Shown: piece after piece, positions 1 through 64,000 of the stretch
How the letters are laid out: every line of letters begins with the position of its first letter
Position numbering within the stretch: the first letter of the stretch is position 1
Assembly (NCBI RefSeq): GCF_020405225.1
Contig: NZ_CP084476.1
Span: 1-64,000 of the forward strand
Source: Natrinema sp. DC36
GTDB taxonomy: Archaea; Halobacteriota; Halobacteria; Halobacteriales; Natrialbaceae
DNA: 64,000 bases
Reading direction: 5' to 3'
Notes under the pieces: model-generated
Database searches by the model: none
What the model was told of the DNA's origin: nothing
Seen by the model: only the letters and a program-made list of their open reading frames with translations
Position numbers and translations under genes: made by a program

Positions 1-2
1 GT

Positions 3-839
3 GACGATATCCTTTCCGCTGCGACGTACTGTCCGAAAGGCGGGATTGCAAAGACGACGAGCACCGGTCACATGGGCGTCGCGGCCTATCAGGACCACGG
101 CCTCGAGACTGTCCTCATCGATCTGGCGGGCACGCAGAACGACCTCGCGACACAGTTCGGACTCGCCGAGGAAGTCGCCGACCCGGACGTTCCCGTGTCG
201 ATCGTCTTTAGCGACAAGTGGGAGCTACTTCGGGACAGCGCCGACGGACTCATGGACCGAATGGTCTACGAGACCGAGGAGGGCGTCGACCTCATCCCGG
301 CCGACGACGGACTCGCCGCGGAGGACAATAACCTCGCGAACGTTCCGCGGGAGGATCGATACGACCGACTCGAGGCGTTCGTCAAAGACGAGATCGCACC
401 GCGGTATGATATGGTGCTGTTCGACCTGCCGGGCAAGGAGGACAATATCACGATCAACGGACTCCACGCCGCCGAGAACGTAATCGCACCGCTGAAACCC
501 GGCGCGTTCGAACTCTCCCAACTCGAGAACCTTGAGGGCGAACTCGCGACGGTCGCCGCCGACAAGGACCACGACGCTCAACCGACGTTGCAGCTCGTAT
601 TCGCGACGATGGTCGACCGAACGACAAACCTCTCGAGTGAGTTCGTCGAGCAACTCGAGGCCGACTACCCAGAAATCTCTGGCGCGGGAGTGGCCGAATC
701 CGCGAATATCGCCGACGGACAATCCGACGGCCGAACGCTGTTCGCGTTCGAAGACGACGAACTATACAACACGGGCCGACGCGCTCGAAAGGCGTACCAG
801 GAACTGACCAACGACCTCCTTTCCCGACTTCAACAATGA
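3..839 (+). CDS. parA: ParA-family partition ATPase (5' end cut by window edge)
   Basis: The reading frame is open from the window edge and ends with TGA at 837-839, so the start codon lies upstream. The first visible residues carry the deviant Walker A motif KGGIAKTT at nt 36-59, which defines ParA/MinD-type ATPases. A Walker B-like stretch (DMVLFDLP) follows at about nt 405-430. ParA proteins dimerise on ATP, coat DNA and move plasmid copies apart with a centromere-binding partner. The next gene overlaps it by ATGA and is the likely partner. An ATG at 72 would remove the P-loop, so it is not the start. Confidence 0.9.
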   Translation, partial: DDILSAATYCPKGGIAKTTSTGHMGVAAYQDHGLETVLIDLAGTQNDLATQFGLAEEVADPDVPVSIVFSDKWELLRDSADGLMDRMVYETEEGVDLIPADDGLAAEDNNLANVPREDRYDRLEAFVKDEIAPRYDMVLFDLPGKEDNITINGLHAAENVIAPLKPGAFELSQLENLEGELATVAADKDHDAQPTLQLVFATMVDRTTNLSSEFVEQLEADYPEISGAGVAESANIADGQSDGRTLFAFEDDELYNTGRRARKAYQELTNDLLSRLQQ

Positions 840-1255
840 CCGAGTCCGATATGGACCCTGACGAGATTATCGATCAGCACAAGAACGAAACCGAAGGCGG
901 CCACTCCCAGACAGAGGCGGCCGTCGAAAAAGAAGACACTGACGACGACACACCCTCGCTCGAGGACGCCGTGGCCGACGCCTACGAACAACTCGACGAC
1001 AACGATATCTCGTCGAATCTCACGCTTCGAGACGAGAATCTGGCGGCGCTGTTCCACGGGCTCGAGGACTCGGGCCGACTCGCCGACGTAGGCGAAGCGG
1101 CAGCCGACGAGCTAAATCGCGACGACGAGGACACGGACACGCGGGCGGCCACGCTCCGACTGTTGGTTCGGGTCGGACTGAAAGAAGTCGATGAGAGCGT
1201 AATTCAGGCGGGCAAGGACGGCCGCGACCAATTCCTCGAGTCTGACGAGTTCTGA
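836..1255 (+). CDS. Probable ParA partner, acidic N-tail with helical C-domain
   Basis: The gene overlaps parA by the ATGA arrangement, so the two are translationally coupled. The 139-aa product has a very acidic, probably disordered first 55 residues, followed by a predicted alpha-helical segment (about 60-130) with Arg/Leu-rich helices. No Walker, zinc or ParB-box motif is visible. Its position suggests a centromere-binding adaptor for ParA, but the sequence alone does not show this. Direct repeats follow immediately downstream at 1285-1324 and could be its binding site. Confidence 0.6.
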   Translation: MTESDMDPDEIIDQHKNETEGGHSQTEAAVEKEDTDDDTPSLEDAVADAYEQLDDNDISSNLTLRDENLAALFHGLEDSGRLADVGEAAADELNRDDEDTDTRAATLRLLVRVGLKEVDESVIQAGKDGRDQFLESDEF

Positions 1256-1284
1256 ATCCAGACCACGAATCCGTTTTGCGGCTA

Positions 1285-1324
1285 TTGATACTGCATCTGG
1301 ATACTGGATACAGATATTGGATAC
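1285..1324 (+). repeat. CTGGATAC-type direct repeats, candidate centromere
   Basis: Three copies of (C/T)TGGATAC lie at 1297-1304, 1304-1311 and 1317-1324, preceded by a degenerate TTGATAC at about 1285. They sit directly 3' of the parA operon and 5' of the pilin-like gene. Iterated sites beside par operons often serve as partition sites, so this is a candidate, but it could also be a promoter operator. Confidence 0.4.
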
Positions 1325-1381
1325 ATTGAAGTACCAACAGTCCGAACGCTAATTCGAGCGGCGAAAGCCGCCCGACTCAAA

Positions 1382-1765
1382 ATGGCAACAGACACAGACC
1401 GGGCCGTAGCGCCCATTATCGGCGTCGTATTACTCATCGGACTAACAGTTATCCTCGCGGCCACGATCGCCGCGTTCACGCTCGATATGCAACCCCCGAG
1501 TGCCGACCAGGTACTCGAGACGGACCCACAAACCCAAGACACGCCCGACGTGGCCTTTTCGTTCTCACAGACCCGCGGACTCACGACCATCACCCACGAC
1601 GGGGGCGACGCGCTCGACGCCGACTCGGTGACCATCGAAACCGACGGCGGGTCGCAGGTGTGGGCCGACAGTGGGCGCGTGGACAAAGGCGACTCGCGGA
1701 CGGTCTCGGGGAGTGGGGTTCGGGTGTTGTACGAGGGGGAGGTGTTGGCCGAATCGGGCGCGTAG
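1382..1765 (+). CDS. Archaeal type IV pilin-like protein
   Basis: The 127-aa product begins with a short basic/acidic leader, then RAVAPIIGVVLLIGLTVILA: the class III (prepilin peptidase) signal and hydrophobic N-terminal helix typical of haloarchaeal pilins (archaeal pilin N-domain family). Cleavage would fall just before the hydrophobic helix. The rest (about 45-127) is a small beta-rich acidic headgroup. A pilin on a mobile element may build an adhesion filament or modify the host's pili. It stands alone between the partition genes and a run of zinc-finger genes. Confidence 0.85.
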   Translation: MATDTDRAVAPIIGVVLLIGLTVILAATIAAFTLDMQPPSADQVLETDPQTQDTPDVAFSFSQTRGLTTITHDGGDALDADSVTIETDGGSQVWADSGRVDKGDSRTVSGSGVRVLYEGEVLAESGA

Positions 1766-1814
1766 GGCGGCTGTCGGGGAAACAACTAGTACGAATGAAA
1801 TTGAGATTTTAGAT

Positions 1815-1958
1815 ATGAACGAAACCAAAGCAGACGAGACTGAACGCTGCGAGCGCTGCGAGACACCTATCCCGAATGGCCACCACTCGCTATGCGGTCC
1901 GTGCGGATCGAAGGAGAAACGCGAACAGATGGGACACGGCCCGCAGGGTGAGCGATAA
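1815..1958 (+). CDS. Tiny zinc-finger protein (47 aa)
   Basis: The protein contains two CxxC pairs (CERC near residue 13 and CGPC near residue 28) and a basic-acidic tail, suggesting one structural zinc site. The stop codon is followed directly by the ATG of the next gene. Function is unknown; such proteins are very common in haloarchaeal mobile elements. ATG 1815 was chosen because the coding character begins there. Confidence 0.65.
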   Translation: MNETKADETERCERCETPIPNGHHSLCGPCGSKEKREQMGHGPQGER

Positions 1959-2318
1959 ATGTCCGGTTGTCTACACTCCGAGATAGTCGAAGGTGACGAC
2001 GGCCCTGAATGCGGACAGTGTGGGACGGAGGTTCCGTGCCCAGAAAACACGTCTGAACAGTGTGCTACGTGGGGGTGCGAAGCCGAACCACTCCCACACA
2101 TGGCGTCCTGTTACGAGCACGTCGCACCATACGAGATACCGCCATATGACGAAATAGAGTGTCCAGAGTGTGGGAAAACTGGCGGCCACGGAACGATACA
2201 CGACGATTTGTATTATTGCAAGAACGACGATTGTGGTGCATCGTTCGACCCACGAAGAACGGACTATCTCCGCACACTCCGGTCGGACACCGAACAGTCC
2301 ACTCCGGGGAATCAATGA
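1959..2318 (+). CDS. Multi-zinc-ribbon protein (119 aa)
   Basis: The sequence carries three to four Cys pairs: CGQC near residue 20, several single Cys between 27 and 52, and a clean zinc ribbon CPEC...CKNDDC at about 70-91. It starts at the base after the preceding stop codon and overlaps the next gene by ATGA, so it belongs to a tightly coupled cassette. Nucleic-acid or protein binding is plausible, but no specific role can be assigned. Confidence 0.65.
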   Translation: MSGCLHSEIVEGDDGPECGQCGTEVPCPENTSEQCATWGCEAEPLPHMASCYEHVAPYEIPPYDEIECPECGKTGGHGTIHDDLYYCKNDDCGASFDPRRTDYLRTLRSDTEQSTPGNQ

Positions 2319-2503
2319 CTGCCCCTGAAACAATCCGAGAGGCGTTCAAGTATGATCCTGTGTACTGCACGGAGTGCGAGACGCCGGTTTCGGTGACGAT
2401 CGCCGACGACCCACAACCGTACCGGTGGGAATGCTCGTGCGCGGTCGGCTACCCGACGGCGTCGCTCCCTGACCAGTGGTTCCACCCGGAGATAGACCAA
2501 TGA
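2315..2503 (+). CDS. Small Cys-containing protein (62 aa)
   Basis: The gene overlaps its upstream neighbour by ATGA (2315-2318) and its downstream neighbour the same way (2500-2503). The product has a CTEC pair near residue 19 and a CSC motif near 42, enough for one zinc site. Family and function are not recognised. Confidence 0.6.
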   Translation: MTAPETIREAFKYDPVYCTECETPVSVTIADDPQPYRWECSCAVGYPTASLPDQWFHPEIDQ

Positions 2504-2817
2504 GCGAACTTGACGACCTCAGCAGTCTCGAGACGTTCCAGCGCTTTCAGGTCCTGTCGTACATCCCGCTGCTAATCGGATCGGTGGCCGTAATCGCCGG
2601 GGCGCTGGGTATGTATCGAATCGGTGGGATTCCCGAACTGACCGCTCGAATCACGACCACGCCGACCGACCTCTCGAGTCTGTTCGCGCTGCTGGTACTC
2701 GTGTTGTTCGTCGGCGGACTCCTCCTCTGTGCGGCAGCGATGCTATTCGGGCTCTGGGGGATTCGCGGCGGGACGGAACGACAACGGGCGTGCCTTCGGC
2801 GCGTGATGGACGAATGA
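2500..2817 (+). CDS. Two-helix membrane protein (105 aa)
   Basis: Two hydrophobic helices are visible: about residues 22-42 (PLLIGSVAVIAGALGMY) and 63-88 (FALLVLVLFVGGLLLCAAAM). The short C-terminal tail is basic (RQRACLRRV). It overlaps both neighbours by ATGA. It is the first of three consecutive small membrane proteins, which suggests a membrane-associated complex, but no family is recognised. Confidence 0.65.
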   Translation: MSELDDLSSLETFQRFQVLSYIPLLIGSVAVIAGALGMYRIGGIPELTARITTTPTDLSSLFALLVLVLFVGGLLLCAAAMLFGLWGIRGGTERQRACLRRVMDE

Positions 2818-3098
2818 GCGACCACTCACCGATCTACCGGGCCGCCGTAAGCGGGCTCGAGGCTGCGGCCGGGATAGCCGTCGGAACCACGGCCCTGTTC
2901 GGCTTCGCGTGGGTCGTCTTCCCGCCGGTCGGTCGGTTCATCACACGACCAACAGGCGGTATCGGGACGTATACGCCGTGGTGGGGCCACGGCCTGAAAG
3001 CGGCCGTCCTACTCGCGATGATCGTTGTAACCGTCGCCGCGGCGATCCTCGCGGCGACACTCGTCCGTGCGCTGTTCATCGGTCCCGATACATCCTAA
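2814..3098 (+). CDS. Two-helix membrane protein (94 aa)
   Basis: The start codon overlaps the previous stop (ATGA at 2814-2817). Hydrophobic helices occur at about residues 12-37 and 60-85, separated by a Gly/Trp/Pro loop. The chain ends just after the second helix. Function is unknown; it is encoded with two other small membrane proteins. Confidence 0.65.
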   Translation: MSDHSPIYRAAVSGLEAAAGIAVGTTALFGFAWVVFPPVGRFITRPTGGIGTYTPWWGHGLKAAVLLAMIVVTVAAAILAATLVRALFIGPDTS

Positions 3099-3102
3099 GA
3101 CC

Positions 3103-3363
3103 ATGAAACAACAACCAGAACGACGACCGAACTACTGGAGCAACGACCGAGAAACAGGGACAAGCACGCCGGGCGTACTCGAGTACTACGGCGAGTTCGC
3201 ACTGTCGATCATATTCCGAATCTGGTGGGCCCTTGCCGGACTCGGGGCCGCATACGCGAGTGAACGGCTACTCGGCATCGGGGAACCGACAGTCTCGATA
3301 ATCGGCGTTTCGGTTGCTGCCGTCTCATTGGTTGCGACACTCGAGTACACGCGTCGATTGTAG
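3103..3363 (+). CDS. Small membrane protein (86 aa)
   Basis: ATG 3103 follows the preceding stop by only a few bases. The hydrophilic N-terminus (about 25 residues, Arg/Asn/Gln-rich) precedes a Trp-containing helix (about 32-50) and a second hydrophobic segment (about 60-80). No motif is recognised. It closes the run of small membrane genes before the first copy of the GGCCGACC repeat. Confidence 0.6.
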   Translation: MKQQPERRPNYWSNDRETGTSTPGVLEYYGEFALSIIFRIWWALAGLGAAYASERLLGIGEPTVSIIGVSVAAVSLVATLEYTRRL

Positions 3364-3387
3364 AATCCCTGACCACAACTCTCCTCT

Positions 3388-3410
3388 AAAGGCCGACCCG
3401 CTGGCCGACC
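3388..3410 (+). repeat. GGCCGACCCGCTGGCCGACC repeat, copy 1 of 3
   Basis: The 23-nt unit AAA + GGCCGACCCGCTGGCCGACC is preceded by a pyrimidine-rich CTCTCCTCT shared with copy 3. The GGCC arms can pair. Read leftward it gives a GC-rich hairpin followed by TTT. It lies between the ends of a rightward and a leftward gene, so it may act as a terminator. Confidence 0.6.
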
Positions 3411-3413
3411 GTG

Positions 3414-3569
3414 CTACCACTCGATAACTTCCATACCACCTTCGGGACCGTCGCCGTCGTCACCCTCGTCCTCGAGCGCGTTCGCCATGCGCTTGACTGC
3501 GGAAACGATACCGTAACTGAGCGCACCGCCGATCGCCGTCACGCCAATTCCGAGTACTATCTTTATCAT
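3414..3569 (-). CDS. 51-aa single-helix membrane protein
   Basis: Leftward frame from ATG 3569 to TAG 3414. The product has one hydrophobic, Gly-rich helix (residues 2-25), a basic KR turn, and a very acidic tail (EDEGDDGDG) ending EVIEW. This hydrophobic-basic-acidic pattern is characteristic of real haloarchaeal microproteins and is unlikely in a random frame. It is flanked by repeat copies at 3388 and 3699. Function is unknown. Confidence 0.55.
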   Translation of the reverse strand: MIKIVLGIGVTAIGGALSYGIVSAVKRMANALEDEGDDGDGPEGGMEVIEW

Positions 3570-3698
3570 GCAATTCGACTCGCGGGAGAATCTCTCTTAA
3601 GGGTGGCGGGGGTCCGTATATACCCGCCAGAAACACTCTCGAGACGGCTTGCTATCGCCGAAAGAGCCACCAGAAACCAACTTAGTCGCGCTTAGTCC

Positions 3699-3721
3699 AA
3701 AGGCCGACCCGCTGGCCGACC
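3699..3721 (+). repeat. GGCCGACCCGCTGGCCGACC repeat, copy 2 of 3
   Basis: The same 23-nt sequence as at 3388-3410, here without the pyrimidine tract. It lies directly upstream of the paired operators and promoter of the rightward 3791-4684 operon. Confidence 0.6.
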
Positions 3722-3726
3722 ACCAT

Positions 3727-3774
3727 TGTCTACCCATAGACAGACTTATTAGGGTGGGTGTCTACAGGTAGACA
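3727..3774 (+). promoter_or_regulatory. Promoter with two TGTCTAC-type operators
   Basis: Two inverted repeats, TGTCTACCCATAGACA (3727-3742) and TGTCTACAGGTAGACA (3759-3774), have centres 32 bp apart, about three helical turns. A TATA-like TTATTAGG lies between them at 3746-3753, and the start codon of the next gene is at 3791. A dimeric repressor bound at both sites would occlude the TATA box. The regulator is not identified; the RHH protein at 6309-6518 is one candidate. Confidence 0.7.
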
Positions 3775-3790
3775 TAGAGGGAGAAACACA

Positions 3791-4171
3791 ATGCAGACCC
3801 AACACACATTCACCGTTGAATCGGCGACGAAAACCCACGGCGATTCCGAAAAGGAACTGGACGGCGTTACGTCGTCTCGGTGGACCAAACGCGGCAACGA
3901 CCGACTATACATCAACGGCCTGTTCACGTCTACGACGGACGTGTACGTCAACCTCTCCGAAGACACGGTCACGGTCTCGGGCACGAAGATCCGGGGAACG
4001 GAGGTAGTTCGTGACGGTGATGGACTCACCGTGACGATCAAGCGACCGTCGGGCGAAATCGAAATCCAAATCGGTACTGTTGAATCGACGGGCGACGAGA
4101 CGGCTGAAGACGATTCGGAAGGCGATTCCGACGGTGACGTTGACCTCGAAGAACTCGGTATCGGACTCTAA
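3791..4171 (+). CDS. Small acidic protein, first gene of regulated operon
   Basis: ATG 3791 is preferred over 3758 because 3758 lies inside the operator. The 126-aa product has a beta-rich centre (about 20-85) with alternating hydrophobic residues (VYVNL, TVTVSG, LTVTIK) and an acidic C-terminal tail ending in EELGIGL. It resembles a small beta-barrel or SHS2-type fold in pattern only; no family is recognised. It heads a three-gene unit under the paired operators. Confidence 0.6.
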   Translation: MQTQHTFTVESATKTHGDSEKELDGVTSSRWTKRGNDRLYINGLFTSTTDVYVNLSEDTVTVSGTKIRGTEVVRDGDGLTVTIKRPSGEIEIQIGTVESTGDETAEDDSEGDSDGDVDLEELGIGL

Positions 4172-4175
4172 ACCC

Positions 4176-4442
4176 ATGAAGGAACTTACGTGCAATACGT
4201 GCGGCGAGTCGACGTACCTCCTTGAGCGCGGAGAGACTCAAGTTCGCGAGCTGCCCGACGAGAGGGAAACGCCGATGGACCACCTCGAGCGGACAGGACA
4301 CGACCCACGCCAGCCACCAGAGCGAGAGCGCCGTCAGTGCAACGAGTGTGGAAACGTCTGGTGGTATGAGGGGGACTCGGACCGACCGACGTGCCCGAAT
4401 TGTAAAGGCAAGAACAATGAACCGACTGACTCAGACCAATGA
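4176..4442 (+). CDS. Zinc-ribbon protein (88 aa)
   Basis: A CNTCG pair near residue 5 and a second ribbon CNEC...CPNC at about 54-74 are separated by a charged linker. The gene begins five bases after the previous stop and overlaps the next gene by ATGA. A nucleic-acid binding role is plausible. It has the same layout (charged helix plus CxxC...CxxC) as the protein at 14383-14616. Confidence 0.65.
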   Translation: MKELTCNTCGESTYLLERGETQVRELPDERETPMDHLERTGHDPRQPPERERRQCNECGNVWWYEGDSDRPTCPNCKGKNNEPTDSDQ

Positions 4443-4684
4443 CTGCAATCCCGAGCGAGAACATGGCCCACATCCGTAGTATAGCCCGCGAGATACTCCA
4501 CGAATCCGCGAGACCGGACTTCCGACCGTCGAACCGCTGGTATCACATCGAACTCGACGAATACGAAGACAGATATTCGGACGAGATCGCGTCCGCGTGC
4601 CGAGAGGCTGGGTACAAAGTCTCGACACTCCCGAAAGAGGTGAAGGTCACAAAACCGGGGCTCCATTGGCCCGATGTTGAGTGA
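4439..4684 (+). CDS. Small protein of unknown function (81 aa)
   Basis: Coupled by ATGA to the zinc-ribbon gene upstream. The sequence is helical in the first half (IRSIAREILHES) and ends in a short basic beta-like stretch. There are no Cys residues beyond one at about 54. It is the last gene before repeat copy 3, consistent with transcription ending there. Confidence 0.6.
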   Translation: MTAIPSENMAHIRSIAREILHESARPDFRPSNRWYHIELDEYEDRYSDEIASACREAGYKVSTLPKEVKVTKPGLHWPDVE

Positions 4685-4743
4685 GACAGATAGATACCAC
4701 ACAACGGACGAGTAGAACAACCCCGACCACACCCCTCTCCTCT

Positions 4744-4767
4744 AAAGGGCCGACCCGCTGGCCGACC
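4744..4767 (+). repeat. GGCCGACCCGCTGGCCGACC repeat, copy 3 of 3
   Basis: The same core as at 3388 and 3699 with one extra G. Similarity to copy 1 extends about 20 nt upstream (CCGACCACACCCCTCTCC versus CTGACCACAACTCTCC). It lies between convergent operons, which fits a bidirectional terminator or a recombination scar. Confidence 0.6.
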
Positions 4768-4843
4768 GCGACGCGCGAGCCTCGAGCGCGCCGCTATCCT
4801 GTAGACTGACGGACAGCAAAGAGCTATCGGATATCGCGGGTGG

Positions 4844-4969
4844 TCACCACGGCAGGCGCTCGCGGAGGTCGTCGCGACCGGTGTCTTCGAGCCACGAGAC
4901 CAGCAGGCCGTGGGCGAGCCCGGTCGTGAGACAGAGTGCGAGGATACCGAGCGTCCAGCGGTTACTCAC
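4844..4969 (-). CDS. 41-aa membrane microprotein
   Basis: The GTG start at 4969 overlaps the end of the upstream leftward gene (stop 4962-4964). The product has one hydrophobic helix (about residues 6-25, LGILALCLTTGLAHGLLV) followed by an acidic/basic tail. The overlap with the preceding gene and its composition support coding. It is the last gene of the 7804-to-4844 leftward operon. Confidence 0.5.
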   Translation of the reverse strand: MSNRWTLGILALCLTTGLAHGLLVSWLEDTGRDDLRERLPW

Positions 4970-5396
4970 TGCGACCGACCTCTCGCCGAACGAACTCCGG
5001 CGCATCCTCAATCCGAACCACTCGCGACCGGTAGATATCGTGGGTGTGCCCTTCGACCTCGCCGATCGTGTACTCGAGCACGTCCGCCGAGACGCGTGTG
5101 AGATCCCACCCGCCACTCGGATAGGTGGTCCACCGACAGAACGGACGCTCGTCGGCTTCGGAATCGTAGGCGAGCCACCACTCGCAGTCGGCGGGTATCT
5201 CGAAGTAGACGGCCACCGACGCGGCCTCGAGCGCGAGTCGCCAGTGGGCGGGTTCGATCTCGTCGTTGCGCTTGCGGCCGTCCATCACGGCGACGACCGG
5301 GCGGACCTCCGCACTCGGCGCGAACGGTGTGCCGGAGGATTCGACGAGACGCTGGCGGGCCGTGGTGGGCTTCCGATTGAGGTTCTGGTAGGTCAT
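4962..5396 (-). CDS. Unknown protein with Trp-rich core (144 aa)
   Basis: The protein has a basic N-terminus and a central beta-rich segment with many aromatic residues (ECEWWLAYDS-like region at about 70-95), suggesting a compact domain. It overlaps the upstream gene by a few bases. No catalytic motif is visible and the family is not recognised. Confidence 0.65.
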   Translation of the reverse strand: MTYQNLNRKPTTARQRLVESSGTPFAPSAEVRPVVAVMDGRKRNDEIEPAHWRLALEAASVAVYFEIPADCEWWLAYDSEADERPFCRWTTYPSGGWDLTRVSADVLEYTIGEVEGHTHDIYRSRVVRIEDAPEFVRREVGRSE

Positions 5397-5662
5397 TCGG
5401 AATCACGCTCTTCGGGCCATTGGTGCGTCGATCGCTCCGGGTCGTAGTCGTCCTGGTATTCGAACAGCCCGCTCGCCGCGCCGCCGATGAACCACTGTTC
5501 GAACCCTCGCGCACAATCGGGACAGAGGTCGAGTGTTCCGAAATACCGCGTGTAGATGTGCACACCATCTTCAGGATCGACGAACTGCCACCCGGACGCA
5601 TTTGGCCGGTCCCAGTCTTGTTTCGCACCACACCGGTCACAGATATGCCGTTCTTGTTTCAT
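5393..5662 (-). CDS. Zinc-ribbon protein (89 aa)
   Basis: CDRCG at residues 8-12 and CPDC at about 48-51 form a classic four-Cys zinc ribbon enclosing a WQFVDPEDG segment. The C-terminal 30 residues are acidic. Overlaps both neighbours in the leftward operon. Possibly a protein-protein adaptor; role unknown. Confidence 0.65.
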   Translation of the reverse strand: MKQERHICDRCGAKQDWDRPNASGWQFVDPEDGVHIYTRYFGTLDLCPDCARGFEQWFIGGAASGLFEYQDDYDPERSTHQWPEERDSE

Positions 5663-5841
5663 TCCGACTCACGCTCGAATCCGCTGATAATCGTATACTC
5701 GTAGCCGAACACGTCACGCCGAAACGCGACGGTATCCGGGTTGTACGTCAGTTGCGGGCGGCCGTGGCGATCGTGGTACTTCCAGAGATAGCCCTCGCGG
5801 GACGCCTCGCTTTCAGTGAAATAGTCCTCGAACTCAGGCAT
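5659..5841 (-). CDS. Small unknown protein (60 aa)
   Basis: ATG 5841 was chosen because it lies next to the stop of the upstream HNH gene (5834-5836); a longer frame would intrude into that gene. The product is aromatic-rich (YFTESE, YLWKYHDRHG, YEYTII) and soluble. No family is recognised. Confidence 0.55.
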   Translation of the reverse strand: MPEFEDYFTESEASREGYLWKYHDRHGRPQLTYNPDTVAFRRDVFGYEYTIISGFERESE

Positions 5842-6316
5842 CGTTCTCACCGCCGGCAAATTGCATATCCAGAGACACGTCCTCCGGGTCGCCATCGAAA
5901 TCGTCCATCGTCAGTTGCGCGTTCGAGTAGCCGGCGAACAGCCGCACGCCGCCGGTACCGTCCTCGCGATAGTCCTCCTCTGAAAGTCCTTTCACGCCGT
6001 GACAGCGCTCGCAGAGGCGTTGCAGGTTGTCGGGATCGAACGGGTGGCCGCCTTTCGAGACGGGCACGATATGGTCGATCTCGTAGTCGGTGCCGCCGGT
6101 CCCACACCGGACACACTCGCCGTCGCGGTGGGCGACGTAGCGCCGGAGGAACGACCACGAAAAGAGCTTCTGCACGTTCGTCGCGACCGTCTTGCAGTAC
6201 TCGCTACAGTACTTTCGGAGCGGCGGTTGGACGGCCTCGCCACAGACACGGCACTCGTCGGGGTCGGTCTGTGGGAATAGGTCGCCGATACGGACGAACT
6301 CTTTCCGGTCACCCAT
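5834..6316 (-). CDS. HNH endonuclease
   Basis: The 160-aa product has an N-terminal zinc module (CRVCG...CSEYC), a CVRCG pair, the catalytic core DHIVPVSKGG at about residues 90-99 and the distal NLQRLCERCH. These are the defining HNH residues (D-H, N, C-H) with CxxC zinc support. HNH proteins nick or cut DNA in homing, restriction and packaging. ATG 6316 is favoured over GTG 6325 because GGTGAG sits just upstream as a possible ribosome site. It is encoded in the middle of an operon of small zinc proteins. Confidence 0.9.
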   Translation of the reverse strand: MGDRKEFVRIGDLFPQTDPDECRVCGEAVQPPLRKYCSEYCKTVATNVQKLFSWSFLRRYVAHRDGECVRCGTGGTDYEIDHIVPVSKGGHPFDPDNLQRLCERCHGVKGLSEEDYREDGTGGVRLFAGYSNAQLTMDDFDGDPEDVSLDMQFAGGENDA

Positions 6317-6518
6317 CGTTCTCACCCCGCGTTTCCTCAGACACGAGCTGTGCCAGCGCCGCGCGGATCGCTTCGCTTCGATTCGGGAACTGACCGTCGT
6401 CGACCAGGGCGTCGACGCGCTCGAGTTGGGACTCGGTTTCCCGAAACGTCACCCGGTCCATCGCCTCGCCGGTCGTCTCACGGTCGCGGTGGGTCGTCGC
6501 TTTGTGTTGGGTAGACAT
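6309..6518 (-). CDS. Ribbon-helix-helix (CopG-type) DNA-binding protein
   Basis: After a polar N-terminal tail (about 19 residues), the sequence MDRVTFRETESQLERVDALV...NRSEAIRAALAQLV matches the beta-helix-helix pattern of RHH repressors: a strand with alternating residues, two helices, and a conserved xxRSEAIR turn. RHH dimers bind palindromic operators. It is a candidate regulator of its own operon or of the TGTCTAC sites at 3727-3774. Confidence 0.75.
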   Translation of the reverse strand: MSTQHKATTHRDRETTGEAMDRVTFRETESQLERVDALVDDGQFPNRSEAIRAALAQLVSEETRGENDG

Positions 6519-6519
6519 C

Positions 6520-6756
6520 TTACTCGCCCTCCGATTCCGGCGGCAGGTATCGTTCGGCCCAAATCCGATGCTCGTCACTACAGGACTGGCAGACCCTCGT
6601 TTTCACAGTGACGCCGTCGGTGGTCTCGGCTTTGACGAGGTAGTCGGCCCCGTTCTCACAGTCGTTGTAGGCGCACTCTCCCGTGTCCGTTCTGACGGCG
6701 CTCGTCGGGAGCGGTTCACCGCCTGCTTTCCACCGATCGGTTTCGGACCTACTCAC
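6520..6756 (-). CDS. Zinc-finger protein (78 aa)
   Basis: CAYNDC near residues 28-33 and CQSC near 56-59 enclose a short beta segment (ADYLVKAETTDG). The first 25 residues are polar. It ends one base from the RHH gene start and overlaps the upstream gene. Function unknown. Confidence 0.6.
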   Translation of the reverse strand: MSRSETDRWKAGGEPLPTSAVRTDTGECAYNDCENGADYLVKAETTDGVTVKTRVCQSCSDEHRIWAERYLPPESEGE

Positions 6757-7160
6757 ACAGAACCACTCTCCTCGCTCGCATCGAAGTAGTCGGCCAGCGT
6801 CACTCGCGGATCGGCCGGCACGTCCGCGTCACTCTCGCGGACTGGATTCACGACGTGTTCGACGGGGCCGTACTCCGAATCGTACTCGAGCAACGCCCGT
6901 TCGACGTAGGCCGGGATCTCCTCGAGCGGGCCGACCCGTTCGGCGTATTTCTGAATCTCGCCGTCGCTGTCTTTCCAGAGGACGGTCCGACAGACGACCA
7001 CGGCGGTCTCGTCGTCGATCACTTCGGCCGCCCATTCCTCTCGTGTCGGATTCGGCCACACCTGGAGCACCGGATTCTCGAGTTGCGTGCGCGGGTGCAT
7101 CCAGTGAACCTCGATTTGATCCTGTTCGACGTGCTCGGGGTGGTCGTAGTCGTTACTCAT
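6753..7160 (-). CDS. Unknown acidic protein (135 aa)
   Basis: ATG 7160 overlaps the stop of the upstream gene (7157-7159), so it is chosen over the longer frame. The sequence is acidic and Trp/Tyr-containing with no Cys pairs. A central alpha/beta pattern (AAEVIDDETAVVVCRTVLW) suggests a folded domain. Not recognised. Confidence 0.6.
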   Translation of the reverse strand: MSNDYDHPEHVEQDQIEVHWMHPRTQLENPVLQVWPNPTREEWAAEVIDDETAVVVCRTVLWKDSDGEIQKYAERVGPLEEIPAYVERALLEYDSEYGPVEHVVNPVRESDADVPADPRVTLADYFDASEESGSV

Positions 7161-7360
7161 CGGTAGTACGCCCCCTGTAGCCAACTGTCGAGTTCGCCCG
7201 CCCGGAATCGAAGGCCTTCTTCGATATCGTAGAGGTGTGCGTCCGGGTGTGGCCGGCGAGCGGCGAGTTCACCGGCTTCGCCGTCCATCGTTGCGACCGC
7301 TCCAGCGAGACGGTCCCCGAATTGGGATAGGCGCTCGATTTCGACAGATTCGCTACTCAT
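7157..7360 (-). CDS. Small helical protein (67 aa)
   Basis: The ATG at 7360 overlaps the preceding stop (7353-7355). The chain is mostly helical (SVEIERLSQFGDRLAGAV) and His/Arg-containing in the middle. No motif is recognised; the overlap on both sides supports it being a real gene. Confidence 0.55.
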   Translation of the reverse strand: MSSESVEIERLSQFGDRLAGAVATMDGEAGELAARRPHPDAHLYDIEEGLRFRAGELDSWLQGAYYR

Positions 7361-7523
7361 GCACGACCGCCTCCTCGAGTAGATCCGCTTCGGAGACGAC
7401 CTCCATTTCGACGGCTTCCTCCCCGTGGATGCAGTGCAGCGTCGGCGGGAGATTGAACGCGCCTGCCGTCGTATCGTTCGTCGCGATTTCATTCCCACAG
7501 CGGGGACACTCGTGTAGACTCAT
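7353..7523 (-). CDS. 56-aa zinc-finger protein
   Basis: Leftward frame from ATG 7523 to TAG 7353, overlapping both neighbours. A CPRCG motif at residues 6-10 and C/H residues near 32-35 (LHCIHGEE) can form one zinc site. The second half is acidic. Confidence 0.55.
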   Translation of the reverse strand: MSLHECPRCGNEIATNDTTAGAFNLPPTLHCIHGEEAVEMEVVSEADLLEEAVVHE

Positions 7524-7804
7524 ACCCCACCCCGCTCCCGCTCGAGTTCCCAGCGCCGGACCACGTCCACGTCAACGCACGAGTGCGAGCAAATCAGATC
7601 GACCTGCCCGCGGAGCACGACGCTCGCTTCGAAGTCGAACAGTTCGTGGTATCTGACCGCCTGCCCGTCGCGGGACTCGAAATACCACTCGAGGCCCGAC
7701 TCACTGTCTCGACACCAGAGGACCTCGCCGTCCCCACAGTCGGCCAGCGTCGGGCCGTCGGTGTGTCGCTGTACGCCGCCGGTTCGCTTCGATTCCGTGC
7801 TCAT
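7520..7804 (-). CDS. Unknown protein, first gene of leftward operon (94 aa)
   Basis: ATG 7804 is the first good start after the upstream AT-rich segment (7863-7886, containing TTTTACATA on the leftward strand, a possible TATA box). The product has beta-rich aromatic stretches (EWYFESRDG, YHELFDFE) and paired Cys (CSHSC). It heads the run of about eleven overlapping leftward genes ending at 4844. Confidence 0.6.
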   Translation of the reverse strand: MSTESKRTGGVQRHTDGPTLADCGDGEVLWCRDSESGLEWYFESRDGQAVRYHELFDFEASVVLRGQVDLICSHSCVDVDVVRRWELERERGGV

Positions 7805-7989
7805 GTCTTTCTCTCCGATTCCGGCCGTCTCGTGTGTGCGAGCGGCCCGAATCCTATGCATATGCTACAGGAAACATATGTAAAAGCCTATCCCCGACAG
7901 GCGGGACGCTCGGACACCCGAGACTAGCGAAAACGAAGGAATCGGTGGTGTGCATAACGCCTATACTGACGCCGCACACACGACACGGT

Positions 7990-8349
7990 ATGCCAACCGA
8001 CGCCGCCGACCTTCTCGACCGGCTCGAGGAGCACTATCCCGACGCGACCGCTGCCGACGCCCAACCCGAGTGGATCGACGACCTTCGAGACGCTCACTCG
8101 GCGATCGAAACCGCGTTCGTTCGAAAACGCGGCCCGATGCCGTTTCCACAGGTCGAACTCGAGGTGTACAATCAGGTGGCCGACGAGACGGGCTGGCACC
8201 GAATCGAACTCTCGGGCGGTCACTGGGGATACGCCTATTCCGACCCGCCGGCCGGCGTGATTGGGGCACAGGACTTTCTCACAGAGCGCGTTGACACCGA
8301 TGGATTCGAACAGTGGTGGCGGGCAAACGTCGGGTTTAGTGGGGAGTAA
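7990..8349 (+). CDS. Unknown acidic protein (119 aa)
   Basis: ATG 7990 lies 26 nt after the TATA-like GCCTATACTG (7959-7968), as expected for a leaderless transcript. The product is helical at the N-terminus (DAADLLDRLEEHY) and beta/aromatic later (GWHRIEL, HWGYAYSDPP). Not recognised. It is divergent from the 7804 operon. Confidence 0.65.
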   Translation: MPTDAADLLDRLEEHYPDATAADAQPEWIDDLRDAHSAIETAFVRKRGPMPFPQVELEVYNQVADETGWHRIELSGGHWGYAYSDPPAGVIGAQDFLTERVDTDGFEQWWRANVGFSGE

Positions 8350-8397
8350 CGGCCTGTCGGCGGCACGCTTTTCCTAGTTGAAAGAGACTGTTCTGGT

Positions 8398-8760
8398 ATG
8401 AGCACGACACTCGAGTACGGGCCGTCCTACGAGGGGTGGTTCGGCCGCCTCTGTGAGCACGTCCCGATCTTCGATGCGAGCGCACCCGACGGCTGGCGAC
8501 TCTCATATCGAGCGTACAACCGCACCGACTGGGTGCATCCCGAGACGGAGGTTCGCCTCACCTGTGTCAAAACGCCGTCGGGGTGGGATTTGTTCGTCGA
8601 AGCCGACGGCGAGGGTTACCAGGTCCTTCCGAAAGGCGCGCTCCGATGGAACGCGTTCGGCGCTGCGCGACAGTTCCTCGAAGGCGGCCCGCTCATGCTG
8701 GCCGATCGGGACGTGGCGATCGACGGCCCACTGACGCTCGAGCGGTTTCGGGAGGACTGA
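8398..8760 (+). CDS. Unknown protein (120 aa)
   Basis: The sequence looks like a compact alpha/beta domain: WRLSYRAYN, EVRLTC, WDLFVEADGEGYQV strands followed by a helix at FGAARQFLE. It is followed after three bases by the next gene. Function not recognised. Confidence 0.6.
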   Translation: MSTTLEYGPSYEGWFGRLCEHVPIFDASAPDGWRLSYRAYNRTDWVHPETEVRLTCVKTPSGWDLFVEADGEGYQVLPKGALRWNAFGAARQFLEGGPLMLADRDVAIDGPLTLERFRED

Positions 8761-8763
8761 CCG

Positions 8764-8970
8764 ATGAGCGACGATATTACCGAGTTCGAAGCCGCCGCGG
8801 AGGACACGCTCGAGGTCACCGTCTCGGACGGAACGACCTACGAGTTTCCCGCATCGCACTTGCCCGCGTTGAAAGGGATGTTCGAATCACTCGAGATCGA
8901 CGGTGCGGAGGTGCCAGAGTTCAACGGAACCGCGGAAAACTTTCGAGAGCGAGTTTCGGGCGAGGAATAG
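8764..8970 (+). CDS. Small acidic protein (68 aa)
   Basis: Begins three bases after the previous stop. The sequence LEVTVSDGTTYEFPASHLPALKGMF looks like a small beta hairpin with a helix. Strongly acidic, no Cys. Not recognised. Confidence 0.6.
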   Translation: MSDDITEFEAAAEDTLEVTVSDGTTYEFPASHLPALKGMFESLEIDGAEVPEFNGTAENFRERVSGEE

Positions 8971-9149
8971 CCACTCTCACCCACTGATTCGCGCCCGAAG
9001 CGATATGACGCGGGCCATGGACTCCCCACACGGCCGGCCGTGTGCGACCGGCCGACCTGGGACAACAGGGACCCACGGTACTCGCACTACCCCCCCCTTT
9101 CGTGCCGATGGAACTACGACCACGGAGTCCCGACTGTCGCGTCTGGCCG

Positions 9150-9323
9150 CTATTCCTCGTCGTCTTCTGCTCGTCCAGCTCGTCCAGCAGGAGTATCCGG
9201 CCAGTCTTCGCGTTTATACTCGCCAGAATGCTCGGTGTTGACGTGCTCGAGTAGCTCGGCAGACCCGCCGGCTGTGTACGAGCAGTCGGGGGACGGACAG
9301 CCGTAGGTGCGAACGTCGGTCAT
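9150..9323 (-). CDS. C2H2-like zinc-finger protein (57 aa)
   Basis: The pattern C-x4-C (CPSPDC) followed by a helix and H-x4-H (HVNTEH) is a C2H2 zinc finger at about residues 9-32. The C-terminus is acidic and disordered. It is the last leftward gene of the 10389-9150 group. DNA or protein binding is plausible. Confidence 0.7.
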   Translation of the reverse strand: MTDVRTYGCPSPDCSYTAGGSAELLEHVNTEHSGEYKREDWPDTPAGRAGRAEDDEE

Positions 9324-9373
9324 GGTCGGCCGTAGGGGCGTGGGAGTGAAAGGTAATGCGACCGGCGAAAGAA

Positions 9374-9562
9374 TCAGTCCGCCGCCCACGCGTCACGGTT
9401 CATCCCGATCGCGAAGGCAACGAGCGCAACCACGACCGCGTTTGCCGTCGCAAAGAAACTCTCGCTGGCGAGATAGACGAGTAGCAGGTTCCCACCGACG
9501 CCGACGAGAGCGATCAACGCCCACAGTCGCGGTCCGCGGAGGAACGACCCACTCACATCCAC
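9374..9562 (-). CDS. Two-helix membrane protein (62 aa)
   Basis: Hydrophobic helices at about residues 13-33 (LWALIALVGVGGNLLLVYL) and 36-54. It overlaps the upstream membrane gene by ten bases. Small size suggests a membrane anchor or holin-like role, but there is no specific evidence. Confidence 0.6.
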   Translation of the reverse strand: MDVSGSFLRGPRLWALIALVGVGGNLLLVYLASESFFATANAVVVALVAFAIGMNRDAWAAD

Positions 9563-9852
9563 TCACCACCGGGAACGATCATGTCGAGTCGCATGATGAT
9601 ATTGAGTGCAAGGAATCCGGCGGGGAGTACAGTGACCATCAGGAACGCCATTACGGCCAGTGCGGCCAGAATCTCTCCGCCGATAGCGGACACACCACTC
9701 GAGAGGGCGAGCGTGGAACCCATCCATGGGAGGGCGACAACCGATCCGCCGAGGCCAGCGACGGCTAACTGACGAGCGAATAGGAGGCTTATCACCGCAA
9801 GCTCAACTATCTCGCCGAGTCGCGACCTGTCCTGTGGTGTTGGTTCATACAT
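9553..9852 (-). CDS. Small polytopic membrane protein (99 aa)
   Basis: ATG 9852 overlaps the upstream stop (ATGTATGA arrangement); GTG 9861 is an alternative. Hydrophobic stretches at about residues 17-45 and 62-92 indicate two to three membrane helices. Pairs with the following 62-aa membrane gene. Not recognised. Confidence 0.6.
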   Translation of the reverse strand: MYEPTPQDRSRLGEIVELAVISLLFARQLAVAGLGGSVVALPWMGSTLALSSGVSAIGGEILAALAVMAFLMVTVLPAGFLALNIIMRLDMIVPGGEWM

Positions 9853-10186
9853 CCGAATCACCGTCCACCGTCACCCGATACAGGTGCCCGCTGTCCATCG
9901 CGCCGTTCAACTCGGCGATCGCCGCCTGCCAGTCGCCGACCGTCGCGAAGCCCGAGAGTTCCCGGTAGGGCTCGAGCGCCGATTCATCGGCCGGATCGAC
10001 GGCGTCGATATGCGCGACCAGACAGTCGCCCTCCTTTTCGCCGAGTCGTGACTCGCGCCACCACGTCTCGCCGGCCGTTCGGTCGTCGACACGGAAGGTG
10101 ACGCACTCGCCGTGCTCGAGTAGTTGGGCGCGGGCGGTCTCGTCGGCGAAGACGATCGGACCGACGTGGTTCGACTGTCCGCTCAT
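9845..10186 (-). CDS. Possible ASCH/PUA-like domain protein (113 aa)
   Basis: ATG 10186 overlaps the preceding stop. The pattern of an early helix (ARAQLLEHGECVTFRV), a Gly/Glu turn and beta strands with GDCLVAHIDAV, then SGFATVGDWQAAI and GHLYRVTV, resembles small ASCH-type RNA-binding domains. The match is by pattern only and weak. Encoded between a coiled-coil gene and membrane genes. Confidence 0.45.
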   Translation of the reverse strand: MSGQSNHVGPIVFADETARAQLLEHGECVTFRVDDRTAGETWWRESRLGEKEGDCLVAHIDAVDPADESALEPYRELSGFATVGDWQAAIAELNGAMDSGHLYRVTVDGDSDV

Positions 10187-10389
10187 TCGGATTCCTCGCA
10201 AACGGATTTCTTTAGCTCCTTGAACAACTCCGGGTGATGTTCCTCGAGTAGTTCGGCGTCCTTTTCCAGTTCCTCTATACGCGAACGGACGCGGGAAACG
10301 GACTCGTATACCTTCTTGTCCGGGTCGCCACTCTCTCCGGAGATCCGTTCCCGGTCCGTCGTCGTCATGACGGCACGATATTTGCTCAT
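10183..10389 (-). CDS. Coiled-coil haloarchaeal protein
   Basis: The core (KYRAVMTTTDRERISGE, then a long helix with SRVRSRIEELEKDAELLEEHHPEL) resembles a small conserved haloarchaeal family with a charged coiled coil. ATG 10389 (MSKYRAV) fits where that family usually begins; ATG 10410 and GTG 10437 are in-frame alternatives. It is transcribed away from the repeat-rich promoter at 10443-10509 and overlaps the next gene by ATGA. Confidence 0.6.
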   Translation of the reverse strand: MSKYRAVMTTTDRERISGESGDPDKKVYESVSRVRSRIEELEKDAELLEEHHPELFKELKKSVCEESE

Positions 10390-10442
10390 GCCGTGTCGGT
10401 TGGGTAGCATCCACTTGAGGTTAGCGTCTCTGCTCACTTAGT

Positions 10443-10509
10443 GTTAGCGCCAAAACTAACGGTAGCACCAAAGCTAACCTTTATGGTGTTGGTGAGCATT
10501 GGTGCTAAC
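10443..10509 (+). promoter_or_regulatory. Divergent promoter with GTTAGCACCAA operators
   Basis: Two tandem 18-bp inverted repeats, GTTAGCGCCAAAACTAAC (10443-10460) and GGTAGCACCAAAGCTAAC (10461-10478), precede a TATA-like CTTTATGG (10479-10486). A third, inverted copy of the half-site (ATTGGTGCTAAC, 10498-10509) abuts the ATG at 10510. The TATA-to-ATG distance fits a leaderless mRNA. The arrangement implies repression of a divergent promoter pair. Confidence 0.65.
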
Positions 10510-10881
10510 ATGGCAGCGAAGAACGCGACCCAAAACCGAACCGACTTCGAACCGCTCACGGCCGACACCGCCCCCGAGGACTTTCAGATTCTCTCGGTGT
10601 TCGACCTCGTCCCTGACGATATCAAGACGACCCCACCCGCGACGGCGAAACTGCTCATGTCGCCGGAATTCACGAACCCGCGCGGTGCGGACGCCGACCG
10701 GGGCAAAACGCGAGACTACGTGATCGTTCTGGAGTACCCGGCCCGCGTCGAGAACACGGTCGTCAAAATGAACGACTGTCCGACGCACCGCGGCTCGCGT
10801 CTGTTCCGTGGGTTCCTCGAGAACGTGGCCGACGATAAGGGCTACACGCTCGACTCGCAGCAGATCGACGACTACCTGTAA
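10510..10881 (+). CDS. Unknown protein under repeat-controlled promoter (123 aa)
   Basis: ATG 10510 is chosen because the TATA at 10479-10486 places the transcript start there. The product has an acidic N-terminal tail and a folded alpha/beta middle (FQILSVFDLVPDD, RDYVIVLEYP). One Cys only. It may be the repressor acting on the operators, but no DNA-binding motif is evident. Confidence 0.65.
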   Translation: MAAKNATQNRTDFEPLTADTAPEDFQILSVFDLVPDDIKTTPPATAKLLMSPEFTNPRGADADRGKTRDYVIVLEYPARVENTVVKMNDCPTHRGSRLFRGFLENVADDKGYTLDSQQIDDYL

Positions 10882-10887
10882 CCCACT

Positions 10888-11247
10888 ATGACCGTTTCAC
10901 AGACACACTCCGAACCGACGCTCCCCGACGGCTGGGAACGCGTCGGCCCCGATGCCGCACCGTATCACAAGTACATTGCTCGAGACGCTGTCGAGATCCG
11001 CGACCGGAGCGGAGACCTCCGATACCGACGAGACGTCGTCGTTCTCGTGACCGACCACGGGCGGGCTGGCGTCGCGAAAGGCCCGGCGCATCGCAACTCG
11101 TGGGAGATCGGCGACGACGCGGACGCGGTCGGTCGGCGATTCGCCCGCGAGATCGACGCATGGCTCGCCACGGGGAACGGCCCCTACGACACTGACGGCG
11201 ACCTGGAACAGCGACTCGAGACCGTGGTTTCGGAGGCCGACCGATGA
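10888..11247 (+). CDS. Unknown acidic protein (119 aa)
   Basis: The product begins with a PDGWER segment followed by beta strands (AVEIRDRSGDLRYRRDVVVLV) and an alpha-helical end. Overlaps the next gene by ATGA. Lies at the head of the PP-loop enzyme cassette. Not recognised. Confidence 0.6.
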   Translation: MTVSQTHSEPTLPDGWERVGPDAAPYHKYIARDAVEIRDRSGDLRYRRDVVVLVTDHGRAGVAKGPAHRNSWEIGDDADAVGRRFAREIDAWLATGNGPYDTDGDLEQRLETVVSEADR

Positions 11248-11384
11248 CGCTCACCTGTCCCGACTGCGAGACGGTCGACGTTGAACTGACCGACGATAAC
11301 GGCGCGTCCTACCCACGGACTCGCGTGGAGTTCTACGAGTGCCGGAACTGCGGGCACACGTTCTCGAAGGTGTTGACGGCATGA
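11244..11384 (+). CDS. 46-aa zinc-ribbon protein
   Basis: CPDC (residues 5-8) and CRNCG (33-37) form a compact zinc ribbon similar in shape to TFIIS/RPC10-type ribbons (ending GHTFSKV). It overlaps the genes on both sides by ATGA, coupling it to the PAPS-reductase-like gene downstream. Possibly a nucleic-acid binding accessory of that enzyme. Confidence 0.65.
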   Translation: MTLTCPDCETVDVELTDDNGASYPRTRVEFYECRNCGHTFSKVLTA

Positions 11385-12670
11385 CCTGCGATCCAACCGA
11401 CTGTTTCCGCTGTCCGTGCGGTCGAACGGCCCCGTGTGCCGACGCCGGTGACACCGAACCGGCGACGCCGAACCCCGGAACCGGCCCGTCCGAACCGACG
11501 CTCGGCGACCGGACCGACGACGCGCCCGAATCGTGGGGCTCGCTCGAGGCGGACAGCCCCGAGACCAACGACCCGGACGGAATCCTGCATGACGCCAAGT
11601 CGCGGGACTTCAACCAGGCGTTTGCCCTCGTCAGTGGTGGCTACGACTCGGTTGCGGCCGCTCACTACACCTACCACAACGCGCCGTTCGCGTTGGACGG
11701 CGTGATTCACATCGATACGTCGATCGGGCTGCGAGAGACGACCGACTACACCGAACGCTTCGCCGACGATCTCGGCCTCGAGCTGCACGTCGCCGACGTG
11801 CGCCGCGACGCCGACGAGTACGCGACGCGGATCGAAACCTACGGCTTCCCCGGTGCGAACGAAACCGCGCACAAGTGGGAGTGGGTCAACAACAAGGACA
11901 AGCCGCTCCAAACGCTCCTTACGCAGTTCGACGGCACGACGCTGTTGGTCTCCGGTGCGACGCGCGAGGAAAGCGACGCCCGTTTCGAGAAGGTCGACGC
12001 CGACGGGCTCGAGGTCAAGGACGGCCACCTCTACGCCTCGCCACTCGCGGCGTGGACACCGTCGGACGTGAAAGCGTACATCGACCAACAGGGCATCCGG
12101 CGCTCCGAAGTGGTCGAACACCTCTCGCATTCGGGCGACTGTCTCTGTGGCAGTTATGCGGACCGATGGTTGGAACTCGACGTGATCCGCGACGAGTGGC
12201 CGTACATGTGGGCCTATATCCAGTCGCTCGAGGCCCGCGTGATCGATTCGGCCCGCAACGGCGACATGAAAAAGGAGAGCTACGAGGACTACGTGCTGTG
12301 GGGCCACGGGTCGACCACCGAACGCGAGTTAGACCAGCGACTCGGCAACCGGGAAATGACGCTCTGTCAAGCGTGTGAACCCGCCGCGCCGGGACTCTCC
12401 CCCGGTGACACGTATCTGACGCTCACCGAAGCCGCGTTGGGACTCGAGGATTCGGCGGTCCCCGATAGCGAGACGGCGTTTCGGGACGCCTTCGACGTGA
12501 CGCAAGCGATTCCCGAGGACAGTGACGAGCACCCACTCGAGGTCCTTCGGCGCGGGTACGAAGCGCTCGACGACGTGGCCGACCGACTCGGCTACGACGG
12601 CCACTGGGAGATGGTCGAAGATCGGGCCGAAGAGCCGGTGGCCGCGACCGACGGCGGTGAGAACCAATGA
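11381..12670 (+). CDS. PAPS reductase-family PP-loop enzyme
   Basis: The 429-aa product has the ATP-pyrophosphatase PP-loop SGGYDS (residues 85-90), the second motif GATREES (about 192-198) and a C254-x-C256 ... C329-x-x-C332 set that could hold an iron-sulfur cluster, as in DndC-like members. An N-terminal Cys-rich tail (residues 3-19) may bind another metal. Members of this family activate substrates by adenylation for sulfate reduction, nucleotide thiolation or DNA modification. In mobile elements they are usually suspected of nucleic-acid modification. It is coupled by ATGA to the zinc-ribbon gene and to the DUF6884-like gene. Confidence 0.85.
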   Translation: MTCDPTDCFRCPCGRTAPCADAGDTEPATPNPGTGPSEPTLGDRTDDAPESWGSLEADSPETNDPDGILHDAKSRDFNQAFALVSGGYDSVAAAHYTYHNAPFALDGVIHIDTSIGLRETTDYTERFADDLGLELHVADVRRDADEYATRIETYGFPGANETAHKWEWVNNKDKPLQTLLTQFDGTTLLVSGATREESDARFEKVDADGLEVKDGHLYASPLAAWTPSDVKAYIDQQGIRRSEVVEHLSHSGDCLCGSYADRWLELDVIRDEWPYMWAYIQSLEARVIDSARNGDMKKESYEDYVLWGHGSTTERELDQRLGNREMTLCQACEPAAPGLSPGDTYLTLTEAALGLEDSAVPDSETAFRDAFDVTQAIPEDSDEHPLEVLRRGYEALDDVADRLGYDGHWEMVEDRAEEPVAATDGGENQ

Positions 12671-13185
12671 ACCCTCGCGTTTGCACCGTCGTTTCGTGTG
12701 GCTCCACCAAACAGGACCTCGCACCCGGCGAGACGCTCCCGGCGCGGGAACTCTACGACTCGAGCGTGCACACCTGCAAGGACCGCTACGCCTGCCACTC
12801 CGAGGACTACTACATCATGTCCGCCGAGTACGGACTGGTCCGCCACAACACCGAACTCGCGTACTACGACCGCTCGCTCGATCAACTCTCCGACGCGGGC
12901 GTTCAGGCGTGGTCTCACGACGTGGCCCGCGACCTCGAGACAGTCCTCGCCGACGGCGACTTCGATGCCGTCGTACTCATCGGTTCCAAGACCTACGTCG
13001 GGGCGCTGCGCTCGCACTTCGACCGACTCCCGTGCGCGGTGCTCACGCCGTGGCAAACTGACGACTCCGTGACCGGCGTCGGCCGGGGCATGGCGTGGTG
13101 TAACGACGAATCGAACTGGCCCGACCGCGTCTCGAGCGTCGAGGAGATCGCCGAGATCGTGTCGCCGGCCCCGCGGGAGGTGTAG
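12667..13185 (+). CDS. DUF6884/YaaA-like protein
   Basis: The start (VCTVVSCGSTKQ), the ARELYDSS segment, the central IMSAEYGLVRHN and the closing YYDRSL match the layout of the DUF6884 group related to YaaA. Such proteins recur in viruses and mobile elements beside DNA-modification genes. Coupled by ATGA to the PP-loop enzyme, so the two may act on the same substrate. Biochemistry unknown. Confidence 0.7.
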   Translation: MNPRVCTVVSCGSTKQDLAPGETLPARELYDSSVHTCKDRYACHSEDYYIMSAEYGLVRHNTELAYYDRSLDQLSDAGVQAWSHDVARDLETVLADGDFDAVVLIGSKTYVGALRSHFDRLPCAVLTPWQTDDSVTGVGRGMAWCNDESNWPDRVSSVEEIAEIVSPAPREV

Positions 13186-13189
13186 ACTC

Positions 13190-13960
13190 GTGCCAGCGAA
13201 ACCGCCACTTCCGAGCGAGTACGAGCTGCCCGATTCGGTGAACGGCTGGCACCACACACCCGAGTCGACGCGGAACGCACACGTCTGGACCGACGGCGAC
13301 GAGACTGCGAGCGTCGAAGTGTTCGAATCCGTTGGCGACGAGATATACGCGAAGGTCGTCGACACTCGCGCCGGGGCCGGCGAGGAACTGTTCCGACTCG
13401 AGTACGAGCCCGGCGACGCGACCGGCGCGGCCTACACCGACACGAAACGCGACGCCGTCCGCGAGGGCATCGAACGCGCCCGTGAGTGGATGGACGCGAC
13501 CGCTCCGACCGAGTGGTCTCACCCCGACGTGTGCGACGCCGTCTTCGACGCGCCCACGGGTTGCTCCCTCGAGCGGTACTTCCACGGGAATCGCGAGAGT
13601 GTCGTCTACTACGCTCGCGACGACGTTGATGAATCGCCGCTGCGCGGCCGTGGTGATGATCTCTCGAAACTCACTCCAGAGAACGCGCCGTACCTCTATA
13701 TTCACGTCTGGAACGGCAGCGGGAACGCAACGGTCGCCCTCGCGCCGTGGACCCACGCTCACGGCCCGTCTTCGAAACATCCAGAGATCAAACCCGTCCT
13801 CGAGACGCCCGAGGAATGCGGGCTCGAGGTCGCGTTGACCATGGCTCGCGAATGGGTTCGGGAGCACGACGGACGGGCGATCGACGTTGATGCGACGGGA
13901 CAGGCGGCGCTCTCGAGGTGGGAGCAGCCGGCCGTGACCGACGGGGGTGAGCGGGAGTGA
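13190..13960 (+). CDS. Unknown acidic protein (256 aa)
   Basis: The GTG start at 13190 follows the previous stop by four bases. Two regions can be seen: an N-terminal beta-rich half (WHHTPE..., ASVEVFESVGDEIYAKVV) and a C-terminal half with YLYIHVWNGSGNATVALAPW. No metal or nucleotide motif stands out. The final EQPAVTDGGERE tail echoes the VAATDGGENQ tail of the PP-loop protein. Confidence 0.6.
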   Translation: MPAKPPLPSEYELPDSVNGWHHTPESTRNAHVWTDGDETASVEVFESVGDEIYAKVVDTRAGAGEELFRLEYEPGDATGAAYTDTKRDAVREGIERAREWMDATAPTEWSHPDVCDAVFDAPTGCSLERYFHGNRESVVYYARDDVDESPLRGRGDDLSKLTPENAPYLYIHVWNGSGNATVALAPWTHAHGPSSKHPEIKPVLETPEECGLEVALTMAREWVREHDGRAIDVDATGQAALSRWEQPAVTDGGERE

Positions 13961-14106
13961 GCGACTTGGAAGCGGGCGACGAGTGCCCGGTCCATGGCTG
14001 CACGTGGCCGATCCACCCCGACGAGTTCCGCTGTTGGCGGCACGCGGGCGGTAGTCTTCGCGACGACATGCCGGACGAACCGCTGTGGCGTAGCGACGAC
14101 GAGTAG
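13957..14106 (+). CDS. 49-aa Cys/His zinc-finger protein
   Basis: GTG 13957 overlaps the previous stop. CPVHGC (10-15) and a later C-H pair (CWRHAGG, about 28-31) suggest one zinc site. It ends the rightward cassette from 10510; inverted repeats follow at 14191-14274. Confidence 0.55.
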   Translation: MSDLEAGDECPVHGCTWPIHPDEFRCWRHAGGSLRDDMPDEPLWRSDDE

Positions 14107-14190
14107 CCCGAACCGTCCCGTTGACTCTCGAGACGCCTGTTTTCGAACGGCTCACTACTCGAGTCGAGTGTTGAGTTTCGGCCGCAGATT

Positions 14191-14294
14191 CATATAGCGC
14201 TATATGATTTACGGCAAATTGGCCGACTACCTCCGCTATGTTACTAAACTCGTGTGTCCTGCGTGCGACACACGGACAAGCAGTAGTTTTACAT
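14191..14294 (+). promoter_or_regulatory. Two strong palindromes and TATA box
   Basis: CATATAGCGCTATATG (14191-14206) is a perfect 16-bp palindrome. CGTGTGTC...GACACACG (14251-14258 and 14267-14274) is a perfect 8-bp inverted repeat with an 8-nt spacer. A TATA-like AGTTTTACA lies at 14283-14291 ahead of the 14383 gene. The second repeat sits where a repressor would block the promoter; the first may terminate the upstream cassette or be a second operator. Confidence 0.55.
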
Positions 14295-14382
14295 GACTGT
14301 CAGTTGTACTCAGATACGTGAAAATGAGAGTCTTAGAATGCACCCCGCCCGGAGAAAACGGGGTTCTCGAGCGAGGGAACGC

Positions 14383-14616
14383 ATGAAAAGCGCACACGAA
14401 CTCGAGCGGTTGAACGACCTGTCGCCGACGACCGGCGAACGGCTGGAAGAACTCGAGGAAATGCCAGACGAAAAACTCGCAGAACTCCATGCAGCGCCGA
14501 TCGTTCGGAAAGTTCAGTGCGAGGAATGTAGCGAGGAAACGTGGTTGATCGGTCCGGGCGGGAGTAGTTGCACGTCGGAGTGTCACAACTGCGGCACGGA
14601 GTACAGGATCGGGTGA
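14383..14616 (+). CDS. Zinc-ribbon protein with helical N-terminus (77 aa)
   Basis: ATG 14383 is chosen because GAGG lies six bases upstream; ATG 14338 is an in-frame alternative. A charged helix (HELERLNDLSP...LEELEEMPDEKLAEL) precedes CEEC...CHNCG at about 49-72. The same helix-plus-ribbon layout occurs in the protein at 4176-4442, so the two may be diverged copies. Function unknown. Confidence 0.65.
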   Translation: MKSAHELERLNDLSPTTGERLEELEEMPDEKLAELHAAPIVRKVQCEECSEETWLIGPGGSSCTSECHNCGTEYRIG

Positions 14617-14620
14617 GCAC

Positions 14621-14806
14621 ATGACTGGCCAAGAAATAGAACGGTCTATCGAGGAGATCGAAACGCGGATAGAAGTACTGCGGAAACAGCGCGACCAATT
14701 CCGAGAACTGGGGCGTGATGAAGCCGCAGACCAGCGCGAATGCGCAATAATAGCGCTCAAATGGATTCTCGGCGAGGAAATCGACATCGGAGAGCGATAC
14801 CAATGA
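14621..14806 (+). CDS. Short coiled-coil protein (61 aa)
   Basis: Almost the whole chain is a predicted coiled coil (RSIEEIETRIEVLRKQRDQF) ending in a short hydrophobic helix. Starts five bases after the zinc-ribbon gene and overlaps the next by ATGA. Probably an oligomerising small protein. Confidence 0.6.
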   Translation: MTGQEIERSIEEIETRIEVLRKQRDQFRELGRDEAADQRECAIIALKWILGEEIDIGERYQ

Positions 14807-15315
14807 CCCAACAGGATACGACGGGCGGTCAAAACGACGAAACAACGTCTACGCGCCGTGACCTCGTCGCCAGTGCCGGACTCGGCGTGCTCGGGATCGG
14901 CGGCATTGGCGGCTACCTGCGTTTCGTCCACGAACCGCCACCGCCGCTCGAGGTCGAGATTACCGATGGGTCGGAGTACGTGACCGATGTGGCGCTACCC
15001 GAGAACAAATCCCCGTTGTTCTCGGAGTGGAACCCGCCCGCGTTCACAATTGAGGTCTCTGACGCACTGAACGCGGATATGGTCGCCGTCAAGCTCTTTC
15101 GAGACGGTATTGATGCTGGTTGGCATGTCGTCAAAGACCCGCCGGGAACGAAAGAAGTCGAATTCCGGGCTACCATTCAGGAACGGGCGGGTGAGTATAC
15201 GGCCGAACTCTACGGCATGTCAGATCCGTCTGAGTGGAACCGCGAGAACGCACCTTCCGGTGAGGAACCGGACGCCGAAGCCGCGTTCACAATCACTCGA
15301 GCGGAGGAACGATGA
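14803..15315 (+). CDS. Tat-exported lipid- or membrane-tethered protein
   Basis: The 170-aa product has the twin-arginine pattern STRRDLVASAGLGVLGIGGI at about residues 16-36, indicating export of a folded protein. The rest is acidic and beta-rich (LEVEITDGSEYVTDVALPE, AFTIEVS) like an Ig- or jelly-roll-type surface domain. It lies directly before the integrase gene with an ATGA overlap. Function unknown. Confidence 0.65.
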   Translation: MTQQDTTGGQNDETTSTRRDLVASAGLGVLGIGGIGGYLRFVHEPPPPLEVEITDGSEYVTDVALPENKSPLFSEWNPPAFTIEVSDALNADMVAVKLFRDGIDAGWHVVKDPPGTKEVEFRATIQERAGEYTAELYGMSDPSEWNRENAPSGEEPDAEAAFTITRAEER

Positions 15316-16541
15316 CCCAACAGGAAACGATCAACTGGTCGCGAAAGAGTCTCCAAGAACTGCGCGAGTTCTGGTACGCCGAAATCGAAACGGCACTCCG
15401 ACGCGCCGGCCACGATCTCGAGTCCCGGCCGACCTATCAGGATCTCGTCGACGCCGGCTTTTCGGGGATCGCCTACACGCTGCGCGAGCACCACGATATG
15501 ACGCTGACCGACTTTCTCGAGTCGGTCGGCTACGAGGGACCCGATACTGACGGGTCCTACCACTGGGGTATCGGCGACGAAACGACCATCGACGCGCTCG
15601 AGGAACTCCTCCGGCGGATTGATAACAAACGGGCCGACTCGACGACGCGCTCGAAGCGCTATCGACTCGCAACCTACGTGCGCCTGTACGAGACGGTCCA
15701 CGGTACGGCGACGATCGCCGACCGCGTGATGGACGAGGAACACGAGTACGACGAACTCCAGCGCGTTGAAGCCGTCCTGTACGAACTCGACGACGAACTC
15801 GACAGTCCCGAATCGAAGCTCCGCTATCTGAGCGACATTCGAGAGTTCTACACCCACCTCGAGACGCGCCACGGTGCGCCGTTCAATCCGGCGGAAAACG
15901 TCGACCACGGGGAAATCTGGGACGGGCGAGTCGACGACGAGAAGGACAATCCTGCCCTCTCGAGCGGCCAAGTGCGGGCGCTGTACGACGCCGCCGACGG
16001 TCCCGGTGAACGACTCCTGGTACTCGCGTTGTGTGCGTGGGGCCTTCGTCGCAGCGAGGTCGCCGGCTTGCACGTTTCGCAGCTCGTACTCGACGGCGAC
16101 GACCCACATATCGCGTTCGACGAACGAAAGAACGGACCGGGAACGGTCGCGTTGATCTACGGCGTGCCCGAATTGACCGATCGACTCGACGCACTCGGTG
16201 GCCGCGATCGGGAGTGGAACGGCTACCTGTTTCCCTCGACCGAGTCCTCGAGCGGCCACGTGACCGGCGAGACGATACAGGCCCGGTTTAAGCGGCTGGC
16301 ACAGCGAGCGGAGGTCCGCGTTCGTGGGAAGTGGCCGACCTCGAAAATGGGGCGGCGGTTCTGGTATACGACCTACAATCAGGCCATGAGCGACCTGCTG
16401 GATAATCTCGACGTGATTGCCGGCGAACAGGGGAGTAGCGATCCGTCAGTGGTACTGAAAAACTACCTCTCGGAAGCGGAACGGCGGAAGTATCGACGCG
16501 AGTTCATGCGAGAACGGCTTGCAGAGGCGTTTGGAGAGTGA
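15312..16541 (+). CDS. Tyrosine recombinase / integrase
   Basis: The 409-aa product ends in a full catalytic domain: WGLRRSEVAGLH (catalytic Arg at 246 or 247), a beta-hairpin Lys at about 273 (DERKNG), GRRFWYTTYN (second Arg region, about 347-356) and LKNYLSEAERR (nucleophile Tyr385). The N-terminal 200 residues contain the core-binding helices plus an extra domain. This is the form common in haloarchaeal plasmids and proviruses. It would catalyse site-specific integration or dimer resolution. No tRNA gene or att repeat is seen beside it. Confidence 0.9.
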   Translation: MTQQETINWSRKSLQELREFWYAEIETALRRAGHDLESRPTYQDLVDAGFSGIAYTLREHHDMTLTDFLESVGYEGPDTDGSYHWGIGDETTIDALEELLRRIDNKRADSTTRSKRYRLATYVRLYETVHGTATIADRVMDEEHEYDELQRVEAVLYELDDELDSPESKLRYLSDIREFYTHLETRHGAPFNPAENVDHGEIWDGRVDDEKDNPALSSGQVRALYDAADGPGERLLVLALCAWGLRRSEVAGLHVSQLVLDGDDPHIAFDERKNGPGTVALIYGVPELTDRLDALGGRDREWNGYLFPSTESSSGHVTGETIQARFKRLAQRAEVRVRGKWPTSKMGRRFWYTTYNQAMSDLLDNLDVIAGEQGSSDPSVVLKNYLSEAERRKYRREFMRERLAEAFGE

Positions 16542-16547
16542 GTATCT

Positions 16548-16991
16548 ATGTATGAAAACTACGACGAGGCGTATACGAAACCGAAATGTGAACTGTGCGG
16601 CGAGTATCTCGACGACGTAGACCTGTACGTCCGGTTTGAGTTACAAGTGCCGGAACCGGGCTGTACAGTGGCCGACTGGGAAGGACACCTGTGCGAATCG
16701 TGCAACGGCGTTGAGATAGGGTCGCCCGATACCAGACCGACTAGCGCCGAAATCCACTTCTGGGGGCGTGACGGGTGCGAACTGTTGATGATCGATCTTA
16801 AGGGCTCTGTTGCGGGTACGAGTGGCCGAACGATTCGAAAGTACACCGAGGACACCGCGCCCGATTTCCTCCGCCGACTGGGGTATGCGGCCGTTCAAGA
16901 ACGGGCGTCTGTTCGAAGTATAGCGACCGATGAACCGGAGATCGACGACATGAACAGCCGTTTGAGGGACGCCGTGACGAGTAGATCATAA
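16548..16991 (+). CDS. Zinc-containing unknown protein (147 aa)
   Basis: CELCG (about 14-18) and CESC (about 49-52) form a zinc ribbon in the first third. The remainder is alpha/beta with a basic middle (SGRTIRKYTED). It starts six bases after the integrase stop and so may be co-transcribed. Not recognised. Confidence 0.6.
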   Translation: MYENYDEAYTKPKCELCGEYLDDVDLYVRFELQVPEPGCTVADWEGHLCESCNGVEIGSPDTRPTSAEIHFWGRDGCELLMIDLKGSVAGTSGRTIRKYTEDTAPDFLRRLGYAAVQERASVRSIATDEPEIDDMNSRLRDAVTSRS

Positions 16992-17089
16992 CCAGCGAGA
17001 CCGCGAAACAGGTCGGCGATATTCTCGAGGACGGGAGCGAGTAACCCTCTGAAAGAACTAAGCCGTTCGTGCTGATAGAGACCCGCGCC

Positions 17090-17287
17090 GTGCCAACCGA
17101 TGCCTGCTCTGTCTGTGGTACAACCGAAAACCTCGAATGGGCGCACGAACCGACCGTCTACGATATCGTCTGTGTCTGTCGGGACTGTCGTGATGATATT
17201 CCGTCGTTGATTCCGATCCGGCAACTCCTACTCTCGCACTCTCTCAAGTCTACGGATTTCCCGTGGCACCTGTGTGCAGAATTTTAA
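17090..17287 (+). CDS. HNH-like zinc protein (65 aa)
   Basis: CSVCG (about 6-10), an H-containing centre (WAHEPT) and CRDC (about 31-34) resemble a reduced HNH/zinc module without a clear catalytic DH pair. GTG 17090 (MPTDACSVCG) is preferred to GTG 17069. Its 3' end overlaps the convergent gene 17250-17477 by 38 bases. Confidence 0.5.
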   Translation: MPTDACSVCGTTENLEWAHEPTVYDIVCVCRDCRDDIPSLIPIRQLLLSHSLKSTDFPWHLCAEF

Positions 17288-17477
17288 ATGATCGTGAACC
17301 ACAGAAACAGCCAGAACGAGGCCCGATCGCTTGGAGCCTTCCATTCGGGTACTTCCAAACAGGGGAGACGGACCCACACTTCTTGCAGCGCGCCGCTGCT
17401 TTCTCTTTGGTGGAATCGTTCACAGGTCTGAGAAGGCAACACGAACAATAAGCCGCGTGCACTACATTGCAGGGCAC
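17250..17477 (-). CDS. Small double zinc-ribbon protein (75 aa)
   Basis: CSCC near residue 12, CKKCG (31-35) and CFCGSRSF (57-64) give one clear ribbon and a partial second. The CxxCG...CxCGSxxF pattern is typical of ribbons in transcription-related proteins. It is the last gene of the long leftward series. Confidence 0.55.
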   Translation of the reverse strand: MPCNVVHAAYCSCCLLRPVNDSTKEKAAARCKKCGSVSPVWKYPNGRLQAIGPRSGCFCGSRSFKILHTGATGNP

Positions 17478-17839
17478 TCCCTCACTCTCTCAAGCACAGC
17501 CCCGGCCGTCTCGTCCCCAACGCCGTACACGCTCTCCAGTCGCGCCCGCTCGCTCTCGCGAAGCTCGTCCAGACTGTCGAACTCCCGGGCGATCGCCTTC
17601 GAGGTCGCCGGCCCGACGCCGTTGATATCCTCGACGACGAGTCGAATCTGTTCGTGGCGGTCGTCGACGGCCTCGCCGAGTCGGCGCTCGAGTTCGGGTT
17701 CGTCGATTCGCCCCTCCGAGTACAGGCGTTTGGCTTCGTCGATGGGACTCTCGTCGCTCTGGAGGTGGTCGTGAACGTAGTAGGCGAGCGTTCCCACGGC
17801 GACGACGGCGTAGAAGGCGGTTTCGAGGGCCTCGAGCAT
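17462..17839 (-). CDS. Membrane protein with SHOCT and helix-hairpin-helix motifs
   Basis: The 125-aa product has a hydrophobic N-terminal helix (about 5-22), a SHOCT-like segment (IDEAKRLYSEGRIDEPELERRL, about 33-54) and a double helix-hairpin-helix (INGVGPATSKAIA..., VYGVGDETAGAVL, about 70-118). HhH pairs bind DNA backbone without sequence preference. A membrane-anchored DNA-binding protein at the end of the leftward operon would suit DNA transfer or nucleoid tethering, which is inference. Confidence 0.75.
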   Translation of the reverse strand: MLEALETAFYAVVAVGTLAYYVHDHLQSDESPIDEAKRLYSEGRIDEPELERRLGEAVDDRHEQIRLVVEDINGVGPATSKAIAREFDSLDELRESERARLESVYGVGDETAGAVLERVRECPAM

Positions 17840-17843
17840 GGGG

Positions 17844-18200
17844 TTAGGCGTCCGGACGGACGAATCGCCAGTGAATGCCGGCAACGGTCGCAACCGCCAG
17901 CACGTAGCCGGCGATAACGAACGGGAACAGCAGCGTCGAAATGAATCCCGGGTCGGTAACATACGCAGTAACGATGGAGCCGACCGGCTGCCACCCGGTG
18001 AGCGTCGGGGCGAGGGCGATCGACCCGACAACGTCGCGAATGCCGACCGTTCCGCCCGGCGTGAGTGCCGTGTAGCCAGTTGCGGTCGCGGCTGTGAATA
18101 TTCGAGCAAGGAGTTCGACGGCGACGGCGTAGACAGCCAGCAGTGCGAGTCGGTTGGAAACGATACGGCCGATCGTCTCGGTTGTGAATCGGTTGAACAT
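17844..18200 (-). CDS. Polytopic membrane protein (118 aa)
   Basis: Three hydrophobic helices are visible at about residues 17-40, 52-75 and 90-112. The N-terminus is basic (MFNRFTTETIGRIVSNR). It directly precedes the SHOCT/HhH membrane gene, suggesting the two form a pair. Confidence 0.65.
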   Translation of the reverse strand: MFNRFTTETIGRIVSNRLALLAVYAVAVELLARIFTAATATGYTALTPGGTVGIRDVVGSIALAPTLTGWQPVGSIVTAYVTDPGFISTLLFPFVIAGYVLAVATVAGIHWRFVRPDA

Positions 18201-18220
18201 AGGTTTGAATGGGTGTTGGT

Positions 18221-18883
18221 CTAGTCGTAGTTCTCTAACGTCGCCTGTTCATGCTCGCGCCCATCGTCGTAGTCTTCGTACAGCCACGTCCCGACGGGCG
18301 TCCGCACGCCGTTCTCGGACTCTTTCGCGTACCAGAGGCCGGTGTCTTCGGGACGTAACCACTCGAGGTCGCCCTCGGCAACGTAGCCGATCGCGTCGGC
18401 GAGCACGCGATTCCACGAGCGCCAGTGGTCGGTATCGTCCATACCGGGCTGTTCCTCCGAACCCTCGCCGATCGCCCAATGGCACAGCTCGTGGAGTTCG
18501 ATCAGCGCCATGCACGCACCGAACGGCGGGAGTCGATCAAACGGGACCTCGGCGTCGGTCCACGCCGTCGGCGAGTAACTGTCGCCGAGTGCGGCAACGG
18601 CCATGTTCTCGAGGTAGTAGAAGACGACGTCGCCCGACTCGGCGGCGTACCAGTAGGCGTTCAGGTCCGCGAAGTCCTCGCCGTCGTCGTAGTACGCGGG
18701 CGGGCGGACCCACTCGTCGGTCTCGGGGAACTCGATTTTGCGGGCGTCGAAACAGTAGACCTTCCGCGGGTCGCCGTCGACGTGAACGGCGTATCGGGCC
18801 AGTACTTCGATATCGTCGAAGGTGTACCGCCGGAGCGGCGACGACGGCGGGAGTGTGTAGTCTGAGAGGTCGTCGGTGCTCAT
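18221..18883 (-). CDS. Zincin-like protein with HELCH motif
   Basis: The sequence LIELHELCHWAIGEG contains HExxH (His131-Glu132-Leu-Cys-His135), the zinc-binding signature of metallopeptidases. The surrounding helix is hydrophobic on one face as in true zincins, and acidic residues downstream (DDTDHW) could provide the third ligand. The N-terminal half is beta-rich. It may process a protein of the same operon or a host regulator, but it could also be an inactive fold. No signal peptide is seen, so it would act in the cytoplasm. Confidence 0.65.
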   Translation of the reverse strand: MSTDDLSDYTLPPSSPLRRYTFDDIEVLARYAVHVDGDPRKVYCFDARKIEFPETDEWVRPPAYYDDGEDFADLNAYWYAAESGDVVFYYLENMAVAALGDSYSPTAWTDAEVPFDRLPPFGACMALIELHELCHWAIGEGSEEQPGMDDTDHWRSWNRVLADAIGYVAEGDLEWLRPEDTGLWYAKESENGVRTPVGTWLYEDYDDGREHEQATLENYD

Positions 18884-18889
18884 GGTCGG

Positions 18890-19378
18890 TTACTCGAAGT
18901 CAGCCAGCGCCGTCTCGTCGGGCCGCTCGCCGCGGTCTCGTGGCTCTCCCTCGCCGAGTTTGAACGCTCGTGAGTCGATCAGCGTAAAGTGCGAGCGCGC
19001 TTTCGAGACGAGATCCCACGCCTCGCTCGGCATCGAACGGTCGTCGGCGTCGGGCTCGCGGTTCAGCATCGCTTCGTTGCGCAGCTCCCGGAGTTCGTCG
19101 AGACACTCGGATTCGTACCACTCGAGTTCCTCGAAAACCGGTTCGGTCACCCACTCCTCGAGCGTCGGGCCACGGTGAAAGGCCAGCCCGACGGCGTCGA
19201 GAAAGGCCCCACGGACGGGGAAGCGCTCGCCGTTTCCGTCCTCCCGGTCCAGCGCGAACCACAGCGTTTCGTCGCGCGTACACGCCGCCACGGGCCGCTC
19301 TTGTGTCTCGGTCTGTCGGTACAGCGCCCACGAACGGGCGTCCTCGTCGGTTCGGAATGCAAAGTCTGGGTCTGACAT
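18890..19378 (-). CDS. Unknown acidic protein (162 aa)
   Basis: The chain starts with a compact alpha/beta stretch (WALYRQTETQERPVAACTRDETLWF) and continues with a helical region (LEEWVTEPVFEELEWYESECLDEL). No motif is recognised. Separated by six bases from the zincin-like gene. Confidence 0.6.
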   Translation of the reverse strand: MSDPDFAFRTDEDARSWALYRQTETQERPVAACTRDETLWFALDREDGNGERFPVRGAFLDAVGLAFHRGPTLEEWVTEPVFEELEWYESECLDELRELRNEAMLNREPDADDRSMPSEAWDLVSKARSHFTLIDSRAFKLGEGEPRDRGERPDETALADFE

Positions 19379-19381
19379 GGA

Positions 19382-19624
19382 TTAGTCCTCGTTCCACTCG
19401 CGGACCTCAGCGAGTGCGTCCTCGAGTTTCCGCTGGTTGAACGGGTTCGGTTCGGCGTCGATCGCCGCCTCGAGTTGCGTCGAGTTCATGAGTCGCGCCC
19501 GGCGTTCGTAGCAGCGCGAGCAGAGATACCGGCCCTCGAGCGTGCCGAGCGGGTTCGTCTGGCACCCAGAGGTGTTGCACACCTTCGAGCGAACAGTGCC
19601 GGCGAACGTCTCGAGGAGCTTCAT
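19382..19624 (-). CDS. Zinc-finger protein (80 aa)
   Basis: CNTSGC (18-23) and CSRCYERR (37-44) form a compact zinc finger followed by a helix. ATG 19624 overlaps the upstream stop (19621). The C-terminal half is an acidic helix. Function unknown. Confidence 0.6.
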   Translation of the reverse strand: MKLLETFAGTVRSKVCNTSGCQTNPLGTLEGRYLCSRCYERRARLMNSTQLEAAIDAEPNPFNQRKLEDALAEVREWNED

Positions 19625-20430
19625 GCCCGCGCTCGCTCCGGCGTCCGCTGGTCGCTGTCGATCGATTCGACGTACTTGAAGCCCTGATTCGGGACGGTTG
19701 TCGGGCACTCGAGGTCAACTCGCCAGAGCGGCGAAAACCAGATTTTGCCGGTCTCGGTGCTGTGAATCTGTCCACAGGCGACGAGTCGGCCGTCTTGTTC
19801 GAACCAGATTCGCTGGCCGAACCGCGTCTGTTGGGGCGTTCCGCTCACCGTCCAATAGCACAGATGGTCGTCGGGAACGTTCGCCTCGAGTTTGTGATCG
19901 ATCTGTCCGTCGGTCGCGTGTACGAGTACGTCCTTGGGTGTCATATCGGGATCAGGGAGTTTGTCCATCGTCGTCGGGCCGTAGTCGAGTTGGTCCTCGT
20001 AGTCGTCGCCGCTGCGTGTGCCGAGTTTCGTCACGCAGTAGCCGTCGTGGCGTTCGACGAGCGGGAGTTCCATCACACGAATCGTCGTCGGGGCCGCACC
20101 GGGTCGCGTGAGAACCTGCTCATCGCCGTCGAACGCGAGATCTGTGAGATTCGGTTCGTTGACCGTATCCTCGAGTCGCTGGTAGGCTCGTGCGAAAAAC
20201 CGGGCGTCCTCCGTTGCCTTCGCGGCCACGCGGAAGTACGCCGCGTGAAAGGCCCCGTGCATCCCTGCCGAGACGGACGCGACCATGTAGACGCTGTATT
20301 CCTCGTCGGGCGTCTCGTCGTGGTGAACGTCGGGAAACTCGAAACAGTCGGGGCAGACTGCGTTTCGAGCGAGGTAGTTCTCGCGAGTGTCGAACGGCTC
20401 GTCACAATCGCTGCACGTGACTGTCTTCAT
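19621..20430 (-). CDS. Zinc-ribbon protein with possible PUA-like C-domain (269 aa)
   Basis: An N-terminal ribbon CSDCDEPF...CPDC (about 6-30) is followed by a large middle domain. The C-terminal part (GRLVACGQIHSTETGKIWFSPLWRVDLECP) resembles the strand order of PUA/EVE-type domains that read modified bases, but this is a pattern-level similarity only. ATG 20430 is used; ATG 20445 is an in-frame alternative. It follows the TOPRIM gene. Confidence 0.55.
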   Translation of the reverse strand: MKTVTCSDCDEPFDTRENYLARNAVCPDCFEFPDVHHDETPDEEYSVYMVASVSAGMHGAFHAAYFRVAAKATEDARFFARAYQRLEDTVNEPNLTDLAFDGDEQVLTRPGAAPTTIRVMELPLVERHDGYCVTKLGTRSGDDYEDQLDYGPTTMDKLPDPDMTPKDVLVHATDGQIDHKLEANVPDDHLCYWTVSGTPQQTRFGQRIWFEQDGRLVACGQIHSTETGKIWFSPLWRVDLECPTTVPNQGFKYVESIDSDQRTPERARA

Positions 20431-20477
20431 ATGTGATTTTAACACAATCTAATACTTGTACGTACCGCCGACAGGCG

Positions 20478-21971
20478 CTACTCTGACGCCCGATACCGAT
20501 CGATTCGGGCTTTGTTCTCCGCGTAGGATCGACTCGAGTCATAGATCGGATCATCGGGGAGTGCGGCCTCGCCGTCGGGAACCGTCGCGACGGGGATCTC
20601 GACCTCGCCGAGCAACTCTTGGACCATCGACTCCCACGCCCCGATTGCCGAATCATCGTCCATCATCCCGCGCAAGCGCTCGAAGACGTCGGCGACCTCC
20701 GCATACGCCTCGTTGAAATCCTCAAGCCATGCCTCCAGGTCCTCGAGTTCGTCGTCGACGCCGGCCTCTCGAAGCTTTTCTTCGATTCGAGACTCGACGC
20801 TATCCTCCCACTCGTCGCCGCGGCGGTCGTTTTTGTGCTTGAGGTTCGGGTCGGTGTAGCGCTCGAGCGCGTCGCGAACGATCCGGCGGAACTCGTCGGG
20901 GTGTTGCTCGAGGGCGTTCAACTCGGTCGCGCCGGCCCCGTGTTCCTGTTCCCACTCGGTAATCCGGCGGTTGTACGCCACGCCGCCGGTTCCTGTCGCC
21001 TCGCTTTCTTCGATCGGCTTTCGCGGGAGGTCTAACCCCTCTATTTGAGCTTTCGTCACGGCCAGTCGTTCGATCACGACGCGTTGCTCGAGGTCACCCC
21101 GATGATGGAGCCACGCGAGTTTCCCCGCCATGTTCGCCGGCATATCGTAGCCTTTCACGTCGAAATCGGCCAGATAGAGGATTACCGCCGGCTTCCCGGC
21201 CTCGTCGATTCGTTGGGCCAGCTCGTGGGCGACGGTTAGGGAGAGATCGCCCTCGCCTTCGACCACGACGTTACAGCCGTACTCGGCGGTGAGCCCGCCC
21301 CCGCCGCGGATGTAATCGGGCAGCGTCTTTTCGGACCACAGTTCGATGTGATACGGTGACTGGCGGGCCTCGTCGAACGACAGTTGCTCGCGTGCGCTCG
21401 AGGCCACGCGTTCGCTCACCCACTCCGAATACGGCGTCTCGTCCCTGTCAAAGACGAAGCCGGCTCGAGCCTCGGGATGCGGAATCGTAGGCGTTGCAAC
21501 CCCGGTCGGGGCGGGAAAACCCTCGGGGTCGGGCCGGAGAGTATGGTCTCCGTACTCTGTGACGGTTCGCGTATCGGCGCGCTTGTCGATAATCCCGTCC
21601 AGCGGAATATAGCCGAGGATCCGCGCGAGTACGGCACAGCCCTCGAGATAATCGTAACAGCGTTGGGTGTTGTCGTAGCGCCCCCACGAACAGTCGGTCG
21701 GTGGCTCCACGTCCATATCGGACATGTAGACGGTGTAGTGAACGCCGCGAACGTGGATACGGTCACTTTCGCGCTGGTCGACGGCCTGTCGCCAGAGACG
21801 GGCGAACCACTCGGCTTTCGCGTGGTCGGCGGCTGTGCCCTTGTACATCGGGTCTCGTCGCCGGCTCTGGATAAGCAGGTCGTCGACGTCGACGCCGTAC
21901 TGGTCGGCGAGTGCATCGATTTGGTCGCGTGGTGAGTCGTGCTGTGGCTCGCGATCGTGCTCATTAGGCAT
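20478..21971 (-). CDS. Stand-alone topoisomerase VI-A/Spo11-like TOPRIM protein
   Basis: The 497-aa product has the two halves of a TopoVIA/Spo11 A subunit. The first is a winged-helix (5Y-CAP-like) region with IHVRGVHYTVYM, where Tyr79 aligns by eye with the catalytic Tyr of the R-x-x-Y-Y motif. The second is a TOPRIM region with IELWSEK (Glu214) and ILYLADFDVKG (Asp269/Asp271), followed by VIERLAVTKAQIEGLDLP (299-316), the segment typical of phage and plasmid TopoVIA-like proteins. No ATPase (B subunit) gene is adjacent, so it resembles the 'Mini-A' class. It may cleave or relax DNA for replication or transfer. ATG 21971 was chosen. Confidence 0.8.
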   Translation of the reverse strand: MPNEHDREPQHDSPRDQIDALADQYGVDVDDLLIQSRRRDPMYKGTAADHAKAEWFARLWRQAVDQRESDRIHVRGVHYTVYMSDMDVEPPTDCSWGRYDNTQRCYDYLEGCAVLARILGYIPLDGIIDKRADTRTVTEYGDHTLRPDPEGFPAPTGVATPTIPHPEARAGFVFDRDETPYSEWVSERVASSAREQLSFDEARQSPYHIELWSEKTLPDYIRGGGGLTAEYGCNVVVEGEGDLSLTVAHELAQRIDEAGKPAVILYLADFDVKGYDMPANMAGKLAWLHHRGDLEQRVVIERLAVTKAQIEGLDLPRKPIEESEATGTGGVAYNRRITEWEQEHGAGATELNALEQHPDEFRRIVRDALERYTDPNLKHKNDRRGDEWEDSVESRIEEKLREAGVDDELEDLEAWLEDFNEAYAEVADVFERLRGMMDDDSAIGAWESMVQELLGEVEIPVATVPDGEAALPDDPIYDSSRSYAENKARIDRYRASE

Positions 21972-22177
21972 TGATAATCTCTCGAGAACGGCTTTCGTCG
22001 GCTTTTGTTCGCTGTTGCTGGTTATTTCCGTCCCTATTCTCCCCCACCCCACCCCCACCGGACGCCGTGGTGTCGGTCAAACACTCTCACTGTGAATGAA
22101 CACGCATACTCTAGATCATACGTGCCTACCCTCGCAGGCGCGTTGACACGCTCACACCGGAATTAACTCCGAGTATT

Positions 22178-22191
22178 CACGCTCCAGAGCG
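22178..22191. terminator. Inverted repeat after the MCM-like gene
   Basis: ACGCTC-CA-GAGCGT is a perfect 6-bp inverted repeat in the 272-bp gap between the TOPRIM gene start (21971) and the MCM-like gene end (22244). It may end upstream transcripts or regulate the TOPRIM gene. The gap also holds GTTAGCTGTTAAC at about 22206-22218 and no credible open frame. Confidence 0.35.
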
Positions 22192-22243
22192 TCTGAGAGT
22201 ACATGTTAGCTGTTAACCACGGGGACAACAGCGATTCACACAA

Positions 22244-23185
22244 TCATGGAGTCGGTTCGAAGGTCGGTGTTGAACTCGTCGTGATGTGAACGCGGCCGTT
22301 ACGATGCTCCGAGACGTGACTATCATCCTCGAGTGCGGACAGTGCCGCTTGAATCTCGCCCTCGGCGACGCCGTACTCGTCGCTCACCGAGTCGAGAACC
22401 TTCCGCGTCGTCGTGTCGTAGCTTGAGCCCTCCGTGCTGAGTCGGTCGACGGCGTCGAAGGTCCACTTCTTGACCTTCCAGTCGGCCACTTCGTCGACGG
22501 TCGCCGGTTGCTCGCTTTTGTTGATCGATATGGCGTCAACGTAGGTTTTCAAAACGGCCTCGTCGGGCCACGGCAACGTATCGTACACTCCGACGATCGT
22601 CACCGAGTCGCCCGTACTCACCGTCTCGCAAAGATCGTCCCACAGATACACCGTTTCAATTGGGGGGTCGTCCATCGACGAGTCGGTCCGCTTGAGAACG
22701 ACCCGTTGAAAGTCGGCGATATCGGAGTCGTCCGTATTCAGCGACCACGCGTTCGTGTTCTCACACTCGTGATTCTGGCATTCGAACGGCTTGACGAGCT
22801 TCCCGCCGGGTTGGGACATTCGGTTTAGTGTCGCGCAGTGGCGGCATTCGAACGCTGCAACCTCCGCGAATGGTTTGACACCGTCGACGCTGACGACTTC
22901 CCCGTGAATGCCGAGTAGTTCGCCAAGATGATCTGAGCCATACTTTCCGACGCGATAGGTCCGTCCGTCGGGGAGATCGAACACGCGAAGCGCTATGTCC
23001 CGATAGCCGAGTTCCTCGAGCGTATCCTCGGCGGCGGTCAGTCCCGACAGCGGGTCCTCGAGCACGAGGTTGGCAAGGTTCTGGTCTGCCGACTCGAGTA
23101 CCGGCCACGGAACGCGAATGCGGCCGTTCGACCGGCCAGAAACGTACTTCGAAAGCGGACCTTCGAATACAGCAGTCCACTCCAT
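22244..23185 (-). CDS. MCM-like OB-fold protein lacking the AAA+ domain
   Basis: The 313-aa product matches the N-terminal half of MCM helicases: a helical A-like region, LGELLGIHGEVVSVDGVKPF (OB-fold strand, about 88-106), a zinc knuckle C114-x2-C117 ... C136-x4-C141, DFQRVVLKRTDSSMDDPP, and GDSVTIVGVYD (192-202). Residues about 240-303 look like the MCM C-terminal winged helix (AALSALEDDSHVSEHRNGRV). The Walker A, Walker B and arginine-finger region that should lie between is absent. It should bind DNA but cannot be a helicase alone. It overlaps the end of the ATPase gene (TAATG), which may supply the motor. Confidence 0.75.
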   Translation of the reverse strand: MEWTAVFEGPLSKYVSGRSNGRIRVPWPVLESADQNLANLVLEDPLSGLTAAEDTLEELGYRDIALRVFDLPDGRTYRVGKYGSDHLGELLGIHGEVVSVDGVKPFAEVAAFECRHCATLNRMSQPGGKLVKPFECQNHECENTNAWSLNTDDSDIADFQRVVLKRTDSSMDDPPIETVYLWDDLCETVSTGDSVTIVGVYDTLPWPDEAVLKTYVDAISINKSEQPATVDEVADWKVKKWTFDAVDRLSTEGSSYDTTTRKVLDSVSDEYGVAEGEIQAALSALEDDSHVSEHRNGRVHITTSSTPTFEPTP

Positions 23186-25590
23186 TATCGACTCACCTCC
23201 TGTAGACCTTTCTCGACTATACCCCAGTCAATTTCAAGAACCTGCTTTCCGACGGGTGTCAGCGTCCATAGCTGCCCTTCTTTCTCGAGACAGGACTTTA
23301 GCCCACTCTCGTTTGATGCATGGTGGCGTAATGCCGACTGGCCGAAATCGGCGTTTAGAGCGGCGTGTATCTGGTCGTAACTACGGAACTCGTTTTCAGC
23401 AACGAGTTCACACACGGTGATGAACGTTTGTCGGAGTTTCGCGTCTTTCCGGAGCCAGTCCGAGATCGTCCGCGGAACGTTGTGTCTCGAGGCGATATCC
23501 TCGTAGGTTGTTTCCTGGCCGATTTGCTCGAGCGTGATATCTTGCTGCCGATCGCCCGCACCGACGGGTCTGAGCGAGAGGTCCGCGGGAATGTCGTACT
23601 CGCGGCGCTGTCGGAGCACCCAGTCGATCAACCGCTCCGAGATCGCGTCGACGACGTCCTCGGGGTCGCCGATCGACGCCACGGGTTCGGGGAAGTCCGA
23701 CGGGAGGAGATACCACGCACCGACGGCCGGATTCTTGCTCGCCGGGAGCACGTCACCGGCCACGACGTCGACCCACCATTCGGCGTCGTCACCGTCGGCG
23801 AACGGATCGTCGCCGGTCTGTCGGACGCGAGCGCCCCACGCGGACCCGTACCGGTCGCGCCATACCTGGTCGCCGAGCCCGAGCCCGCACGGCGAGCCGC
23901 GCCACCGAATCGGCCAGTACGGCTCACCGTCGGTGTGGATCATCCCCTGCCCGGTATCGAACGTCAGTAGCTGGCCGAACAACTCGTCGTTGAAGTTCAT
24001 CATCTTGTCGAGTTCGGGGACCTGTTCCTGGCTCTGGCGGAGGAAAATCTTCGTGTCCATATTATTCCGAACCGACTTGAGAACGTCATTGAATTTCTGC
24101 GTCGATCCGAGCAACAGAACCCGACGAGAACCGCCCTGCGAGGTGATGATGCGGAACGTCTGTTGGAGCGCCCGTTTCTGGTCGCGATAGCGGGCGTGTT
24201 GAATCTGCGAGGGTGCGAGGTTCTTCAACTCCCGAACCTCGAGACAGACGCGGGGAAGCCGCGGCCACTTGTCTCGAGCGGACATGATTTTCTGGAGCCA
24301 GAGGTCCATAATCGTGTACTTGAACCCGTCGCTCGCGTCGATGAAGTTGCAACAGAGCACGGCCGCCTTGTCGTTTTCCTCGAGTAGGTCGTGGAAGTCG
24401 ATGTTAGTCGCCGCCTCGGGAGAGGCGATAAAGCCCTCTCCGGCGAGTCGGGCGAGTCGTTGGGCGGCCTTCTTGACTGCCTTTTCTGCATTGAGCGAGA
24501 ACGACGCCTGATAGGTTTCGACGCCGCTATCGGCGTGTCGGTCCTGTTCTTCGGTCCATTCGATCGTGGCCTCGAGTCCTTCCGCGAAATCGAACAGCAG
24601 GTTGATTAACTCGTCCACCTGCCCGGACCGATCTAGCGTGATTTTCAGCGCCTCTTTGATCCGCAACTCGAGGGACGGGTCCGAGTCAGTAACACCGGCC
24701 AGTCGAAGGATATCCTTCGGTGTGAGCATGTCGATGCCGAGCGTAAAGGGAACGAAGTTCGACGGGAGAATGTCCGGTGTGCCTTCCATCCGCGGGACGT
24801 ACACCTCCGCGTCCATCGGCCGGGGCTGTTGATTGAATCGCTCGAGGCTATCTTTGATCGCCTGTTCGTCGGCCGGAATCGCCAACATCGGCGTCTCCAT
24901 ACGGCCGTCGTCGTGGATTGAGACGTACTTGTAGCCGTGCTCACGCCAGAGGTTCATCCCGATAGAGGTTAGCGTCGAGTCTTTCCCTTCGCGGGGCTTG
25001 GCGATCGCTAGGATGTGGTCACAATCGTCGTGCGGTATAACGACCTCTTTTTCCTCCGGGTCGACCGGGTCGTCCGCTCCGATCCGACGCCAGCCGATCG
25101 GCGTCACCTCGTCGATATCCGGTGCGTGGGGGACTTCCTTCGGGTCCAGTTTCTCGAGGTAGACCGGTGCGCGTTGCGTGCGGTCAATCCCCGAATTGAC
25201 GTATCCGAGCCCTTTCGCGACGCCGGTTAGGACCTCGTACCAGAGGCTCACATTGGTATCCTGTCCGTTCTGAAACTGCCGGTGGATCTGGCGGAACTGA
25301 AACCCAGAGGCCGGCGTCGGCGGCCCCTCGGAGTGCATCACCGACGGCCAGCCCGGGTCGTGCCAGAGGTAGAGGTGTAGCTCCTCGAGTATCTGTTCGG
25401 CCGTCCGTTCGGTGTCCTCGCCGTCGACAATCGCAGCCTCAGCCTGTCGGTGGAGGTCTCGGACGTGCGCCTCTGTGTTCAGCGTCTCTTTGTGACGCTT
25501 TCGTTCGATTTTCTCGCTAAGTTTGTTTCGAGCGGCGGTGCGAGTGCCAGTGCGGTCCTGTGGCTGTAGGTCTCGGATTTGTGAACTCAT
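23185..25590 (-). CDS. FtsK/HerA-superfamily ATPase with degenerate P-loop
   Basis: The 801-aa product has AIAKPREGKDST at residues 195-206 in the Walker A position: GKDS replaces the usual GK[ST]. The Walker B site looks like RVCLEVREL (447-455), where the expected DE pair is altered. VLLLGSTQKFNDVLKSVRNN (491-510) matches the sensor region of HerA/VirB4-type ATPases. The C-terminal 110 residues look like tandem winged helices. Such ATPases pump DNA in packaging, conjugation or division. It is followed by the MCM-like gene and preceded by two large membrane proteins, so membrane-coupled DNA transport is the best guess. Confidence 0.75.
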   Translation of the reverse strand: MSSQIRDLQPQDRTGTRTAARNKLSEKIERKRHKETLNTEAHVRDLHRQAEAAIVDGEDTERTAEQILEELHLYLWHDPGWPSVMHSEGPPTPASGFQFRQIHRQFQNGQDTNVSLWYEVLTGVAKGLGYVNSGIDRTQRAPVYLEKLDPKEVPHAPDIDEVTPIGWRRIGADDPVDPEEKEVVIPHDDCDHILAIAKPREGKDSTLTSIGMNLWREHGYKYVSIHDDGRMETPMLAIPADEQAIKDSLERFNQQPRPMDAEVYVPRMEGTPDILPSNFVPFTLGIDMLTPKDILRLAGVTDSDPSLELRIKEALKITLDRSGQVDELINLLFDFAEGLEATIEWTEEQDRHADSGVETYQASFSLNAEKAVKKAAQRLARLAGEGFIASPEAATNIDFHDLLEENDKAAVLCCNFIDASDGFKYTIMDLWLQKIMSARDKWPRLPRVCLEVRELKNLAPSQIQHARYRDQKRALQQTFRIITSQGGSRRVLLLGSTQKFNDVLKSVRNNMDTKIFLRQSQEQVPELDKMMNFNDELFGQLLTFDTGQGMIHTDGEPYWPIRWRGSPCGLGLGDQVWRDRYGSAWGARVRQTGDDPFADGDDAEWWVDVVAGDVLPASKNPAVGAWYLLPSDFPEPVASIGDPEDVVDAISERLIDWVLRQRREYDIPADLSLRPVGAGDRQQDITLEQIGQETTYEDIASRHNVPRTISDWLRKDAKLRQTFITVCELVAENEFRSYDQIHAALNADFGQSALRHHASNESGLKSCLEKEGQLWTLTPVGKQVLEIDWGIVEKGLQEVSR

Positions 25591-25600
25591 GAATCAGGTG

Positions 25601-27223
25601 TTAGTCCGCTCTCTCGTGACTCTCCGGCCGGATGAACGGCGCGGGCGTCGTTTCCACGTCGTGTTCCGGCGGGCCGTATCGTGCCGCAAACGCCTGTTTC
25701 CCGAACAGCGAGTCGAACTCGCCACGGAGATCGACGACCTCCGGCGCGAACGCCTCGTCGCCTTTCGAGACGGCGACCAGCTCGCGGTCGTCGCCACTCT
25801 CGGTATCGGTCACCGTCACGGGCGTCTCGGTCAGCGCGTGGATCTCGACTAAATCGCGGTAGACCTCACGGACGAGATCGGGGTCACGACCGCGGCCGAT
25901 AAAGAGCAAGCCCCACGCGACGTAGCGTCGGTCGTACTCGACGACTTGCTCGAGCAGGATCGACCGCGGGATGATTCCCTCCGGTGCGTCGGCGACCCTG
26001 TTGATGAGTTGGTCCATGATCGCTTTCCGCTCGTATTCCTGTTCCCACGCCTCGAGCATCGGGAGATAGCGCTTCAACAGGTAGGCGTTCGTTTCTTCAA
26101 TGGCCGGCGCGGGCTGGCGGCCCTCGAGCCGGTCGAGTGCGCGACCGGCCAACGTCTCGGCGAGGTCGTGCTTGTCTTCGCTCGCGTACACCTTCCCGTC
26201 GAGATAGCCGTAGTACATCGTCGTCTCGGGGACTTCGACGGTCTTGGTGAGAATCGCGAGGTCGGTCCACCGCGTCGGGTCGTTGTCAGCGCGGAGCGCC
26301 TTGAGCCGGCGACGGTGGCGGAGGTCGACCGCCCAGTAGTAGGTCCCGCCAGCGAACACCGAAATCGCGACGATGATCGGGATGAACCACGGTTGGATCC
26401 AGATCCGCATCACCAACAGCACACCGACGAACGTCAGGATCGCCGGGACGAGGAAGCGCCAGAGGACGCCGTTCAGGTCGACCGCCGACGCCAACTCGAG
26501 CCGGAACAGTCGGAGTTGCGTCCAAAAGTCCGGGTCCGAATCGGTCGTGTCGTCGTCACCGCCGGCCGGGTCGACGTCGATCGGACCGTCGGCATCCCGG
26601 TGGGCAAGCGTAGTCGTCTCGGTCGGTGCTCGAGGCTCGCCGTCCTCTCCAGTCGGGTTGAACGTCGGCGCGGCGTGGCCGTTGCCCTCGAGTGCGTCGA
26701 CACACCACTGCGTGATCTGTCCGGCGCTGTCGCCGGTCTGTACCAGCACGCGCTCACACCGGTCTAAGGCCGGCCGTTTGGCTTCCTCCGCGAGTCGGCG
26801 GATGGTCTTGTAGCAGTAGCCGGACGTGCTGGCCGTAATCCGAGCGAGGAGCCGGTCGCCGAAAAAGAGCAACTGTCGAGCAAGGACAATGATCGCCACC
26901 GCCCACGCCCACGGGTTCGTCGCGAGTCCGAGTAACGTCCGCACGAGCGGCCCCGAGGACGCGCTCGTATCCGCGCCTCGAATAGCGATACCGACAACAC
27001 CGACGAACGCGACCAGGCCACTCCCGACGACGACCGTCGCGAGGAGTCGGGACGTGTTCGGATGCGATCCCATGAGGAACGACACAGTCGCCTGTTTGAG
27101 CCGGTAGCGAACGCTCGTCGTCACCGACAACAGCGTCTCGAGAATCGGTCGCCAGAACAGAACACCCACGACGAGTGTGCCGAGTGCGGCGATCGCGACG
27201 GCGGCGTAGATGAGTTGTTCCAT
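25601..27223 (-). CDS. Large polytopic membrane protein (540 aa)
   Basis: Hydrophobic helices occur near residues 5-25, 60-83, 103-122, 262-282 and 286-305, with a cytoplasmic-type acidic loop between (about 180-250). The C-terminal 230 residues are soluble and alpha/beta. ATG 27223 lies two bases from the upstream stop; GTG 27235 is an alternative. Its place between the ATPase and a secreted membrane protein suggests the membrane platform of the same machine. Family not recognised. Confidence 0.65.
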   Translation of the reverse strand: MEQLIYAAVAIAALGTLVVGVLFWRPILETLLSVTTSVRYRLKQATVSFLMGSHPNTSRLLATVVVGSGLVAFVGVVGIAIRGADTSASSGPLVRTLLGLATNPWAWAVAIIVLARQLLFFGDRLLARITASTSGYCYKTIRRLAEEAKRPALDRCERVLVQTGDSAGQITQWCVDALEGNGHAAPTFNPTGEDGEPRAPTETTTLAHRDADGPIDVDPAGGDDDTTDSDPDFWTQLRLFRLELASAVDLNGVLWRFLVPAILTFVGVLLVMRIWIQPWFIPIIVAISVFAGGTYYWAVDLRHRRRLKALRADNDPTRWTDLAILTKTVEVPETTMYYGYLDGKVYASEDKHDLAETLAGRALDRLEGRQPAPAIEETNAYLLKRYLPMLEAWEQEYERKAIMDQLINRVADAPEGIIPRSILLEQVVEYDRRYVAWGLLFIGRGRDPDLVREVYRDLVEIHALTETPVTVTDTESGDDRELVAVSKGDEAFAPEVVDLRGEFDSLFGKQAFAARYGPPEHDVETTPAPFIRPESHERAD

Positions 27224-27224
27224 C

Positions 27225-28484
27225 TTAGTCGTCACCCGTGGCCGGCGTCCCGGTCAGTTGCGTCTGCTGGCGCTCGAGGTCGTCGAGCATCCTTTCGAGG
27301 TCATTGCGGGTTGCACGGTACTTCGAGCCGAGGCTGTGTTCCGATTCCATGTACTTGACCGTCGCAAGGAGGTGGTTCAGTGCGCGCCGTTCGTTCGGGA
27401 TATGTCGAAGGACGGGCTCGAGCCACGTCCCATGCAAGTCGTCGGTGTCGAGATCGTCGACACCGTTGTGGATCATCTCGAGGCCGTCGTTCGTTGCCCG
27501 CGCTTCCCCGCCGGCTGCGAGGTCGGCGAGTTGGGCCGGGCTCTTGGTGCCGTAGGCGTCGATCCAGTAGTCCGCACACGAGCCGACCGCTGGCACTTCC
27601 GAGAGGTCCTCGTCGTCGGCGGTTCGCTTCGCTTTCTCGCGGTTGTTTCGGAGCTTCGTGAGTTCCTGTTCGTAGCGGCCAGCCATACTCGAGAGTGCAT
27701 CCACGAGATCGCCGTGTTTCGAGCGGCGTCGCCACATGGCGAGCGCGGTGAGCGAGATCCCGATGATAACGACCAGCGGGTTCATCACACCGATGATAAC
27801 CCAACTAATCGCTTGGGCCGCGAGTTGCGTGAGGAAGCCGTCGACGAGCTGGGCGCGGTCGTCGACCCACGTCACGTAGGACTCGGTCCCCTCCGGCGTC
27901 TGTTCGTAGCCGTTCTCGTCGGCTTTCTCTTTCAGCGTCTCGATCGTCGGTTCCCAGTTCTCGAGTGACGCCGCAGCGACGCTCTGGTCGGTCGCCGAAG
28001 CGTACAGTTCGACCTCTTTCGACGAGCCGTCCGCGAAGAACAACTCGAGGGTATAGAGCGACGTTTGATCCGGCGGGGCGGCGTCGGGTTCGTACTCGAC
28101 GCGAACCGTCTGGCCGCCCTCGAGAACTTGTGCGTCGGCCTTTGCTTGGGAGATACGGACCGCGTCGACGGGTTCGGTCAGGCTAAAGAACGCGAACTCG
28201 CCGGTCGTGTTGAACGTCGCGTCTGCCTGTTTGACTTCGACGCTCTGGTACTCTACATCCGGGCCGGCGGGGTTGATTCGGACCTGTTCGGCCGCCGACG
28301 GCGCGTCGCTGGCCGTCCCGTTCGTCGCCGAGTCGTTCGTGGCCGTCTCGTTTGCCTGTTGGACGGCGTAGGACGGCTCGAGTGCCGTCGGCCCGTCCGA
28401 AGGTGCCGCGGCCACCGTGGCCGGCGCAACGGCGCTCACGAGGACGAGACACACCGCGAGTGCGGCGAGGAGACGACGATTCAT
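27225..28484 (-). CDS. Exported membrane-anchored protein (419 aa)
   Basis: A Sec-type signal peptide (RRLLAALAVCLVLVSAVAP) ends near residue 27. It is followed by a Thr/Ser/Asn/Ala-rich linker and an extracellular beta-rich domain (about 70-175). One or two membrane helices (about 225-255, WVIIGVMNPLVVIIGISLTAL) lead to a charged cytoplasmic helical domain (about 260-419). This bitopic layout would link an external domain to cytoplasmic components. Overlaps the upstream gene by ATGA. Confidence 0.7.
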   Translation of the reverse strand: MNRRLLAALAVCLVLVSAVAPATVAAAPSDGPTALEPSYAVQQANETATNDSATNGTASDAPSAAEQVRINPAGPDVEYQSVEVKQADATFNTTGEFAFFSLTEPVDAVRISQAKADAQVLEGGQTVRVEYEPDAAPPDQTSLYTLELFFADGSSKEVELYASATDQSVAAASLENWEPTIETLKEKADENGYEQTPEGTESYVTWVDDRAQLVDGFLTQLAAQAISWVIIGVMNPLVVIIGISLTALAMWRRRSKHGDLVDALSSMAGRYEQELTKLRNNREKAKRTADDEDLSEVPAVGSCADYWIDAYGTKSPAQLADLAAGGEARATNDGLEMIHNGVDDLDTDDLHGTWLEPVLRHIPNERRALNHLLATVKYMESEHSLGSKYRATRNDLERMLDDLERQQTQLTGTPATGDD

Positions 28485-29506
28485 GCCGACCCCTCCGAGG
28501 TGCCGTTGTCGCGGCCGATATCACGCTGGCTTTGAACCTGCCGGCGCTGCTGGCCCCGGTCCTGTTGGACGGTGTAGTGTTCTTGTTTCGGTGCCACGAG
28601 TTCTTTCGCGTCTTCAATCTTGTTCATGACGCGATCGTACTCGCGGTACTCGCCGTTTTCGATAATCCGAATCAAGTCGTCGAGTCGATTGTGTGCATCC
28701 GCCTTTTCCGCCCGAAGCGACTTCATATCGATTCGGAGTTTTCGCATCTGTTCTTGCTGCTTGACCATTTTCTCGTAGGGGAGTCGCATCGGTGGGTGGT
28801 AGCGGTAGTCGGCGGCTTTGTCGGTCCCGCCGTTGACGACCATCTGTCCTTGCGTTCGCATCACGTACTTGCCGTCCTCGAGATGCACCGCGTCGGCGTG
28901 GATCTCGTGGGTGATGATATCCCCCAGCGGCCGGTCAGACCGGAGTTTCCGATCGTGTCCGACGAGCTTGTAGCGCCGAAAGAGGCCGAACAGCCGCTCG
29001 TCTCGAAGCTCTTTGACGAGCATTCGGCCGTCGTCTTGGGGTTCGACCGCGTTCATGTCGTAGAATATCGTCCGTTCGCTGTCGATCTCGCCGTTCTCGG
29101 ATTCGTTGACGACGTGAATCTGTCCGACGTGGCTGTCTTTGTGGCCCCGGTAGGCGACGCCGGCCCCCATCGCGAGCAACGCCGTGACGGCGTACTGGAG
29201 TTGCGTCGTGTACTGGAACTCCGAGGGAGAGCCGTTCTTGAGGAACTGGTAGGCGTAGAAGCCGATAATCGCCGTAATTGCCACGACACAAAAGGAAATG
29301 ACCTTCAACTCGAACGGGAGTTGTCGGGGCTTGTCCCGAACCGGGATTCGAGGCCGCGTCTCGGGTCCAAGTTCAGAGCGATCGACGCGGTCGGTACCCG
29401 TGGCCGCTTGCGAGTCTTCGAAGACGCCCCACCGCTCGATGAGGAAACCAATCGCCAGAACGACGGCGATAACGACCCCACCGATGAGCACGTAATTCCA
29501 GTTCAT
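28481..29506 (-). CDS. Membrane protein with cytoplasmic coiled coil (341 aa)
   Basis: Helices at about 4-24, 67-87 and 100-118 precede a soluble domain (120-230) and a coiled coil (YEKMVKQQEQMRKLRIDMKS..., about 235-290). The tail is Gln/Arg-rich. Overlaps both neighbours by ATGA. Part of the same membrane complex by context; family not recognised. Confidence 0.65.
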   Translation of the reverse strand: MNWNYVLIGGVVIAVVLAIGFLIERWGVFEDSQAATGTDRVDRSELGPETRPRIPVRDKPRQLPFELKVISFCVVAITAIIGFYAYQFLKNGSPSEFQYTTQLQYAVTALLAMGAGVAYRGHKDSHVGQIHVVNESENGEIDSERTIFYDMNAVEPQDDGRMLVKELRDERLFGLFRRYKLVGHDRKLRSDRPLGDIITHEIHADAVHLEDGKYVMRTQGQMVVNGGTDKAADYRYHPPMRLPYEKMVKQQEQMRKLRIDMKSLRAEKADAHNRLDDLIRIIENGEYREYDRVMNKIEDAKELVAPKQEHYTVQQDRGQQRRQVQSQRDIGRDNGTSEGSA

Positions 29507-30087
29507 GAGTGGCCCTCCGTTGTGTCGGCGGTCGCTTCGCCGACCGTCTCGTCGGCGTACTCGTATTCTTCGGCGGGTCGGAGGAAGTGGAACGTCTCAC
29601 GACGAAGCTTCCGGCCCCGCTCGAGGAGGTCGCGGTAGTCGCCTTCCCACTCGTCGATTTCAGCGAGCATGGCCTTACAGCCATTCCGACCGGCGTAGCG
29701 TCGGAGTTCGCGTTTCACTTCGTCCTCGCTCGCACTTTGGAGACGTTCGTGCAGCCGCTCACGTTCGATCTTTTCGTATCGGTTCGTGAGTACCGGGCAC
29801 GCAATTCCGTAGTGCTCACAGTCGCGACAGTCGTCGGGGAAGTGGCTCGTTCCGTCCACGTCGACGGCGTACATTTCGAACTCGGTTTCGAAGTTCGCGA
29901 GTAGCGTTTCGACGTGTGTGAGTAGGGACGTGGCCGGCACCTCGTCGGCGTCGTCCATCCAGTCGAGCACGTCGTCTTGGAGGTCGGAGTCGTTGATGAG
30001 TCCGACCACGTCGTCGAAGTGCTCGTACAGTCTGTCGATCCGTTTCCGTCGCTGTTGGGCCTCTTCGGCCCGGTTTGTTGGTCTCAT
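29503..30087 (-). CDS. Helical cytoplasmic protein with Cys cluster (194 aa)
   Basis: ATG 30087 overlaps the upstream stop (30084). The protein is mainly helical and charged. A compact Cys cluster (DCRDCEHYGIACPVL, about 90-104) could bind a metal or an iron-sulfur cluster. The C-terminal half is strongly basic/acidic helical (RERLHERLQSASEDEVKREL). Context: membrane machine operon. Confidence 0.6.
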   Translation of the reverse strand: MRPTNRAEEAQQRRKRIDRLYEHFDDVVGLINDSDLQDDVLDWMDDADEVPATSLLTHVETLLANFETEFEMYAVDVDGTSHFPDDCRDCEHYGIACPVLTNRYEKIERERLHERLQSASEDEVKRELRRYAGRNGCKAMLAEIDEWEGDYRDLLERGRKLRRETFHFLRPAEEYEYADETVGEATADTTEGHS

Positions 30088-30299
30088 AGGATATCGGGGT
30101 TGATCGGTGGCAGGTCGATGGTTTCGCGGTCGGAATCCGGCGGCGTCACGGCGAAGCCCTCGTGTCTCGAGACGCGGAGCACGTAGGGGTCGCCGGGGCC
30201 GAAGGGGAACGCCGAGTCCGTGACGATATCGGCCGGAATGTAGACGCGTCGGGTTGATTCCGACGGTTCGTCGAACGTATCCGCGAACTGGAGCGCCAT
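30084..30299 (-). CDS. Small beta-rich protein, AbrB-like pattern (71 aa)
   Basis: The stretch STRRVYIPADIVTDSAFPFGPGDPYVLRV resembles the swapped-hairpin AbrB/SpoVT pattern (R-x-h-IP ... F/G-x-GD). DNA binding and regulation of the operon is possible. The similarity is short. Coupled by ATGA to the next gene. Confidence 0.5.
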   Translation of the reverse strand: MALQFADTFDEPSESTRRVYIPADIVTDSAFPFGPGDPYVLRVSRHEGFAVTPPDSDRETIDLPPINPDIL

Positions 30300-30463
30300 T
30301 TACGCCAGTCCTCCGCTGGTATCGATGTGTCTGTGCGGTCGAATTGTCGGGATAAGCATGGTCTGAGTAGTTGTATCGTGGTTTCAATCTCGTTGCAAGC
30401 ACGCTGCAATCAGGGTCCCGAGAAAAACCGGCGGGCCGACGGGCGGCCCTCGAGTCGAGTGCG

Positions 30464-30760
30464 TCACGCTTGCCCCGCGATTTTCGCTCGCACGTTTGAC
30501 TCTTTGAGCAATCGGAGGTTGCCGCGGGCGAGAAACAGCATGAGGATCAGCAGCCCCACGCCAGCGAGCGCGAGCGCGTAGTTGTCGCCGACCGCGGAAC
30601 TCAGGATCAACGCGATTGCAGCCGTCGAGTAGATCACGTTCGACGTGAGCCCCGTGGCCGCCGAGACGGTGATCGACTGGTCGCCGCGGCGGTCGTACAG
30701 CGCCCCGCTGAGATAGAACGCCGTCCCGATCGCGACGAGCGCGAATAGGAGTCCGTTCAT
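30464..30760 (-). CDS. Membrane protein (98 aa)
   Basis: ATG 30760 overlaps the previous stop. Three hydrophobic helices at about 4-21, 38-60 and 64-83, ending in a basic tail (KESNVRAKIAGQA). A 164-bp gap with no credible frame separates it from the next leftward gene. Confidence 0.6.
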   Translation of the reverse strand: MNGLLFALVAIGTAFYLSGALYDRRGDQSITVSAATGLTSNVIYSTAAIALILSSAVGDNYALALAGVGLLILMLFLARGNLRLLKESNVRAKIAGQA

Positions 30761-30987
30761 CGCTCCCACCGCCGGCCGTTATCGCTGAGATACTTCGATT
30801 CGTATTTCGCCGCCGACGCGCCCGACTGTCGCTCTTTGAGGATTGCGAAGCCGAGTTTACCGCCGTAGGTGACGATCAGCCACAGGCCGCCGAGCACGAC
30901 GACGATGAGCCACCCACCGAACAGCAACGCCGGTACTGCGATGAGTGCGATACCGCCGAACGCAAGGGTTGTAATGTAATCTGTCAT
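30757..30987 (-). CDS. Small membrane protein (76 aa)
   Basis: ATG 30987 overlaps the upstream stop. A long hydrophobic region (about 4-50) forms two helices, followed by a polar basic tail (SKYLSDNGRRWER). Encoded between an exported protein and another membrane protein of the leftward series. Confidence 0.6.
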   Translation of the reverse strand: MTDYITTLAFGGIALIAVPALLFGGWLIVVVLGGLWLIVTYGGKLGFAILKERQSGASAAKYESKYLSDNGRRWER

Positions 30988-31922
30988 GGGTTGTGTGTCA
31001 CCGCCGCTGTGAGCGGCAGGGTGAGTGCATGGAGGGTCGCCGAAGCGCCAGCGAAGCCGGGGATAAGGTTTTGAATCCAGTCCGCACCGGCCATGTACGC
31101 CCGGTATTCGTGGGTCGCTTTGTCTACCATCGTTGGGTTGGCGATGAACTCTACCTCCGCATCGCTCTCGTCGAAGTGGAACGTCACCGTTCCCTCGCCC
31201 TCGTCTTTGTAGACCGGATCGCTCGAGTCGGTCTGAACGGGTATCCACCGGCCGTCGCCGATCCGGTAGACCGCCTGGTACTCCGTGATCTCTTTGTCGA
31301 GTGAGTCGTTCGACAGCGCGACAGACACGCTATCACCGGAACTGTTCTCCGGCGCGAGTGTGTATTTGCGCTGCTCCAAGTCGCCATCACCGAATATCGC
31401 CCCGAGTCCGAGGTCGATATCGGGTAGGATACCCGACGTGGCCTCTTTGGCGTCGCCGGTCCACTTGAGAGACGTGACGCGGAGCTTCGAGGGTGCGAAC
31501 GTCGCCGACTCGCCGCCCTCGAGCGCAAATTCGACCTTCGTGTAGGTCTCGTCGGCGTCGAAGTCGTGAATCGCTTGCCACGACGCGGTTTCGGTGCCGT
31601 TGTTCGCTTCGATCTCCCCGAGGTCGGCCGGGTCGATTACGTCCGGCGAGATTTCGACGACGTAATTCACACAGTAGCCGTTGGGATTCTCCGCTGAGAG
31701 GTGGACAAACCCGACGTTGGTGTCCACCGAGACCTCCGTGTTCTCGACCGTGCTCGAGGCCGTGCCGTTCGTCGCCTCCGTGACGGTCGTCTCGTCGCTT
31801 CGGAACGCATCATGTGTGACCGTCGTCTCGCAGGTTGTGTCGTCGTTTTGGGCCGCCGCAGGCGTCGCTGCCCCCAGCGGTACAAGGACCAACAGGACAC
31901 ACATGAGTAGTGCGCGACGCAT
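30984..31922 (-). CDS. Exported protein with C-terminal hydrophobic end (312 aa)
   Basis: A signal peptide (RRALLMCVLLVLVPLGAATP) is cleaved near residue 25. The mature part is acidic and Thr-rich with several NxT/NxS glycosylation sites. The C-terminus (FAGASATLHALTLPLTAAV) is hydrophobic and could insert in the membrane. A likely surface or particle component. ATG 31922 places the signal at the N-terminus. Confidence 0.65.
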   Translation of the reverse strand: MRRALLMCVLLVLVPLGAATPAAAQNDDTTCETTVTHDAFRSDETTVTEATNGTASSTVENTEVSVDTNVGFVHLSAENPNGYCVNYVVEISPDVIDPADLGEIEANNGTETASWQAIHDFDADETYTKVEFALEGGESATFAPSKLRVTSLKWTGDAKEATSGILPDIDLGLGAIFGDGDLEQRKYTLAPENSSGDSVSVALSNDSLDKEITEYQAVYRIGDGRWIPVQTDSSDPVYKDEGEGTVTFHFDESDAEVEFIANPTMVDKATHEYRAYMAGADWIQNLIPGFAGASATLHALTLPLTAAVTHNP

Positions 31923-31924
31923 GG

Positions 31925-32374
31925 CTATCGATCCCACCGCGGGAGATCCTTCCCGCGGGATTGTACCTGATCTTGCCAAACCGTGTTGAACGCCGGGATG
32001 AACCGCCAGATACCGAGGACGAATAGCGGGGCCAACGCCACGACTACCGCGGCCGTCAGTCCGAGTGTGAGTACAGCCGACCCGACGGCGACCATGATGA
32101 GGACGCCCGCGGCGGCCGTCTGTTGATAGGAACTCGATCGAATCCCCAGTGCCTTCGGGACCGTCTCGAGTGACCAGTTGATCGTCGAGGCGATCGCCGG
32201 GGGCAGCGAGTTATCGATGCTCAGCCACCCGACGAATCCGCGGAAGTTTCGCCACGTCCCGGCGGCTTGTGCCCCGGCGAATCGGGCGACCATGAGCGGC
32301 GCGAGTGCAACCGCCCGCACACCCGAATAGAGCGTACTGCCGACGCTTCGGAGTGATTTCGTGAGTGATGACAT
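31925..32374 (-). CDS. Membrane protein (149 aa)
   Basis: ATG 32374 follows the upstream stop by two bases. A Ser/Arg amphipathic N-terminus precedes hydrophobic segments at about 22-35 and 88-125 (VLIMVAVGSAVLTLGLTAAVVVALAPLFVLG). The C-terminus is soluble and basic. Not recognised. Confidence 0.6.
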   Translation of the reverse strand: MSSLTKSLRSVGSTLYSGVRAVALAPLMVARFAGAQAAGTWRNFRGFVGWLSIDNSLPPAIASTINWSLETVPKALGIRSSSYQQTAAAGVLIMVAVGSAVLTLGLTAAVVVALAPLFVLGIWRFIPAFNTVWQDQVQSRGKDLPRWDR

Positions 32375-32376
32375 GG

Positions 32377-32577
32377 TTATCGCCCTCCGATGAGATTCGA
32401 CAGTGCCCGGCCGGCGGCCCGGAACGGCCACGTAATGAGTGAGAGGAGTGAACCCGCGCCCTCTCGAGTCCGTCGGAGGGTGCGTTTCGATCGGGATTCC
32501 CACCGGATGTTCGCCGCCCGTCGCGGGTTGCCATACGGCTTCCCGTCGTAGTCGTCACCGTCTCGCTTCCAACTCAT
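32377..32577 (-). CDS. Small basic protein (66 aa)
   Basis: Unusually basic for this element (RSKRTLRRTREG) with a hydrophobic C-terminal helix (LLSLITWPFRAAGRAL). ATG 32577 overlaps the upstream stop. Basic, membrane-associating small proteins in such operons could contact DNA or lipid; this is inference. Confidence 0.6.
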   Translation of the reverse strand: MSWKRDGDDYDGKPYGNPRRAANIRWESRSKRTLRRTREGAGSLLSLITWPFRAAGRALSNLIGGR

Positions 32578-33263
32578 ACGTCCACCTCGCCGAGTAGCAG
32601 TTCGAAGACGGTCTGGCCGTCGTCGCCGAGTCCGATGTACCGCGAGTACTTGCCGGCGTGGTGGTTGATGTACTCGCTCGAGGGGAGTTCGTGATTCCCG
32701 TTGCCGTCCGTATCGATGAACTCGCGCCGGAACTCTGCCAGCTCGTCCGAACCGTTTTCGGCGGCGTCGTCCATCACCACGGCCTCGTAATCCGGGTCGT
32801 CGGCTTCCTCGAGTCGCCACTCCAGCGACGTGAACTCGTCCGTCTCGGTGTTGTAGCCCACGTCGATCGTCGTCGGGACTATCTCGTCGTCGCCAAGGGT
32901 TTTCGAGACCTGAATGTCGACGCCGACCGTCGTATCGCCGAGGGCGGTGACGCCCGACTCGGCGATGAGCCAGTTTCCGTAGGCGATCCAGTGCTCGCTA
33001 TTGGCGTTGAACTCATTTCGGATCTGGTCGGCCAGCACTTCGGCGTCCTCCGACCACGAGAGAACGCTCAGGCCGGCGAGTTGTCCGCCGATGAACGTCC
33101 AGGGGTCGAATGCAACGTCGCCGCTCACGCCGTCCGCGAGGATTCCCTGTTGGGATGTTTGTGCGCTCGCGCTCGTCGCGACGAGTCCGGCGGTACCGAA
33201 CGCGGTTGCGACCGCACCAGCACGCCGGCAGAACTGTCGTCTGTTTGGATCTGGTTGTGTCAT
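32574..33263 (-). CDS. Tat-exported protein (229 aa)
   Basis: The start NRRQFCRRAGAVATAFGTAGL is a twin-arginine signal with cleavage near residue 35. The mature protein is acidic and alpha/beta with repeated helices (VLADQIRNEFNANSEHWIAYGNWL). Function unknown. A 214-bp gap upstream holds the tRNA-like element at 33419-33464. Confidence 0.7.
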   Translation of the reverse strand: MTQPDPNRRQFCRRAGAVATAFGTAGLVATSASAQTSQQGILADGVSGDVAFDPWTFIGGQLAGLSVLSWSEDAEVLADQIRNEFNANSEHWIAYGNWLIAESGVTALGDTTVGVDIQVSKTLGDDEIVPTTIDVGYNTETDEFTSLEWRLEEADDPDYEAVVMDDAAENGSDELAEFRREFIDTDGNGNHELPSSEYINHHAGKYSRYIGLGDDGQTVFELLLGEVDV

Positions 33264-33418
33264 TAGTTTGGGTCGTACTGAAAGTGGGGTGGGTGGAGAC
33301 GGTGGGGAGGTGAGGTCCCCCCTGTCGGTGATCGTCAGTGGCATGCAACGACTCGAGGAAAGCGAGTCGAAGACACACCACGGGTGCCCGTTGTTTTGTG
33401 TCCCGGGCCGGGACGAGT

Positions 33419-33464
33419 GCGACCGAAGGGAATCGAACCCTGATATCGGAACCATCCCGGTCGC
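33419..33464 (-). other. tRNA-like acceptor/T-arm element
   Basis: On the leftward strand the sequence folds into a 7-bp acceptor-like stem (GCGACCG paired with CGGTCGC). It encloses a T-arm AGGG-TTCGATT-CCCT whose loop TTCGATT is the canonical T-loop. The D and anticodon arms are replaced by about 16 nt (GGATGGTTCCGATATC). It lies in the gap between two co-directional genes (stop 33478, next start 33263), where it could act as an RNA-processing site or be a degenerate tRNA. Confidence 0.55.
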
Positions 33465-33477
33465 GGGCCGCGGGCCG

Positions 33478-33732
33478 TTACGCATCGGGCGGGTAGGCGT
33501 AGCGGTGCAACCGAACGAACACCACGACCGCCAGCGCGGGCCAGAAGCCGAAGGTCACGCCAGCGACCGCGCTCAGGAGTAAGTCGTGGGAATACGGCCC
33601 GCCGGTGAACGGGTTCAGGCCCATCCCGAAGTTGAGGCCGACCATGAGTTGTGTCAACAGAAAAAGCCCGCCGTACAGCGTCAGTGACTCCCTGTCGATA
33701 TCGGGCGTCACGGATCGGAGTCGGTGGCGCAT
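33478..33732 (-). CDS. Small membrane protein (84 aa)
   Basis: Two hydrophobic helices at about 19-40 and 52-73; basic N-terminus (MRHRLRS). Ends 14 nt before the tRNA-like element. Probable integral component of the membrane module; not recognised. Confidence 0.6.
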   Translation of the reverse strand: MRHRLRSVTPDIDRESLTLYGGLFLLTQLMVGLNFGMGLNPFTGGPYSHDLLLSAVAGVTFGFWPALAVVVFVRLHRYAYPPDA

Positions 33733-33736
33733 TGCC

Positions 33737-34156
33737 TCACACCTTCGCGCGTCCGGTCCGGTTCTGTTCTCTCACACCCGCCACGTCGGCCATGAACCGT
33801 TCGGCTTCCCTGTAGGCCGCTTCGCGCTCGAGGCCCGCCGCAACGGTCTCGCTCTTTCCGTCCGGCCCCTGGTAGACGAGTTGCCACGTCCCAGAGAGTC
33901 CACTCGAGACGAGTTGGACGCGCTCTTTCAGACCGTGTTTCTTGCGAGTCCACGTCTTCCGAAGCGGGACATCGTCGTCACAGACCCAGTCGCCGTCGGG
34001 TTTGAATGCCGGGCCGGGCCGGATGCCCGTTTTCGTCGCCAGCGCATCGAACAGCGTCACGCCGGCCTCTGTCAGTCGGGGTCGCAGGGCGCGGCCGGTC
34101 GTGTCGATCGTGTCGTCGGTCGGCTCGAGGGAGCCGTGGGTATGGTCAGTTGCCAT
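33737..34156 (-). CDS. Unknown soluble protein, wHTH-like N-terminus (139 aa)
   Basis: ATG 34156 lies 12 nt after the T-arm-like hairpin. The stretch LRPRLTEAGVTLFDALATKTG looks like a winged-helix or coiled segment. The C-terminal part is basic (KTWTRKKHGLKERVQLV), then alpha-helical. It could be a regulator of the operon. Not recognised. Confidence 0.55.
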   Translation of the reverse strand: MATDHTHGSLEPTDDTIDTTGRALRPRLTEAGVTLFDALATKTGIRPGPAFKPDGDWVCDDDVPLRKTWTRKKHGLKERVQLVSSGLSGTWQLVYQGPDGKSETVAAGLEREAAYREAERFMADVAGVREQNRTGRAKV

Positions 34157-34167
34157 AAGGACCGCGC

Positions 34168-34203
34168 CCCCGGAATCGAACCGGGGCTCTCGAGAAGGGA
34201 GAG
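34168..34203 (-). other. Tandem stem-loops with tRNA T-arm
   Basis: On the leftward strand two hairpins abut: CTCTC-CCTTCTC-GAGAG (5-bp stem, 7-nt loop) and CCCCGG-TTCGATT-CCGGGG (6-bp stem, T-loop TTCGATT). No matching acceptor or D arm could be found within 80 nt upstream, so this is not a complete tRNA. It ends 12 nt before the start of the 34156 gene. Confidence 0.5.
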
Positions 34204-34258
34204 GTGCCACACGCAGGTCTATCCGCTCGCAGTTACTCAGAAGGTCAGTGCGTCTCGA

Positions 34259-35365
34259 TTACGCGAAGAGTCGGCGTCGGCCTGCGAAGAACAGTCCGAA
34301 GCCGGCGAGTGACGCGCCGCCGGTGCCGATCATGCCGAGACCGATACCGGAGAGGTAGAACGTCGACAGGGAGCCCCATCCGAAGGCGCTGCCGAGGTCG
34401 CTAACGCCCATGTCGGCCTGCTCTTTGAACAGGTCGGCGAGGTCCGCGCTCTCGAAGGAGTCGACGTCCGTGTAGGACTGCGAGGAGACGAACAGGTCGA
34501 CCTCAGTCGCGTCGGCCTGTGCGTCGCCGAGTTCGAACGTCCACTCGTCGTTGCCGTTGGCGTCGTAGACCGCGTAGGTGTCGGTCTCGTCGACCATATC
34601 GGTGTCCGCTTCCTGGTAGAACGCGAGGACCGGCGTGCCGTCAGCGGCCGCGCTCGCGCCGTAGATCAGGTCGCCCGCTTCCTTGTCTTCCATCGCGTCG
34701 CTGAACGCATCCGAGCCGTTGCTCGTCTCGTCGTTCAGCGTGACGGTCGTGTTGCTACCGTCGATTCCGACCGTGTTCTCGTAGGTGTGCAGGTCGGGTT
34801 TCTCGTCGCTCGAGGTGCCGAAGAGACCGAGCGTCCACGAGTTCAGCGAGAAGAAGCCCGATTCGGGCTCCTCGATGGTCGCCGAAGTGTCGTCGGCGGT
34901 CGTGACCGCGTAGGTGTTCGCGAACGTGATGTCCGTCTTGAACGAGGCCTCAGCGGTCGTCGTGTTGCCGTCGGCGTCAACGCCCCACGTCGTGACGGTG
35001 ACCGTCGTGTTTGCACCGGCGTCACCGGGCAGGTCCGACAGTTCGTCGTTCGAGATGTTGACCGTCTGGCTCGCGTCCGTGCTCGTGGCCACGTCTTCGG
35101 AGGTCACGGCGTAGGTTTCGCCGTCGTAACTGACGTTCATCTTGAGGACGGTCGTTCCGTCAGTTCCGAAGTCGGTGCCGTCCGCTGCGATACTCGTTGC
35201 GATGTCGTTGCTCGCGTTTGCCTCGAAGCCGGTGACTTGGTCCGTGCCGTCGCCGGCCAGTGTCGTCGTCTCTGCTGCAACGCCGCCCGTGAACGCCACG
35301 CCGACGGCCGAAACGGCCAGCAGCATGGTCATGAAGACGGCGAACGCTCTCGTGGTGTTCGTCAT
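34259..35365 (-). CDS. Signal-peptide/C-terminal-anchor surface protein (368 aa)
   Basis: An N-terminal signal (AFAVFMTMLLAVSAVGVAF) is followed by about 290 acidic Thr/Asp/Ser-rich residues with several N-glycosylation sites. A C-terminal membrane helix (LSGIGLGMIGTGGASLAGFG) ends in RRR. This is the layout of S-layer and particle-spike proteins of haloarchaea and their viruses. A 161-bp leader with a hairpin precedes it, hinting at separate expression. It is the best candidate for a major surface component of the element's particle or membrane complex. Confidence 0.7.
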   Translation of the reverse strand: MTNTTRAFAVFMTMLLAVSAVGVAFTGGVAAETTTLAGDGTDQVTGFEANASNDIATSIAADGTDFGTDGTTVLKMNVSYDGETYAVTSEDVATSTDASQTVNISNDELSDLPGDAGANTTVTVTTWGVDADGNTTTAEASFKTDITFANTYAVTTADDTSATIEEPESGFFSLNSWTLGLFGTSSDEKPDLHTYENTVGIDGSNTTVTLNDETSNGSDAFSDAMEDKEAGDLIYGASAAADGTPVLAFYQEADTDMVDETDTYAVYDANGNDEWTFELGDAQADATEVDLFVSSQSYTDVDSFESADLADLFKEQADMGVSDLGSAFGWGSLSTFYLSGIGLGMIGTGGASLAGFGLFFAGRRRLFA

Positions 35366-35452
35366 TGGAATTGTGTTGTGTTGAATGAAGGTTGGTCAGA
35401 AGTCGATGCGTCTCGTCCTCCCGGGTAGGGGTATCGGGTGGTGGAACCGGTG

Positions 35453-35469
35453 GCGGGATGATATCCCGC
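35453..35469. terminator. Strong hairpin upstream of the 368-aa surface gene
   Basis: GCGGGAT-GAT-ATCCCGC forms a perfect 7-bp stem in the gap between the stop of the 300-aa gene (35527) and the start of the 368-aa gene (35365). No T-run follows, so it is either a processing or attenuation site or a factor-dependent terminator. Confidence 0.4.
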
Positions 35470-35526
35470 GAGGTCGCAGGCGGCGGTACTCCTCCGGTCT
35501 CGAATGGCTGTGGGTGTGTCATGATC

Positions 35527-36429
35527 CTAGCTCACCTCTTTCGTATGCCCCTGAGTCACTCGCAAATTATTCGCCACGTTCGCAGCGCCCCACGTCACGG
35601 TCGCCCGGATCGTGCTATCGGTCGTCGTGTCGATCGTCGAACCCGCCGGGTCCACACTGTCGGCGTGGGCGTCGTCGAAGATGCTGTCCGTATACGTCGA
35701 GACCTCGCCGTTCTCGCCGCTCGAGCGGACAGTGATCGTCGTCCGAAGCGTAAAGGGCGCGTCTGTGACCTGCTCGGCGACGCTCGCCGTCGTGGCGATT
35801 ACCTGCCCGTCTAAGTACAGCGTGAAATCGAAGGTATCCGACCCGCTGGCGGTCGTGTACGCGCCTGCCAAATAGAGTTCGTAGACACGGCCCGTATGCA
35901 TCGAGTCGGCGGGGATGGTCGCCTCGAACACGTCCGTTTCGACCGTCGTATCGGAGACCGACGTGGTTTCGGTGAGGACGTTGGCCGCGAACATCGCATA
36001 TCGCCAGTGGTCTCCCGCGTCCGTGACCGTCGTCTCGCGGTCGCTGTTCCAGACCTGTCGGCCGAGAAGTCCGGGTTCTGGGAGATTTGCCTCGGTGTAG
36101 GTGTCAGGTACCACGTCGCCACGCCAGCGGCCGTTGGCGTCGATCCGAGAGTCGCCGTAGGTCGGCGTCGGCCCGGTAGTCGGGTCGTGGCCCCACTCGC
36201 CGTCGTCGGGTGTGTAGACTCGCCCGGTGTCCGCTGCGAGGAACACGTCGTAGTCGCCTGTGCTGTAGTCCTCGCGGTCGGCTTCGGCGGCGATCGCGAC
36301 CGTGGCGTCCTCGAGTTCCTCGTCGTCCCCGAACAGCGACCAGTCGCCAAAGAACGCGGGCGTGAGTGCTGCCGAGTGCATGAGTTGTCGTCGGGTTGGT
36401 CCGGCTCGGTCGCTGTGTGGGTCTGTCAT
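35527..36429 (-). CDS. Tat-exported beta-rich surface protein (300 aa)
   Basis: PTRRQLMHSAALTPAFF near residues 11-27 is a short Tat-like signal. The middle contains a repeat-like DGEWGHDPTTGPTPTYG segment. The C-terminal half (FDFTLYLDGQVIATTASV..., TLRTTITVRSSG) has the strand pattern of jelly-roll virion or fibre proteins. It is the promoter-proximal gene of the long leftward series. A receptor-binding or capsid-like role is possible, but unproven. Confidence 0.55.
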   Translation of the reverse strand: MTDPHSDRAGPTRRQLMHSAALTPAFFGDWSLFGDDEELEDATVAIAAEADREDYSTGDYDVFLAADTGRVYTPDDGEWGHDPTTGPTPTYGDSRIDANGRWRGDVVPDTYTEANLPEPGLLGRQVWNSDRETTVTDAGDHWRYAMFAANVLTETTSVSDTTVETDVFEATIPADSMHTGRVYELYLAGAYTTASGSDTFDFTLYLDGQVIATTASVAEQVTDAPFTLRTTITVRSSGENGEVSTYTDSIFDDAHADSVDPAGSTIDTTTDSTIRATVTWGAANVANNLRVTQGHTKEVS

Positions 36430-36467
36430 TGATGGTCGTTTCGTCGAGTCGTGTCAGAATCGTCGCG

Positions 36468-36476
36468 GTTTATTTC
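36468..36476 (-). promoter_or_regulatory. Candidate promoter of the leftward series
   Basis: On the leftward strand GAAATAAAC forms a TATA-like box about 40 nt before ATG 36429, which would give a leader of about 14 nt. It is the only good TATA match in the 93-bp gap between the HNH gene and the 300-aa gene. Confidence 0.4.
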
Positions 36477-36521
36477 ACGGCTCTGTGCACCACGGGGCAA
36501 CAGCAACGCCTCGTTGCCCTC

Positions 36522-36812
36522 TTACTGGAGGTACTTCAGCGGCGTTTCGTTACTCCGCCACTCGTGGAGGTACTCTTCGGACCAGTGCCCACGTCGCTTG
36601 CCCGGCTCGTAGCCGTGGCGCTCGAGGTGGCAGCGTCGACAGAGGCCGATCAAGTTCTCCATGTCGCTGTTGCCAACGTTTCCGTCGATGTGGTGAACAT
36701 CGAACTGCTTTGCTTCCGACCAGTTCCGGCCGCAATCCGGGCACTCGTACTCGTCTTTGTCGTGTTCACCCCAGAATTTCGCTTGATAGTCGTCCGCGAG
36801 TTCTCTCCTCAT
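36522..36812 (-). CDS. HNH endonuclease (96 aa)
   Basis: CPDCG (about 25-29), FDVHHIDGN (about 40-48) and NLIGLCRRCH (about 57-66) form a complete compact HNH nuclease with a zinc site. ATG 36812 overlaps the recombinase stop (36809), so the two genes are coupled. It may help mobilise the 36.5-39.4 kb insert. Confidence 0.85.
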   Translation of the reverse strand: MRRELADDYQAKFWGEHDKDEYECPDCGRNWSEAKQFDVHHIDGNVGNSDMENLIGLCRRCHLERHGYEPGKRRGHWSEEYLHEWRSNETPLKYLQ

Positions 36813-37495
36813 TGTGAGTGGATGAAGTGGAGTGCTCGCGCCGTGTTCTCGCCGCTCGCCTGGACGTAGTTGTGAGCGGTGCTGACCTGTGCCCACCCCA
36901 TGAGGCTCTGGAGCGGGATTACATCCAGCCCTCTCGCCGCGTGGTACGTCGCTGCTGTCGCACGCAAGCAGTGAACGTAGATATCGTCTGGGTCGATCTC
37001 CTCAGCCAACCTTGCTGCTTTCTTCACGCGGCGCGAGATCGCGCTCGCACTGTACGGGAACTTCTCGTACTCATCGAAGAACCGTTCAACGACGAGGGAA
37101 ACCTGCGGTGAGAATCCGAACGGGACATCGCGGGCCGCTTCTTCGGTCTTCGCGATCCACGCGAGTTCCTCGGCGTCCTCGAGCGTCATGTCTGGGTTGT
37201 GTTTGACTCGTTGTTTCGCGAGCTGGCGACAGTAGCCACAGATTCCGGTCCTATCCTTAGACATCTTGCAGTCCTCTTGGACCGGGATCTCGATCATGCT
37301 CCGTCGCCAATTCACCCACTTCGCCTTCATGTGGGCGATCTCCCCTTTTCGGAGGCCAAGTCGTCCCCCGACGAGAATGATGAATCTTGCTTGGAGCCCC
37401 TCGTGATAGTCCATCTTCTGGGTTCCCTCAAGGAGCATCTGGAACTCACGTTGACTCAATGCATCTTCCTTGCTGTGGCGGACTTTGTGATGCAC
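36809..37495 (-). CDS. Tyrosine recombinase, catalytic domain only
   Basis: The 228-aa product has GLRKGEI (Arg49), HCLRATAATYHA (His175, Arg178) and MGWAQVSTAHNYVQAS (His208, Tyr210), the residues of the lambda-integrase family. A Cys cluster (C76, C86, C89) between the first and second boxes may bind zinc. There is no N-terminal core-binding domain; the in-frame codon two upstream of GTG 37495 is a stop. It differs in type from the 409-aa integrase at 15312. Confidence 0.85.
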   Translation of the reverse strand: MHHKVRHSKEDALSQREFQMLLEGTQKMDYHEGLQARFIILVGGRLGLRKGEIAHMKAKWVNWRRSMIEIPVQEDCKMSKDRTGICGYCRQLAKQRVKHNPDMTLEDAEELAWIAKTEEAARDVPFGFSPQVSLVVERFFDEYEKFPYSASAISRRVKKAARLAEEIDPDDIYVHCLRATAATYHAARGLDVIPLQSLMGWAQVSTAHNYVQASGENTARALHFIHSQ

Positions 37496-37640
37496 CTGTC
37501 AACTTCCCATACACGGACGTAAGGGTTTAATCCACGGAATCGTGAGTGAACAGTTCACTAGGTCGCTCTTCACTGTACAATTTAGTCGTAATAGATATCC
37601 GAAACTTTTTTCGGTCACGCACACACATGGTGCCTCAACC

Positions 37641-37853
37641 ATGGTTGAGAACCCAACTATCCGGGTTTTGAGTGTTACTCTCCTCTTATGTTCCATCCCC
37701 CCAATTGTCGGAATTTACCCGATTGATCCCCAAACAGGCGAACTATTGACTGGGGTCTGGTTTGTCAAAATGATGGTTATCCTAATGATCCTCGTTGGAA
37801 TCTTTGTCTGTCTCATTGACGCCACCGCCAATCCCCGCCTATACAACCAATGA
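37641..37853 (+). CDS. Small membrane protein in low-GC insert (70 aa)
   Basis: ATG 37641 is the first start after an AT-rich leader containing the hairpin CCGAAA-CTTT-TTTCGG (37599-37614). Two hydrophobic helices at about 8-24 and 37-58. It overlaps the next gene by ATGA. Base composition is clearly lower in GC than the flanks, indicating recent transfer. Confidence 0.65.
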   Translation: MVENPTIRVLSVTLLLCSIPPIVGIYPIDPQTGELLTGVWFVKMMVILMILVGIFVCLIDATANPRLYNQ

Positions 37854-39415
37854 GCGATCTACCAAGCAACTTCAAAATCTGGATAGCTTCATACTTCGTT
37901 GCGTTTTCTGGCTTCGCCTCACTATCTTTACTCCCTAACACCCCTTTTCCCATCGGACTGAATTATGCCACACTACTGTTGGTTTATTTTATCCCTGTCA
38001 TAATCGCGCTAAGATTCGATGCCCCTAGGTGGATACTATCAATCTTCGTTTTCGCGACCCCGTTCGTCACGATGCTCGCAATCGTTGGACCTAACGAAGC
38101 AGGATTCTACGGGTATGACCCGAACAACCACACCATGGTGGCATACGAACTTTTTCATAGAGGATGGGACGAAATAACATCTTGGCTTGGTCATTGGCCA
38201 GCCTTCCACGCAAGCGTGTCTGTCGTCGTCGAGGTAACCGGTCTAGATGTGGAGACTGCTGGCAAGTACCTCCCTTTAGTCGTTGCCACAGTCCCGCTCT
38301 TCCTCTTCCTCGGGCTGGTTCGTGTCATCGATGACTCCGCTGCCTTCCTTGCCGCGATGGGGGCAGCATCTTCACAGAAGCTTCTAATGTTTCAGGTGAA
38401 ATTTATTGAGGAGCCTTTTGCGATGGTTATATTATTCTTCTCGATTGCCGCTGTTTTCGTCGTCAGTGATCCAAGAAAACAGGCAATAGTTGTGGTCCCA
38501 GCGATGAGTATTATTGGGCTCATCCACCACTACATCGCTTTCGTCGGGGCGATGATTTTCTTATTGTGGGCTATCGTCAGATATCTGCCCCTCCCATCGC
38601 GCTTTGATACCATTTCCACGAGATATGTGCCGACGGCTCTTTACGGAATTATTGCGGCCGCAGTGTTGATGTTCGTGTTCTTATTCCCATATGAGCTGTT
38701 TGCACGTTTTATTGCCGTTAATCTCATAGCCGGGGCTGAACCTCCGTCACCCACCGGATCCGCTGCCCAACCATCTTCGGTAACACAGCTGTTGGTCTGG
38801 TCCTCGTTTGTCGTATATTTCGTGATGAGCATCATCACGGCTGCAGGTGTACTATCAAAGGGCAAAACTGCCGACTGGGAGCTCGCATGGGCAATTCTAT
38901 CCGGCATTTTCGCAGTTGGTTTCCTCGGGACTACTATCGTCGGCAAGATCGTCCCGCTGTCTGCGGGCCGGTATTTAGGTTTCATGATTCTATTATTAGC
39001 TCCAGTTACCGTTGTGATGTTAGTCAGAAAGCGCGTCACCGTACCTCGACCAAAGACTGTTGCCGCGATACTTATCACAGCCCTGATCGTCACGCAGCTT
39101 GCTCTGGTCCCAGCGTATCGCATCGATACAAACCCGTCACAAATGGTCTATCCAGAGGCGCATTACACCTCCTCAGAATATGCAACAGCTGACTGGGTGA
39201 AGATGCATGGGCAGGGGCAGTTGGTTGTTGATGAGCATCCCCGTTTCTGGAGCGCCGCCAGTCATTACAACAACGTAAGCAGGCTATCTGGCACCCCAAA
39301 CTGCAAGGCCTACTCGGTTCATCGTTCCGATTATCTGGGGATAGACCAATGGATCCGGCCAGCCGGACATGACGTCTTTTACTCAGCTGGAGGGATTACT
39401 ATCGGCAGATGTTAA
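37850..39415 (+). CDS. Polytopic membrane protein, GT-C/DUF2206-like
   Basis: The 521-aa product has about 11-13 hydrophobic helices and an extracytoplasmic C-terminal domain (about 440-521). Early loop motifs GFYGYDPNNHTMVAYELFHRGWDE (quoted here to show the DPNNH/E pattern) and HRGWDE resemble the first loop of GT-C-fold glycosyltransferases or flippases used in surface glycosylation. The exact family is uncertain. Codon use and GC are unlike the surrounding genes. It may alter host or particle surface glycans. Confidence 0.6.
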   Translation: MSDLPSNFKIWIASYFVAFSGFASLSLLPNTPFPIGLNYATLLLVYFIPVIIALRFDAPRWILSIFVFATPFVTMLAIVGPNEAGFYGYDPNNHTMVAYELFHRGWDEITSWLGHWPAFHASVSVVVEVTGLDVETAGKYLPLVVATVPLFLFLGLVRVIDDSAAFLAAMGAASSQKLLMFQVKFIEEPFAMVILFFSIAAVFVVSDPRKQAIVVVPAMSIIGLIHHYIAFVGAMIFLLWAIVRYLPLPSRFDTISTRYVPTALYGIIAAAVLMFVFLFPYELFARFIAVNLIAGAEPPSPTGSAAQPSSVTQLLVWSSFVVYFVMSIITAAGVLSKGKTADWELAWAILSGIFAVGFLGTTIVGKIVPLSAGRYLGFMILLLAPVTVVMLVRKRVTVPRPKTVAAILITALIVTQLALVPAYRIDTNPSQMVYPEAHYTSSEYATADWVKMHGQGQLVVDEHPRFWSAASHYNNVSRLSGTPNCKAYSVHRSDYLGIDQWIRPAGHDVFYSAGGITIGRC

Positions 39416-39438
39416 TTTGACTCCTTGACAGAGAGCGA

Positions 39439-40947
39439 TTAGGCGGGCGTCCACGTTGACCCGTCAACTTCGGATACCCAATTTCCTGCGCCTCCATCCC
39501 AGAAGGCAGGCCCCTTTGTCGAGTCGCCAGTACCACCGTCACTAAACCCTTGGAACCCGTCATAGAGGAACGTAGATGAGATAGAAGCGAGTCGCTGGGG
39601 GATCATGCACCCATCAGTGAAGTACGTCGATCCAGTGTCACCATTCATCGATATTCGGGTGCTGTTGTCCGTGTTGAGTTCACGGATGTCGACCATTATC
39701 TCGGCTCCAGACGGGGTGTATGTTTCAACAGCGGCACCCCCAGTGCTAATGTCCAGATCTTGGGCAGAAGCACCATCTCCCTGGAGATATACTCCTTTGA
39801 ACGCGGACGTGTTTGGTTCTCTGAGTCGGACGTTTTCAACTTCGCTATTGGCTGTGAGCCTAATGAGTTGATTTCCACTGGTTGTGGTATCTGTAACTCT
39901 AATATCCAACTCGGACGCACGGGACCCATCGGATCTGAGATCGATTAATCCCGTCTGGTCAAACGGCCCTGTATAATACACACTGTCTATCTCCGCTTTG
40001 TGACCAGTTTGGGCTAAAATTCCAAGCCCATCGGCATGCGGATTTTCAACAGTCACGTCGCGGAGGGTGGTGTTTCCCCTGTCGCCAGTCGCACTCGGTG
40101 TCCGAAATTCAACGACATGCTTTGGCTGGGCGTTTTCGGGGGTTGTCGTAGTGTTGTGTGCATGGACAGTTTCGATCTTGTTATCCAATGTTTTGGAACC
40201 GTTCCCACCGACGATTATTCCGCCTGTCTTGCAGAACCCGCTCCCCTCGATGTTCTTGACATGATTGTTGCTTCCGTGAGCGATGTAGAGCCAGTGATCA
40301 GTAGCTGCGTTTTCGAGTTTGAGATCTCTGAATGTGCTTTCGTCTGCTGCGACAGCAACATTTGTACGAATTGTGTCGTGAGCATAACACGATTCGACTA
40401 CGCAGTTGGTTGGACGAAAATTCCCAGATCCGTCGCCTGCAACAGCGATTCCGTGGCCTCGATTACTGCCGTATAGATCGCGGAACTCCGACTCCCGCCC
40501 GTCTACCTCGATGTTTCTGATTGTGACGTTTTCTGCCCCTTCTTTGGTCCGTATCACGGGCTGTGGAGTATCGCTGGGGTTGTCGGGGAGAGTGAATTTC
40601 GCCCCGAGATAGGCAAGCGGGTCGAGCGTGACGTTACTCGGGATGGCAAGATCCTCGCACTGATACGTCCCACGTCGAGGGACGGCCAGACCCCCGCCGT
40701 TGTTCCCGAGGGTGTCAAGTTCGTCTTGCCAGTCCGCTCGAGTCGCGTTAGGGTCGAGAAAAGAGATATTGTTCTGTAGGTGCTCTACACTGAGCGGTTG
40801 GCCGTTCGCTGGAGTGACCGCTCCCTCAGCGTTTTCTGTAAACAAACCCGACCCTTTGCCGGGCACCCGTCCGTTGACGAGGTGGTCCTGGTCCTCGAGC
40901 GGGTTCCCCTCCGCGTCCCCCGCCACCAAATTCGGATTCTCTGTCAT
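39439..40947 (-). CDS. Parallel beta-helix (pectate-lyase-like) protein
   Basis: The 502-aa product has many short repeats of the right-handed beta-helix type (NVTIRNIEVDG, STFRDLKLENA, NTTLRDVTVENPH, AQDLDIST). The N-terminal 90 residues (LVNGRVPGKGSGLF..., a segment seen in tail-spike bases) look like an anchoring domain. Beta-helix proteins bind or cut polysaccharide. ATG 40947 is preferred, with GAGG about eight bases upstream. GC falls in the C-terminal two thirds, suggesting domain exchange. Confidence 0.75.
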   Translation of the reverse strand: MTENPNLVAGDAEGNPLEDQDHLVNGRVPGKGSGLFTENAEGAVTPANGQPLSVEHLQNNISFLDPNATRADWQDELDTLGNNGGGLAVPRRGTYQCEDLAIPSNVTLDPLAYLGAKFTLPDNPSDTPQPVIRTKEGAENVTIRNIEVDGRESEFRDLYGSNRGHGIAVAGDGSGNFRPTNCVVESCYAHDTIRTNVAVAADESTFRDLKLENAATDHWLYIAHGSNNHVKNIEGSGFCKTGGIIVGGNGSKTLDNKIETVHAHNTTTTPENAQPKHVVEFRTPSATGDRGNTTLRDVTVENPHADGLGILAQTGHKAEIDSVYYTGPFDQTGLIDLRSDGSRASELDIRVTDTTTSGNQLIRLTANSEVENVRLREPNTSAFKGVYLQGDGASAQDLDISTGGAAVETYTPSGAEIMVDIRELNTDNSTRISMNGDTGSTYFTDGCMIPQRLASISSTFLYDGFQGFSDGGTGDSTKGPAFWDGGAGNWVSEVDGSTWTPA

Positions 40948-40957
40948 TGTTGTGTCC

Positions 40958-42019
40958 TCATAGTCTCTCAATCGAATCGGTCATACTCGCTATCCTGCCC
41001 GCCCGCAGCCGTAACTCCACGATCGTCCCGTCGGGCGGGTCCGTCCCACAGACGTACTCAAGCGCATCGTCCTCGCTCACACGGTAGTACCCCAACTCGC
41101 GCCCCCAGCGTTCCTCGTCGTGGGGGATCGACTCGCCGCCGACCGTCACGATGGATTCCTCGCCTTCGTCGCGTCGGACGGTCTCGACGAACGCCGGGTG
41201 GTCGTCGATCATCACCGCGTCGCCCTCTTCCATGTCGGTCGGGGCTTTCGGCAGCTCGAGCGTGGCTTTGATCTCGTCGCCCGATGCGAGGATGCCCTTC
41301 GCCCACGCCATGAGGGCTTTGACCTGCCCGACGCCGCCCTCGGCGTAGACCTTGACGCGTTTTGGGCTGTCTTCGAGCACGACCGTCTCCCCGTTGGAGT
41401 CGTCGGTCGGCGTCCACTCGTGGCGCTGTGCGCCGTCGACGGCCAGCGTGAGTTCGGTGCCCGCCGGGAGTGCGTTATCCACGATATCGAGGACGCTCAC
41501 ATGCACAGGGCCGTCTGCGCGGGCGAGGTCGAACTCCGCAAATTTGATTTGCTCGGGCTCTTGGGCGCTGGCGGTGGCGGCCGTCCCACCGAGTGCCAGT
41601 GCGCCCGCGAGGACACCGATCGTCTGGCGGCGGGTGACTTGGACGTCGTCGCTGGTCGCGGCCGTGCCGCCGATCGCGAGGCCGAGGAGTCCCGTGGTGG
41701 TTTCGTTTCCGTCGTCGTCGCCCCACGAAAGGAGCGAGTCGTCCCCGCTCTGTGTGGGTGCAAAGCGGAGATTCTCGACCGCCGCGACCGTGTGCTCGTC
41801 TTCGGCGGTCTCGGTATCGGTGTCCTCATCGGTCTCGGCGTCAGTTTCCGCCGGTGTCGAGATTTGCAGTGGCCCGAAGGCCACGCCGCGTGGGGTTGTG
41901 GTGATTCGCTCGAGGCCCGCGATTCGCGGCGTGTCTCCGGTCAGGGAGATGACGCCGCCCTGCGGAGTGAGGAAGCAGGACGATTCGCCGCCGTCTATTG
42001 TTGGGTAAGTTCGTGGCAT
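40958..42019 (-). CDS. Unknown protein with internal Tat-like segment (353 aa)
   Basis: Residues 1-50 are a small beta domain (GGVISLTGDTPRIAGLERI). An acidic linker (ETDEDTDTETAEDEHT) and a segment VTRRQTIGVLAGALALGG at about 127-145 follow. The last is a twin-arginine signal lying unusually far inside the chain. The C-terminal 200 residues are acidic and beta-rich. Either two proteins are fused or the signal is a membrane anchor. Gene order suggests a partner of the beta-helix protein. Confidence 0.55.
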   Translation of the reverse strand: MPRTYPTIDGGESSCFLTPQGGVISLTGDTPRIAGLERITTTPRGVAFGPLQISTPAETDAETDEDTDTETAEDEHTVAAVENLRFAPTQSGDDSLLSWGDDDGNETTTGLLGLAIGGTAATSDDVQVTRRQTIGVLAGALALGGTAATASAQEPEQIKFAEFDLARADGPVHVSVLDIVDNALPAGTELTLAVDGAQRHEWTPTDDSNGETVVLEDSPKRVKVYAEGGVGQVKALMAWAKGILASGDEIKATLELPKAPTDMEEGDAVMIDDHPAFVETVRRDEGEESIVTVGGESIPHDEERWGRELGYYRVSEDDALEYVCGTDPPDGTIVELRLRAGRIASMTDSIERL

Positions 42020-42086
42020 GGGTTTCTGAGAAGGTCAGTCGGTCTGCGAGTCGATCGGTCGTCGGGTGGGGGTTCTGGGGGTGGCA

Positions 42087-42875
42087 TTAGGAGTCCTCCA
42101 CGCGGAGTGTGTCGCTCTCGTCGGCCCCGCGCAAGCCGAGTGGGATCCAGATGTTTCGGGCCGCCCACGCGTCCCACGTCCCGTCTTTCCACCATGTGTC
42201 TCTGGAATCAATCAGGGAGAACGGGTCCTCTACTGCCGTTTTCGAGGTCTTCTTGAACACGTCGTTTTTGTACCACGAGTCTCGCTTATCCAACCACGAT
42301 CCGAACTCCGCGCCGGAGATCGTATCCGGTAAGACGCCGTCGCGACTCGCGCCGCGTCCGTTCCGAAAGTGGTGCCACGGATCGACGACCCGGAGTTTCG
42401 GATGCGTCGGTCCGTCACCGTGTTGGGTCCGTAACTCGAGGTCCGATTCGGGCAAGTCGAGTACGAAATGATGGTAGCCCGATTGAAGCGTTCTGACTAC
42501 TTCGCCCGTCGATTTGTCCACCGCGCACACGTAGGGCTCATGGTCTGAAAAGTGCGCATCGGGGCCTGAGAGGAACGGGATCAGGCTCGTCAGGCCGCTT
42601 TGCTGTGTTGGGTACTTGAACCAATAGTAGTACGCGCGCAGGTCCGGATACTCACTCGAGTCGGCGTACCAGCCGTAGCACCCGACTAAGAGTTGTCGGG
42701 CCTCTCGGGAAGCGATGATCGACGGCTGGTATTTCCGAAGCTCGTCGAGATCGTCACCGACGTTCTCTAAGTGGTCCGGGCGCGACGGGGGTTCGGCGGC
42801 CGTCGCGGTGCCGACCGCGAGCGTGCCGAGCGCCCCGGCTGCGGCGGCTCGTCGGATGAATTGTCGTCGGTGCAT
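42087..42875 (-). CDS. Tat-exported protein (262 aa)
   Basis: MHRRQFIRRAAAAGALGTL is a clear Tat signal with cleavage near residue 27. The mature domain is Trp/Tyr-rich (YGWYADSSEYPDLRAYYYWF) and contains His clusters (GYHHFVL, DPWHHF). No catalytic signature is recognised. It lies beside the subtilase gene, 9 bp away, and may be its partner or substrate. Confidence 0.65.
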   Translation of the reverse strand: MHRRQFIRRAAAAGALGTLAVGTATAAEPPSRPDHLENVGDDLDELRKYQPSIIASREARQLLVGCYGWYADSSEYPDLRAYYYWFKYPTQQSGLTSLIPFLSGPDAHFSDHEPYVCAVDKSTGEVVRTLQSGYHHFVLDLPESDLELRTQHGDGPTHPKLRVVDPWHHFRNGRGASRDGVLPDTISGAEFGSWLDKRDSWYKNDVFKKTSKTAVEDPFSLIDSRDTWWKDGTWDAWAARNIWIPLGLRGADESDTLRVEDS

Positions 42876-42884
42876 GGGCCTGGA

Positions 42885-44432
42885 TTAGAACGAATTAACG
42901 AGTTGCGTGTAACGACTCCCGGATAAGTAGTCGTAGGCCGCGCCCCTCGCCGCCGCCTCGTCGGTTTCGGCGTCTTCTTGATCCTCGTCGGGTTCAGTGC
43001 CCGAAAGTAAGTTCGCGGCCGACGGCATCCCCGCGCCGACCTCCTCGTGGGCGGCTTTCGGGATGGGTTCGGCCGTCCGAGTTAGTTCCTCGCGCGCGCT
43101 TTCGAGGTCCGAGATTCGACCGTCGGCGACCCCAAGGCCAGCGACGCCAGCCGCGACCGGCCCGGCCATGCTCGTCCCCGTGAGTACGTCGCCCGACGCG
43201 CTCTCGAGCTTGCACCCCGGCGCGGCCACGTCGGGCATTGCCCCGGCCGTCTCGCCCCCGGAGTTGTCCGTGAGCCCGTTGTGCGGGCCGATGTTCGAGT
43301 AGTACGCGCTTAGTGCGTCTTCGGGTGGGGCGACCGTCGTCGATCCGACGGCGATCGTGTGCTCGCTCGAGGCCGGCGTGGCGACCCATCGGGACGCCTG
43401 CCTGTCGTTCCCCGCGGCCACGATCGGGATCACGCCCTGTTCGGCCGAGTAGGCGAGCGCGTTGTCGATCGCCGTGCTGAACTGTGGGCTTCCGAGCGAG
43501 AGATTGATGATATCTACGCCCTGGTCCGCCGCGTATCGGATTCCGGCGGCGATATCCGAGAGTGAGCCGCTGCCCTCGTCGTTCAAGACCTTCGCGCCGA
43601 GTACGGATGCGGCGGGGAGGAATCCCTCGAGCGAGGCGTCCGACGGCGTTCGGGCCGCAAGGCAGGCGGCGCACCAATCCCCGTGACCGTTGCCGTCCGC
43701 CACGGCGTCGGTGCCGGTCGGATCGTTGCTCTCGACGAAGTTCTTCGATTCCGCGAGTAGCCGCGTGTTCCCCTCCGAATCATCCAGATAGGCAGCATCG
43801 GTCACGCCCGTATCGCCGACTGCGACCGTCACGGTCGACGTATCGGGGAGTGTCACGTCGACGCTGGTTGCGGCGGTCGCCTCTCGAGCCGCGAGCATGG
43901 CGTCTTGCTCCATATCCGAATCGAAGGCCACGCCGTCGGCCTCGGGGACGCCCTCGCTGAACGTCGAGAGGAGCACCGATTCGAGTGCGCCCGGCGATGT
44001 CCATTCGCTCGAGGTGCCCGGCGTGAGTGGGTCGGCGAGACTGACCGTTCGGTTGAGTTCGATCGACTCAATGTAGGAGAGTGACTGTAGCCCCTCGCCG
44101 AGCCACCGTTCGCGGTTTCGGACGCCGATATCGCCGGGTGGGGCGATGAGCGTCGCCATGCCGCTCGCAGTGTGCTCGCGTGCGTCGATCGACTCGCGGT
44201 CGTCACCGGAGGATACCCAATCAGCCAGCGCTGCGAGGTTATCTTCGCGTTCAGTCTCGTCCGAGCCGCTCACAGAGACGATCCAACTCGGACGGTCGTC
44301 GGAGTGAATCACCGCGTCATCGGGTGGCGACCAGCCCGTGATTCCTGGCGTGGTCGTCGGGGACAGCGAAGCCAGTGTAACCGATCCGGCACCGATACTA
44401 TACAGGAACTGTCGTCGGGAGTGTCGTGTCAT
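42885..44432 (-). CDS. Tat-exported subtilisin-family protease
   Basis: The 515-aa product has a Tat signal (HSRRQFLYSIGAGS) and a subtilase core: Asp207 in VAVGDTGV, His250 in GNGHGDW, Asn342 in AAGND and Ser421 in TGTSMAGP. All four catalytic residues are present. An N-terminal propeptide-like region covers about 45-190. The C-terminus is an acidic linker ending in a short Tyr-rich tail. It would act outside the cell, perhaps maturing the element's surface proteins or attacking host S-layer. Confidence 0.9.
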   Translation of the reverse strand: MTRHSRRQFLYSIGAGSVTLASLSPTTTPGITGWSPPDDAVIHSDDRPSWIVSVSGSDETEREDNLAALADWVSSGDDRESIDAREHTASGMATLIAPPGDIGVRNRERWLGEGLQSLSYIESIELNRTVSLADPLTPGTSSEWTSPGALESVLLSTFSEGVPEADGVAFDSDMEQDAMLAAREATAATSVDVTLPDTSTVTVAVGDTGVTDAAYLDDSEGNTRLLAESKNFVESNDPTGTDAVADGNGHGDWCAACLAARTPSDASLEGFLPAASVLGAKVLNDEGSGSLSDIAAGIRYAADQGVDIINLSLGSPQFSTAIDNALAYSAEQGVIPIVAAGNDRQASRWVATPASSEHTIAVGSTTVAPPEDALSAYYSNIGPHNGLTDNSGGETAGAMPDVAAPGCKLESASGDVLTGTSMAGPVAAGVAGLGVADGRISDLESAREELTRTAEPIPKAAHEEVGAGMPSAANLLSGTEPDEDQEDAETDEAAARGAAYDYLSGSRYTQLVNSF

Positions 44433-44534
44433 GGTAGGTACCTCCGTGATACCGCGGGTTTCGGTTGCTTACAGTGCCAGCTAACGGTGGATGTGTCTCG
44501 ATGGATCATGGCTGAATGAGGAATGGTGAGTTGC

Positions 44535-45776
44535 TTAGTCGGACGCGGCGAGCTGTGGCCGAAGCGGGATGCCCTCCCATTTGGAATGGTGGCACTTCCG
44601 GCAGAGCGTTACGAGGTTGTCGAGTGCGTTCGCTTTCTCGTAGCCCTCATGTTCGCGGAAGGGAACGATGTGATGGACATGTAGCCGCTCGCCCCATCGT
44701 TCCAAGTGCTCTAGTTGTGTCAGTCCACATCCTTGGCAGGCGAAATCGTCGTTTTCGCGCGCCTTTCGCCGTTGTTTTTCCCAATTTGGCCCGTAATAGT
44801 CATTCCATCCACCCTGCCAATTCGGAGCGTTTTCACCTTTCCAATTTTCGCGTTTCCATTGGCGGTTGCACTCGATGCTACAGTAGAAACGATCGTGCTT
44901 CTTGGCCTCGGATGGTATTTTGTCGATATCACACCCGCAGTAAGCACACTCGACAGTTACTTTCGGTTTCCAGTTGGGGTGTTTCTCCCCTGTTTGATCT
45001 GAAAGGTGATCCGAGTAGCACTCCATGTCGCAGAAGTTCTCACCCTCCGGATTGTACTCGTAAGGTCTCAGTTGTAATTCCTTGTCGCACTGACCGCACT
45101 CCGTCTCAATTCGTGCGTAATTCGGATGGTCAGAGCCAGTTGGTGCAAATTCTTGCTGCCACTCGTCGTGGCACTCTTTGCCGCAAAACGGCTGCATGCC
45201 CGCTTCTAAAAACGACTGCATTTTGGCGACTTGTTCGCCACAATTCGAACATGGGACTTCGGCCCTTGAGTAAGAGGGGTGAGATTCTCCCGAAACGTTT
45301 TCCGACTGCCATTGGCCTTTGCAGTCGCCGTCGCAAAAGAACTCGTCACAACGATTTACTCGGTGACGCGTCCGGGCCAATTCCGCCCCACAATTACTAC
45401 ACTCGACAGTGACATCGCCGCCCTTCCAACAGGGATGGTTTTCACCCGCCCGAATGTCCGTTTTGTTCAAGAACTCTGTTTGGCAGTCTTGTGTGCAAAA
45501 CAGGTTCTCTTTCCCTTCGACCTCGGACTGTATTCGGGAGAACTCTGTTCCACAATTATCGCACTCGACCTCAATGCTCGGCTTGTGGTTGGGTTCGAAC
45601 CCTGCTTCCTGAAGTGCTGCCGAATACGAGTCGAATCGCCTCAACAGCGTAGAGGTGTGGAATTTTGCGTGAGAGTTGATGTCCTTGGTCCGTGGCGTTC
45701 TGTCGATTTCATCGGCTACTCGCTCGATTTCCTCCAGAAGTTCCGCCTTGGAATATTTGTGGGATTGGCCCGGCAT
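44535..45776 (-). CDS. Homing-type HNH protein with repeated zinc modules
   Basis: The 413-aa product starts with a homing-endonuclease-associated repeat (KAELLEEIERVADEIDRTPR..., about 10-60). Six or so tandem zinc modules follow (each CxxCG...FC...C), and the chain ends in HNH: CQGCGLTQ, LHVHHIVPF and NLVTLCRKCHH. The repeated zinc modules suggest sequence-specific DNA reading. It is inserted between the subtilase and LamG-protein genes without disrupting either. ATG 45776 is used. Confidence 0.85.
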   Translation of the reverse strand: MPGQSHKYSKAELLEEIERVADEIDRTPRTKDINSHAKFHTSTLLRRFDSYSAALQEAGFEPNHKPSIEVECDNCGTEFSRIQSEVEGKENLFCTQDCQTEFLNKTDIRAGENHPCWKGGDVTVECSNCGAELARTRHRVNRCDEFFCDGDCKGQWQSENVSGESHPSYSRAEVPCSNCGEQVAKMQSFLEAGMQPFCGKECHDEWQQEFAPTGSDHPNYARIETECGQCDKELQLRPYEYNPEGENFCDMECYSDHLSDQTGEKHPNWKPKVTVECAYCGCDIDKIPSEAKKHDRFYCSIECNRQWKRENWKGENAPNWQGGWNDYYGPNWEKQRRKARENDDFACQGCGLTQLEHLERWGERLHVHHIVPFREHEGYEKANALDNLVTLCRKCHHSKWEGIPLRPQLAASD

Positions 45777-45778
45777 TG

Positions 45779-48700
45779 TTATCCCCAGAACCTCCAAATC
45801 ATACGCATATATTGACTGTCGCGCCGCTTTAAGATTCCGACACCCAACAGTAAAAGTGCGGTTCCACTTCCAGCGATCGACAGTGGTGACGGGATCTCAA
45901 TCCCGCCGATGGTCCGGGCGATCCGATGCGTGATTCGGGCTGTCCAGCCGGGCGAAGATATGACCTCCATCTCGAGCGATCCGTCTTCGCGCGTGTACGT
46001 GTAGAGAATCTGTTTTTCCCCGTCAGCGGCCGTCTGGACCTCTCCGAATCGAGTCGACCCGTCGTGGGTGACCGGGTCGCCGCCGAGGCCCGCCGCGCTA
46101 CGCCAATACAAGGCCGAATCTGACATGCCCTCCAGATGTAATTCGATCGGGACGTGTGCGTTCACGCGCTCTTCCGAATTGCCGTGGAGCACGTTCACCT
46201 CGAAGCTGTGCTCGTCGCCCGACATGGCGTTCGCGGGCTTGAGCACGAGTGACCCTGGCCCGTCCGAGTCGTCCGCTATCACGTCGATCTTCAAGCGACC
46301 GTTACTCGAATCGATGCGCGCGCTTGCGAGTTCCTCGCCGGTCACGGCGTAGGTGCCGAGCGTGCTTTCACTCGCGCGCACGGTCGCCGGATCGCTTCGG
46401 GACTGTTCGTGTGCGCGCACGCGTTCGGAGACCACGAATCGGTCGCCCTGGTCGTTCTCGAAGGTGAGCCTGACCGAATGCACGCCCTGTCCGTCGGTTT
46501 TGAACGACGCTCGGTCGCGTTCGGTGTCGACCGTCGCATTGATCGACTCGCCGTCGTCGTTCCACGCTTCCGCCGAGACGAGCTGGCCGTAGCCCGTATC
46601 GGGTTTCGCTTCGACGCCGACGTAGACGTTCTCGCTCGGTCCGGGTGCGAGCGTCGAGAAGTCCACCGCGTTGACCGTCGGGATCGAACCCCCGAAGGCC
46701 GGGTTCGTGGCGCTGATTCGGTCGTCCAGCACGCCCTCGTCCGATCCGCCGCCGATGAGTCCGCCGTCGCCGCTCGAGGCGGCTTGCACGCGGATATCGA
46801 ACGCCGCCGGGTCGGTCTCGCCGATCGGCAGGTCCGAAATGACGAGTTGCTGGCCGCCCCCACCGAAGATTCCAGTCGATTCGACCGAGTAGTATTCTTC
46901 GGGGATCGGCTCGACAGTGCCGTCAGACCAGTGGATTTCCGGGGCCACCGTGTCGGGATCGACGCTATTCGGGAGCGGGTACTCGAGGTTCAACCCGCCG
47001 TCGTCGATGTTAATCGGATTCTCACCGAGATCGGGCGGTTCGATTTCCCCGATTCCGGCGAGCGCCACCTGCATGTGGCGGGTCTCGCGCGTGAGTTCGT
47101 CACTCGAGAGGTCTTCGGCCGCCTGGATTTCCGAGAACTCAGAACGCTCGAGGTATCGCTCTTTTGCGCCGGGGACGGCTTGAACGAGCGTGCTATGGTC
47201 GGTGTAGACCCGTCTCAGGGTCTCGTTTTCCATTTCCTCGAGGCGCTGCGTGTACTCGTTCTCGAGTTCGGAAATTGTCTCGTTGAGGCGCTGGTTCTCG
47301 AGGAACGCCATGAGGTCGGCGAACGAAGACATGTCCCCGAGTGGGACTTCCGGCGATCGGTAGACCGTTACGGTGACGCCCTCCGCGGGCGCTTCGACGG
47401 TCTTCGGTCGGGAGCTCGGCAAGTAGAACGTCCCGTTGTAGTCCTTGGATTGGAACTCACGAAGGTTCTCGAGTGACGGACTCTGGATGTCCTTCAGGAG
47501 TTGGCCGTCCGCTTTCATGGCCTTCAGGTCCGTCGTGACGGCGTTACTCGGCACGTTGACGCTGAAGTGACCGGTTTCGTTCGTTCGGACCGTCGATCGG
47601 ACGACGTGATCCTGCGCGAGCAGGTCACGGATTCGGTTCGCGCGATCGGTCAGTTGGTTGGCCTCGTTTCGGAGATCCGATTCCCACGCGCTTGCGATTT
47701 CGCTAGGACTCCCGACGACGATTGGGTATTTCGCGTCGTCGCCCTCGAGATGAATTTGGTAGACGCCCGCTGGCAGTTTCGTCTCGGCGTAGGGCATCGA
47801 CGATGGGTCGCCCCATCCACCGCCCGCCCGCTTGTTGACGGGGACCGTCTTAGTGTCGATTACGTCACCACCTGGGCCGAGTTGCTCGACGACGACCGGT
47901 CCCTTGTCGATGTACGTTCCAGGGAGTTGCAGTTCGTAGCCGTCGGGGAGCCGGCCCTGACTGCCGTCGGGATTCCACGGCACGAAGTTGACCGGTTCAT
48001 CCGCCGGGAGTACGACCTTCGGCGGGACGAGATCGGCGTCGTCAACCCACGGCGCGGTCGCGATATCCTCGCTCGTGTACGCGAGTGGCACCTCCTCGCT
48101 TTTGCCTTCGAGGAAGCTTCCTTCGACATTCAAGTCGCGACTAAAGCTATCTGGGAGTGGATTCGTCAGTTCCTGTTGGAGTTCCTGCGCTTGGCGCTCG
48201 AGGGATTTGGCGTCGGATTTGTCGAGTGCCGGCTCGGTTATCGAGTGGGATATGAGCGTGGCGTTAGAGACTGGGTTTCCATTTTGGTCGGTGACTTGGC
48301 CGGTGATTGTGTCGGCTTCGAATCCGACATCAGGGTTTGAATGGAGTTTACTAATTTCAGACGAAGAGAGAGCATAGTTGTACGCCCGGTACTCGTCCAC
48401 TGTTGCATTAACTCCTGATGCGAATTGGTGGGTCCCCGGGGTCCCCATGCTCCCCGTGTTTCCGCTTCCGTGGCCAGAATGAGAGCCGTTTATGTAAATG
48501 TCAGTAGTCGTTTCAGAATCTGTATCTCTGATCCGAACAGTTGTATGATACCATTCGCCATTATTGTAATTTCCACTGATTGCAACAGTCCTCGCTCCAC
48601 CATTATATTCGTGATCAACAAGTAATTCTGAAAATTCTTTGCTATAAGAAACAGATATTCCATGTCCACCATCTATATTTGAATAAATCTGTCCATAATC

Positions 48701-49096
48701 AGTGGTTTTGAACCAGAATGAATACGTTTGGCTACCGCTTATGCTGTCAGCACCAAACGAACCGGCACTAGCACTCCCAAGTGAGAGAGCTGTATCAGTT
48801 ATGTTTGAATCGACAAACTCGCCGTTCTGAGTGTTCAGTCCGAGGCCCTGGACCTCATCGACAGTATCGTTTTCAAAATCCCACCGGAGTTCTGGATTAT
48901 CTACCGATGTGTTGTCCTCAGCAGCAACTGCCGGTTGGGACCCAAACGTTACGAATCCCGCAAACAGACTCAGTGTTAGCAGAAGGGCGACCACAACAGA
49001 TGCGGTTTGATCACGCCTGATAGACGGCATGGATAAGTCTGTCAGGCGAGACCAGCTGCTACTCGCGTCGCTCGAGGAGGGTTTGCGTTTACTCAT
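45779..49096 (-). CDS. Giant LamG-domain surface protein (1105 aa)
   Basis: A hydrophobic helix at about 33-55 serves as signal or anchor. Residues about 65-245 form a LamG/concanavalin-type domain (SYSFWFKTT-like strands, WYHTTVRIRD, TVDEYRAYNYALS). Residues about 263-285 (ITGQVTDQNGNPVSNATL) look like a carboxypeptidase regulatory-like fold. Then come a long beta-rich middle, a coiled coil (ISELENEYTQRLEEMENETL) and a C-terminal membrane helix (about 1065-1085) with a basic tail. The LamG part (nt about 48340-48970) is much lower in GC than the rest. Likely a host- or surface-binding adhesin. Confidence 0.75.
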   Translation of the reverse strand: MSKRKPSSSDASSSWSRLTDLSMPSIRRDQTASVVVALLLTLSLFAGFVTFGSQPAVAAEDNTSVDNPELRWDFENDTVDEVQGLGLNTQNGEFVDSNITDTALSLGSASAGSFGADSISGSQTYSFWFKTTDYGQIYSNIDGGHGISVSYSKEFSELLVDHEYNGGARTVAISGNYNNGEWYHTTVRIRDTDSETTTDIYINGSHSGHGSGNTGSMGTPGTHQFASGVNATVDEYRAYNYALSSSEISKLHSNPDVGFEADTITGQVTDQNGNPVSNATLISHSITEPALDKSDAKSLERQAQELQQELTNPLPDSFSRDLNVEGSFLEGKSEEVPLAYTSEDIATAPWVDDADLVPPKVVLPADEPVNFVPWNPDGSQGRLPDGYELQLPGTYIDKGPVVVEQLGPGGDVIDTKTVPVNKRAGGGWGDPSSMPYAETKLPAGVYQIHLEGDDAKYPIVVGSPSEIASAWESDLRNEANQLTDRANRIRDLLAQDHVVRSTVRTNETGHFSVNVPSNAVTTDLKAMKADGQLLKDIQSPSLENLREFQSKDYNGTFYLPSSRPKTVEAPAEGVTVTVYRSPEVPLGDMSSFADLMAFLENQRLNETISELENEYTQRLEEMENETLRRVYTDHSTLVQAVPGAKERYLERSEFSEIQAAEDLSSDELTRETRHMQVALAGIGEIEPPDLGENPINIDDGGLNLEYPLPNSVDPDTVAPEIHWSDGTVEPIPEEYYSVESTGIFGGGGQQLVISDLPIGETDPAAFDIRVQAASSGDGGLIGGGSDEGVLDDRISATNPAFGGSIPTVNAVDFSTLAPGPSENVYVGVEAKPDTGYGQLVSAEAWNDDGESINATVDTERDRASFKTDGQGVHSVRLTFENDQGDRFVVSERVRAHEQSRSDPATVRASESTLGTYAVTGEELASARIDSSNGRLKIDVIADDSDGPGSLVLKPANAMSGDEHSFEVNVLHGNSEERVNAHVPIELHLEGMSDSALYWRSAAGLGGDPVTHDGSTRFGEVQTAADGEKQILYTYTREDGSLEMEVISSPGWTARITHRIARTIGGIEIPSPLSIAGSGTALLLLGVGILKRRDSQYMRMIWRFWG

Positions 49097-49106
49097 TGAG
49101 AATCAG

Positions 49107-49703
49107 TTACTCGCCAGTTTTCGCCATTCGCCAGGCGTCTTGCATCAACTTGGACATGATATCCACGTCGCGATCGTCACCATCGCGTTTCCGTCGATCG
49201 GCGGTTTCGCGGAGGGTATCGATGTTATTGTCCGAGAGGTTCAGCTCGTCGCTCCAGTGTCCGAGTAGTTCTTCAACCCCGGACATGAACGGGTCGTACT
49301 TCCGGTCAGGGACGAGCGGGCCGGTCAAGTTTCCGTGTTCTTCGTTCACGCGAACGCGGTGTGACATAGCTCCGTACTCGCCGTCTGCGTGCCACTCCGG
49401 CGCTTGCTTCGGGATGAACACCTCCGGGTTGGATACTTCGACCTCGCAGGGCTCGTCGTGGAGATCGTACTCGCCGGGTTCATGGAAGGCGACCGGACAC
49501 AGCAGTCGTTGTGCCGTTTCTTTCCAAAAGCCAGTCATGACGTACTCACACCGCTCTTTTCGGTAGTGGAACGGTTCGGGGTCGTGGCCGGTCGTGTCCT
49601 CGGTGCCGTCTCGGTCTTTCCCCCACCATTTGTCGCGACGGAATGGCGAATCCGACATCGCTTCGCGTCGCTGTCGCTCGAGGGTGTGTTGGCTTTGACT
49701 CAT
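49107..49703 (-). CDS. Unknown soluble protein (198 aa)
   Basis: The protein is acidic with a His/Tyr/Phe-rich central part (DPEPFHYRKERCEYVMTGFW) and a helical C-terminus. It begins the second leftward set, ending 11 bp before the LamG gene. ATG 49703 or 49658 could start it. No motif is recognised. It may regulate or chaperone the surface protein. Confidence 0.55.
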   Translation of the reverse strand: MSQSQHTLERQRREAMSDSPFRRDKWWGKDRDGTEDTTGHDPEPFHYRKERCEYVMTGFWKETAQRLLCPVAFHEPGEYDLHDEPCEVEVSNPEVFIPKQAPEWHADGEYGAMSHRVRVNEEHGNLTGPLVPDRKYDPFMSGVEELLGHWSDELNLSDNNIDTLRETADRRKRDGDDRDVDIMSKLMQDAWRMAKTGE

Positions 49704-50021
49704 GGGTGAGAATCTGAAGATACTCTCGTCCGCGTCCTACCCACGCAGATCGGTCGGCGTCGGTCGCCGTTCCGCGGACCCAGGAACTGAGGCATTTCAA
49801 CCCCAGTGTGTTAGGCCACAGGAAAACCCGCCCCAGATGGGACACCGCTGCGATGAGCTTGGTTACTAGACACAATTACGCCAAACGTAAAGAAGGTACC
49901 GCTTACAACTGTTTCAGCAAGCCTAACCAATTTAGGAACAGGGTAGAGCAGGACACACAATTTTCTATAGGACCACCACGAACGACTAGAGTTTTTGACC
50001 CGGCGCTGTGAGTAGCAAGAT
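49704..50021. other. 318-bp intergenic region, no clear gene
   Basis: The region separates divergent genes (49703 leftward and 50022 rightward). It presumably holds both promoters. AGTTTTTGACC at about 49989-49999 is a weak TATA candidate for the rightward gene. No strong hairpin or repeat was found. Confidence 0.5.
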
Positions 50022-50225
50022 ATGGGCGACGAGCCCGTCGGCGATCGCGACGACGAGGATGTGTCCGTCACCGCGAAATTCGATAAAGTCCAGATGGACA
50101 AGCTCGAGAAAATGTTTCCCGACGCGCGAAACCACCCCGAACGGTTGCGGCGTGCGATCTGGGTACTGACGAACGCCTCGTCGATTACGATCGAACGCGA
50201 CGCCGACGAAAACGAATCGGAGTAG
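50022..50225 (+). CDS. RHH-like small regulator (67 aa)
   Basis: The core VSVTAKFDKVQMDKLEKMF...HPERLRRAIWVLTNA has the strand-helix-helix outline of ribbon-helix-helix proteins. The tail is acidic. It stands alone and divergent from the surface-protein set, where a repressor of that set would be expected. Confidence 0.6.
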   Translation: MGDEPVGDRDDEDVSVTAKFDKVQMDKLEKMFPDARNHPERLRRAIWVLTNASSITIERDADENESE

Positions 50226-50305
50226 GAGCCCCCGAAGGCCGTGGCAGGATTCGGGGCTACAGAGAGTGGCTACGCTGCGAAATAGGAAAAGGATTCGGTC
50301 GGTCG

Positions 50306-50611
50306 CTACTCTACTCTGTCGATCACTGACGCACCGCTCAGGATCAACTGTGAGCGCCCCGATGCGCTGACCGCACCGGCGAGTCGGCCACGGGCCAACC
50401 AGCAGGCGCGAGTGGTTTCGGGATGCAACTCGCCTTTCGAGCAGCTCGCACAGCGAGTCGTCGTGACATCGATCTCCGAACCGCTAATCAGTACCAGCAC
50501 TTCGACGCGGTGGTTCGGTCGGAGGCATGCGCCACAGACATCGCAGTGGCCCACTTGCCCCGGCCCGATGGGGATTCCCGAAACCAGTGCGTCCTCGAGC
50601 GAGAGTTTCAT
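50306..50611 (-). CDS. Zinc-binding protein (101 aa)
   Basis: CDVCG (about 23-27), then CASC (about 54-57), form a zinc site. The conserved-looking C-terminus (ACWLARGRLAGAVSASGRSQLILSGASVIDRV) appears in many haloarchaeal replicons by my recollection. Overlaps the upstream gene by ATGA. Function unknown. Confidence 0.65.
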   Translation of the reverse strand: MKLSLEDALVSGIPIGPGQVGHCDVCGACLRPNHRVEVLVLISGSEIDVTTTRCASCSKGELHPETTRACWLARGRLAGAVSASGRSQLILSGASVIDRVE

Positions 50612-51102
50612 CGATCCTCGCCGATCCGTCGTTCGTCGTCGTGAACGGCGATGCTGGCGCGGAAGTTCGCCGGTTCGCCGTCGAAGACGCCCTTCGGAAT
50701 AACGGCGAGTCCGTCGGTTGGCGTGAGCGCAGCGTACTCAACGCGGCCCCACTCGCCGGCCGGCCGCTCGCCCTTGCCGTCGGGGTTCGAGTGTGGCACC
50801 GAGAGGGCCGCGGCGTCGGTTTCGACGACCGCGGCCTGATAGATCCGGTCGACGGCCTCGCCGGTCTCGGGGTCGCGGTAGAGAACGATCAGTCGGTGGC
50901 GCTCGCGAACGCCGCCGATCGCGGCGCTGTCGCGTTTGGTCTCGTATTCGTAGCAGGCCTTTTCGGCGTAAAATCGGGTGTAACCCTCGAGATCGTGCTC
51001 GTGGGTTCCGTGTCCGGCCCAATTGGCCGGGACGGGTTCGATGTGTCGGTCGGGTTGGTTGCGGGCGGTACGTTTATCGGTTCGCGTCTCAGATTGGCTC
51101 AT
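50608..51102 (-). CDS. Unknown protein (164 aa)
   Basis: The chain is acidic, alpha/beta (RHRLIVLYRDPETGEAVDRIYQAAVVE) with no Cys pairs. Coupled to the zinc protein downstream. An inverted repeat CGGTACAC...GTGTACCG lies about 95 bp upstream (51196-51219). Confidence 0.6.
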   Translation of the reverse strand: MSQSETRTDKRTARNQPDRHIEPVPANWAGHGTHEHDLEGYTRFYAEKACYEYETKRDSAAIGGVRERHRLIVLYRDPETGEAVDRIYQAAVVETDAAALSVPHSNPDGKGERPAGEWGRVEYAALTPTDGLAVIPKGVFDGEPANFRASIAVHDDERRIGEDR

Positions 51103-51195
51103 AGCTTTCTGCGCTCCAGAAAGCGTTGGTCGCGTGCTAGAACACGCGGCCGGGATTCCTCCCGACGGATCAACGCTTTCTAGTTACTTCTCTAG

Positions 51196-51219
51196 CGGTA
51201 CACCCCCATAAGTGTACCG
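51196..51219. promoter_or_regulatory. GGTACAC inverted repeat
   Basis: CGGTACAC (51196-51203) and GTGTACCG (51212-51219) are perfect 8-bp arms with an 8-nt spacer. They lie in the 311-bp gap before the 51102 gene; the rest of the gap shows no open frame of note. Likely an operator. Confidence 0.45.
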
Positions 51220-51413
51220 GACTATTCGGATTTCTTACTATGGTCGAAGGCCACCCCGGGTATCGTTTATCTTGTCCACTTGCCAGAACACGTACTGTTT
51301 TCACGGACCCGAATAGCGCCCCCTCGAGTACGTTCGATTACAGCCCGACAGTCGCCTCGAGAACAGGTCGATAGACGGGCCTACCCCAGACTACGCGCAC
51401 GAACGAACGGTCC

Positions 51414-51956
51414 CTACTCCCGTGTTGCCAGTCCCGCGGCCTCGAGCGCCTTGTCCCACGTCCCCCAGCGTCGGAGATACGGCGTGATCGATCGCTCGCC
51501 CCGATCGTTCATTTCGGACTGTGACGGCGGTCGTCCGAGTTCGACGGCGAGATCGCGCACGGCCTCGAGTAGTTCATCCTCGTCGATGCGCCGGCCCGGC
51601 CGCACGTCCTCGGGATTCAACCCGGCTTGCTCGCGAGCGTCGAACCATGATTCGAAGCGCCGGAAATAGGTCGCCGGATTGTACTCGCCGTGGGCTGCCA
51701 CGTCGTCGGCCAACACCGGCTGGCCGTGCTCCTCTGCGAGGCGCTGCAACTCCGCGAGTAACTCCTCCTCGGAGACGTACTCGTGATTTGTCCCTAACCC
51801 GGCCGCTTTCAGTGCGTCGTTCCACGACCCCCAGCGCGTGTAGTAGGGCGTACTCGAGTGTGGTCCCTGCTCGTTCATTTCGGAACGCGTCGGTGTCTTT
51901 CGCAGCTCGTCGGCGAACGCACGCAGATCCTCGAGATAGTCCTCGTCGCTCGGCAT
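51414..51956 (-). CDS. Three tandem homing-endonuclease-associated repeats, no nuclease
   Basis: The 180-aa product consists of three about 55-residue repeats (LRAFADELRKTPTRSEMNEQG...WGSWNDALKAAGL, and two more), the DNA-binding repeat found in homing proteins such as the one at 44535-45776. No HNH, GIY-YIG or other catalytic motif is present. It could be a repressor or a decayed homing protein. The upstream gene starts at its first base. Confidence 0.8.
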   Translation of the reverse strand: MPSDEDYLEDLRAFADELRKTPTRSEMNEQGPHSSTPYYTRWGSWNDALKAAGLGTNHEYVSEEELLAELQRLAEEHGQPVLADDVAAHGEYNPATYFRRFESWFDAREQAGLNPEDVRPGRRIDEDELLEAVRDLAVELGRPPSQSEMNDRGERSITPYLRRWGTWDKALEAAGLATRE

Positions 51957-52750
51957 TAGTGTTCGATTCCCAACTCAGTGACAAAGTAGTCGTCGACACT
52001 CACCGCGTCCTCGTGTACGTCGGCCTCTGCCCCCAGCGTCTGGAAAAAGGTCGCGAGGCTTCGGCGGTAGCGATCCGAGCGGTTTTCGTGATCGATTAAC
52101 CACCGGTCGTTGAACTCCCAGAACTGGGCTCGGTTCTCGAGATAGATGCGCGCGAACTCGCGTTGGGCGTCCGTCGAAACGTCCATGAGGTACTGTGGGG
52201 CGATGTCTCGCGTGTCGTCGTCAGTCGGTGCCTCGAGACAAGTGAGTAGTCGCCCGAGAACCGCGCCGTCGTCGCGGACCGTCAGTTCGGTACTTCGGTG
52301 CGTGTCGTCTGAGCGATGTTCCATCGACTCGAGGTCGAGATCGGCGAGCACGGCGTCGAAGCGCTCGCGGTCGGTCTCGGAGTTGATGCGCACGTAGGGG
52401 CTGTAGGTATCGGGTTTGACCGTCCCGCGCGAACAGACCCACGCGACGAGTCGGTTGATCGGTCCGAACGTCTCGCTGTCTTCGGTGAGTGGAATCCACC
52501 CACGCGTTTCGGCGGTCTGAATTCCGCGCACTGGGTGGGGGATCGCCCCGTCGTCAATCCACGGTCGGATGCGACCGCGCGGGAGCGACAGCGCCGACGC
52601 GACACGGCCAGCGCTCGCGTTTGGATTCCGACCAGTGTACTCGAGGACGCGCTGGTAGTCTTCGACGATCTCCCACGAGTCCTCGTATGCCTGCGAATTG
52701 TAGGTGCGCGCGAGCGCGGTCGGTGTGGCGAGAACCGGTGGGCTAGACAT
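51956..52750 (-). CDS. HTH-containing protein of homing-like layout (264 aa)
   Basis: ATG 52750 gives MSSPPVL. Residues about 28-75 contain a helix-turn-helix-like stretch (ASAGRVASALSLPRGRIRPWIDDG). The C-terminal 180 residues resemble a LAGLIDADG-type fold in rhythm (two-fold helices DGAVLGRLLTCLEA and DRYRRSLATFFQTLG), but no intact catalytic dodecapeptide is seen. A regulator is more likely. It overlaps the HEA-repeat gene by one base. Confidence 0.5.
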   Translation of the reverse strand: MSSPPVLATPTALARTYNSQAYEDSWEIVEDYQRVLEYTGRNPNASAGRVASALSLPRGRIRPWIDDGAIPHPVRGIQTAETRGWIPLTEDSETFGPINRLVAWVCSRGTVKPDTYSPYVRINSETDRERFDAVLADLDLESMEHRSDDTHRSTELTVRDDGAVLGRLLTCLEAPTDDDTRDIAPQYLMDVSTDAQREFARIYLENRAQFWEFNDRWLIDHENRSDRYRRSLATFFQTLGAEADVHEDAVSVDDYFVTELGIEH

Positions 52751-53012
52751 AGGTGGTGGTTCGGCGGGTTCCGTATAACGATTGTCACCGATTCCGGCTG
52801 TTTGTGGAATCGCCAGACTGCGGTGCTTCAAGGGTGCGCTGTAGGGGTTCTGTCAGACGCTGCTTATCAATTTTGAAACCGTCCAGTGCGTTCGAATTCT
52901 TAACTATCAAGTAAGTATATACGGGTCGGGTGGCGTGGCTCTGTTAGCATCGGTAAGACGGCTCGAGAAAGCGGGGACGCAAGGATGGTTCCATTCCCCC
53001 TTGGTCCGCACC

Positions 53013-53050
53013 CCTCCGTTCACGGAGGATGACAAAAAGCTTTCTCACCG
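53013..53050 (+). promoter_or_regulatory. Hairpin and promoter upstream of pilin gene 2
   Basis: CCTCCGT-TC-ACGGAGG (53013-53028) is a perfect 7-bp hairpin, directly followed by GACAAAAAGCTTTCTC (53031-53046), an AT-rich TATA-like region about 30 nt before ATG 53075. The hairpin could terminate read-through or act as an operator. The rest of the 52751-53074 gap shows nothing clear. Confidence 0.45.
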
Positions 53051-53074
53051 TTCAAACGTCGATGCGTAGAAACA

Positions 53075-53623
53075 ATGATGGACGGAAAATCAATTCGGAA
53101 GAAGCTGATTGGATCGGACGATGAACGCGCCGTGTCACCTGTCATAGGTGTCATACTTATGGTAGCTATTACTGTTATTCTTGCAGCCGTGATTGCAGCT
53201 ATGGTCATGGGTATGGGTGATGATATGGGTAATGCAGCGCCGACACTCGATGCGGATGTGAGTGCTAATTCAGATTATAATTCGGGCGATAGTAACGCTG
53301 ATGAAATAGCATACATCTCGCACAAGTCCGGAGATACTATCTCAAATGGAGATATTCTCGTTAACATTCGGACACCAGATGGGAAATCGATCGCGTCATT
53401 AGGTGCTGGTGAGGAATCCAGTGACATTACGAATAGTACAACCATCAAGGTCACAACGAATAATGACTTTGATGCAGGCTCTACAATAACCATCGAAGAA
53501 TCGACAATGGGGAGTAGTTCGTACTTAGACGGTTCGGACCTCGAAAACGGCAAGACGGTCAAAGTCCAGCTTGTCGATACCGAGACCGACACAACGGTTG
53601 TCGATAGCGAAATCGAACTGTAA
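53075..53623 (+). CDS. Archaeal type IV pilin-like protein 2
   Basis: The 182-aa product has a basic leader (KSIRKKLIG), then ERAVSPVIGVILMVAITVIL, the class III signal and hydrophobic helix of haloarchaeal pilins. The headgroup (about 50-182) is beta-rich, Asp/Ser/Thr-rich and probably glycosylated. GC is lower than in neighbours, suggesting separate acquisition. ATG 53075 or 53078 starts it. It is not linked to a pilus assembly ATPase here, so it would depend on host machinery. Confidence 0.85.
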   Translation: MMDGKSIRKKLIGSDDERAVSPVIGVILMVAITVILAAVIAAMVMGMGDDMGNAAPTLDADVSANSDYNSGDSNADEIAYISHKSGDTISNGDILVNIRTPDGKSIASLGAGEESSDITNSTTIKVTTNNDFDAGSTITIEESTMGSSSYLDGSDLENGKTVKVQLVDTETDTTVVDSEIEL

Positions 53624-53675
53624 ACGCGACTGTAGCCGCCACACCTATTTTATTCGGCGCTGTGCCACTTCGATA

Positions 53676-54041
53676 ATGAGTGTTCACTCCGCGGATCGGT
53701 ATCTCGAGTACGTTCCCTCGATCTCGACGACTCTGGGTGTCTGGCTACTTGCTGTGGCCCTGTTCGGAATCGGAGACACAGCCACGACCATGTATTTCCT
53801 TAGCACGAGCGTTGCCACCGAAGGCAACCCACTCGTCGCACCCGCGCTCGAGGCCGTCGGACTCTGGATACTGATTCCGTGGAAGACCGCGGCGATCGGG
53901 CTGTTCTACGGCCTGTATCGACTCGTGCCCGACGACATGGCGATCGGCGTCCCGATCGGGCTCGCACTGCTCGGCGCTGCGCTCACGGTCTGGAATGTCT
54001 CCGGTGCGATGATCGGTCAGAATCCGCTGCCGATATTCTAA
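53676..54041 (+). CDS. DUF5658-like membrane protein (121 aa)
   Basis: Four hydrophobic helices at about 17-37, 55-77, 80-92 and 97-116. The pattern GDTATTMYFL...EGNPL (about 33-53) is the signature of the haloarchaeal DUF5658 membrane family. Function unknown. ATG 53676 is used. Confidence 0.65.
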   Translation: MSVHSADRYLEYVPSISTTLGVWLLAVALFGIGDTATTMYFLSTSVATEGNPLVAPALEAVGLWILIPWKTAAIGLFYGLYRLVPDDMAIGVPIGLALLGAALTVWNVSGAMIGQNPLPIF

Positions 54042-54109
54042 GGATTAGAAACGGCGGTGCAGAGAGGTTGATGACTAGTATGAGCCCGGCCGTGTAGCCA
54101 TATTATCCC

Positions 54110-54542
54110 ACACGTGAGATTCAGTTCAGACGAGAAGGGACTAGTCCTCTCAGTAGCTGTGACGCCCACAACACCCTGAAAATACAGATTACTATGGTAC
54201 TCGAAATGTACGTTCTCTTAGAAATTAAACTATAGTAATACTTTTTGTGCCACATGGCATATCCGTCCACGTAGGCAGACGCACTTCAACACCACAGCCT
54301 ACACCCAACCCGATGAAATCAGAAGATCTGGCCGCGAGGACGGCCAGGTTATTCGTCGTGCGGTTCGGCTGACGGTGCGGCGATCGCAATGGCGATGAGC
54401 ACGGAACCGCCCTGTCCCCACAGGCCTGCTCCCGCCATTACGAGCGCCGATTTCACTTCAGGTGACACGTGAGATAGTCACCTCTACTGCTGTCGTTGTT
54501 TTACCACGCAGCGCAGCGTGCGTGAGGTGGTCAAAAGACCAC
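54110..54542. other. Candidate Orc1-linked origin region
   Basis: The 624-bp gap before the orc1 gene holds two copies of ACACGTGAGAT (54110-54120 and 54465-54475), an AT-rich tract (about 54175-54250) and two inverted repeats (CACGCA...TGCGTG at about 54504-54523 and GTGGTC-AAAA-GACCAC at 54527-54542). Repeats plus an AT-rich unwinding tract next to an Orc1/Cdc6 gene are the usual layout of an archaeal origin. No canonical ORB is recognised, so the assignment is tentative. Confidence 0.45.
54349..54468 (-). CDS. 39-aa membrane microprotein
   Basis: GTG 54468 to TAA 54349. The sequence has a hydrophobic Gly/Ala-rich helix (about 7-31, LVMAGAGLWGQGGSVLIAIA) and an acidic end (AEPHDE). Composition supports a real microprotein, but it lies inside the candidate origin region. 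Confidence is limited. Confidence 0.4.
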   Translation of the reverse strand: MSPEVKSALVMAGAGLWGQGGSVLIAIAIAAPSAEPHDE

Positions 54543-54665
54543 AACACTTCCACTTCGCGGCGACGGCAAAAGGATAGCGGATCAGTCAGCTTGAGAACTT
54601 GAACTATCGGAACTTTCGGAAGCCGGGCCGCGACTACTATACCCCCGTCGCCTGAACACTCTGCC

Positions 54666-55703
54666 ATGATTACGGATTACGCGGTTCTCATGACCGACGT
54701 CCAACCTGACCGCGAGGTGATTATGGCCCGTGACGGTGAGTTGGACCACCTCTCTGCTGTCCTCGAGCCGGTCACCCACGGCGTCGCGCCGAACGGCGCG
54801 TTCATCTACGGCCCGTCGGGGGCGGGCAAGACGTGTGCCGTCCGCTGTGTGACCTCGGAACTCCCGCGGTCGATCTACGTCAACTGTCTCTCCTCGCACG
54901 CGCGCCGGTCAGTCCTGAATCGCGTCCTCGAAGGGCTTGGCGACGGCTCGGTGCTCGAGCGCCGGTCGGTCTCGACCGATGATTTGGCGGCCCTGGTTCG
55001 CGAGGCCGTCGACGGCCCCACGGTGATCGTCCTCGACGAGGCCGACCAACTGGATGATCTGACCGTGCTCCACGAGTTGTACGCGATCGGCGAGCTGGCA
55101 CTCATCCTGATTTCGAACGAGCCATGGCCCGCGTTCGACCTCGAGCGCTTCGATAAGGAATCGACGCGCCTGGACTCGCGCATCGGGACGCTCGAGAATA
55201 TCGAGTTCAAGAGCTATACCGACGACGAACTGGTTTCGATTCTCGAAAAACGCGCGAGCGTCGGTGTCGAACCCGGCGTGATCGAATCCGACGAACTCGA
55301 GTATATCGCCCGGTGTTCGGAGTCCGACGCTCGCGACGCGATCGCGCTCTTGTACTACAGCGTTCGGAACACCGCCAACGGCGCGGCCGACCGTGTCACG
55401 CGCGCGGTGATCGACGATTCGAAACCCGACGCCGACGAGCACGTAGTTCGTTCCCGGCTGTCGGACCTTTCTCGAGACCAGCGGCTCACGCTCGAGGCTA
55501 TGGCGTCGGTCGGGCCGGCGACGAGTGGTGCGGTGTACGAGACCTACTGTGAGCGTGCCGACGACCCGTGCCACGATCGGACGGTCCGCGGGTGGCTCCC
55601 GAAATTCAAGCGCTACGGGTTGATCGAGAAATCAGGGCCGGAACACGAGCCGATGTATGAAGTGCGGGAGACCGTGACCGACGAACTTGGGCTTGTGGTG
55701 TGA
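54666..55703 (+). CDS. orc1: Orc1/Cdc6-type replication initiator
   Basis: The 345-aa product has Walker A GPSGAGKT (49-56), Walker B VIVLDEAD (120-127), a sensor-1 segment (ALILISNEP, about 147-155) and the Orc1-type SRI/DSRIG arginine region (about 168-178). A C-terminal winged helix (QRLTLEAMASVGPATSGAVYETY, about 275-297) should bind origin DNA. It is shorter than chromosomal Orc1 (about 400 aa) and typical of plasmid paralogs. A TATA-like ACTACTATACC at about 54633-54643 gives a leaderless or short-leader mRNA. It initiates replication by loading the replicative helicase. Confidence 0.9.
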   Translation: MITDYAVLMTDVQPDREVIMARDGELDHLSAVLEPVTHGVAPNGAFIYGPSGAGKTCAVRCVTSELPRSIYVNCLSSHARRSVLNRVLEGLGDGSVLERRSVSTDDLAALVREAVDGPTVIVLDEADQLDDLTVLHELYAIGELALILISNEPWPAFDLERFDKESTRLDSRIGTLENIEFKSYTDDELVSILEKRASVGVEPGVIESDELEYIARCSESDARDAIALLYYSVRNTANGAADRVTRAVIDDSKPDADEHVVRSRLSDLSRDQRLTLEAMASVGPATSGAVYETYCERADDPCHDRTVRGWLPKFKRYGLIEKSGPEHEPMYEVRETVTDELGLVV

Positions 55704-56006
55704 AAGGCGGTTAGGGTTGTCTACGTCGGAGGTGTTTTCTAGGGCGCTTGCGTCTGGTCCATCTAGGAAAATCTGCAAAACCGTTACCCTTTTATAATTT
55801 TACGACGTGCCCTCTAGTAGTTCCTGACGACAGGTGGCTAGGGCGGAGGAAGCCTCTGAACGTTCACTCGTTCACGCTAATCTGTCCCGGCTTTCCCATG
55901 TTCTACACTCCAGAGAGAGTTCTCTATTCAGCTTGTGGATTGGTTCGATCAAACCCCCTATTCAGGGGAACCCCATGAGGGGTGATGTGTTGTGATACCC
56001 TTGTTC
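55704..56006. other. 303-bp intergenic region after orc1
   Basis: AT-rich stretches (TTTTATAATTTTACG near 55792) and G/C-block repeats (CCCCCTATTCAGGGG and CCCCATGAGGGG near 55954-55983) are present. They are possible initiator-binding or termination structures. No convincing gene is seen. Confidence 0.4.
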
Positions 56007-56150
56007 TTACAGCGCTGTTAACGCTACAGCCGCGAACAAGGTAACGACCTCTCTTGTGAGCCGAACAGCCTGCGTCGCGACGCGGAGGCGTCGTTCTGCA
56101 ACCTCCAACCGGTCTGCTTCACGCTCGGCTCGGTTTCGTTTCGGTCCCAT
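56007..56150 (-). CDS. 47-aa amphipathic/hydrophobic microprotein
   Basis: ATG 56150 to TAA 56007. The N-terminal 33 residues form a highly charged helix (RNRAEREADRLEVAERRLRV); the last 12 are hydrophobic (VTLFAAVALTAL), like a tail anchor. The regular heptads and clean composition favour coding. Function unknown. Confidence 0.45.
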   Translation of the reverse strand: MGPKRNRAEREADRLEVAERRLRVATQAVRLTREVVTLFAAVALTAL

Positions 56151-56314
56151 GTTCGTTCGCCGAGCGCGTTATCACTCGTTCCTGACGAGGGTGACTAACG
56201 CCCGGCAATATTCTGTTCGGATGGGTACTTTAAAAAGAATTGTTCTGAGAAATGGTGGACTGCGTCAGAATCGGCCATATCTGAAGGGTTCCGATGTTTC
56301 GCTTGTCCCCGGCC

Positions 56315-56602
56315 CTACTCGCCGAGCAGCTCCCCGACGTACTGATTTTCCCAGTCCCGGCGCGCTTCGATCTCGCGGCGACCGCGAGCGGTGATCGTGT
56401 AGTAGTTCGTTCGGCGGTCGGCTTCGCCCTTTTCGACGAGGCCCTTATCGACGACCGTATCCAGATTTGGATAGAGCCGCCCGTGATGGATTTCCTTCTC
56501 GTAGTACTCTTCGAGTTCGTCTTTGATCGCGAGGCCGTGGGGTTCGTCTTGGCCGGCGATCGTGTAGAGAAGGTCGCGCTGGAAGCCTGTTAAATCGTAC
56601 AT
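56315..56602 (-). CDS. PadR-family winged-helix regulator
   Basis: The 95-aa product matches PadR-like regulators: LTGFQRDLLYTIAG, then EPHGLAIKDELEEYY (recognition region) and GRLYPNLDTVVDKGLVEKGEADRRTNYYTITARG, the winged-helix hairpin. A TATA-like CTTATACC lies about 25-35 nt upstream on the leftward strand. It probably controls genes of this element or of the host. Confidence 0.8.
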   Translation of the reverse strand: MYDLTGFQRDLLYTIAGQDEPHGLAIKDELEEYYEKEIHHGRLYPNLDTVVDKGLVEKGEADRRTNYYTITARGRREIEARRDWENQYVGELLGE

Positions 56603-56690
56603 ATCTGTTCTGTGTTCTATCAGGGTATAAGAGTGTCGAGAACAGGATACGGAGTGCTTACCGACAGTGATATGTGTTGGGGAAAAGGTG

Positions 56691-56975
56691 TCAGTTCTCG
56701 TCGTCTTCTAACTCGCTCGCGTCGAGTTCTTCTGCGAGATACTTTCGGCCCTTGTCCGATATCGCGTACCAGCCACTATCCCCATTCACCTTTTTTACAA
56801 GGCCTTTCTCGTGGAGTTGTTTCAGGCGTCGGTTAATCGTCCGATATGAAATTCCGATCCCTTCGCGCTCGAGATTGATATCCAGGCCGCGCGGTGATAG
56901 CGCCACGTCACGCTCTTCGAGGTACTCTAGAATAGAGTCATCATTCCCAGTCATCCACGATACACGCGGGCGCAT
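56691..56975 (-). CDS. phiH1-repressor-like winged-helix protein
   Basis: The 94-aa product starts RPRVSWMTGNDDSILEYLEE, the characteristic opening of repressors related to phage phiH1, and continues with a winged helix (SYRTINRRLKQLHEKGLVKKV..., YAISDKGRKYL). Start 56975 is kept because family members begin with this SWMT segment; ATG 56954 is an alternative. Such repressors keep a mobile element in a silent state. Operator-like repeats lie upstream at 57070-57107. Confidence 0.75.
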   Translation of the reverse strand: MRPRVSWMTGNDDSILEYLEERDVALSPRGLDINLEREGIGISYRTINRRLKQLHEKGLVKKVNGDSGWYAISDKGRKYLAEELDASELEDDEN

Positions 56976-57069
56976 CTACCCGCCAATTCCCAGTTTCGGT
57001 CCTTAGTTCCATACGATACAATATCATTAGGCATAGTACAATGCTATTTCGCCTATAGTGTTGTAGCTT

Positions 57070-57107
57070 TTGGCATCGAATAGTGCCAAGGTTTATTATG
57101 AGGCACT
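57070..57107. promoter_or_regulatory. Repressor-like operators and rightward TATA
   Basis: TTGGCA (57070-57075) and TGCCAA (57084-57089) form a perfect inverted repeat. AGTGCC (57082-57087) and GGCACT (57102-57107) form a second, overlapping one. GGTTTATTATG (57090-57100) between them is a strong TATA-like box for rightward transcription from about 57125. No strong open frame follows until 57420, so the transcript may be an RNA. The 56976-57419 gap also contains the hairpin CCCACC-GACAG-GGTGGG (57319-57335). Confidence 0.5.
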
Positions 57108-57419
57108 TACAATGAGAGGGATGTCAGCAGTAGGGACTCACTGGCCGGGTAACCTGTCCGTAAAACGGAGCGGACGGGCGTGCTCATATCACGCCGTCCA
57201 GACGCCAACTGCTGGCGCAACACCATGATAGACGCGCCCCGCCCCCTAAACTATTCCGCCAATAAGACAGTTGCGCGCGACGCAACGTCTGCTTACGTGA
57301 GCGGTTCGTGCGCGAGCCCCCACCGACAGGGTGGGAGCGATAATCGCAAGCGGGCGTCGGGTGGAACGGGTGGAAATACCCCCGAATCTGCTTTAGTGGT
57401 GTCCAACGTCCACACTAGC

Positions 57420-57752
57420 ATGTCACTCACCGAATCCGAAACACAACAGACCGACACCCCCACCGAGACCACGCACCGAATCGATCTCCGCGAGCTGGGC
57501 GACAGCGGGCAACTGACCGTCGACCATTCGCCCGTGCCCGATTGCGAGGTCACGATCCGCGGCGACGTAACGTCGACGGGCGAGGTGCGCGTCACACTTT
57601 GCGAGACCACCTGGGTCGTCGACGTGGCGCTACGCAGCGGCGAACTCGAGGGCGTCTACGATGATGCCGGCCCGACGAGCAAGCCGGCGATCGTCCCCGA
57701 CTGGCTCGAAGCCGTGTGTGAGTGTGTCGGGGTTGAGGAGGTGGCGCTGTAG
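57420..57752 (+). CDS. Unknown acidic beta-rich protein (110 aa)
   Basis: A TATA-like CTTTAGTG (57391-57398) about 25 nt upstream of ATG 57420 predicts a leaderless transcript, which rules out the longer in-frame extension. The product has an acidic Thr-rich tail and beta strands (TVDHSPVPDCEVTIRGDV, EVRVTLCETTWVVDV). It lies just before the TTAGGG hairpin group. Function unknown. Confidence 0.6.
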   Translation: MSLTESETQQTDTPTETTHRIDLRELGDSGQLTVDHSPVPDCEVTIRGDVTSTGEVRVTLCETTWVVDVALRSGELEGVYDDAGPTSKPAIVPDWLEAVCECVGVEEVAL

Positions 57753-57780
57753 CGCCTATGTACTCGACAAGTATCGGGTC

Positions 57781-57872
57781 CCTGCTGTTAGGGCAGCAGG
57801 CGCAAGACAAGCCGGCGGCCGTTAGGGCGGTCGCCGGCCGGCCGGAAACGGCCACAGTGTTCCCCTGGAAAT
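57781..57872. repeat. TTAGGG-loop hairpin pair plus 16-bp motif, copy A
   Basis: Hairpin 1: CCTGCTG-TTAGGG-CAGCAGG (57781-57800). Hairpin 2: GCCGGCGGCCG-TTAGGG-CGGTCGCCGGC (57811-57838, 11 bp with one G-T pair). A GGCCG-GAAA-CGGCC hairpin follows (57840-57853), then GTGTTCCCCTGGAAAT (57857-57872). The loops are identical and the 16-mer recurs exactly at 63035-63050 after a third TTAGGG hairpin. It precedes the Rep-like gene by about 330 bp and is a candidate origin or Rep-binding element. The rest of the 57753-58203 gap shows no gene. Confidence 0.75.
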
Positions 57873-58203
57873 TGAATGCAAGGAACGTCTGACGCTGCGA
57901 CTAGATTTAAGGCGGGCGGATTCGTTCGTTTCGCATATGCACAGCTAAGGAAAATTGACCGCAGGGCGCAGGGCCGAGTCCGCGCCACCCAGAAGTTGGC
58001 TACTCTTGGGTTGGGCGTCTTTGGTCTTAAGCTTTCCCCCACGACGAGTGGCGACTCTCGCGTTTGCGAGACTACGTCTCGTCGCCGAGTGGTGAGTGGG
58101 CGCTCTGTGGTCGGAGTGCAGAATACATGAGTCCACAGTTCGCGCCCACCGGAGAGAGTGCCGTTTTCCATACGCAGATAGCCGTCAGTGCGGTGATTTT
58201 CCA

Positions 58204-61200
58204 ATGAGCGGCGAGTTCGATGTCCTCGTTACCTCCGAGGGTTGTAACACGCCGTGGATCCAACGCCGCGGGTGGCAAAAGCAAGACGTCGTTTCCTGCC
58301 CCTGCTGTGGTGTCGATCGCAGCGTGTCGAAGGTCAAGCAACTCAAGCGTCTCCCCTCGCGTGAGCAAGCGGGCGAATGGCGAGCCCGCTATCTCGCGAA
58401 ACGAGCCGGAGAGACGGAAGCGTACAACGAGTTTGTCAACGAGCGCGGGCAGTACGGCGAGCAACTCGAGGAAGTGAACGCGAAGACGCCGAGCCCATCC
58501 GACGAAGCGGCCGACCTCCGAATCGCAGCGACCGAGGACTTGCTCGAGGGTCACCACGCGACCGAGCGCCGGGGCGAGACAGTCGATCCGTCACTCGAGG
58601 ACACGATCGTCGGTGACAGGGAGCGATTCAAAACGCTGAACGAGTATCGCATTCGGCAGCGCTCCAATGCGTTCAAAGACCGCGCCGACGCGATCGCGGG
58701 CAACGTCGTCACGCTCGAGGACCAACTCGAGGACGAGTACGGGGCCTTCAACGGCGACGACGACGACCGGCAGTTGACCGATCCCGAACCCGTCGGACCC
58801 GAACCCGAGACCGACGCGACCGGCGAGCCCGAACGAGAACTCGCAATCCGACCGACGCCGCCCGAACAACAGCGCCTGGATACGATCACCGCGGAGGTGC
58901 CGCCGACAGTCTCCGAATGGTTGCCTGCCGTGCTCGAGGAGCTGTTACCCCACGTTGTAAGCGCCGTCGATGCGATTGATTCCGACCACGGAGGTCTCAG
59001 CGCTAGCCAGCTCGCCAGCGTGCTCGCCGACCGCGGCGTCACCGACGGCCGGGCAAGCTACGCGAGTGTGCTGGCGTCCTACACGCAGAAGTACCACGAT
59101 ACCGATCTCGACGAACAGGACTTCATCGAAGACAACTACAAGCGCCACCAACAGAACCGGGAGTGGGGTAAAACCGCACTGACGAGTCTCGGAACCGGCC
59201 GGAACGCACTTGGATTAGGTCACGACGACCTCGCGAAGACTGTCATTCCGGTGCTCCAAGCGAGTGATAGTCGCCCGGAACTCGTGGTTCGATTCGATGG
59301 CCAGCAGTGGCTCGAGTCCACCCACGCCGGCACGCGCCGGAAGACACTCGCCGCTATTAGAGCGCTCGCCGACGCCGTCGACGTGACGATCGTCACCTCG
59401 CCGCGAGTCCACCGAACGCTCGAATCGAGTCACCCAGAGTTCGCCGATTGCGTTACTCAGGTCGCCATGCCGGGGCGTCAACCGGAAGAAATCGAGCGCT
59501 CTGCGAACGGCTGTGACGAGGGCACGATTTACACCGATCTCGAGTTGATGGACAAGCGCGCGGGCAAGCTCAAGATCCTAACTCACCTCGAGCGCAACCC
59601 CGGCGCAACGGTCAAAGACCTTGCTCACGACGACGGAAACGGTCTTTCGAAGGGTTCAATTCGTCCGTACATCGACTCGCTCTGTGACGACCACGGGTTC
59701 GTCGCCGTCGATACCCGCGGCACAGAGAACACCATGACGCTCACAGCGCGTGGCGAGGTTGCAGCCGGCATGATTACAGACGACGGACGGGTCGTTCACC
59801 CGGATCAGGAGACCGTTTTCGCCACATTCAACGAACCCGACGAGTCCGAATCGTCCCCCGAATCGGACAGCGTTACTGAGACCAACAGTCAGTCAGCAAG
59901 TACAGTGTATGGAACGGCGAACGGGATGGGTGATGGGGACGACGGCGTACCAGCCGAAGCCGCGCTGGCCGATACGGGCGACCCCGCGGAGGCTGGCTAC
60001 GTGCAGTGGCTGCCGACGGTAGCGGACAGCAGTTGGCCGCTGCACGCGCGTGTTACAGCGGCTGACGCCCGGGATGGTGTGAACCTGAACGACTACCCGG
60101 TAGAACGGTGGGAAGACGGACGGGTGACCTACGTGAGTTGCATGGAGGACCACCTTACCCTGAGCACACAGTACGGTGGAACGATACCGACACTGGTGCG
60201 GCTTGCAACTGCGTTACTTGACGATAAGCTATGGAGCACCGTACTCACGCCGTCGGCGCTCGGTGACGAACTCGAGAACTGTTTCGGCGAGGCGACCGAT
60301 TCGCCCTACAAGACCTACGACCATCTCGTCCGCGCAGCCCAAGTCGGGTGGCTCTCCGAAGACGAGAAGGCCTACGATAAGCTCAAGGATCGCTACGCCG
60401 GTGTTCGATCGGTCCTGCTCGGCAAACTCGGTGAGCTGGACGATCTCGAGGAAGACGAACGCGGCGACCTCATCCGACGGGCACACGGGTTGCTCATGTC
60501 CGCGACGGCGCTGTACGATGCGATCGGCGTCGATATCTCGATCGAGGTTCGGGTTCCCGACCCGAACAACCTGAACGACTCGCAGTTCTGTCGGTTCATC
60601 TCGGAGGTTGCGACGCGGCAAGCCTCCTACGGGATGCACTCCCTCGAGCGAAACTTCTGGGAGGAAGACAGCATGAAACGCAAGTCGGCGATGGGGCGAG
60701 AAATCGACCCATCGGACCCGAACGCACACCTCCGGGCGTCGTGGGTTCTCTCCGGTCCTGGTATCACGGGCCTCGCCGAACAGATCCGCGGGGCGATCGC
60801 CGCTCGCGACGACGACCGACTCGACGACCGCACCGACTACGATCCCGTAGAACTCGAGGTGCCGGTGACCGACGTCTCTGACTACGCGTCGATGCGCCAC
60901 GCCGTCGAGACCATCCTCGAGAAAAAGAACCTCTGTCCGGGCCGGGAGTCCGAGGCCATGCGGCGGACGGTCCGACTGTTCGAAGCCTACACCGGCTCAC
61001 CGTTCGACGTGGTGGACGCGCTGACGGCGCTGACGCGCTCGAAGCGACCAGGTGATGTGACGATCGCCGACGTGGAACACGCGCTCGCAGCGCTGCCGGG
61101 CGACCGCCTGCTCCCGTCGCTCGCCGCACCGACGCCGGGCAAGATCCTGAAAGCCGTGCTCGTCGCCGACGGCCCGATCGGGCGCTCGGATATCCTCCAG

Positions 61201-61653
61201 CGTGTCGGCTGTTCCGGTGTGACCTACGGCAAGCACATCGACCGGCTGGCGGCCTTCGATATCCTCCAGCGCGTCGATGGGCGCAAGTGGACGGTCGCGA
61301 TTGCGCCCTGGTACGTCCCCGAGATCGATGCGACGAAGCCGGGCTACGAGGATGGGTCCGTATCGATCAACACGACGACCGTCGACGGCGTCCTGTTCGA
61401 TGCACTCGAGAAACTCGGCTACGATCTCGGCGATCCCGAGTTGATCGACGCGTTCGGACAGCCGTTAGACCGGGTCGCGCTCATAGGGGCGGTCGGGCCG
61501 TGGATCGACGACTGGCTCGACGTTCTCGCGCCGTTACTGAAACCCAAACCGGACGCCGTACAGCGGTTTGACCACGACGTTGTCACACTCGGCGAAAAAC
61601 CAGACCAGACGACGCTCGCGGATTCGACGGGCCACTCGGCGCTGGCGGACTAA
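58204..61653 (+). CDS. Large Rep-like DNA-binding protein (1149 aa)
   Basis: The N-terminal zinc region (C14, C32, C34/C35; NTPWIQRRGW, CPCCGVDRSVSKVKQLKRL) resembles the haloarchaeal DUF5817 module. A long charged helical region follows (about 60-240). A middle domain contains LVVRFDGQQW (about 360-370) and a winged helix (LKILTHLERNPGATVKDLA, about 455-500). A helical domain occupies about 600-1000, and the C-terminus has a winged helix (AVLVADGPIGRSDILQRVG). Very large zinc/wHTH proteins of this type are found near plasmid origins in haloarchaea; Rep function is inferred. ATG 58204 was chosen. Confidence 0.7.
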   Translation: MSGEFDVLVTSEGCNTPWIQRRGWQKQDVVSCPCCGVDRSVSKVKQLKRLPSREQAGEWRARYLAKRAGETEAYNEFVNERGQYGEQLEEVNAKTPSPSDEAADLRIAATEDLLEGHHATERRGETVDPSLEDTIVGDRERFKTLNEYRIRQRSNAFKDRADAIAGNVVTLEDQLEDEYGAFNGDDDDRQLTDPEPVGPEPETDATGEPERELAIRPTPPEQQRLDTITAEVPPTVSEWLPAVLEELLPHVVSAVDAIDSDHGGLSASQLASVLADRGVTDGRASYASVLASYTQKYHDTDLDEQDFIEDNYKRHQQNREWGKTALTSLGTGRNALGLGHDDLAKTVIPVLQASDSRPELVVRFDGQQWLESTHAGTRRKTLAAIRALADAVDVTIVTSPRVHRTLESSHPEFADCVTQVAMPGRQPEEIERSANGCDEGTIYTDLELMDKRAGKLKILTHLERNPGATVKDLAHDDGNGLSKGSIRPYIDSLCDDHGFVAVDTRGTENTMTLTARGEVAAGMITDDGRVVHPDQETVFATFNEPDESESSPESDSVTETNSQSASTVYGTANGMGDGDDGVPAEAALADTGDPAEAGYVQWLPTVADSSWPLHARVTAADARDGVNLNDYPVERWEDGRVTYVSCMEDHLTLSTQYGGTIPTLVRLATALLDDKLWSTVLTPSALGDELENCFGEATDSPYKTYDHLVRAAQVGWLSEDEKAYDKLKDRYAGVRSVLLGKLGELDDLEEDERGDLIRRAHGLLMSATALYDAIGVDISIEVRVPDPNNLNDSQFCRFISEVATRQASYGMHSLERNFWEEDSMKRKSAMGREIDPSDPNAHLRASWVLSGPGITGLAEQIRGAIAARDDDRLDDRTDYDPVELEVPVTDVSDYASMRHAVETILEKKNLCPGRESEAMRRTVRLFEAYTGSPFDVVDALTALTRSKRPGDVTIADVEHALAALPGDRLLPSLAAPTPGKILKAVLVADGPIGRSDILQRVGCSGVTYGKHIDRLAAFDILQRVDGRKWTVAIAPWYVPEIDATKPGYEDGSVSINTTTVDGVLFDALEKLGYDLGDPELIDAFGQPLDRVALIGAVGPWIDDWLDVLAPLLKPKPDAVQRFDHDVVTLGEKPDQTTLADSTGHSALAD

Positions 61654-62075
61654 TCCTCAACCGAAGACATTTGAACAAGAAACCGCCAAATGACGAGAGT
61701 ACAACTGCGACAGAGTGGAACATGCATTTCCCACTCAAGATCGCCCTTTCCGTGGGCTGACGTGTGGTATTCTCCCCGAGACACATTTCCAAAATCGCCA
61801 TCACACAAACCACATTCATCTGCCCGCCATGAGAAATTGCTGTGTCGCTCCATTTGACCAAATTCATATCTGGTCATGTCCTCGTTCAATTCCTTAATTT
61901 CAGAAAGACACCCTGTGCAGGTGAGATTACTACAGATAGGTCTCCCAGAATATTCACCGTTCGAATGTTCCCTCACTACTCGCAAGCCCGTCAGTCCGGA
62001 CGTTGGTCGCTCAACTGTACAGAATTGGCATAGCTCGAGCTTCCCCTCGAAGGACTTCGGAATCTCTGAGAGCAT
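61650..62075 (-). CDS. Multi-Cys protein, convergent with rep (141 aa)
   Basis: CQFC (about 16-19), CSNLTCTGC (about 48-56), CGLC (about 88-91) and CRSC (about 122-125) indicate two zinc sites, reminiscent of HNH-scaffold proteins without the catalytic core. GC is lower than the flanks. Its stop overlaps the end of the Rep-like gene by four bases. Function unknown. Confidence 0.6.
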   Translation of the reverse strand: MLSEIPKSFEGKLELCQFCTVERPTSGLTGLRVVREHSNGEYSGRPICSNLTCTGCLSEIKELNEDMTRYEFGQMERHSNFSWRADECGLCDGDFGNVSRGEYHTSAHGKGDLEWEMHVPLCRSCTLVIWRFLVQMSSVED

Positions 62076-62081
62076 AGCGGA

Positions 62082-62597
62082 CTAATCCTCGAGCCCGACG
62101 AACCGCCACGTATTCGAGTGCAGCCCGTGAGTCTTGAGCTTGAATAGATCGGTCGCGGTGAGTGTCTTAATCCGATCCTTCAACGTCTCCGGGTCACGAA
62201 CGTCAGTGTGGCCGCGGTACAGCTCGCGAAGGTCGTCGAGCGAGACCACATTCACGCCGTCGGCGACGATCGCCTTGACGACTTTCTCGTCTCGGTGGTC
62301 CAACGCGGAGACATCGCCCAAATCGATCTCACCACCGGAGAGGCCGTTGACCGCTTCGACCTTTTTGAGACGAGTCGTCAACTGTCGGTTACGGGCCTCG
62401 AGTCGCTTCAACTCGGTATCCATCTGCCGGAGCAAGCCCACAAGCGCTTCGACTTGTTCGTTCGCCGCGTCGTTCTCGAGGTCGGTAATCCCGTCGGATA
62501 TATCACGCTGCCGACTCTCGATACGCTCCCGTCGCGATAATCGCTCGGTATCACCGCCCGAATCGCTGTTTGTCGCCTGCTCTGATTGCGCACTCAT
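62082..62597 (-). CDS. Coiled-coil protein with C-terminal wHTH-like region (171 aa)
   Basis: Residues about 20-85 form a coiled coil (RIESRQRDISDGITDLEND..., VGLLRQMDTELKRLEARN). The C-terminal half (VSLDDLRELYRGHTDVRDPETLKDRI) looks like a small winged helix. A TATA-like GTTTATAC at about 62624-62631 on the leftward strand gives a leaderless transcript from ATG 62597. Possibly a replication or partition accessory. Confidence 0.65.
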   Translation of the reverse strand: MSAQSEQATNSDSGGDTERLSRRERIESRQRDISDGITDLENDAANEQVEALVGLLRQMDTELKRLEARNRQLTTRLKKVEAVNGLSGGEIDLGDVSALDHRDEKVVKAIVADGVNVVSLDDLRELYRGHTDVRDPETLKDRIKTLTATDLFKLKTHGLHSNTWRFVGLED

Positions 62598-62657
62598 TAT
62601 GATAGGTCCTACAACGAATAGTAGTATAAACGCTTCCCCCGCGGAGTGAAAGTAAAC

Positions 62658-62879
62658 TCAATTCGTACGCCAGACGAACTCTTGGCCGATTTCTTCTTTT
62701 CCGATTCGGCCCTGTTTGGCGAGTCGTTTCAACTGTTCCCGAGCTGTGTTCCGGTGACAGTCAACTTCCTTCGCGACTTCACCTGTCGTGACTGGTCCGT
62801 CCCGCCGTACAACCTCCAGAAACCGCGAGGAACTGTATTTCCGTCCAAAGTCGTCGGTGGAATCGTCGTCTCGAGACAC
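62658..62879 (-). CDS. Winged-helix transcription regulator (73 aa)
   Basis: The core FLEVVRRDGPVTTGEVAKEVDCHRNTAREQLKRLAKQGRIGKEEIG is a typical MarR/ArsR-like winged helix. An inverted repeat TGTGCA-CC-TGCACA lies at 62913-62926, just beyond a TATA-like CTAAATAG, so it probably represses itself. A candidate copy-number or lysogeny-type switch. Confidence 0.75.
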   Translation of the reverse strand: MSRDDDSTDDFGRKYSSSRFLEVVRRDGPVTTGEVAKEVDCHRNTAREQLKRLAKQGRIGKEEIGQEFVWRTN

Positions 62880-62899
62880 GAATAGCGATACGACGACCG

Positions 62900-62926
62900 G
62901 CTATTTAGTTACTGTGCACCTGCACA
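62900..62926 (-). promoter_or_regulatory. Autoregulatory operator and TATA of the 62879 gene
   Basis: TGTGCA-CC-TGCACA (62913-62926) is a perfect 6-bp inverted repeat. On the leftward strand CTAAATAG (62901-62908) is a TATA box about 25 nt before ATG 62879. The operator overlaps the BRE position, so a bound dimer would block TFB. Confidence 0.55.
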
Positions 62927-63002
62927 CTCGAAAGAACTAAGTCACCCCAGTCGAATGTACTATTCACACGAACCACTAATCGAGATTGACAGTCTCGCAA
63001 AA

Positions 63003-63050
63003 GCGCCATGTTAGGGCATGACGCGACGCGGTTCGTGTTCCCCTGGAAAT
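63003..63050. repeat. TTAGGG-loop hairpin plus 16-bp motif, copy B
   Basis: GCGCCATG-TTAGGG-CATGACGC (63003-63024, one mismatch) is followed 10 nt later by GTGTTCCCCTGGAAAT (63035-63050), identical to the motif at 57857-57872. It lies directly upstream of the rightward genes starting at 63067. The same order and loop as copy A argue for a shared function. Confidence 0.75.
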
Positions 63051-63066
63051 GGAGAATCAGCGAACC

Positions 63067-63255
63067 ATGAACAGATTACAGCCTGACCGACTTAAATCTA
63101 GTCGGACTGAATCGCAGTCGGAGAACAGTTCACAGACCACTCGCAAGCCACGCGTCGTCGGCACGTCGGACACTGACGGCGTCTCGATCGACCTCCGCGC
63201 AACGCCGGGCTACAACGACACGCAACTCACGACGGACGAGGTGCGCGACCGATGA
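63067..63255 (+). CDS. Small polar protein (62 aa)
   Basis: ATG 63067 is preferred because ATG 63049 lies inside the repeated 16-bp motif, and that ATG is not preserved in copy A. The product is Ser/Thr/Arg-rich in the first half and acidic in the second. It overlaps the next gene by ATGA. Function unknown. Confidence 0.55.
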   Translation: MNRLQPDRLKSSRTESQSENSSQTTRKPRVVGTSDTDGVSIDLRATPGYNDTQLTTDEVRDR

Positions 63256-63878
63256 ACGGTCGTCACGTCGCCGAATCCTCGCAGACCAACGAGTACCCGT
63301 ACCTCGAGCAGATTCACGGCGAGGACCCGGCACGGTTTCTCGAGATGAACGAACTCACGGCGACGGCCCGAATCCGAGGGATCCGCGACCCGGAGCTACT
63401 CGAGGCCTACGAGACGGTCGCCAAGGAAATCACGGCCGGCCAGTACCGGAACACGATTCTCGAGGCGATCGACGAGCGCAAAGCCGACCTCGGAATCGAC
63501 GACGAACTGGCCGCCGAGCCGACCGACTCCAGGGCCACCGCAACGGACGGCGGCGCTGTTGTCGAAGAGACTCCCGACGAACCCGCCGAACCCGACGACG
63601 TCCACCCAGACTGCAAAGGACTCGAGGCCGGGCAGGTACTCAAACTCGAGCGCGCCGACGGAACGGAGTACATCTTTCCGGCACAACCAGACGCCGAGGA
63701 GCCGTTCCTGTGCCGGTCGTTCGACGGCGAGGGCGACGAGCGCACGGCAGAGCCGATCCCGTTGTCACTCGGCGAGGTCGCGTCGCGACCGATCAACGAC
63801 ACCGATCCGAAGCCGGTGAGCGAGATCAACACGCGAGCGCCGACGCTGGCCGCGAGTAACGGCGGTGATTCGGAATGA
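63252..63878 (+). CDS. Unknown two-region acidic protein (208 aa)
   Basis: The N-terminal region (LEQIHGEDPARFLEMNELTATARIRGI..., about 18-80) is helical and basic-acidic mixed, resembling a small DNA-associated domain. A disordered acidic linker follows (about 85-115). The C-terminal region has strands (GQVLKLERADGTEYIFPA) and one CxR motif. It belongs to the rightward operon controlled near copy B of the repeat. Not recognised. Confidence 0.6.
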   Translation: MNGRHVAESSQTNEYPYLEQIHGEDPARFLEMNELTATARIRGIRDPELLEAYETVAKEITAGQYRNTILEAIDERKADLGIDDELAAEPTDSRATATDGGAVVEETPDEPAEPDDVHPDCKGLEAGQVLKLERADGTEYIFPAQPDAEEPFLCRSFDGEGDERTAEPIPLSLGEVASRPINDTDPKPVSEINTRAPTLAASNGGDSE

Positions 63879-64000
63879 GCGAGCGTTCTGCCGACGAGTG
63901 GGAACAGTACCTCGCAGAACACACCGACGAAGTCTTGATGTTCATCGACGCGGACTACGAGATCCACACCTTCGAACACGACCAGGAGCACGACGAACTG
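63875..64000 (+). CDS. Partial gene running off the window
   Basis: ATG 63875 overlaps the previous stop. Forty-two acidic residues are visible (SADEWEQYLAEHTDEVLMF...) before the window ends; the frame is open. Function cannot be judged. Confidence 0.5.
   Translation, partial: MSERSADEWEQYLAEHTDEVLMFIDADYEIHTFEHDQEHDEL

Follow-up and report, generated by a model that had tools for sequence, protein, structure and literature searches.

The leftward gene run at 17250-36429 of the window, that is, the 64,000 nucleotides at positions 1 to 64,000 of contig NZ_CP084476.1 of the haloarchaeon Natrinema sp. DC36, is cluster 2 together with the 3' flank of a plasmid resembling pR1SE, and the plasmid itself is virtually certain to belong to the pR1SE-like vesicle plasmids, termed apHPV. 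Within the pR1SE family the element is a new relative, whose novelty resides in a hybrid DNA-pumping motor. In the overall explanation favoured here, which is given a probability of roughly 0.75, an apHPV core encodes a two-sided machine for loading the plasmid into vesicles.

The plasmid possesses the full published set of nine core genes in the order ORF6, 7, 8, 9, 17, 21, 23, 24, 25, their products being 28 to 37% identical to those of pR1SE with E-values from 1e-13 to below 1e-160; the definitions of core and clusters as well as the name apHPV date from 2023 (PMC10818511). As criterion for an apHPV, at least five of the six markers ORF6, 8, 17, 21, 23 and 24 have to reside on one contig, and BLASTP to pR1SE and profiles built in the present analysis revealed all six. 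In addition, the ORF7 subtilase and the ORF25 packaging or coupling ATPase are both encoded, and the layout is that of apHPV, in which a variable region separates an ORF6-9 cluster from one of ORF17, 21 and 23-25 and the gene order is conserved. Carriage by a haloarchaeon on a plasmid-sized contig also agrees with apHPV, which are mostly plasmid-borne in Halobacteria. Among the 29 elements compared, ORF21-ORF25 occur in every one, while ORF6-9, ORF17-19 and two more genes are found in 24 to 27, and gene order is conserved throughout. The comparison with pR1SE, which the earlier note had recommended, was decisive, since ORF25 shows 37% identity across 98% of its length and both pR1SE clusters were recovered in order. 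That note had suspected that a haloarchaeal replicon encodes an unclassified system for particles, vesicles or DNA transfer, which proved right in kind but wrong as to 'unclassified', given the literature of 2017 and 2023. It had also named two findings that would speak against its view, lack of conservation as a block and membership of the homologues in a host chromosomal pathway, and neither was encountered.

The plasmid contig measures 79,583 bp in a 5.1-Mb Natrinema genome and encodes RepH, Orc1/Cdc6, ParA and a recombinase. The RepH-type replication protein (58096..61653, + strand) is homologous to pR1SE ORF1 (29.5% over 1088 aa, E 2e-86), and it matches annotated RepH proteins (32%, E 1e-104) and a PHROG replication protein (9e-63). 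The Orc1/Cdc6 replication initiator lies at 54666..55703 (+) and the tyrosine recombinase at 15312..16541 (+), the latter sharing 45% with the integrase of pR1SE and 64% with that of pHALXA03. The run between 17250 and 36429 comprises 25 leftward ORFs with junctions mostly of -4 to +20 bp, and its ORFs feature the acidic composition and third-position GC of haloarchaea. The long leftward operon proposed before was thus confirmed as a run, and the exported or anchored, membrane, ATPase, MCM-like, TOPRIM and HhH proteins ascribed to it were all found there; as an operon, however, it requires revision. Conserved cluster 1 continues on the same strand upstream of 36429 up to 49703, separated by a variable stretch (36522-40956) that encodes a recombinase, an HNH protein and, on the + strand, a 521-aa product, and therefore the genes do not form a single unbroken operon. 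Moreover, wider gaps interrupt the block itself, namely 161 bp (g01/g02), 102 bp (g02/g03), 214 bp (g04/g05), 164 bp (g10/g11) and 272 bp after the MCM-like gene, so that it is probably read as several transcripts.

Cluster 1, entirely on the - strand, is preceded by a gene designated 'ORFup' (49107..49703, 198 aa), which has a pR1SE homologue (28%) and occurs in 16/29 elements. The ORF6 homologue (45779..49096) is an exported protein of 1105 aa with a C-terminal TM, 28% identical over 1011 aa to pR1SE ORF6, and features a laminin-G-like domain near its N-terminus (Pfam Laminin_G_3). Between ORF6 and ORF7 resides a non-core HNH homing-type endonuclease gene (44535..45797; Pfam HNH_repeat and HNH), which relatives lack at the same site. 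Then follow the ORF7 homologue, an S8 subtilisin-like protease (42885..44432; 32% to pR1SE ORF7, Pfam Peptidase_S8 7e-38), and the exported ORF8 homologue (42087..42875; 30% to pR1SE ORF8, E 4e-21). An insert of about 6.6 kb (35527-42019), whose HNH gene and tyrosine recombinase gene are placed at 36522..37495 (-), separates ORF8 from the exported, C-terminally anchored ORF9 homologue (34259..35365; 29%, E 1e-13 to pR1SE ORF9). The latter shares 57-63% with its counterparts in NthA29, pHALXA03 and Halomontanus, and ORF9 is present in 27/29 elements; the gene at 40958-42019 had been considered for ORF9 and was ruled out by this homology.

The genes of cluster 2 and the 3' flank likewise lie on the - strand. 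An exported 229-aa protein with a Tat-like signal (32574..33263, homologue of pR1SE L008:16713-17450) is conserved in 27/29 elements, though the published map labels the region variable, and a small membrane protein (31925..32374, homologue of pR1SE L008:17450-17833) is found in 24/29. They are followed by the homologues of ORF17 (30984..31922; exported, 35% to pR1SE, E 1e-41), ORF18 (30757..30987; a small membrane protein, 27/29), ORF19 (30464..30760; two TMs, 24/29) and ORF20 (30084..30299; 71 aa, 43% to pR1SE). The ORF21 homologue (29503..30087) carries the likely metal-binding motif CxxCxHYxxxCP, shared by 26/29 elements. ORF22 (28481..29506) is a two-TM protein and ORF23 (27225..28484; 35% to pR1SE, E 3e-61) an exported, anchored one, both present in 29/29, while ORF24 (25601..27223) has five predicted TMs and, at residues 391-489, a winged helix predicted to lie in the cytosol. 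The ORF25 ATPase (23185..25590) adjoins the motorless MCM (22244..23185), which is followed by a TOPRIM/topoisomerase-like protein (20478..21971; PHROG 6247 'DNA topoisomerase' 2e-19, 27% to pR1SE, 20/29). Seven small genes form an accessory flank (17250..20430), of which the HhH protein at 17462-17839 occurs in 11/29 elements and the others are rare.

ORF25 appears to consist of a helical N-domain (residues 1 to about 128), a HerA/VirB4-type motor (139-570) and a C-terminal helical, wHTH-like part (693-801). This division relies on a predicted model of moderate confidence (pLDDT 68), which superimposes on HerA 4d2i with Z 20.9 (rmsd 4.2, 317 residues), on VirB4 4ag6 with Z 19.2, on the coupling protein TrwB 1e9s with Z 16.5 and on the STIV2 packaging NTPase 4kfr with Z 12.5; Walker A is retained in 27/29 homologues. 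ORF25 and ORF22-24 gave no Pfam match above curated cut-offs, ORF25 matched nothing in PHROGs or NCBIfam, and the PDB sequence-profile search returned an unconvincing best E of 0.024 for ORF25 and nothing for ORF24. Likewise, a Foldseek search with the whole ORF24 fold yielded nothing significant (best E 9e-3), and solely its winged helix stands out (Z about 10, rmsd about 2 over 70 residues, in a model of pLDDT 57).

The sequence of ORF25 is that of a natural chimera, its breakpoint lying near residue 105-132, and residues 1 to about 120 share their lineage with ORF21-24. Residues 1-80 share 55-75% with the pHTUR05 group and 14-32% with the pHLAJ5I group, whereas past residue 132 the protein is 73% identical to that of pHLAJ5I and 49% to that of pHTUR05. 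The neighbours divide accordingly, in that ORF21-24 go with pHTUR05 and the MCM-like protein with pHLAJ5I, and the switch of lineage coincides with the predicted boundary between helical N-domain and motor. A corresponding pattern emerges across the 29 elements: the N-domain correlates at 0.69 with ORF24 and 0.57 with ORF21 but at 0.28 with its own motor, which in turn correlates at 0.78 with the MCM-like protein and 0.16 with ORF24. From ORF21 to the MCM-like gene, the weakest correlation between neighbours (0.27) falls on the ORF25 tiles 1-114/115-229. The N-domain/ORF24 and motor/MCM pattern persists with the window left out, though the bootstrap intervals then just include zero for the N-domain contrast (-0.01 to 0.49) and the motor contrast (-0.06 to 0.56), and only that for the C-terminal contrast excludes it (0.12 to 0.65); for ORF25 as a whole the contrast is not significant alone (-0.06 to 0.47).

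There is a considerable chance, if somewhat below even, that the chimera marks nothing more than a hot spot of recombination within conserved DNA and lacks functional meaning. Recombination among such elements is frequent, breakpoints commonly fall in well-conserved genes, the N-domain and ORF24 are physically adjacent, and two of the intervals just mentioned reach zero. Yet the N-domain shows a closer link to ORF21, at a distance of about 4 kb, than to the adjoining motor, and the switch falls on a predicted domain boundary.

The MCM-like protein, which the earlier note had listed simply as such, retains an OB fold (Pfam MCM_OB 8e-20), a four-Cys zinc site and a C-terminal HTH; the NCBIfam MCM domain match is confined to profile positions 35-258 of 682. 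No AAA+ domain is present, and Walker A is absent in 17/17 homologues examined. Since the gene is missing from pR1SE, it is not essential to every member. The descent of the TOPRIM protein is weakly linked to that of the MCM-like protein and not tightly tied to the ATPase pair; its inclusion in the swapped pair was rejected, because where present it is about equally near both lineages. In one genome the C-terminus of ORF25 is fused to the MCM-like protein, but this was dropped as evidence of a physical link, as the fusion lies in a decayed fragment adjoined by broken ORF25 and TOPRIM pieces.

Only for pR1SE have the plasmid and its proteins been shown to reside in membrane vesicles that are infectious (PMC10818511, PMC10384203); by analogy, the vesicle route probably holds for the window plasmid. 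Following pR1SE, cluster 1 (ORF6-9) and ORF17 would supply the coat and surface of the plasmid vesicles, these proteins would be processed by ORF7, and cluster 2 would load the plasmid. The gene history suggests how loading may be divided, in a two-sided model of ORF25 that we hold to be about evenly poised between right and wrong. On the membrane side, a complex of ORF21-24 would dock the helical N-domain of ORF25; on the DNA side, the HerA/VirB4-like motor, the C-terminal domain and the adjoining motorless MCM would grip and select plasmid DNA and pump it into the budding vesicle. Both sides would join at a hinge between N-domain and motor, permitting plasmids to exchange them independently. 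More tentatively, the MCM relic, with its DNA-gripping part and winged helix, and the HerA/VirB4-type pump might form a cassette-swapped, DNA-selecting half that is joined to the membrane half via a swappable N-terminal pump adaptor. Analysis of pR1SE vesicles failed to detect ORF25 (PMC10818511), a result compatible with a loading motor that stays behind, though no proof of one, and the literature searched contained no deletion study of pR1SE genes. In-frame deletion can be done in the laboratory system of pR1SE and Halorubrum lacusprofundi (PMC10102395).

Contact-dependent conjugation by a divergent type IV secretion apparatus of archaea, with the exported proteins serving adhesion or mating, is improbable. 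The predicted resemblance of ORF25 to VirB4 and TrwB, the membrane proteins ORF22-24 and one relative typed as mating-pair type T by MOB-suite would suit it; on the other hand, 14/14 related plasmids are listed as non-mobilizable in PLSDB, and the coat cluster is co-inherited in 24-27/29 elements. Moreover, pR1SE vesicles hold all core proteins but ORF25, and their infection of plasmid-free cells requires no contact between cells (PMC10818511, PMC10384203). Among the window proteins scanned, no relaxase was found. Slightly less credible still is an inactive remnant kept on the plasmid, as might be read from the HNH gene between ORF6 and ORF7 and the recombinase/HNH insert of the variable region, since every core gene, those flanking the HNH gene included, has an open frame of normal length and the plasmid possesses RepH, Orc1/Cdc6 and ParA. 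A membrane-enveloped virus akin to the pleolipoviruses is the least plausible reading by far, despite the exported anchored proteins and the fact that pR1SE vesicles bud without lysis and lead a chronic life style (PMC10384203), because in the published network genes were shared solely outside the core (PMC10818511), and the comparison with pleolipoviruses proposed earlier yielded nothing: ORF25, ORF23 and ORF6, three proteins set against a group whose spikes diverge fast, had no match in 50,697 phage records, and ORF25 had none in IMG/VR.

The vesicle-loading machine is of interest since the 2023 survey, which comprised 41 apHPVs, assigned almost no function in cluster 2 and counted the MCM-like gene among the replication genes (PMC10818511). 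Natural recombinants serve as a map, pointing to the portion of the motor that would contact the membrane complex and to the portion tied to the choice of DNA, turning a list of cluster 2 proteins without function into specific binding and deletion tests, and bear on the evolution of virus-like DNA packaging by non-viral elements.

Among known systems, the DNA pumps of the HerA/VirB4/TrwB type resemble ORF25 in predicted motor fold (Z 16-22), whereas ORF25 has its own helical N-domain and wHTH-like C-terminus and no Pfam, PHROGs or NCBIfam match. The cellular MCM helicase has the OB fold, zinc site and C-terminal HTH in common with the MCM-like protein, which is devoid of the AAA+ motor. Plasmid pR1SE of Halorubrum lacusprofundi R1S1 (apHRPV1, NZ_KX687704.1) shares both clusters in the same order with all nine core genes, the RepH-like ORF1, Orc1/Cdc6-type ATPases, a homologous integrase and a TOPRIM-like gene near ORF25. 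In contrast to the window plasmid, it has no motorless MCM and no HNH gene inside cluster 1, its TOPRIM gene lies on the other strand, its proteins are merely 28-37% identical, and its vesicle transfer alone is known by experiment. Closer on the membrane side are the apHPV plasmids pHTUR05 (Haloterrigena turkmenica), unnamed2 of Natrinema thermotolerans A29 and pHALXA03 (Halopiger xanaduensis), with 61-76% for ORF17 and ORF21-24, 55-75% for the first 80 residues of ORF25 and 79-85% for TOPRIM, while ORF25 past residue 132 (49-51%) and the MCM-like protein (29-33%) belong to another lineage. The reverse holds for the core-bearing plasmid pHLAJ5I of Halobiforma lacisalsi AJ5, in whose stretch the TOPRIM gene was not found: ORF21-24 reach just 21-32% and the ORF25 N-domain about 23%, but ORF25 from residue 132 is 73% and the MCM-like protein 65% identical to that of the window.

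The 801-aa ATPase ORF25, used as a query, found matches in 14 haloarchaeal plasmids, among them pR1SE (NZ_KX687704.1), a plasmid of Halorubrum lacusprofundi transmitted in membrane vesicles that it encodes itself (PMC10818511, PMC10384203). The same search of phage records gave no phage match, beside which the reading of the element as a virus has to be placed. Gene-by-gene comparison with pR1SE, whose ORF numbers were counted along the RefSeq annotation and matched to the cluster list of the paper, located all published core genes in the window: ORF6 (45779-49096), ORF7 (42885-44432), ORF8 (42087-42875), ORF9 (34259-35365), ORF17 (30984-31922), ORF21 (29503-30087), ORF23 (27225-28484), ORF24 (25601-27223) and ORF25 (23185-25590). 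Since at least five of six markers and two clusters in order define an apHPV in the 2023 survey that named the family (PMC10818511), the element is, as judged from its sequence, a complete apHPV; the rival reading of a dead element has to be weighed against this gene content. The DNA-transfer or vesicle-type system suspected in the earlier note is borne out by the comparison with pR1SE that it proposed, though the label 'unclassified' does not apply to a family already surveyed. The conserved block it suggested looking for was recovered by profile search as ORF21-25 in 29/29 elements.

The window makes up bases 1-64000 of a contig of 79,583 bp, and the host genome belongs to the same genus as Natrinema thermotolerans. 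The proposed leftward gene run proved real: its 25 ORFs span 36429 to 17250, with most junctions between -4 and +20 bp. A single unbroken operon, on the contrary, is not what was found: five junctions are wider (102 to 272 bp), and a second leftward block, which lies upstream and extends to 49703, is set apart from the run by a variable segment that holds a recombinase, an HNH gene and, on the + strand, a gene of 521 aa. Two proteins (39439-40956 (-) and 35527-36429 (-), the latter with a Tat-like signal) lack homologues in the other 28 elements and are possibly host-recognition variables. In addition, a 420-aa protein (44535-45797 (-)) with HNH_repeat and zinc-ribbon-like motifs plus an HNH domain, whose gene shares 19 bp with the end of ORF6, looks like a homing endonuclease inserted between ORF6 and ORF7.

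The plasmid also carries an Orc1/Cdc6 gene (54666-55703) and a RepH-type replication gene (58096-61653 (+)) homologous to pR1SE ORF1. RepH homologues occur on two further plasmids bearing ORF25 and its neighbours (NZ_CP095494, NZ_CP019329); hence, the survey's statement that ORF1 homologues are absent from all new apHPVs (PMC10818511) needs revision. Elsewhere, a PAPS-reductase-like protein that weakly resembles SspD and, next after it, a candidate defence protein of the DUF6884/PDC-M57A kind (11339-13185 (+)) may constitute a defence or DNA-modification pair on the vesicle plasmid, and contig bases 67140-70464 hold a C5-cytosine and an N6/N4 methylase gene.

To a specialist, the new and testable parts are a hybrid motor and its motorless MCM partner. 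ORF17 and ORF21-24 of the window share 60-76% identity with the group of pHTUR05, N. thermotolerans A29, pHALXA03 and Natrialba elements, and 20-35% with that of pHLAJ5I and the compared genomes G005 and G079. ORF25 follows the pHTUR05 group over residues 1-80 (55-75% versus 14-32%), reverses its affinity from about residue 121, and after residue 132 is 73% identical to pHLAJ5I and 49% to pHTUR05; the MCM-like gene (22244-23185 (-)) sides with the pHLAJ5I group (56-70% versus 29-33%). On these identities, ORF25 switches lineage inside the gene and is a hybrid motor. Natronorubrum daqingense (NZ_CP019329; G222:C3:56591-60782) harbours a second, broken ORF25 copy between intact ORF25 and the MCM-like gene, possibly a recent motor swap.

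Family-wide, pairwise identities were correlated over 29 elements (17 for the MCM-like protein), and these correlations are non-independent because the elements share ancestry. ORF25 residues 1-105 correlate with ORF24 (0.69), ORF23 (0.63), ORF21 (0.57) and ORF22 (0.53) and only at 0.28 with their own motor, which (131-600) follows the MCM-like protein (0.78) versus ORF24 (0.16), as does the C-terminus (681-801; 0.68 versus 0.14); leaving out the window alters this pattern little, though bootstrap intervals of the contrasts are wide and then only the C-terminal contrast excludes zero. In 110-residue tiles, the weakest neighbour link between ORF21 and the MCM-like gene lies within ORF25 (1-114/115-229, 0.27). 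In an AlphaFold2 model (pLDDT 68), the all-helical N-domain ends at residue 128 and the alpha/beta motor begins at 139, so the switch coincides with the predicted N-domain/motor boundary. The rival reading, a recombination hot spot devoid of functional meaning, has to be weighed against this model-based coincidence.

The 313-aa MCM-like protein contains the OB domain of MCM, a set of four conserved cysteines and an HTH at the C-terminus but has no AAA+ domain, and Walker A is absent from 17/17 homologues. Its gene abuts ORF25 in most of the 17 elements; those matches of the genome search that outscore every ordinary MCM adjoin ORF25. For 20 elements, the survey regarded near-core MCM genes as candidates for a role in replication (PMC10818511); wherever these are of the short form, they cannot be helicases.

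The predicted motor fold of ORF25 is HerA/VirB4/TrwB-like, and ORF21 features a CxxCxHYxxxCP motif conserved in 26/29. Conjugation, the rival reading of the leftward system, is to be considered alongside pR1SE vesicles, which contain plasmid proteins from both clusters, infect plasmid-free cells and yielded no detectable ORF25 (PMC10818511, PMC10384203). In the vesicle mechanism proposed here, ORF21-24 would assemble a membrane station on which the ORF25 N-domain docks, while the motor, together with the C-terminal DNA-binding part of ORF25 and the motorless MCM, would select the plasmid DNA and propel it into a vesicle that cluster 1 and ORF17 build.

ORF25 occurs in 25/392 sampled genomes of the order and 16/95 genera. 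A 3.2-Mb chromosome (G303, stretch L046, 1-5957) bears only ORFup and ORF20-25, next to ordinary host genes and one pilin-like gene, with no cluster 1 gene in the 20 kb fetched; it can be read as a stripped loading module or remnant. Profiles moreover detected the 'variable region' genes 32574-33263 and 31925-32374 in 27/29 and 24/29 elements, respectively. Compared with the survey (PMC10818511), ORF22, missing from its core table, is present in 29/29 elements, and the membrane protein ORF24, for which it reported no structural homologue, is predicted here to carry a winged helix in its cytosolic tail (residues 391-489; Z ~10).
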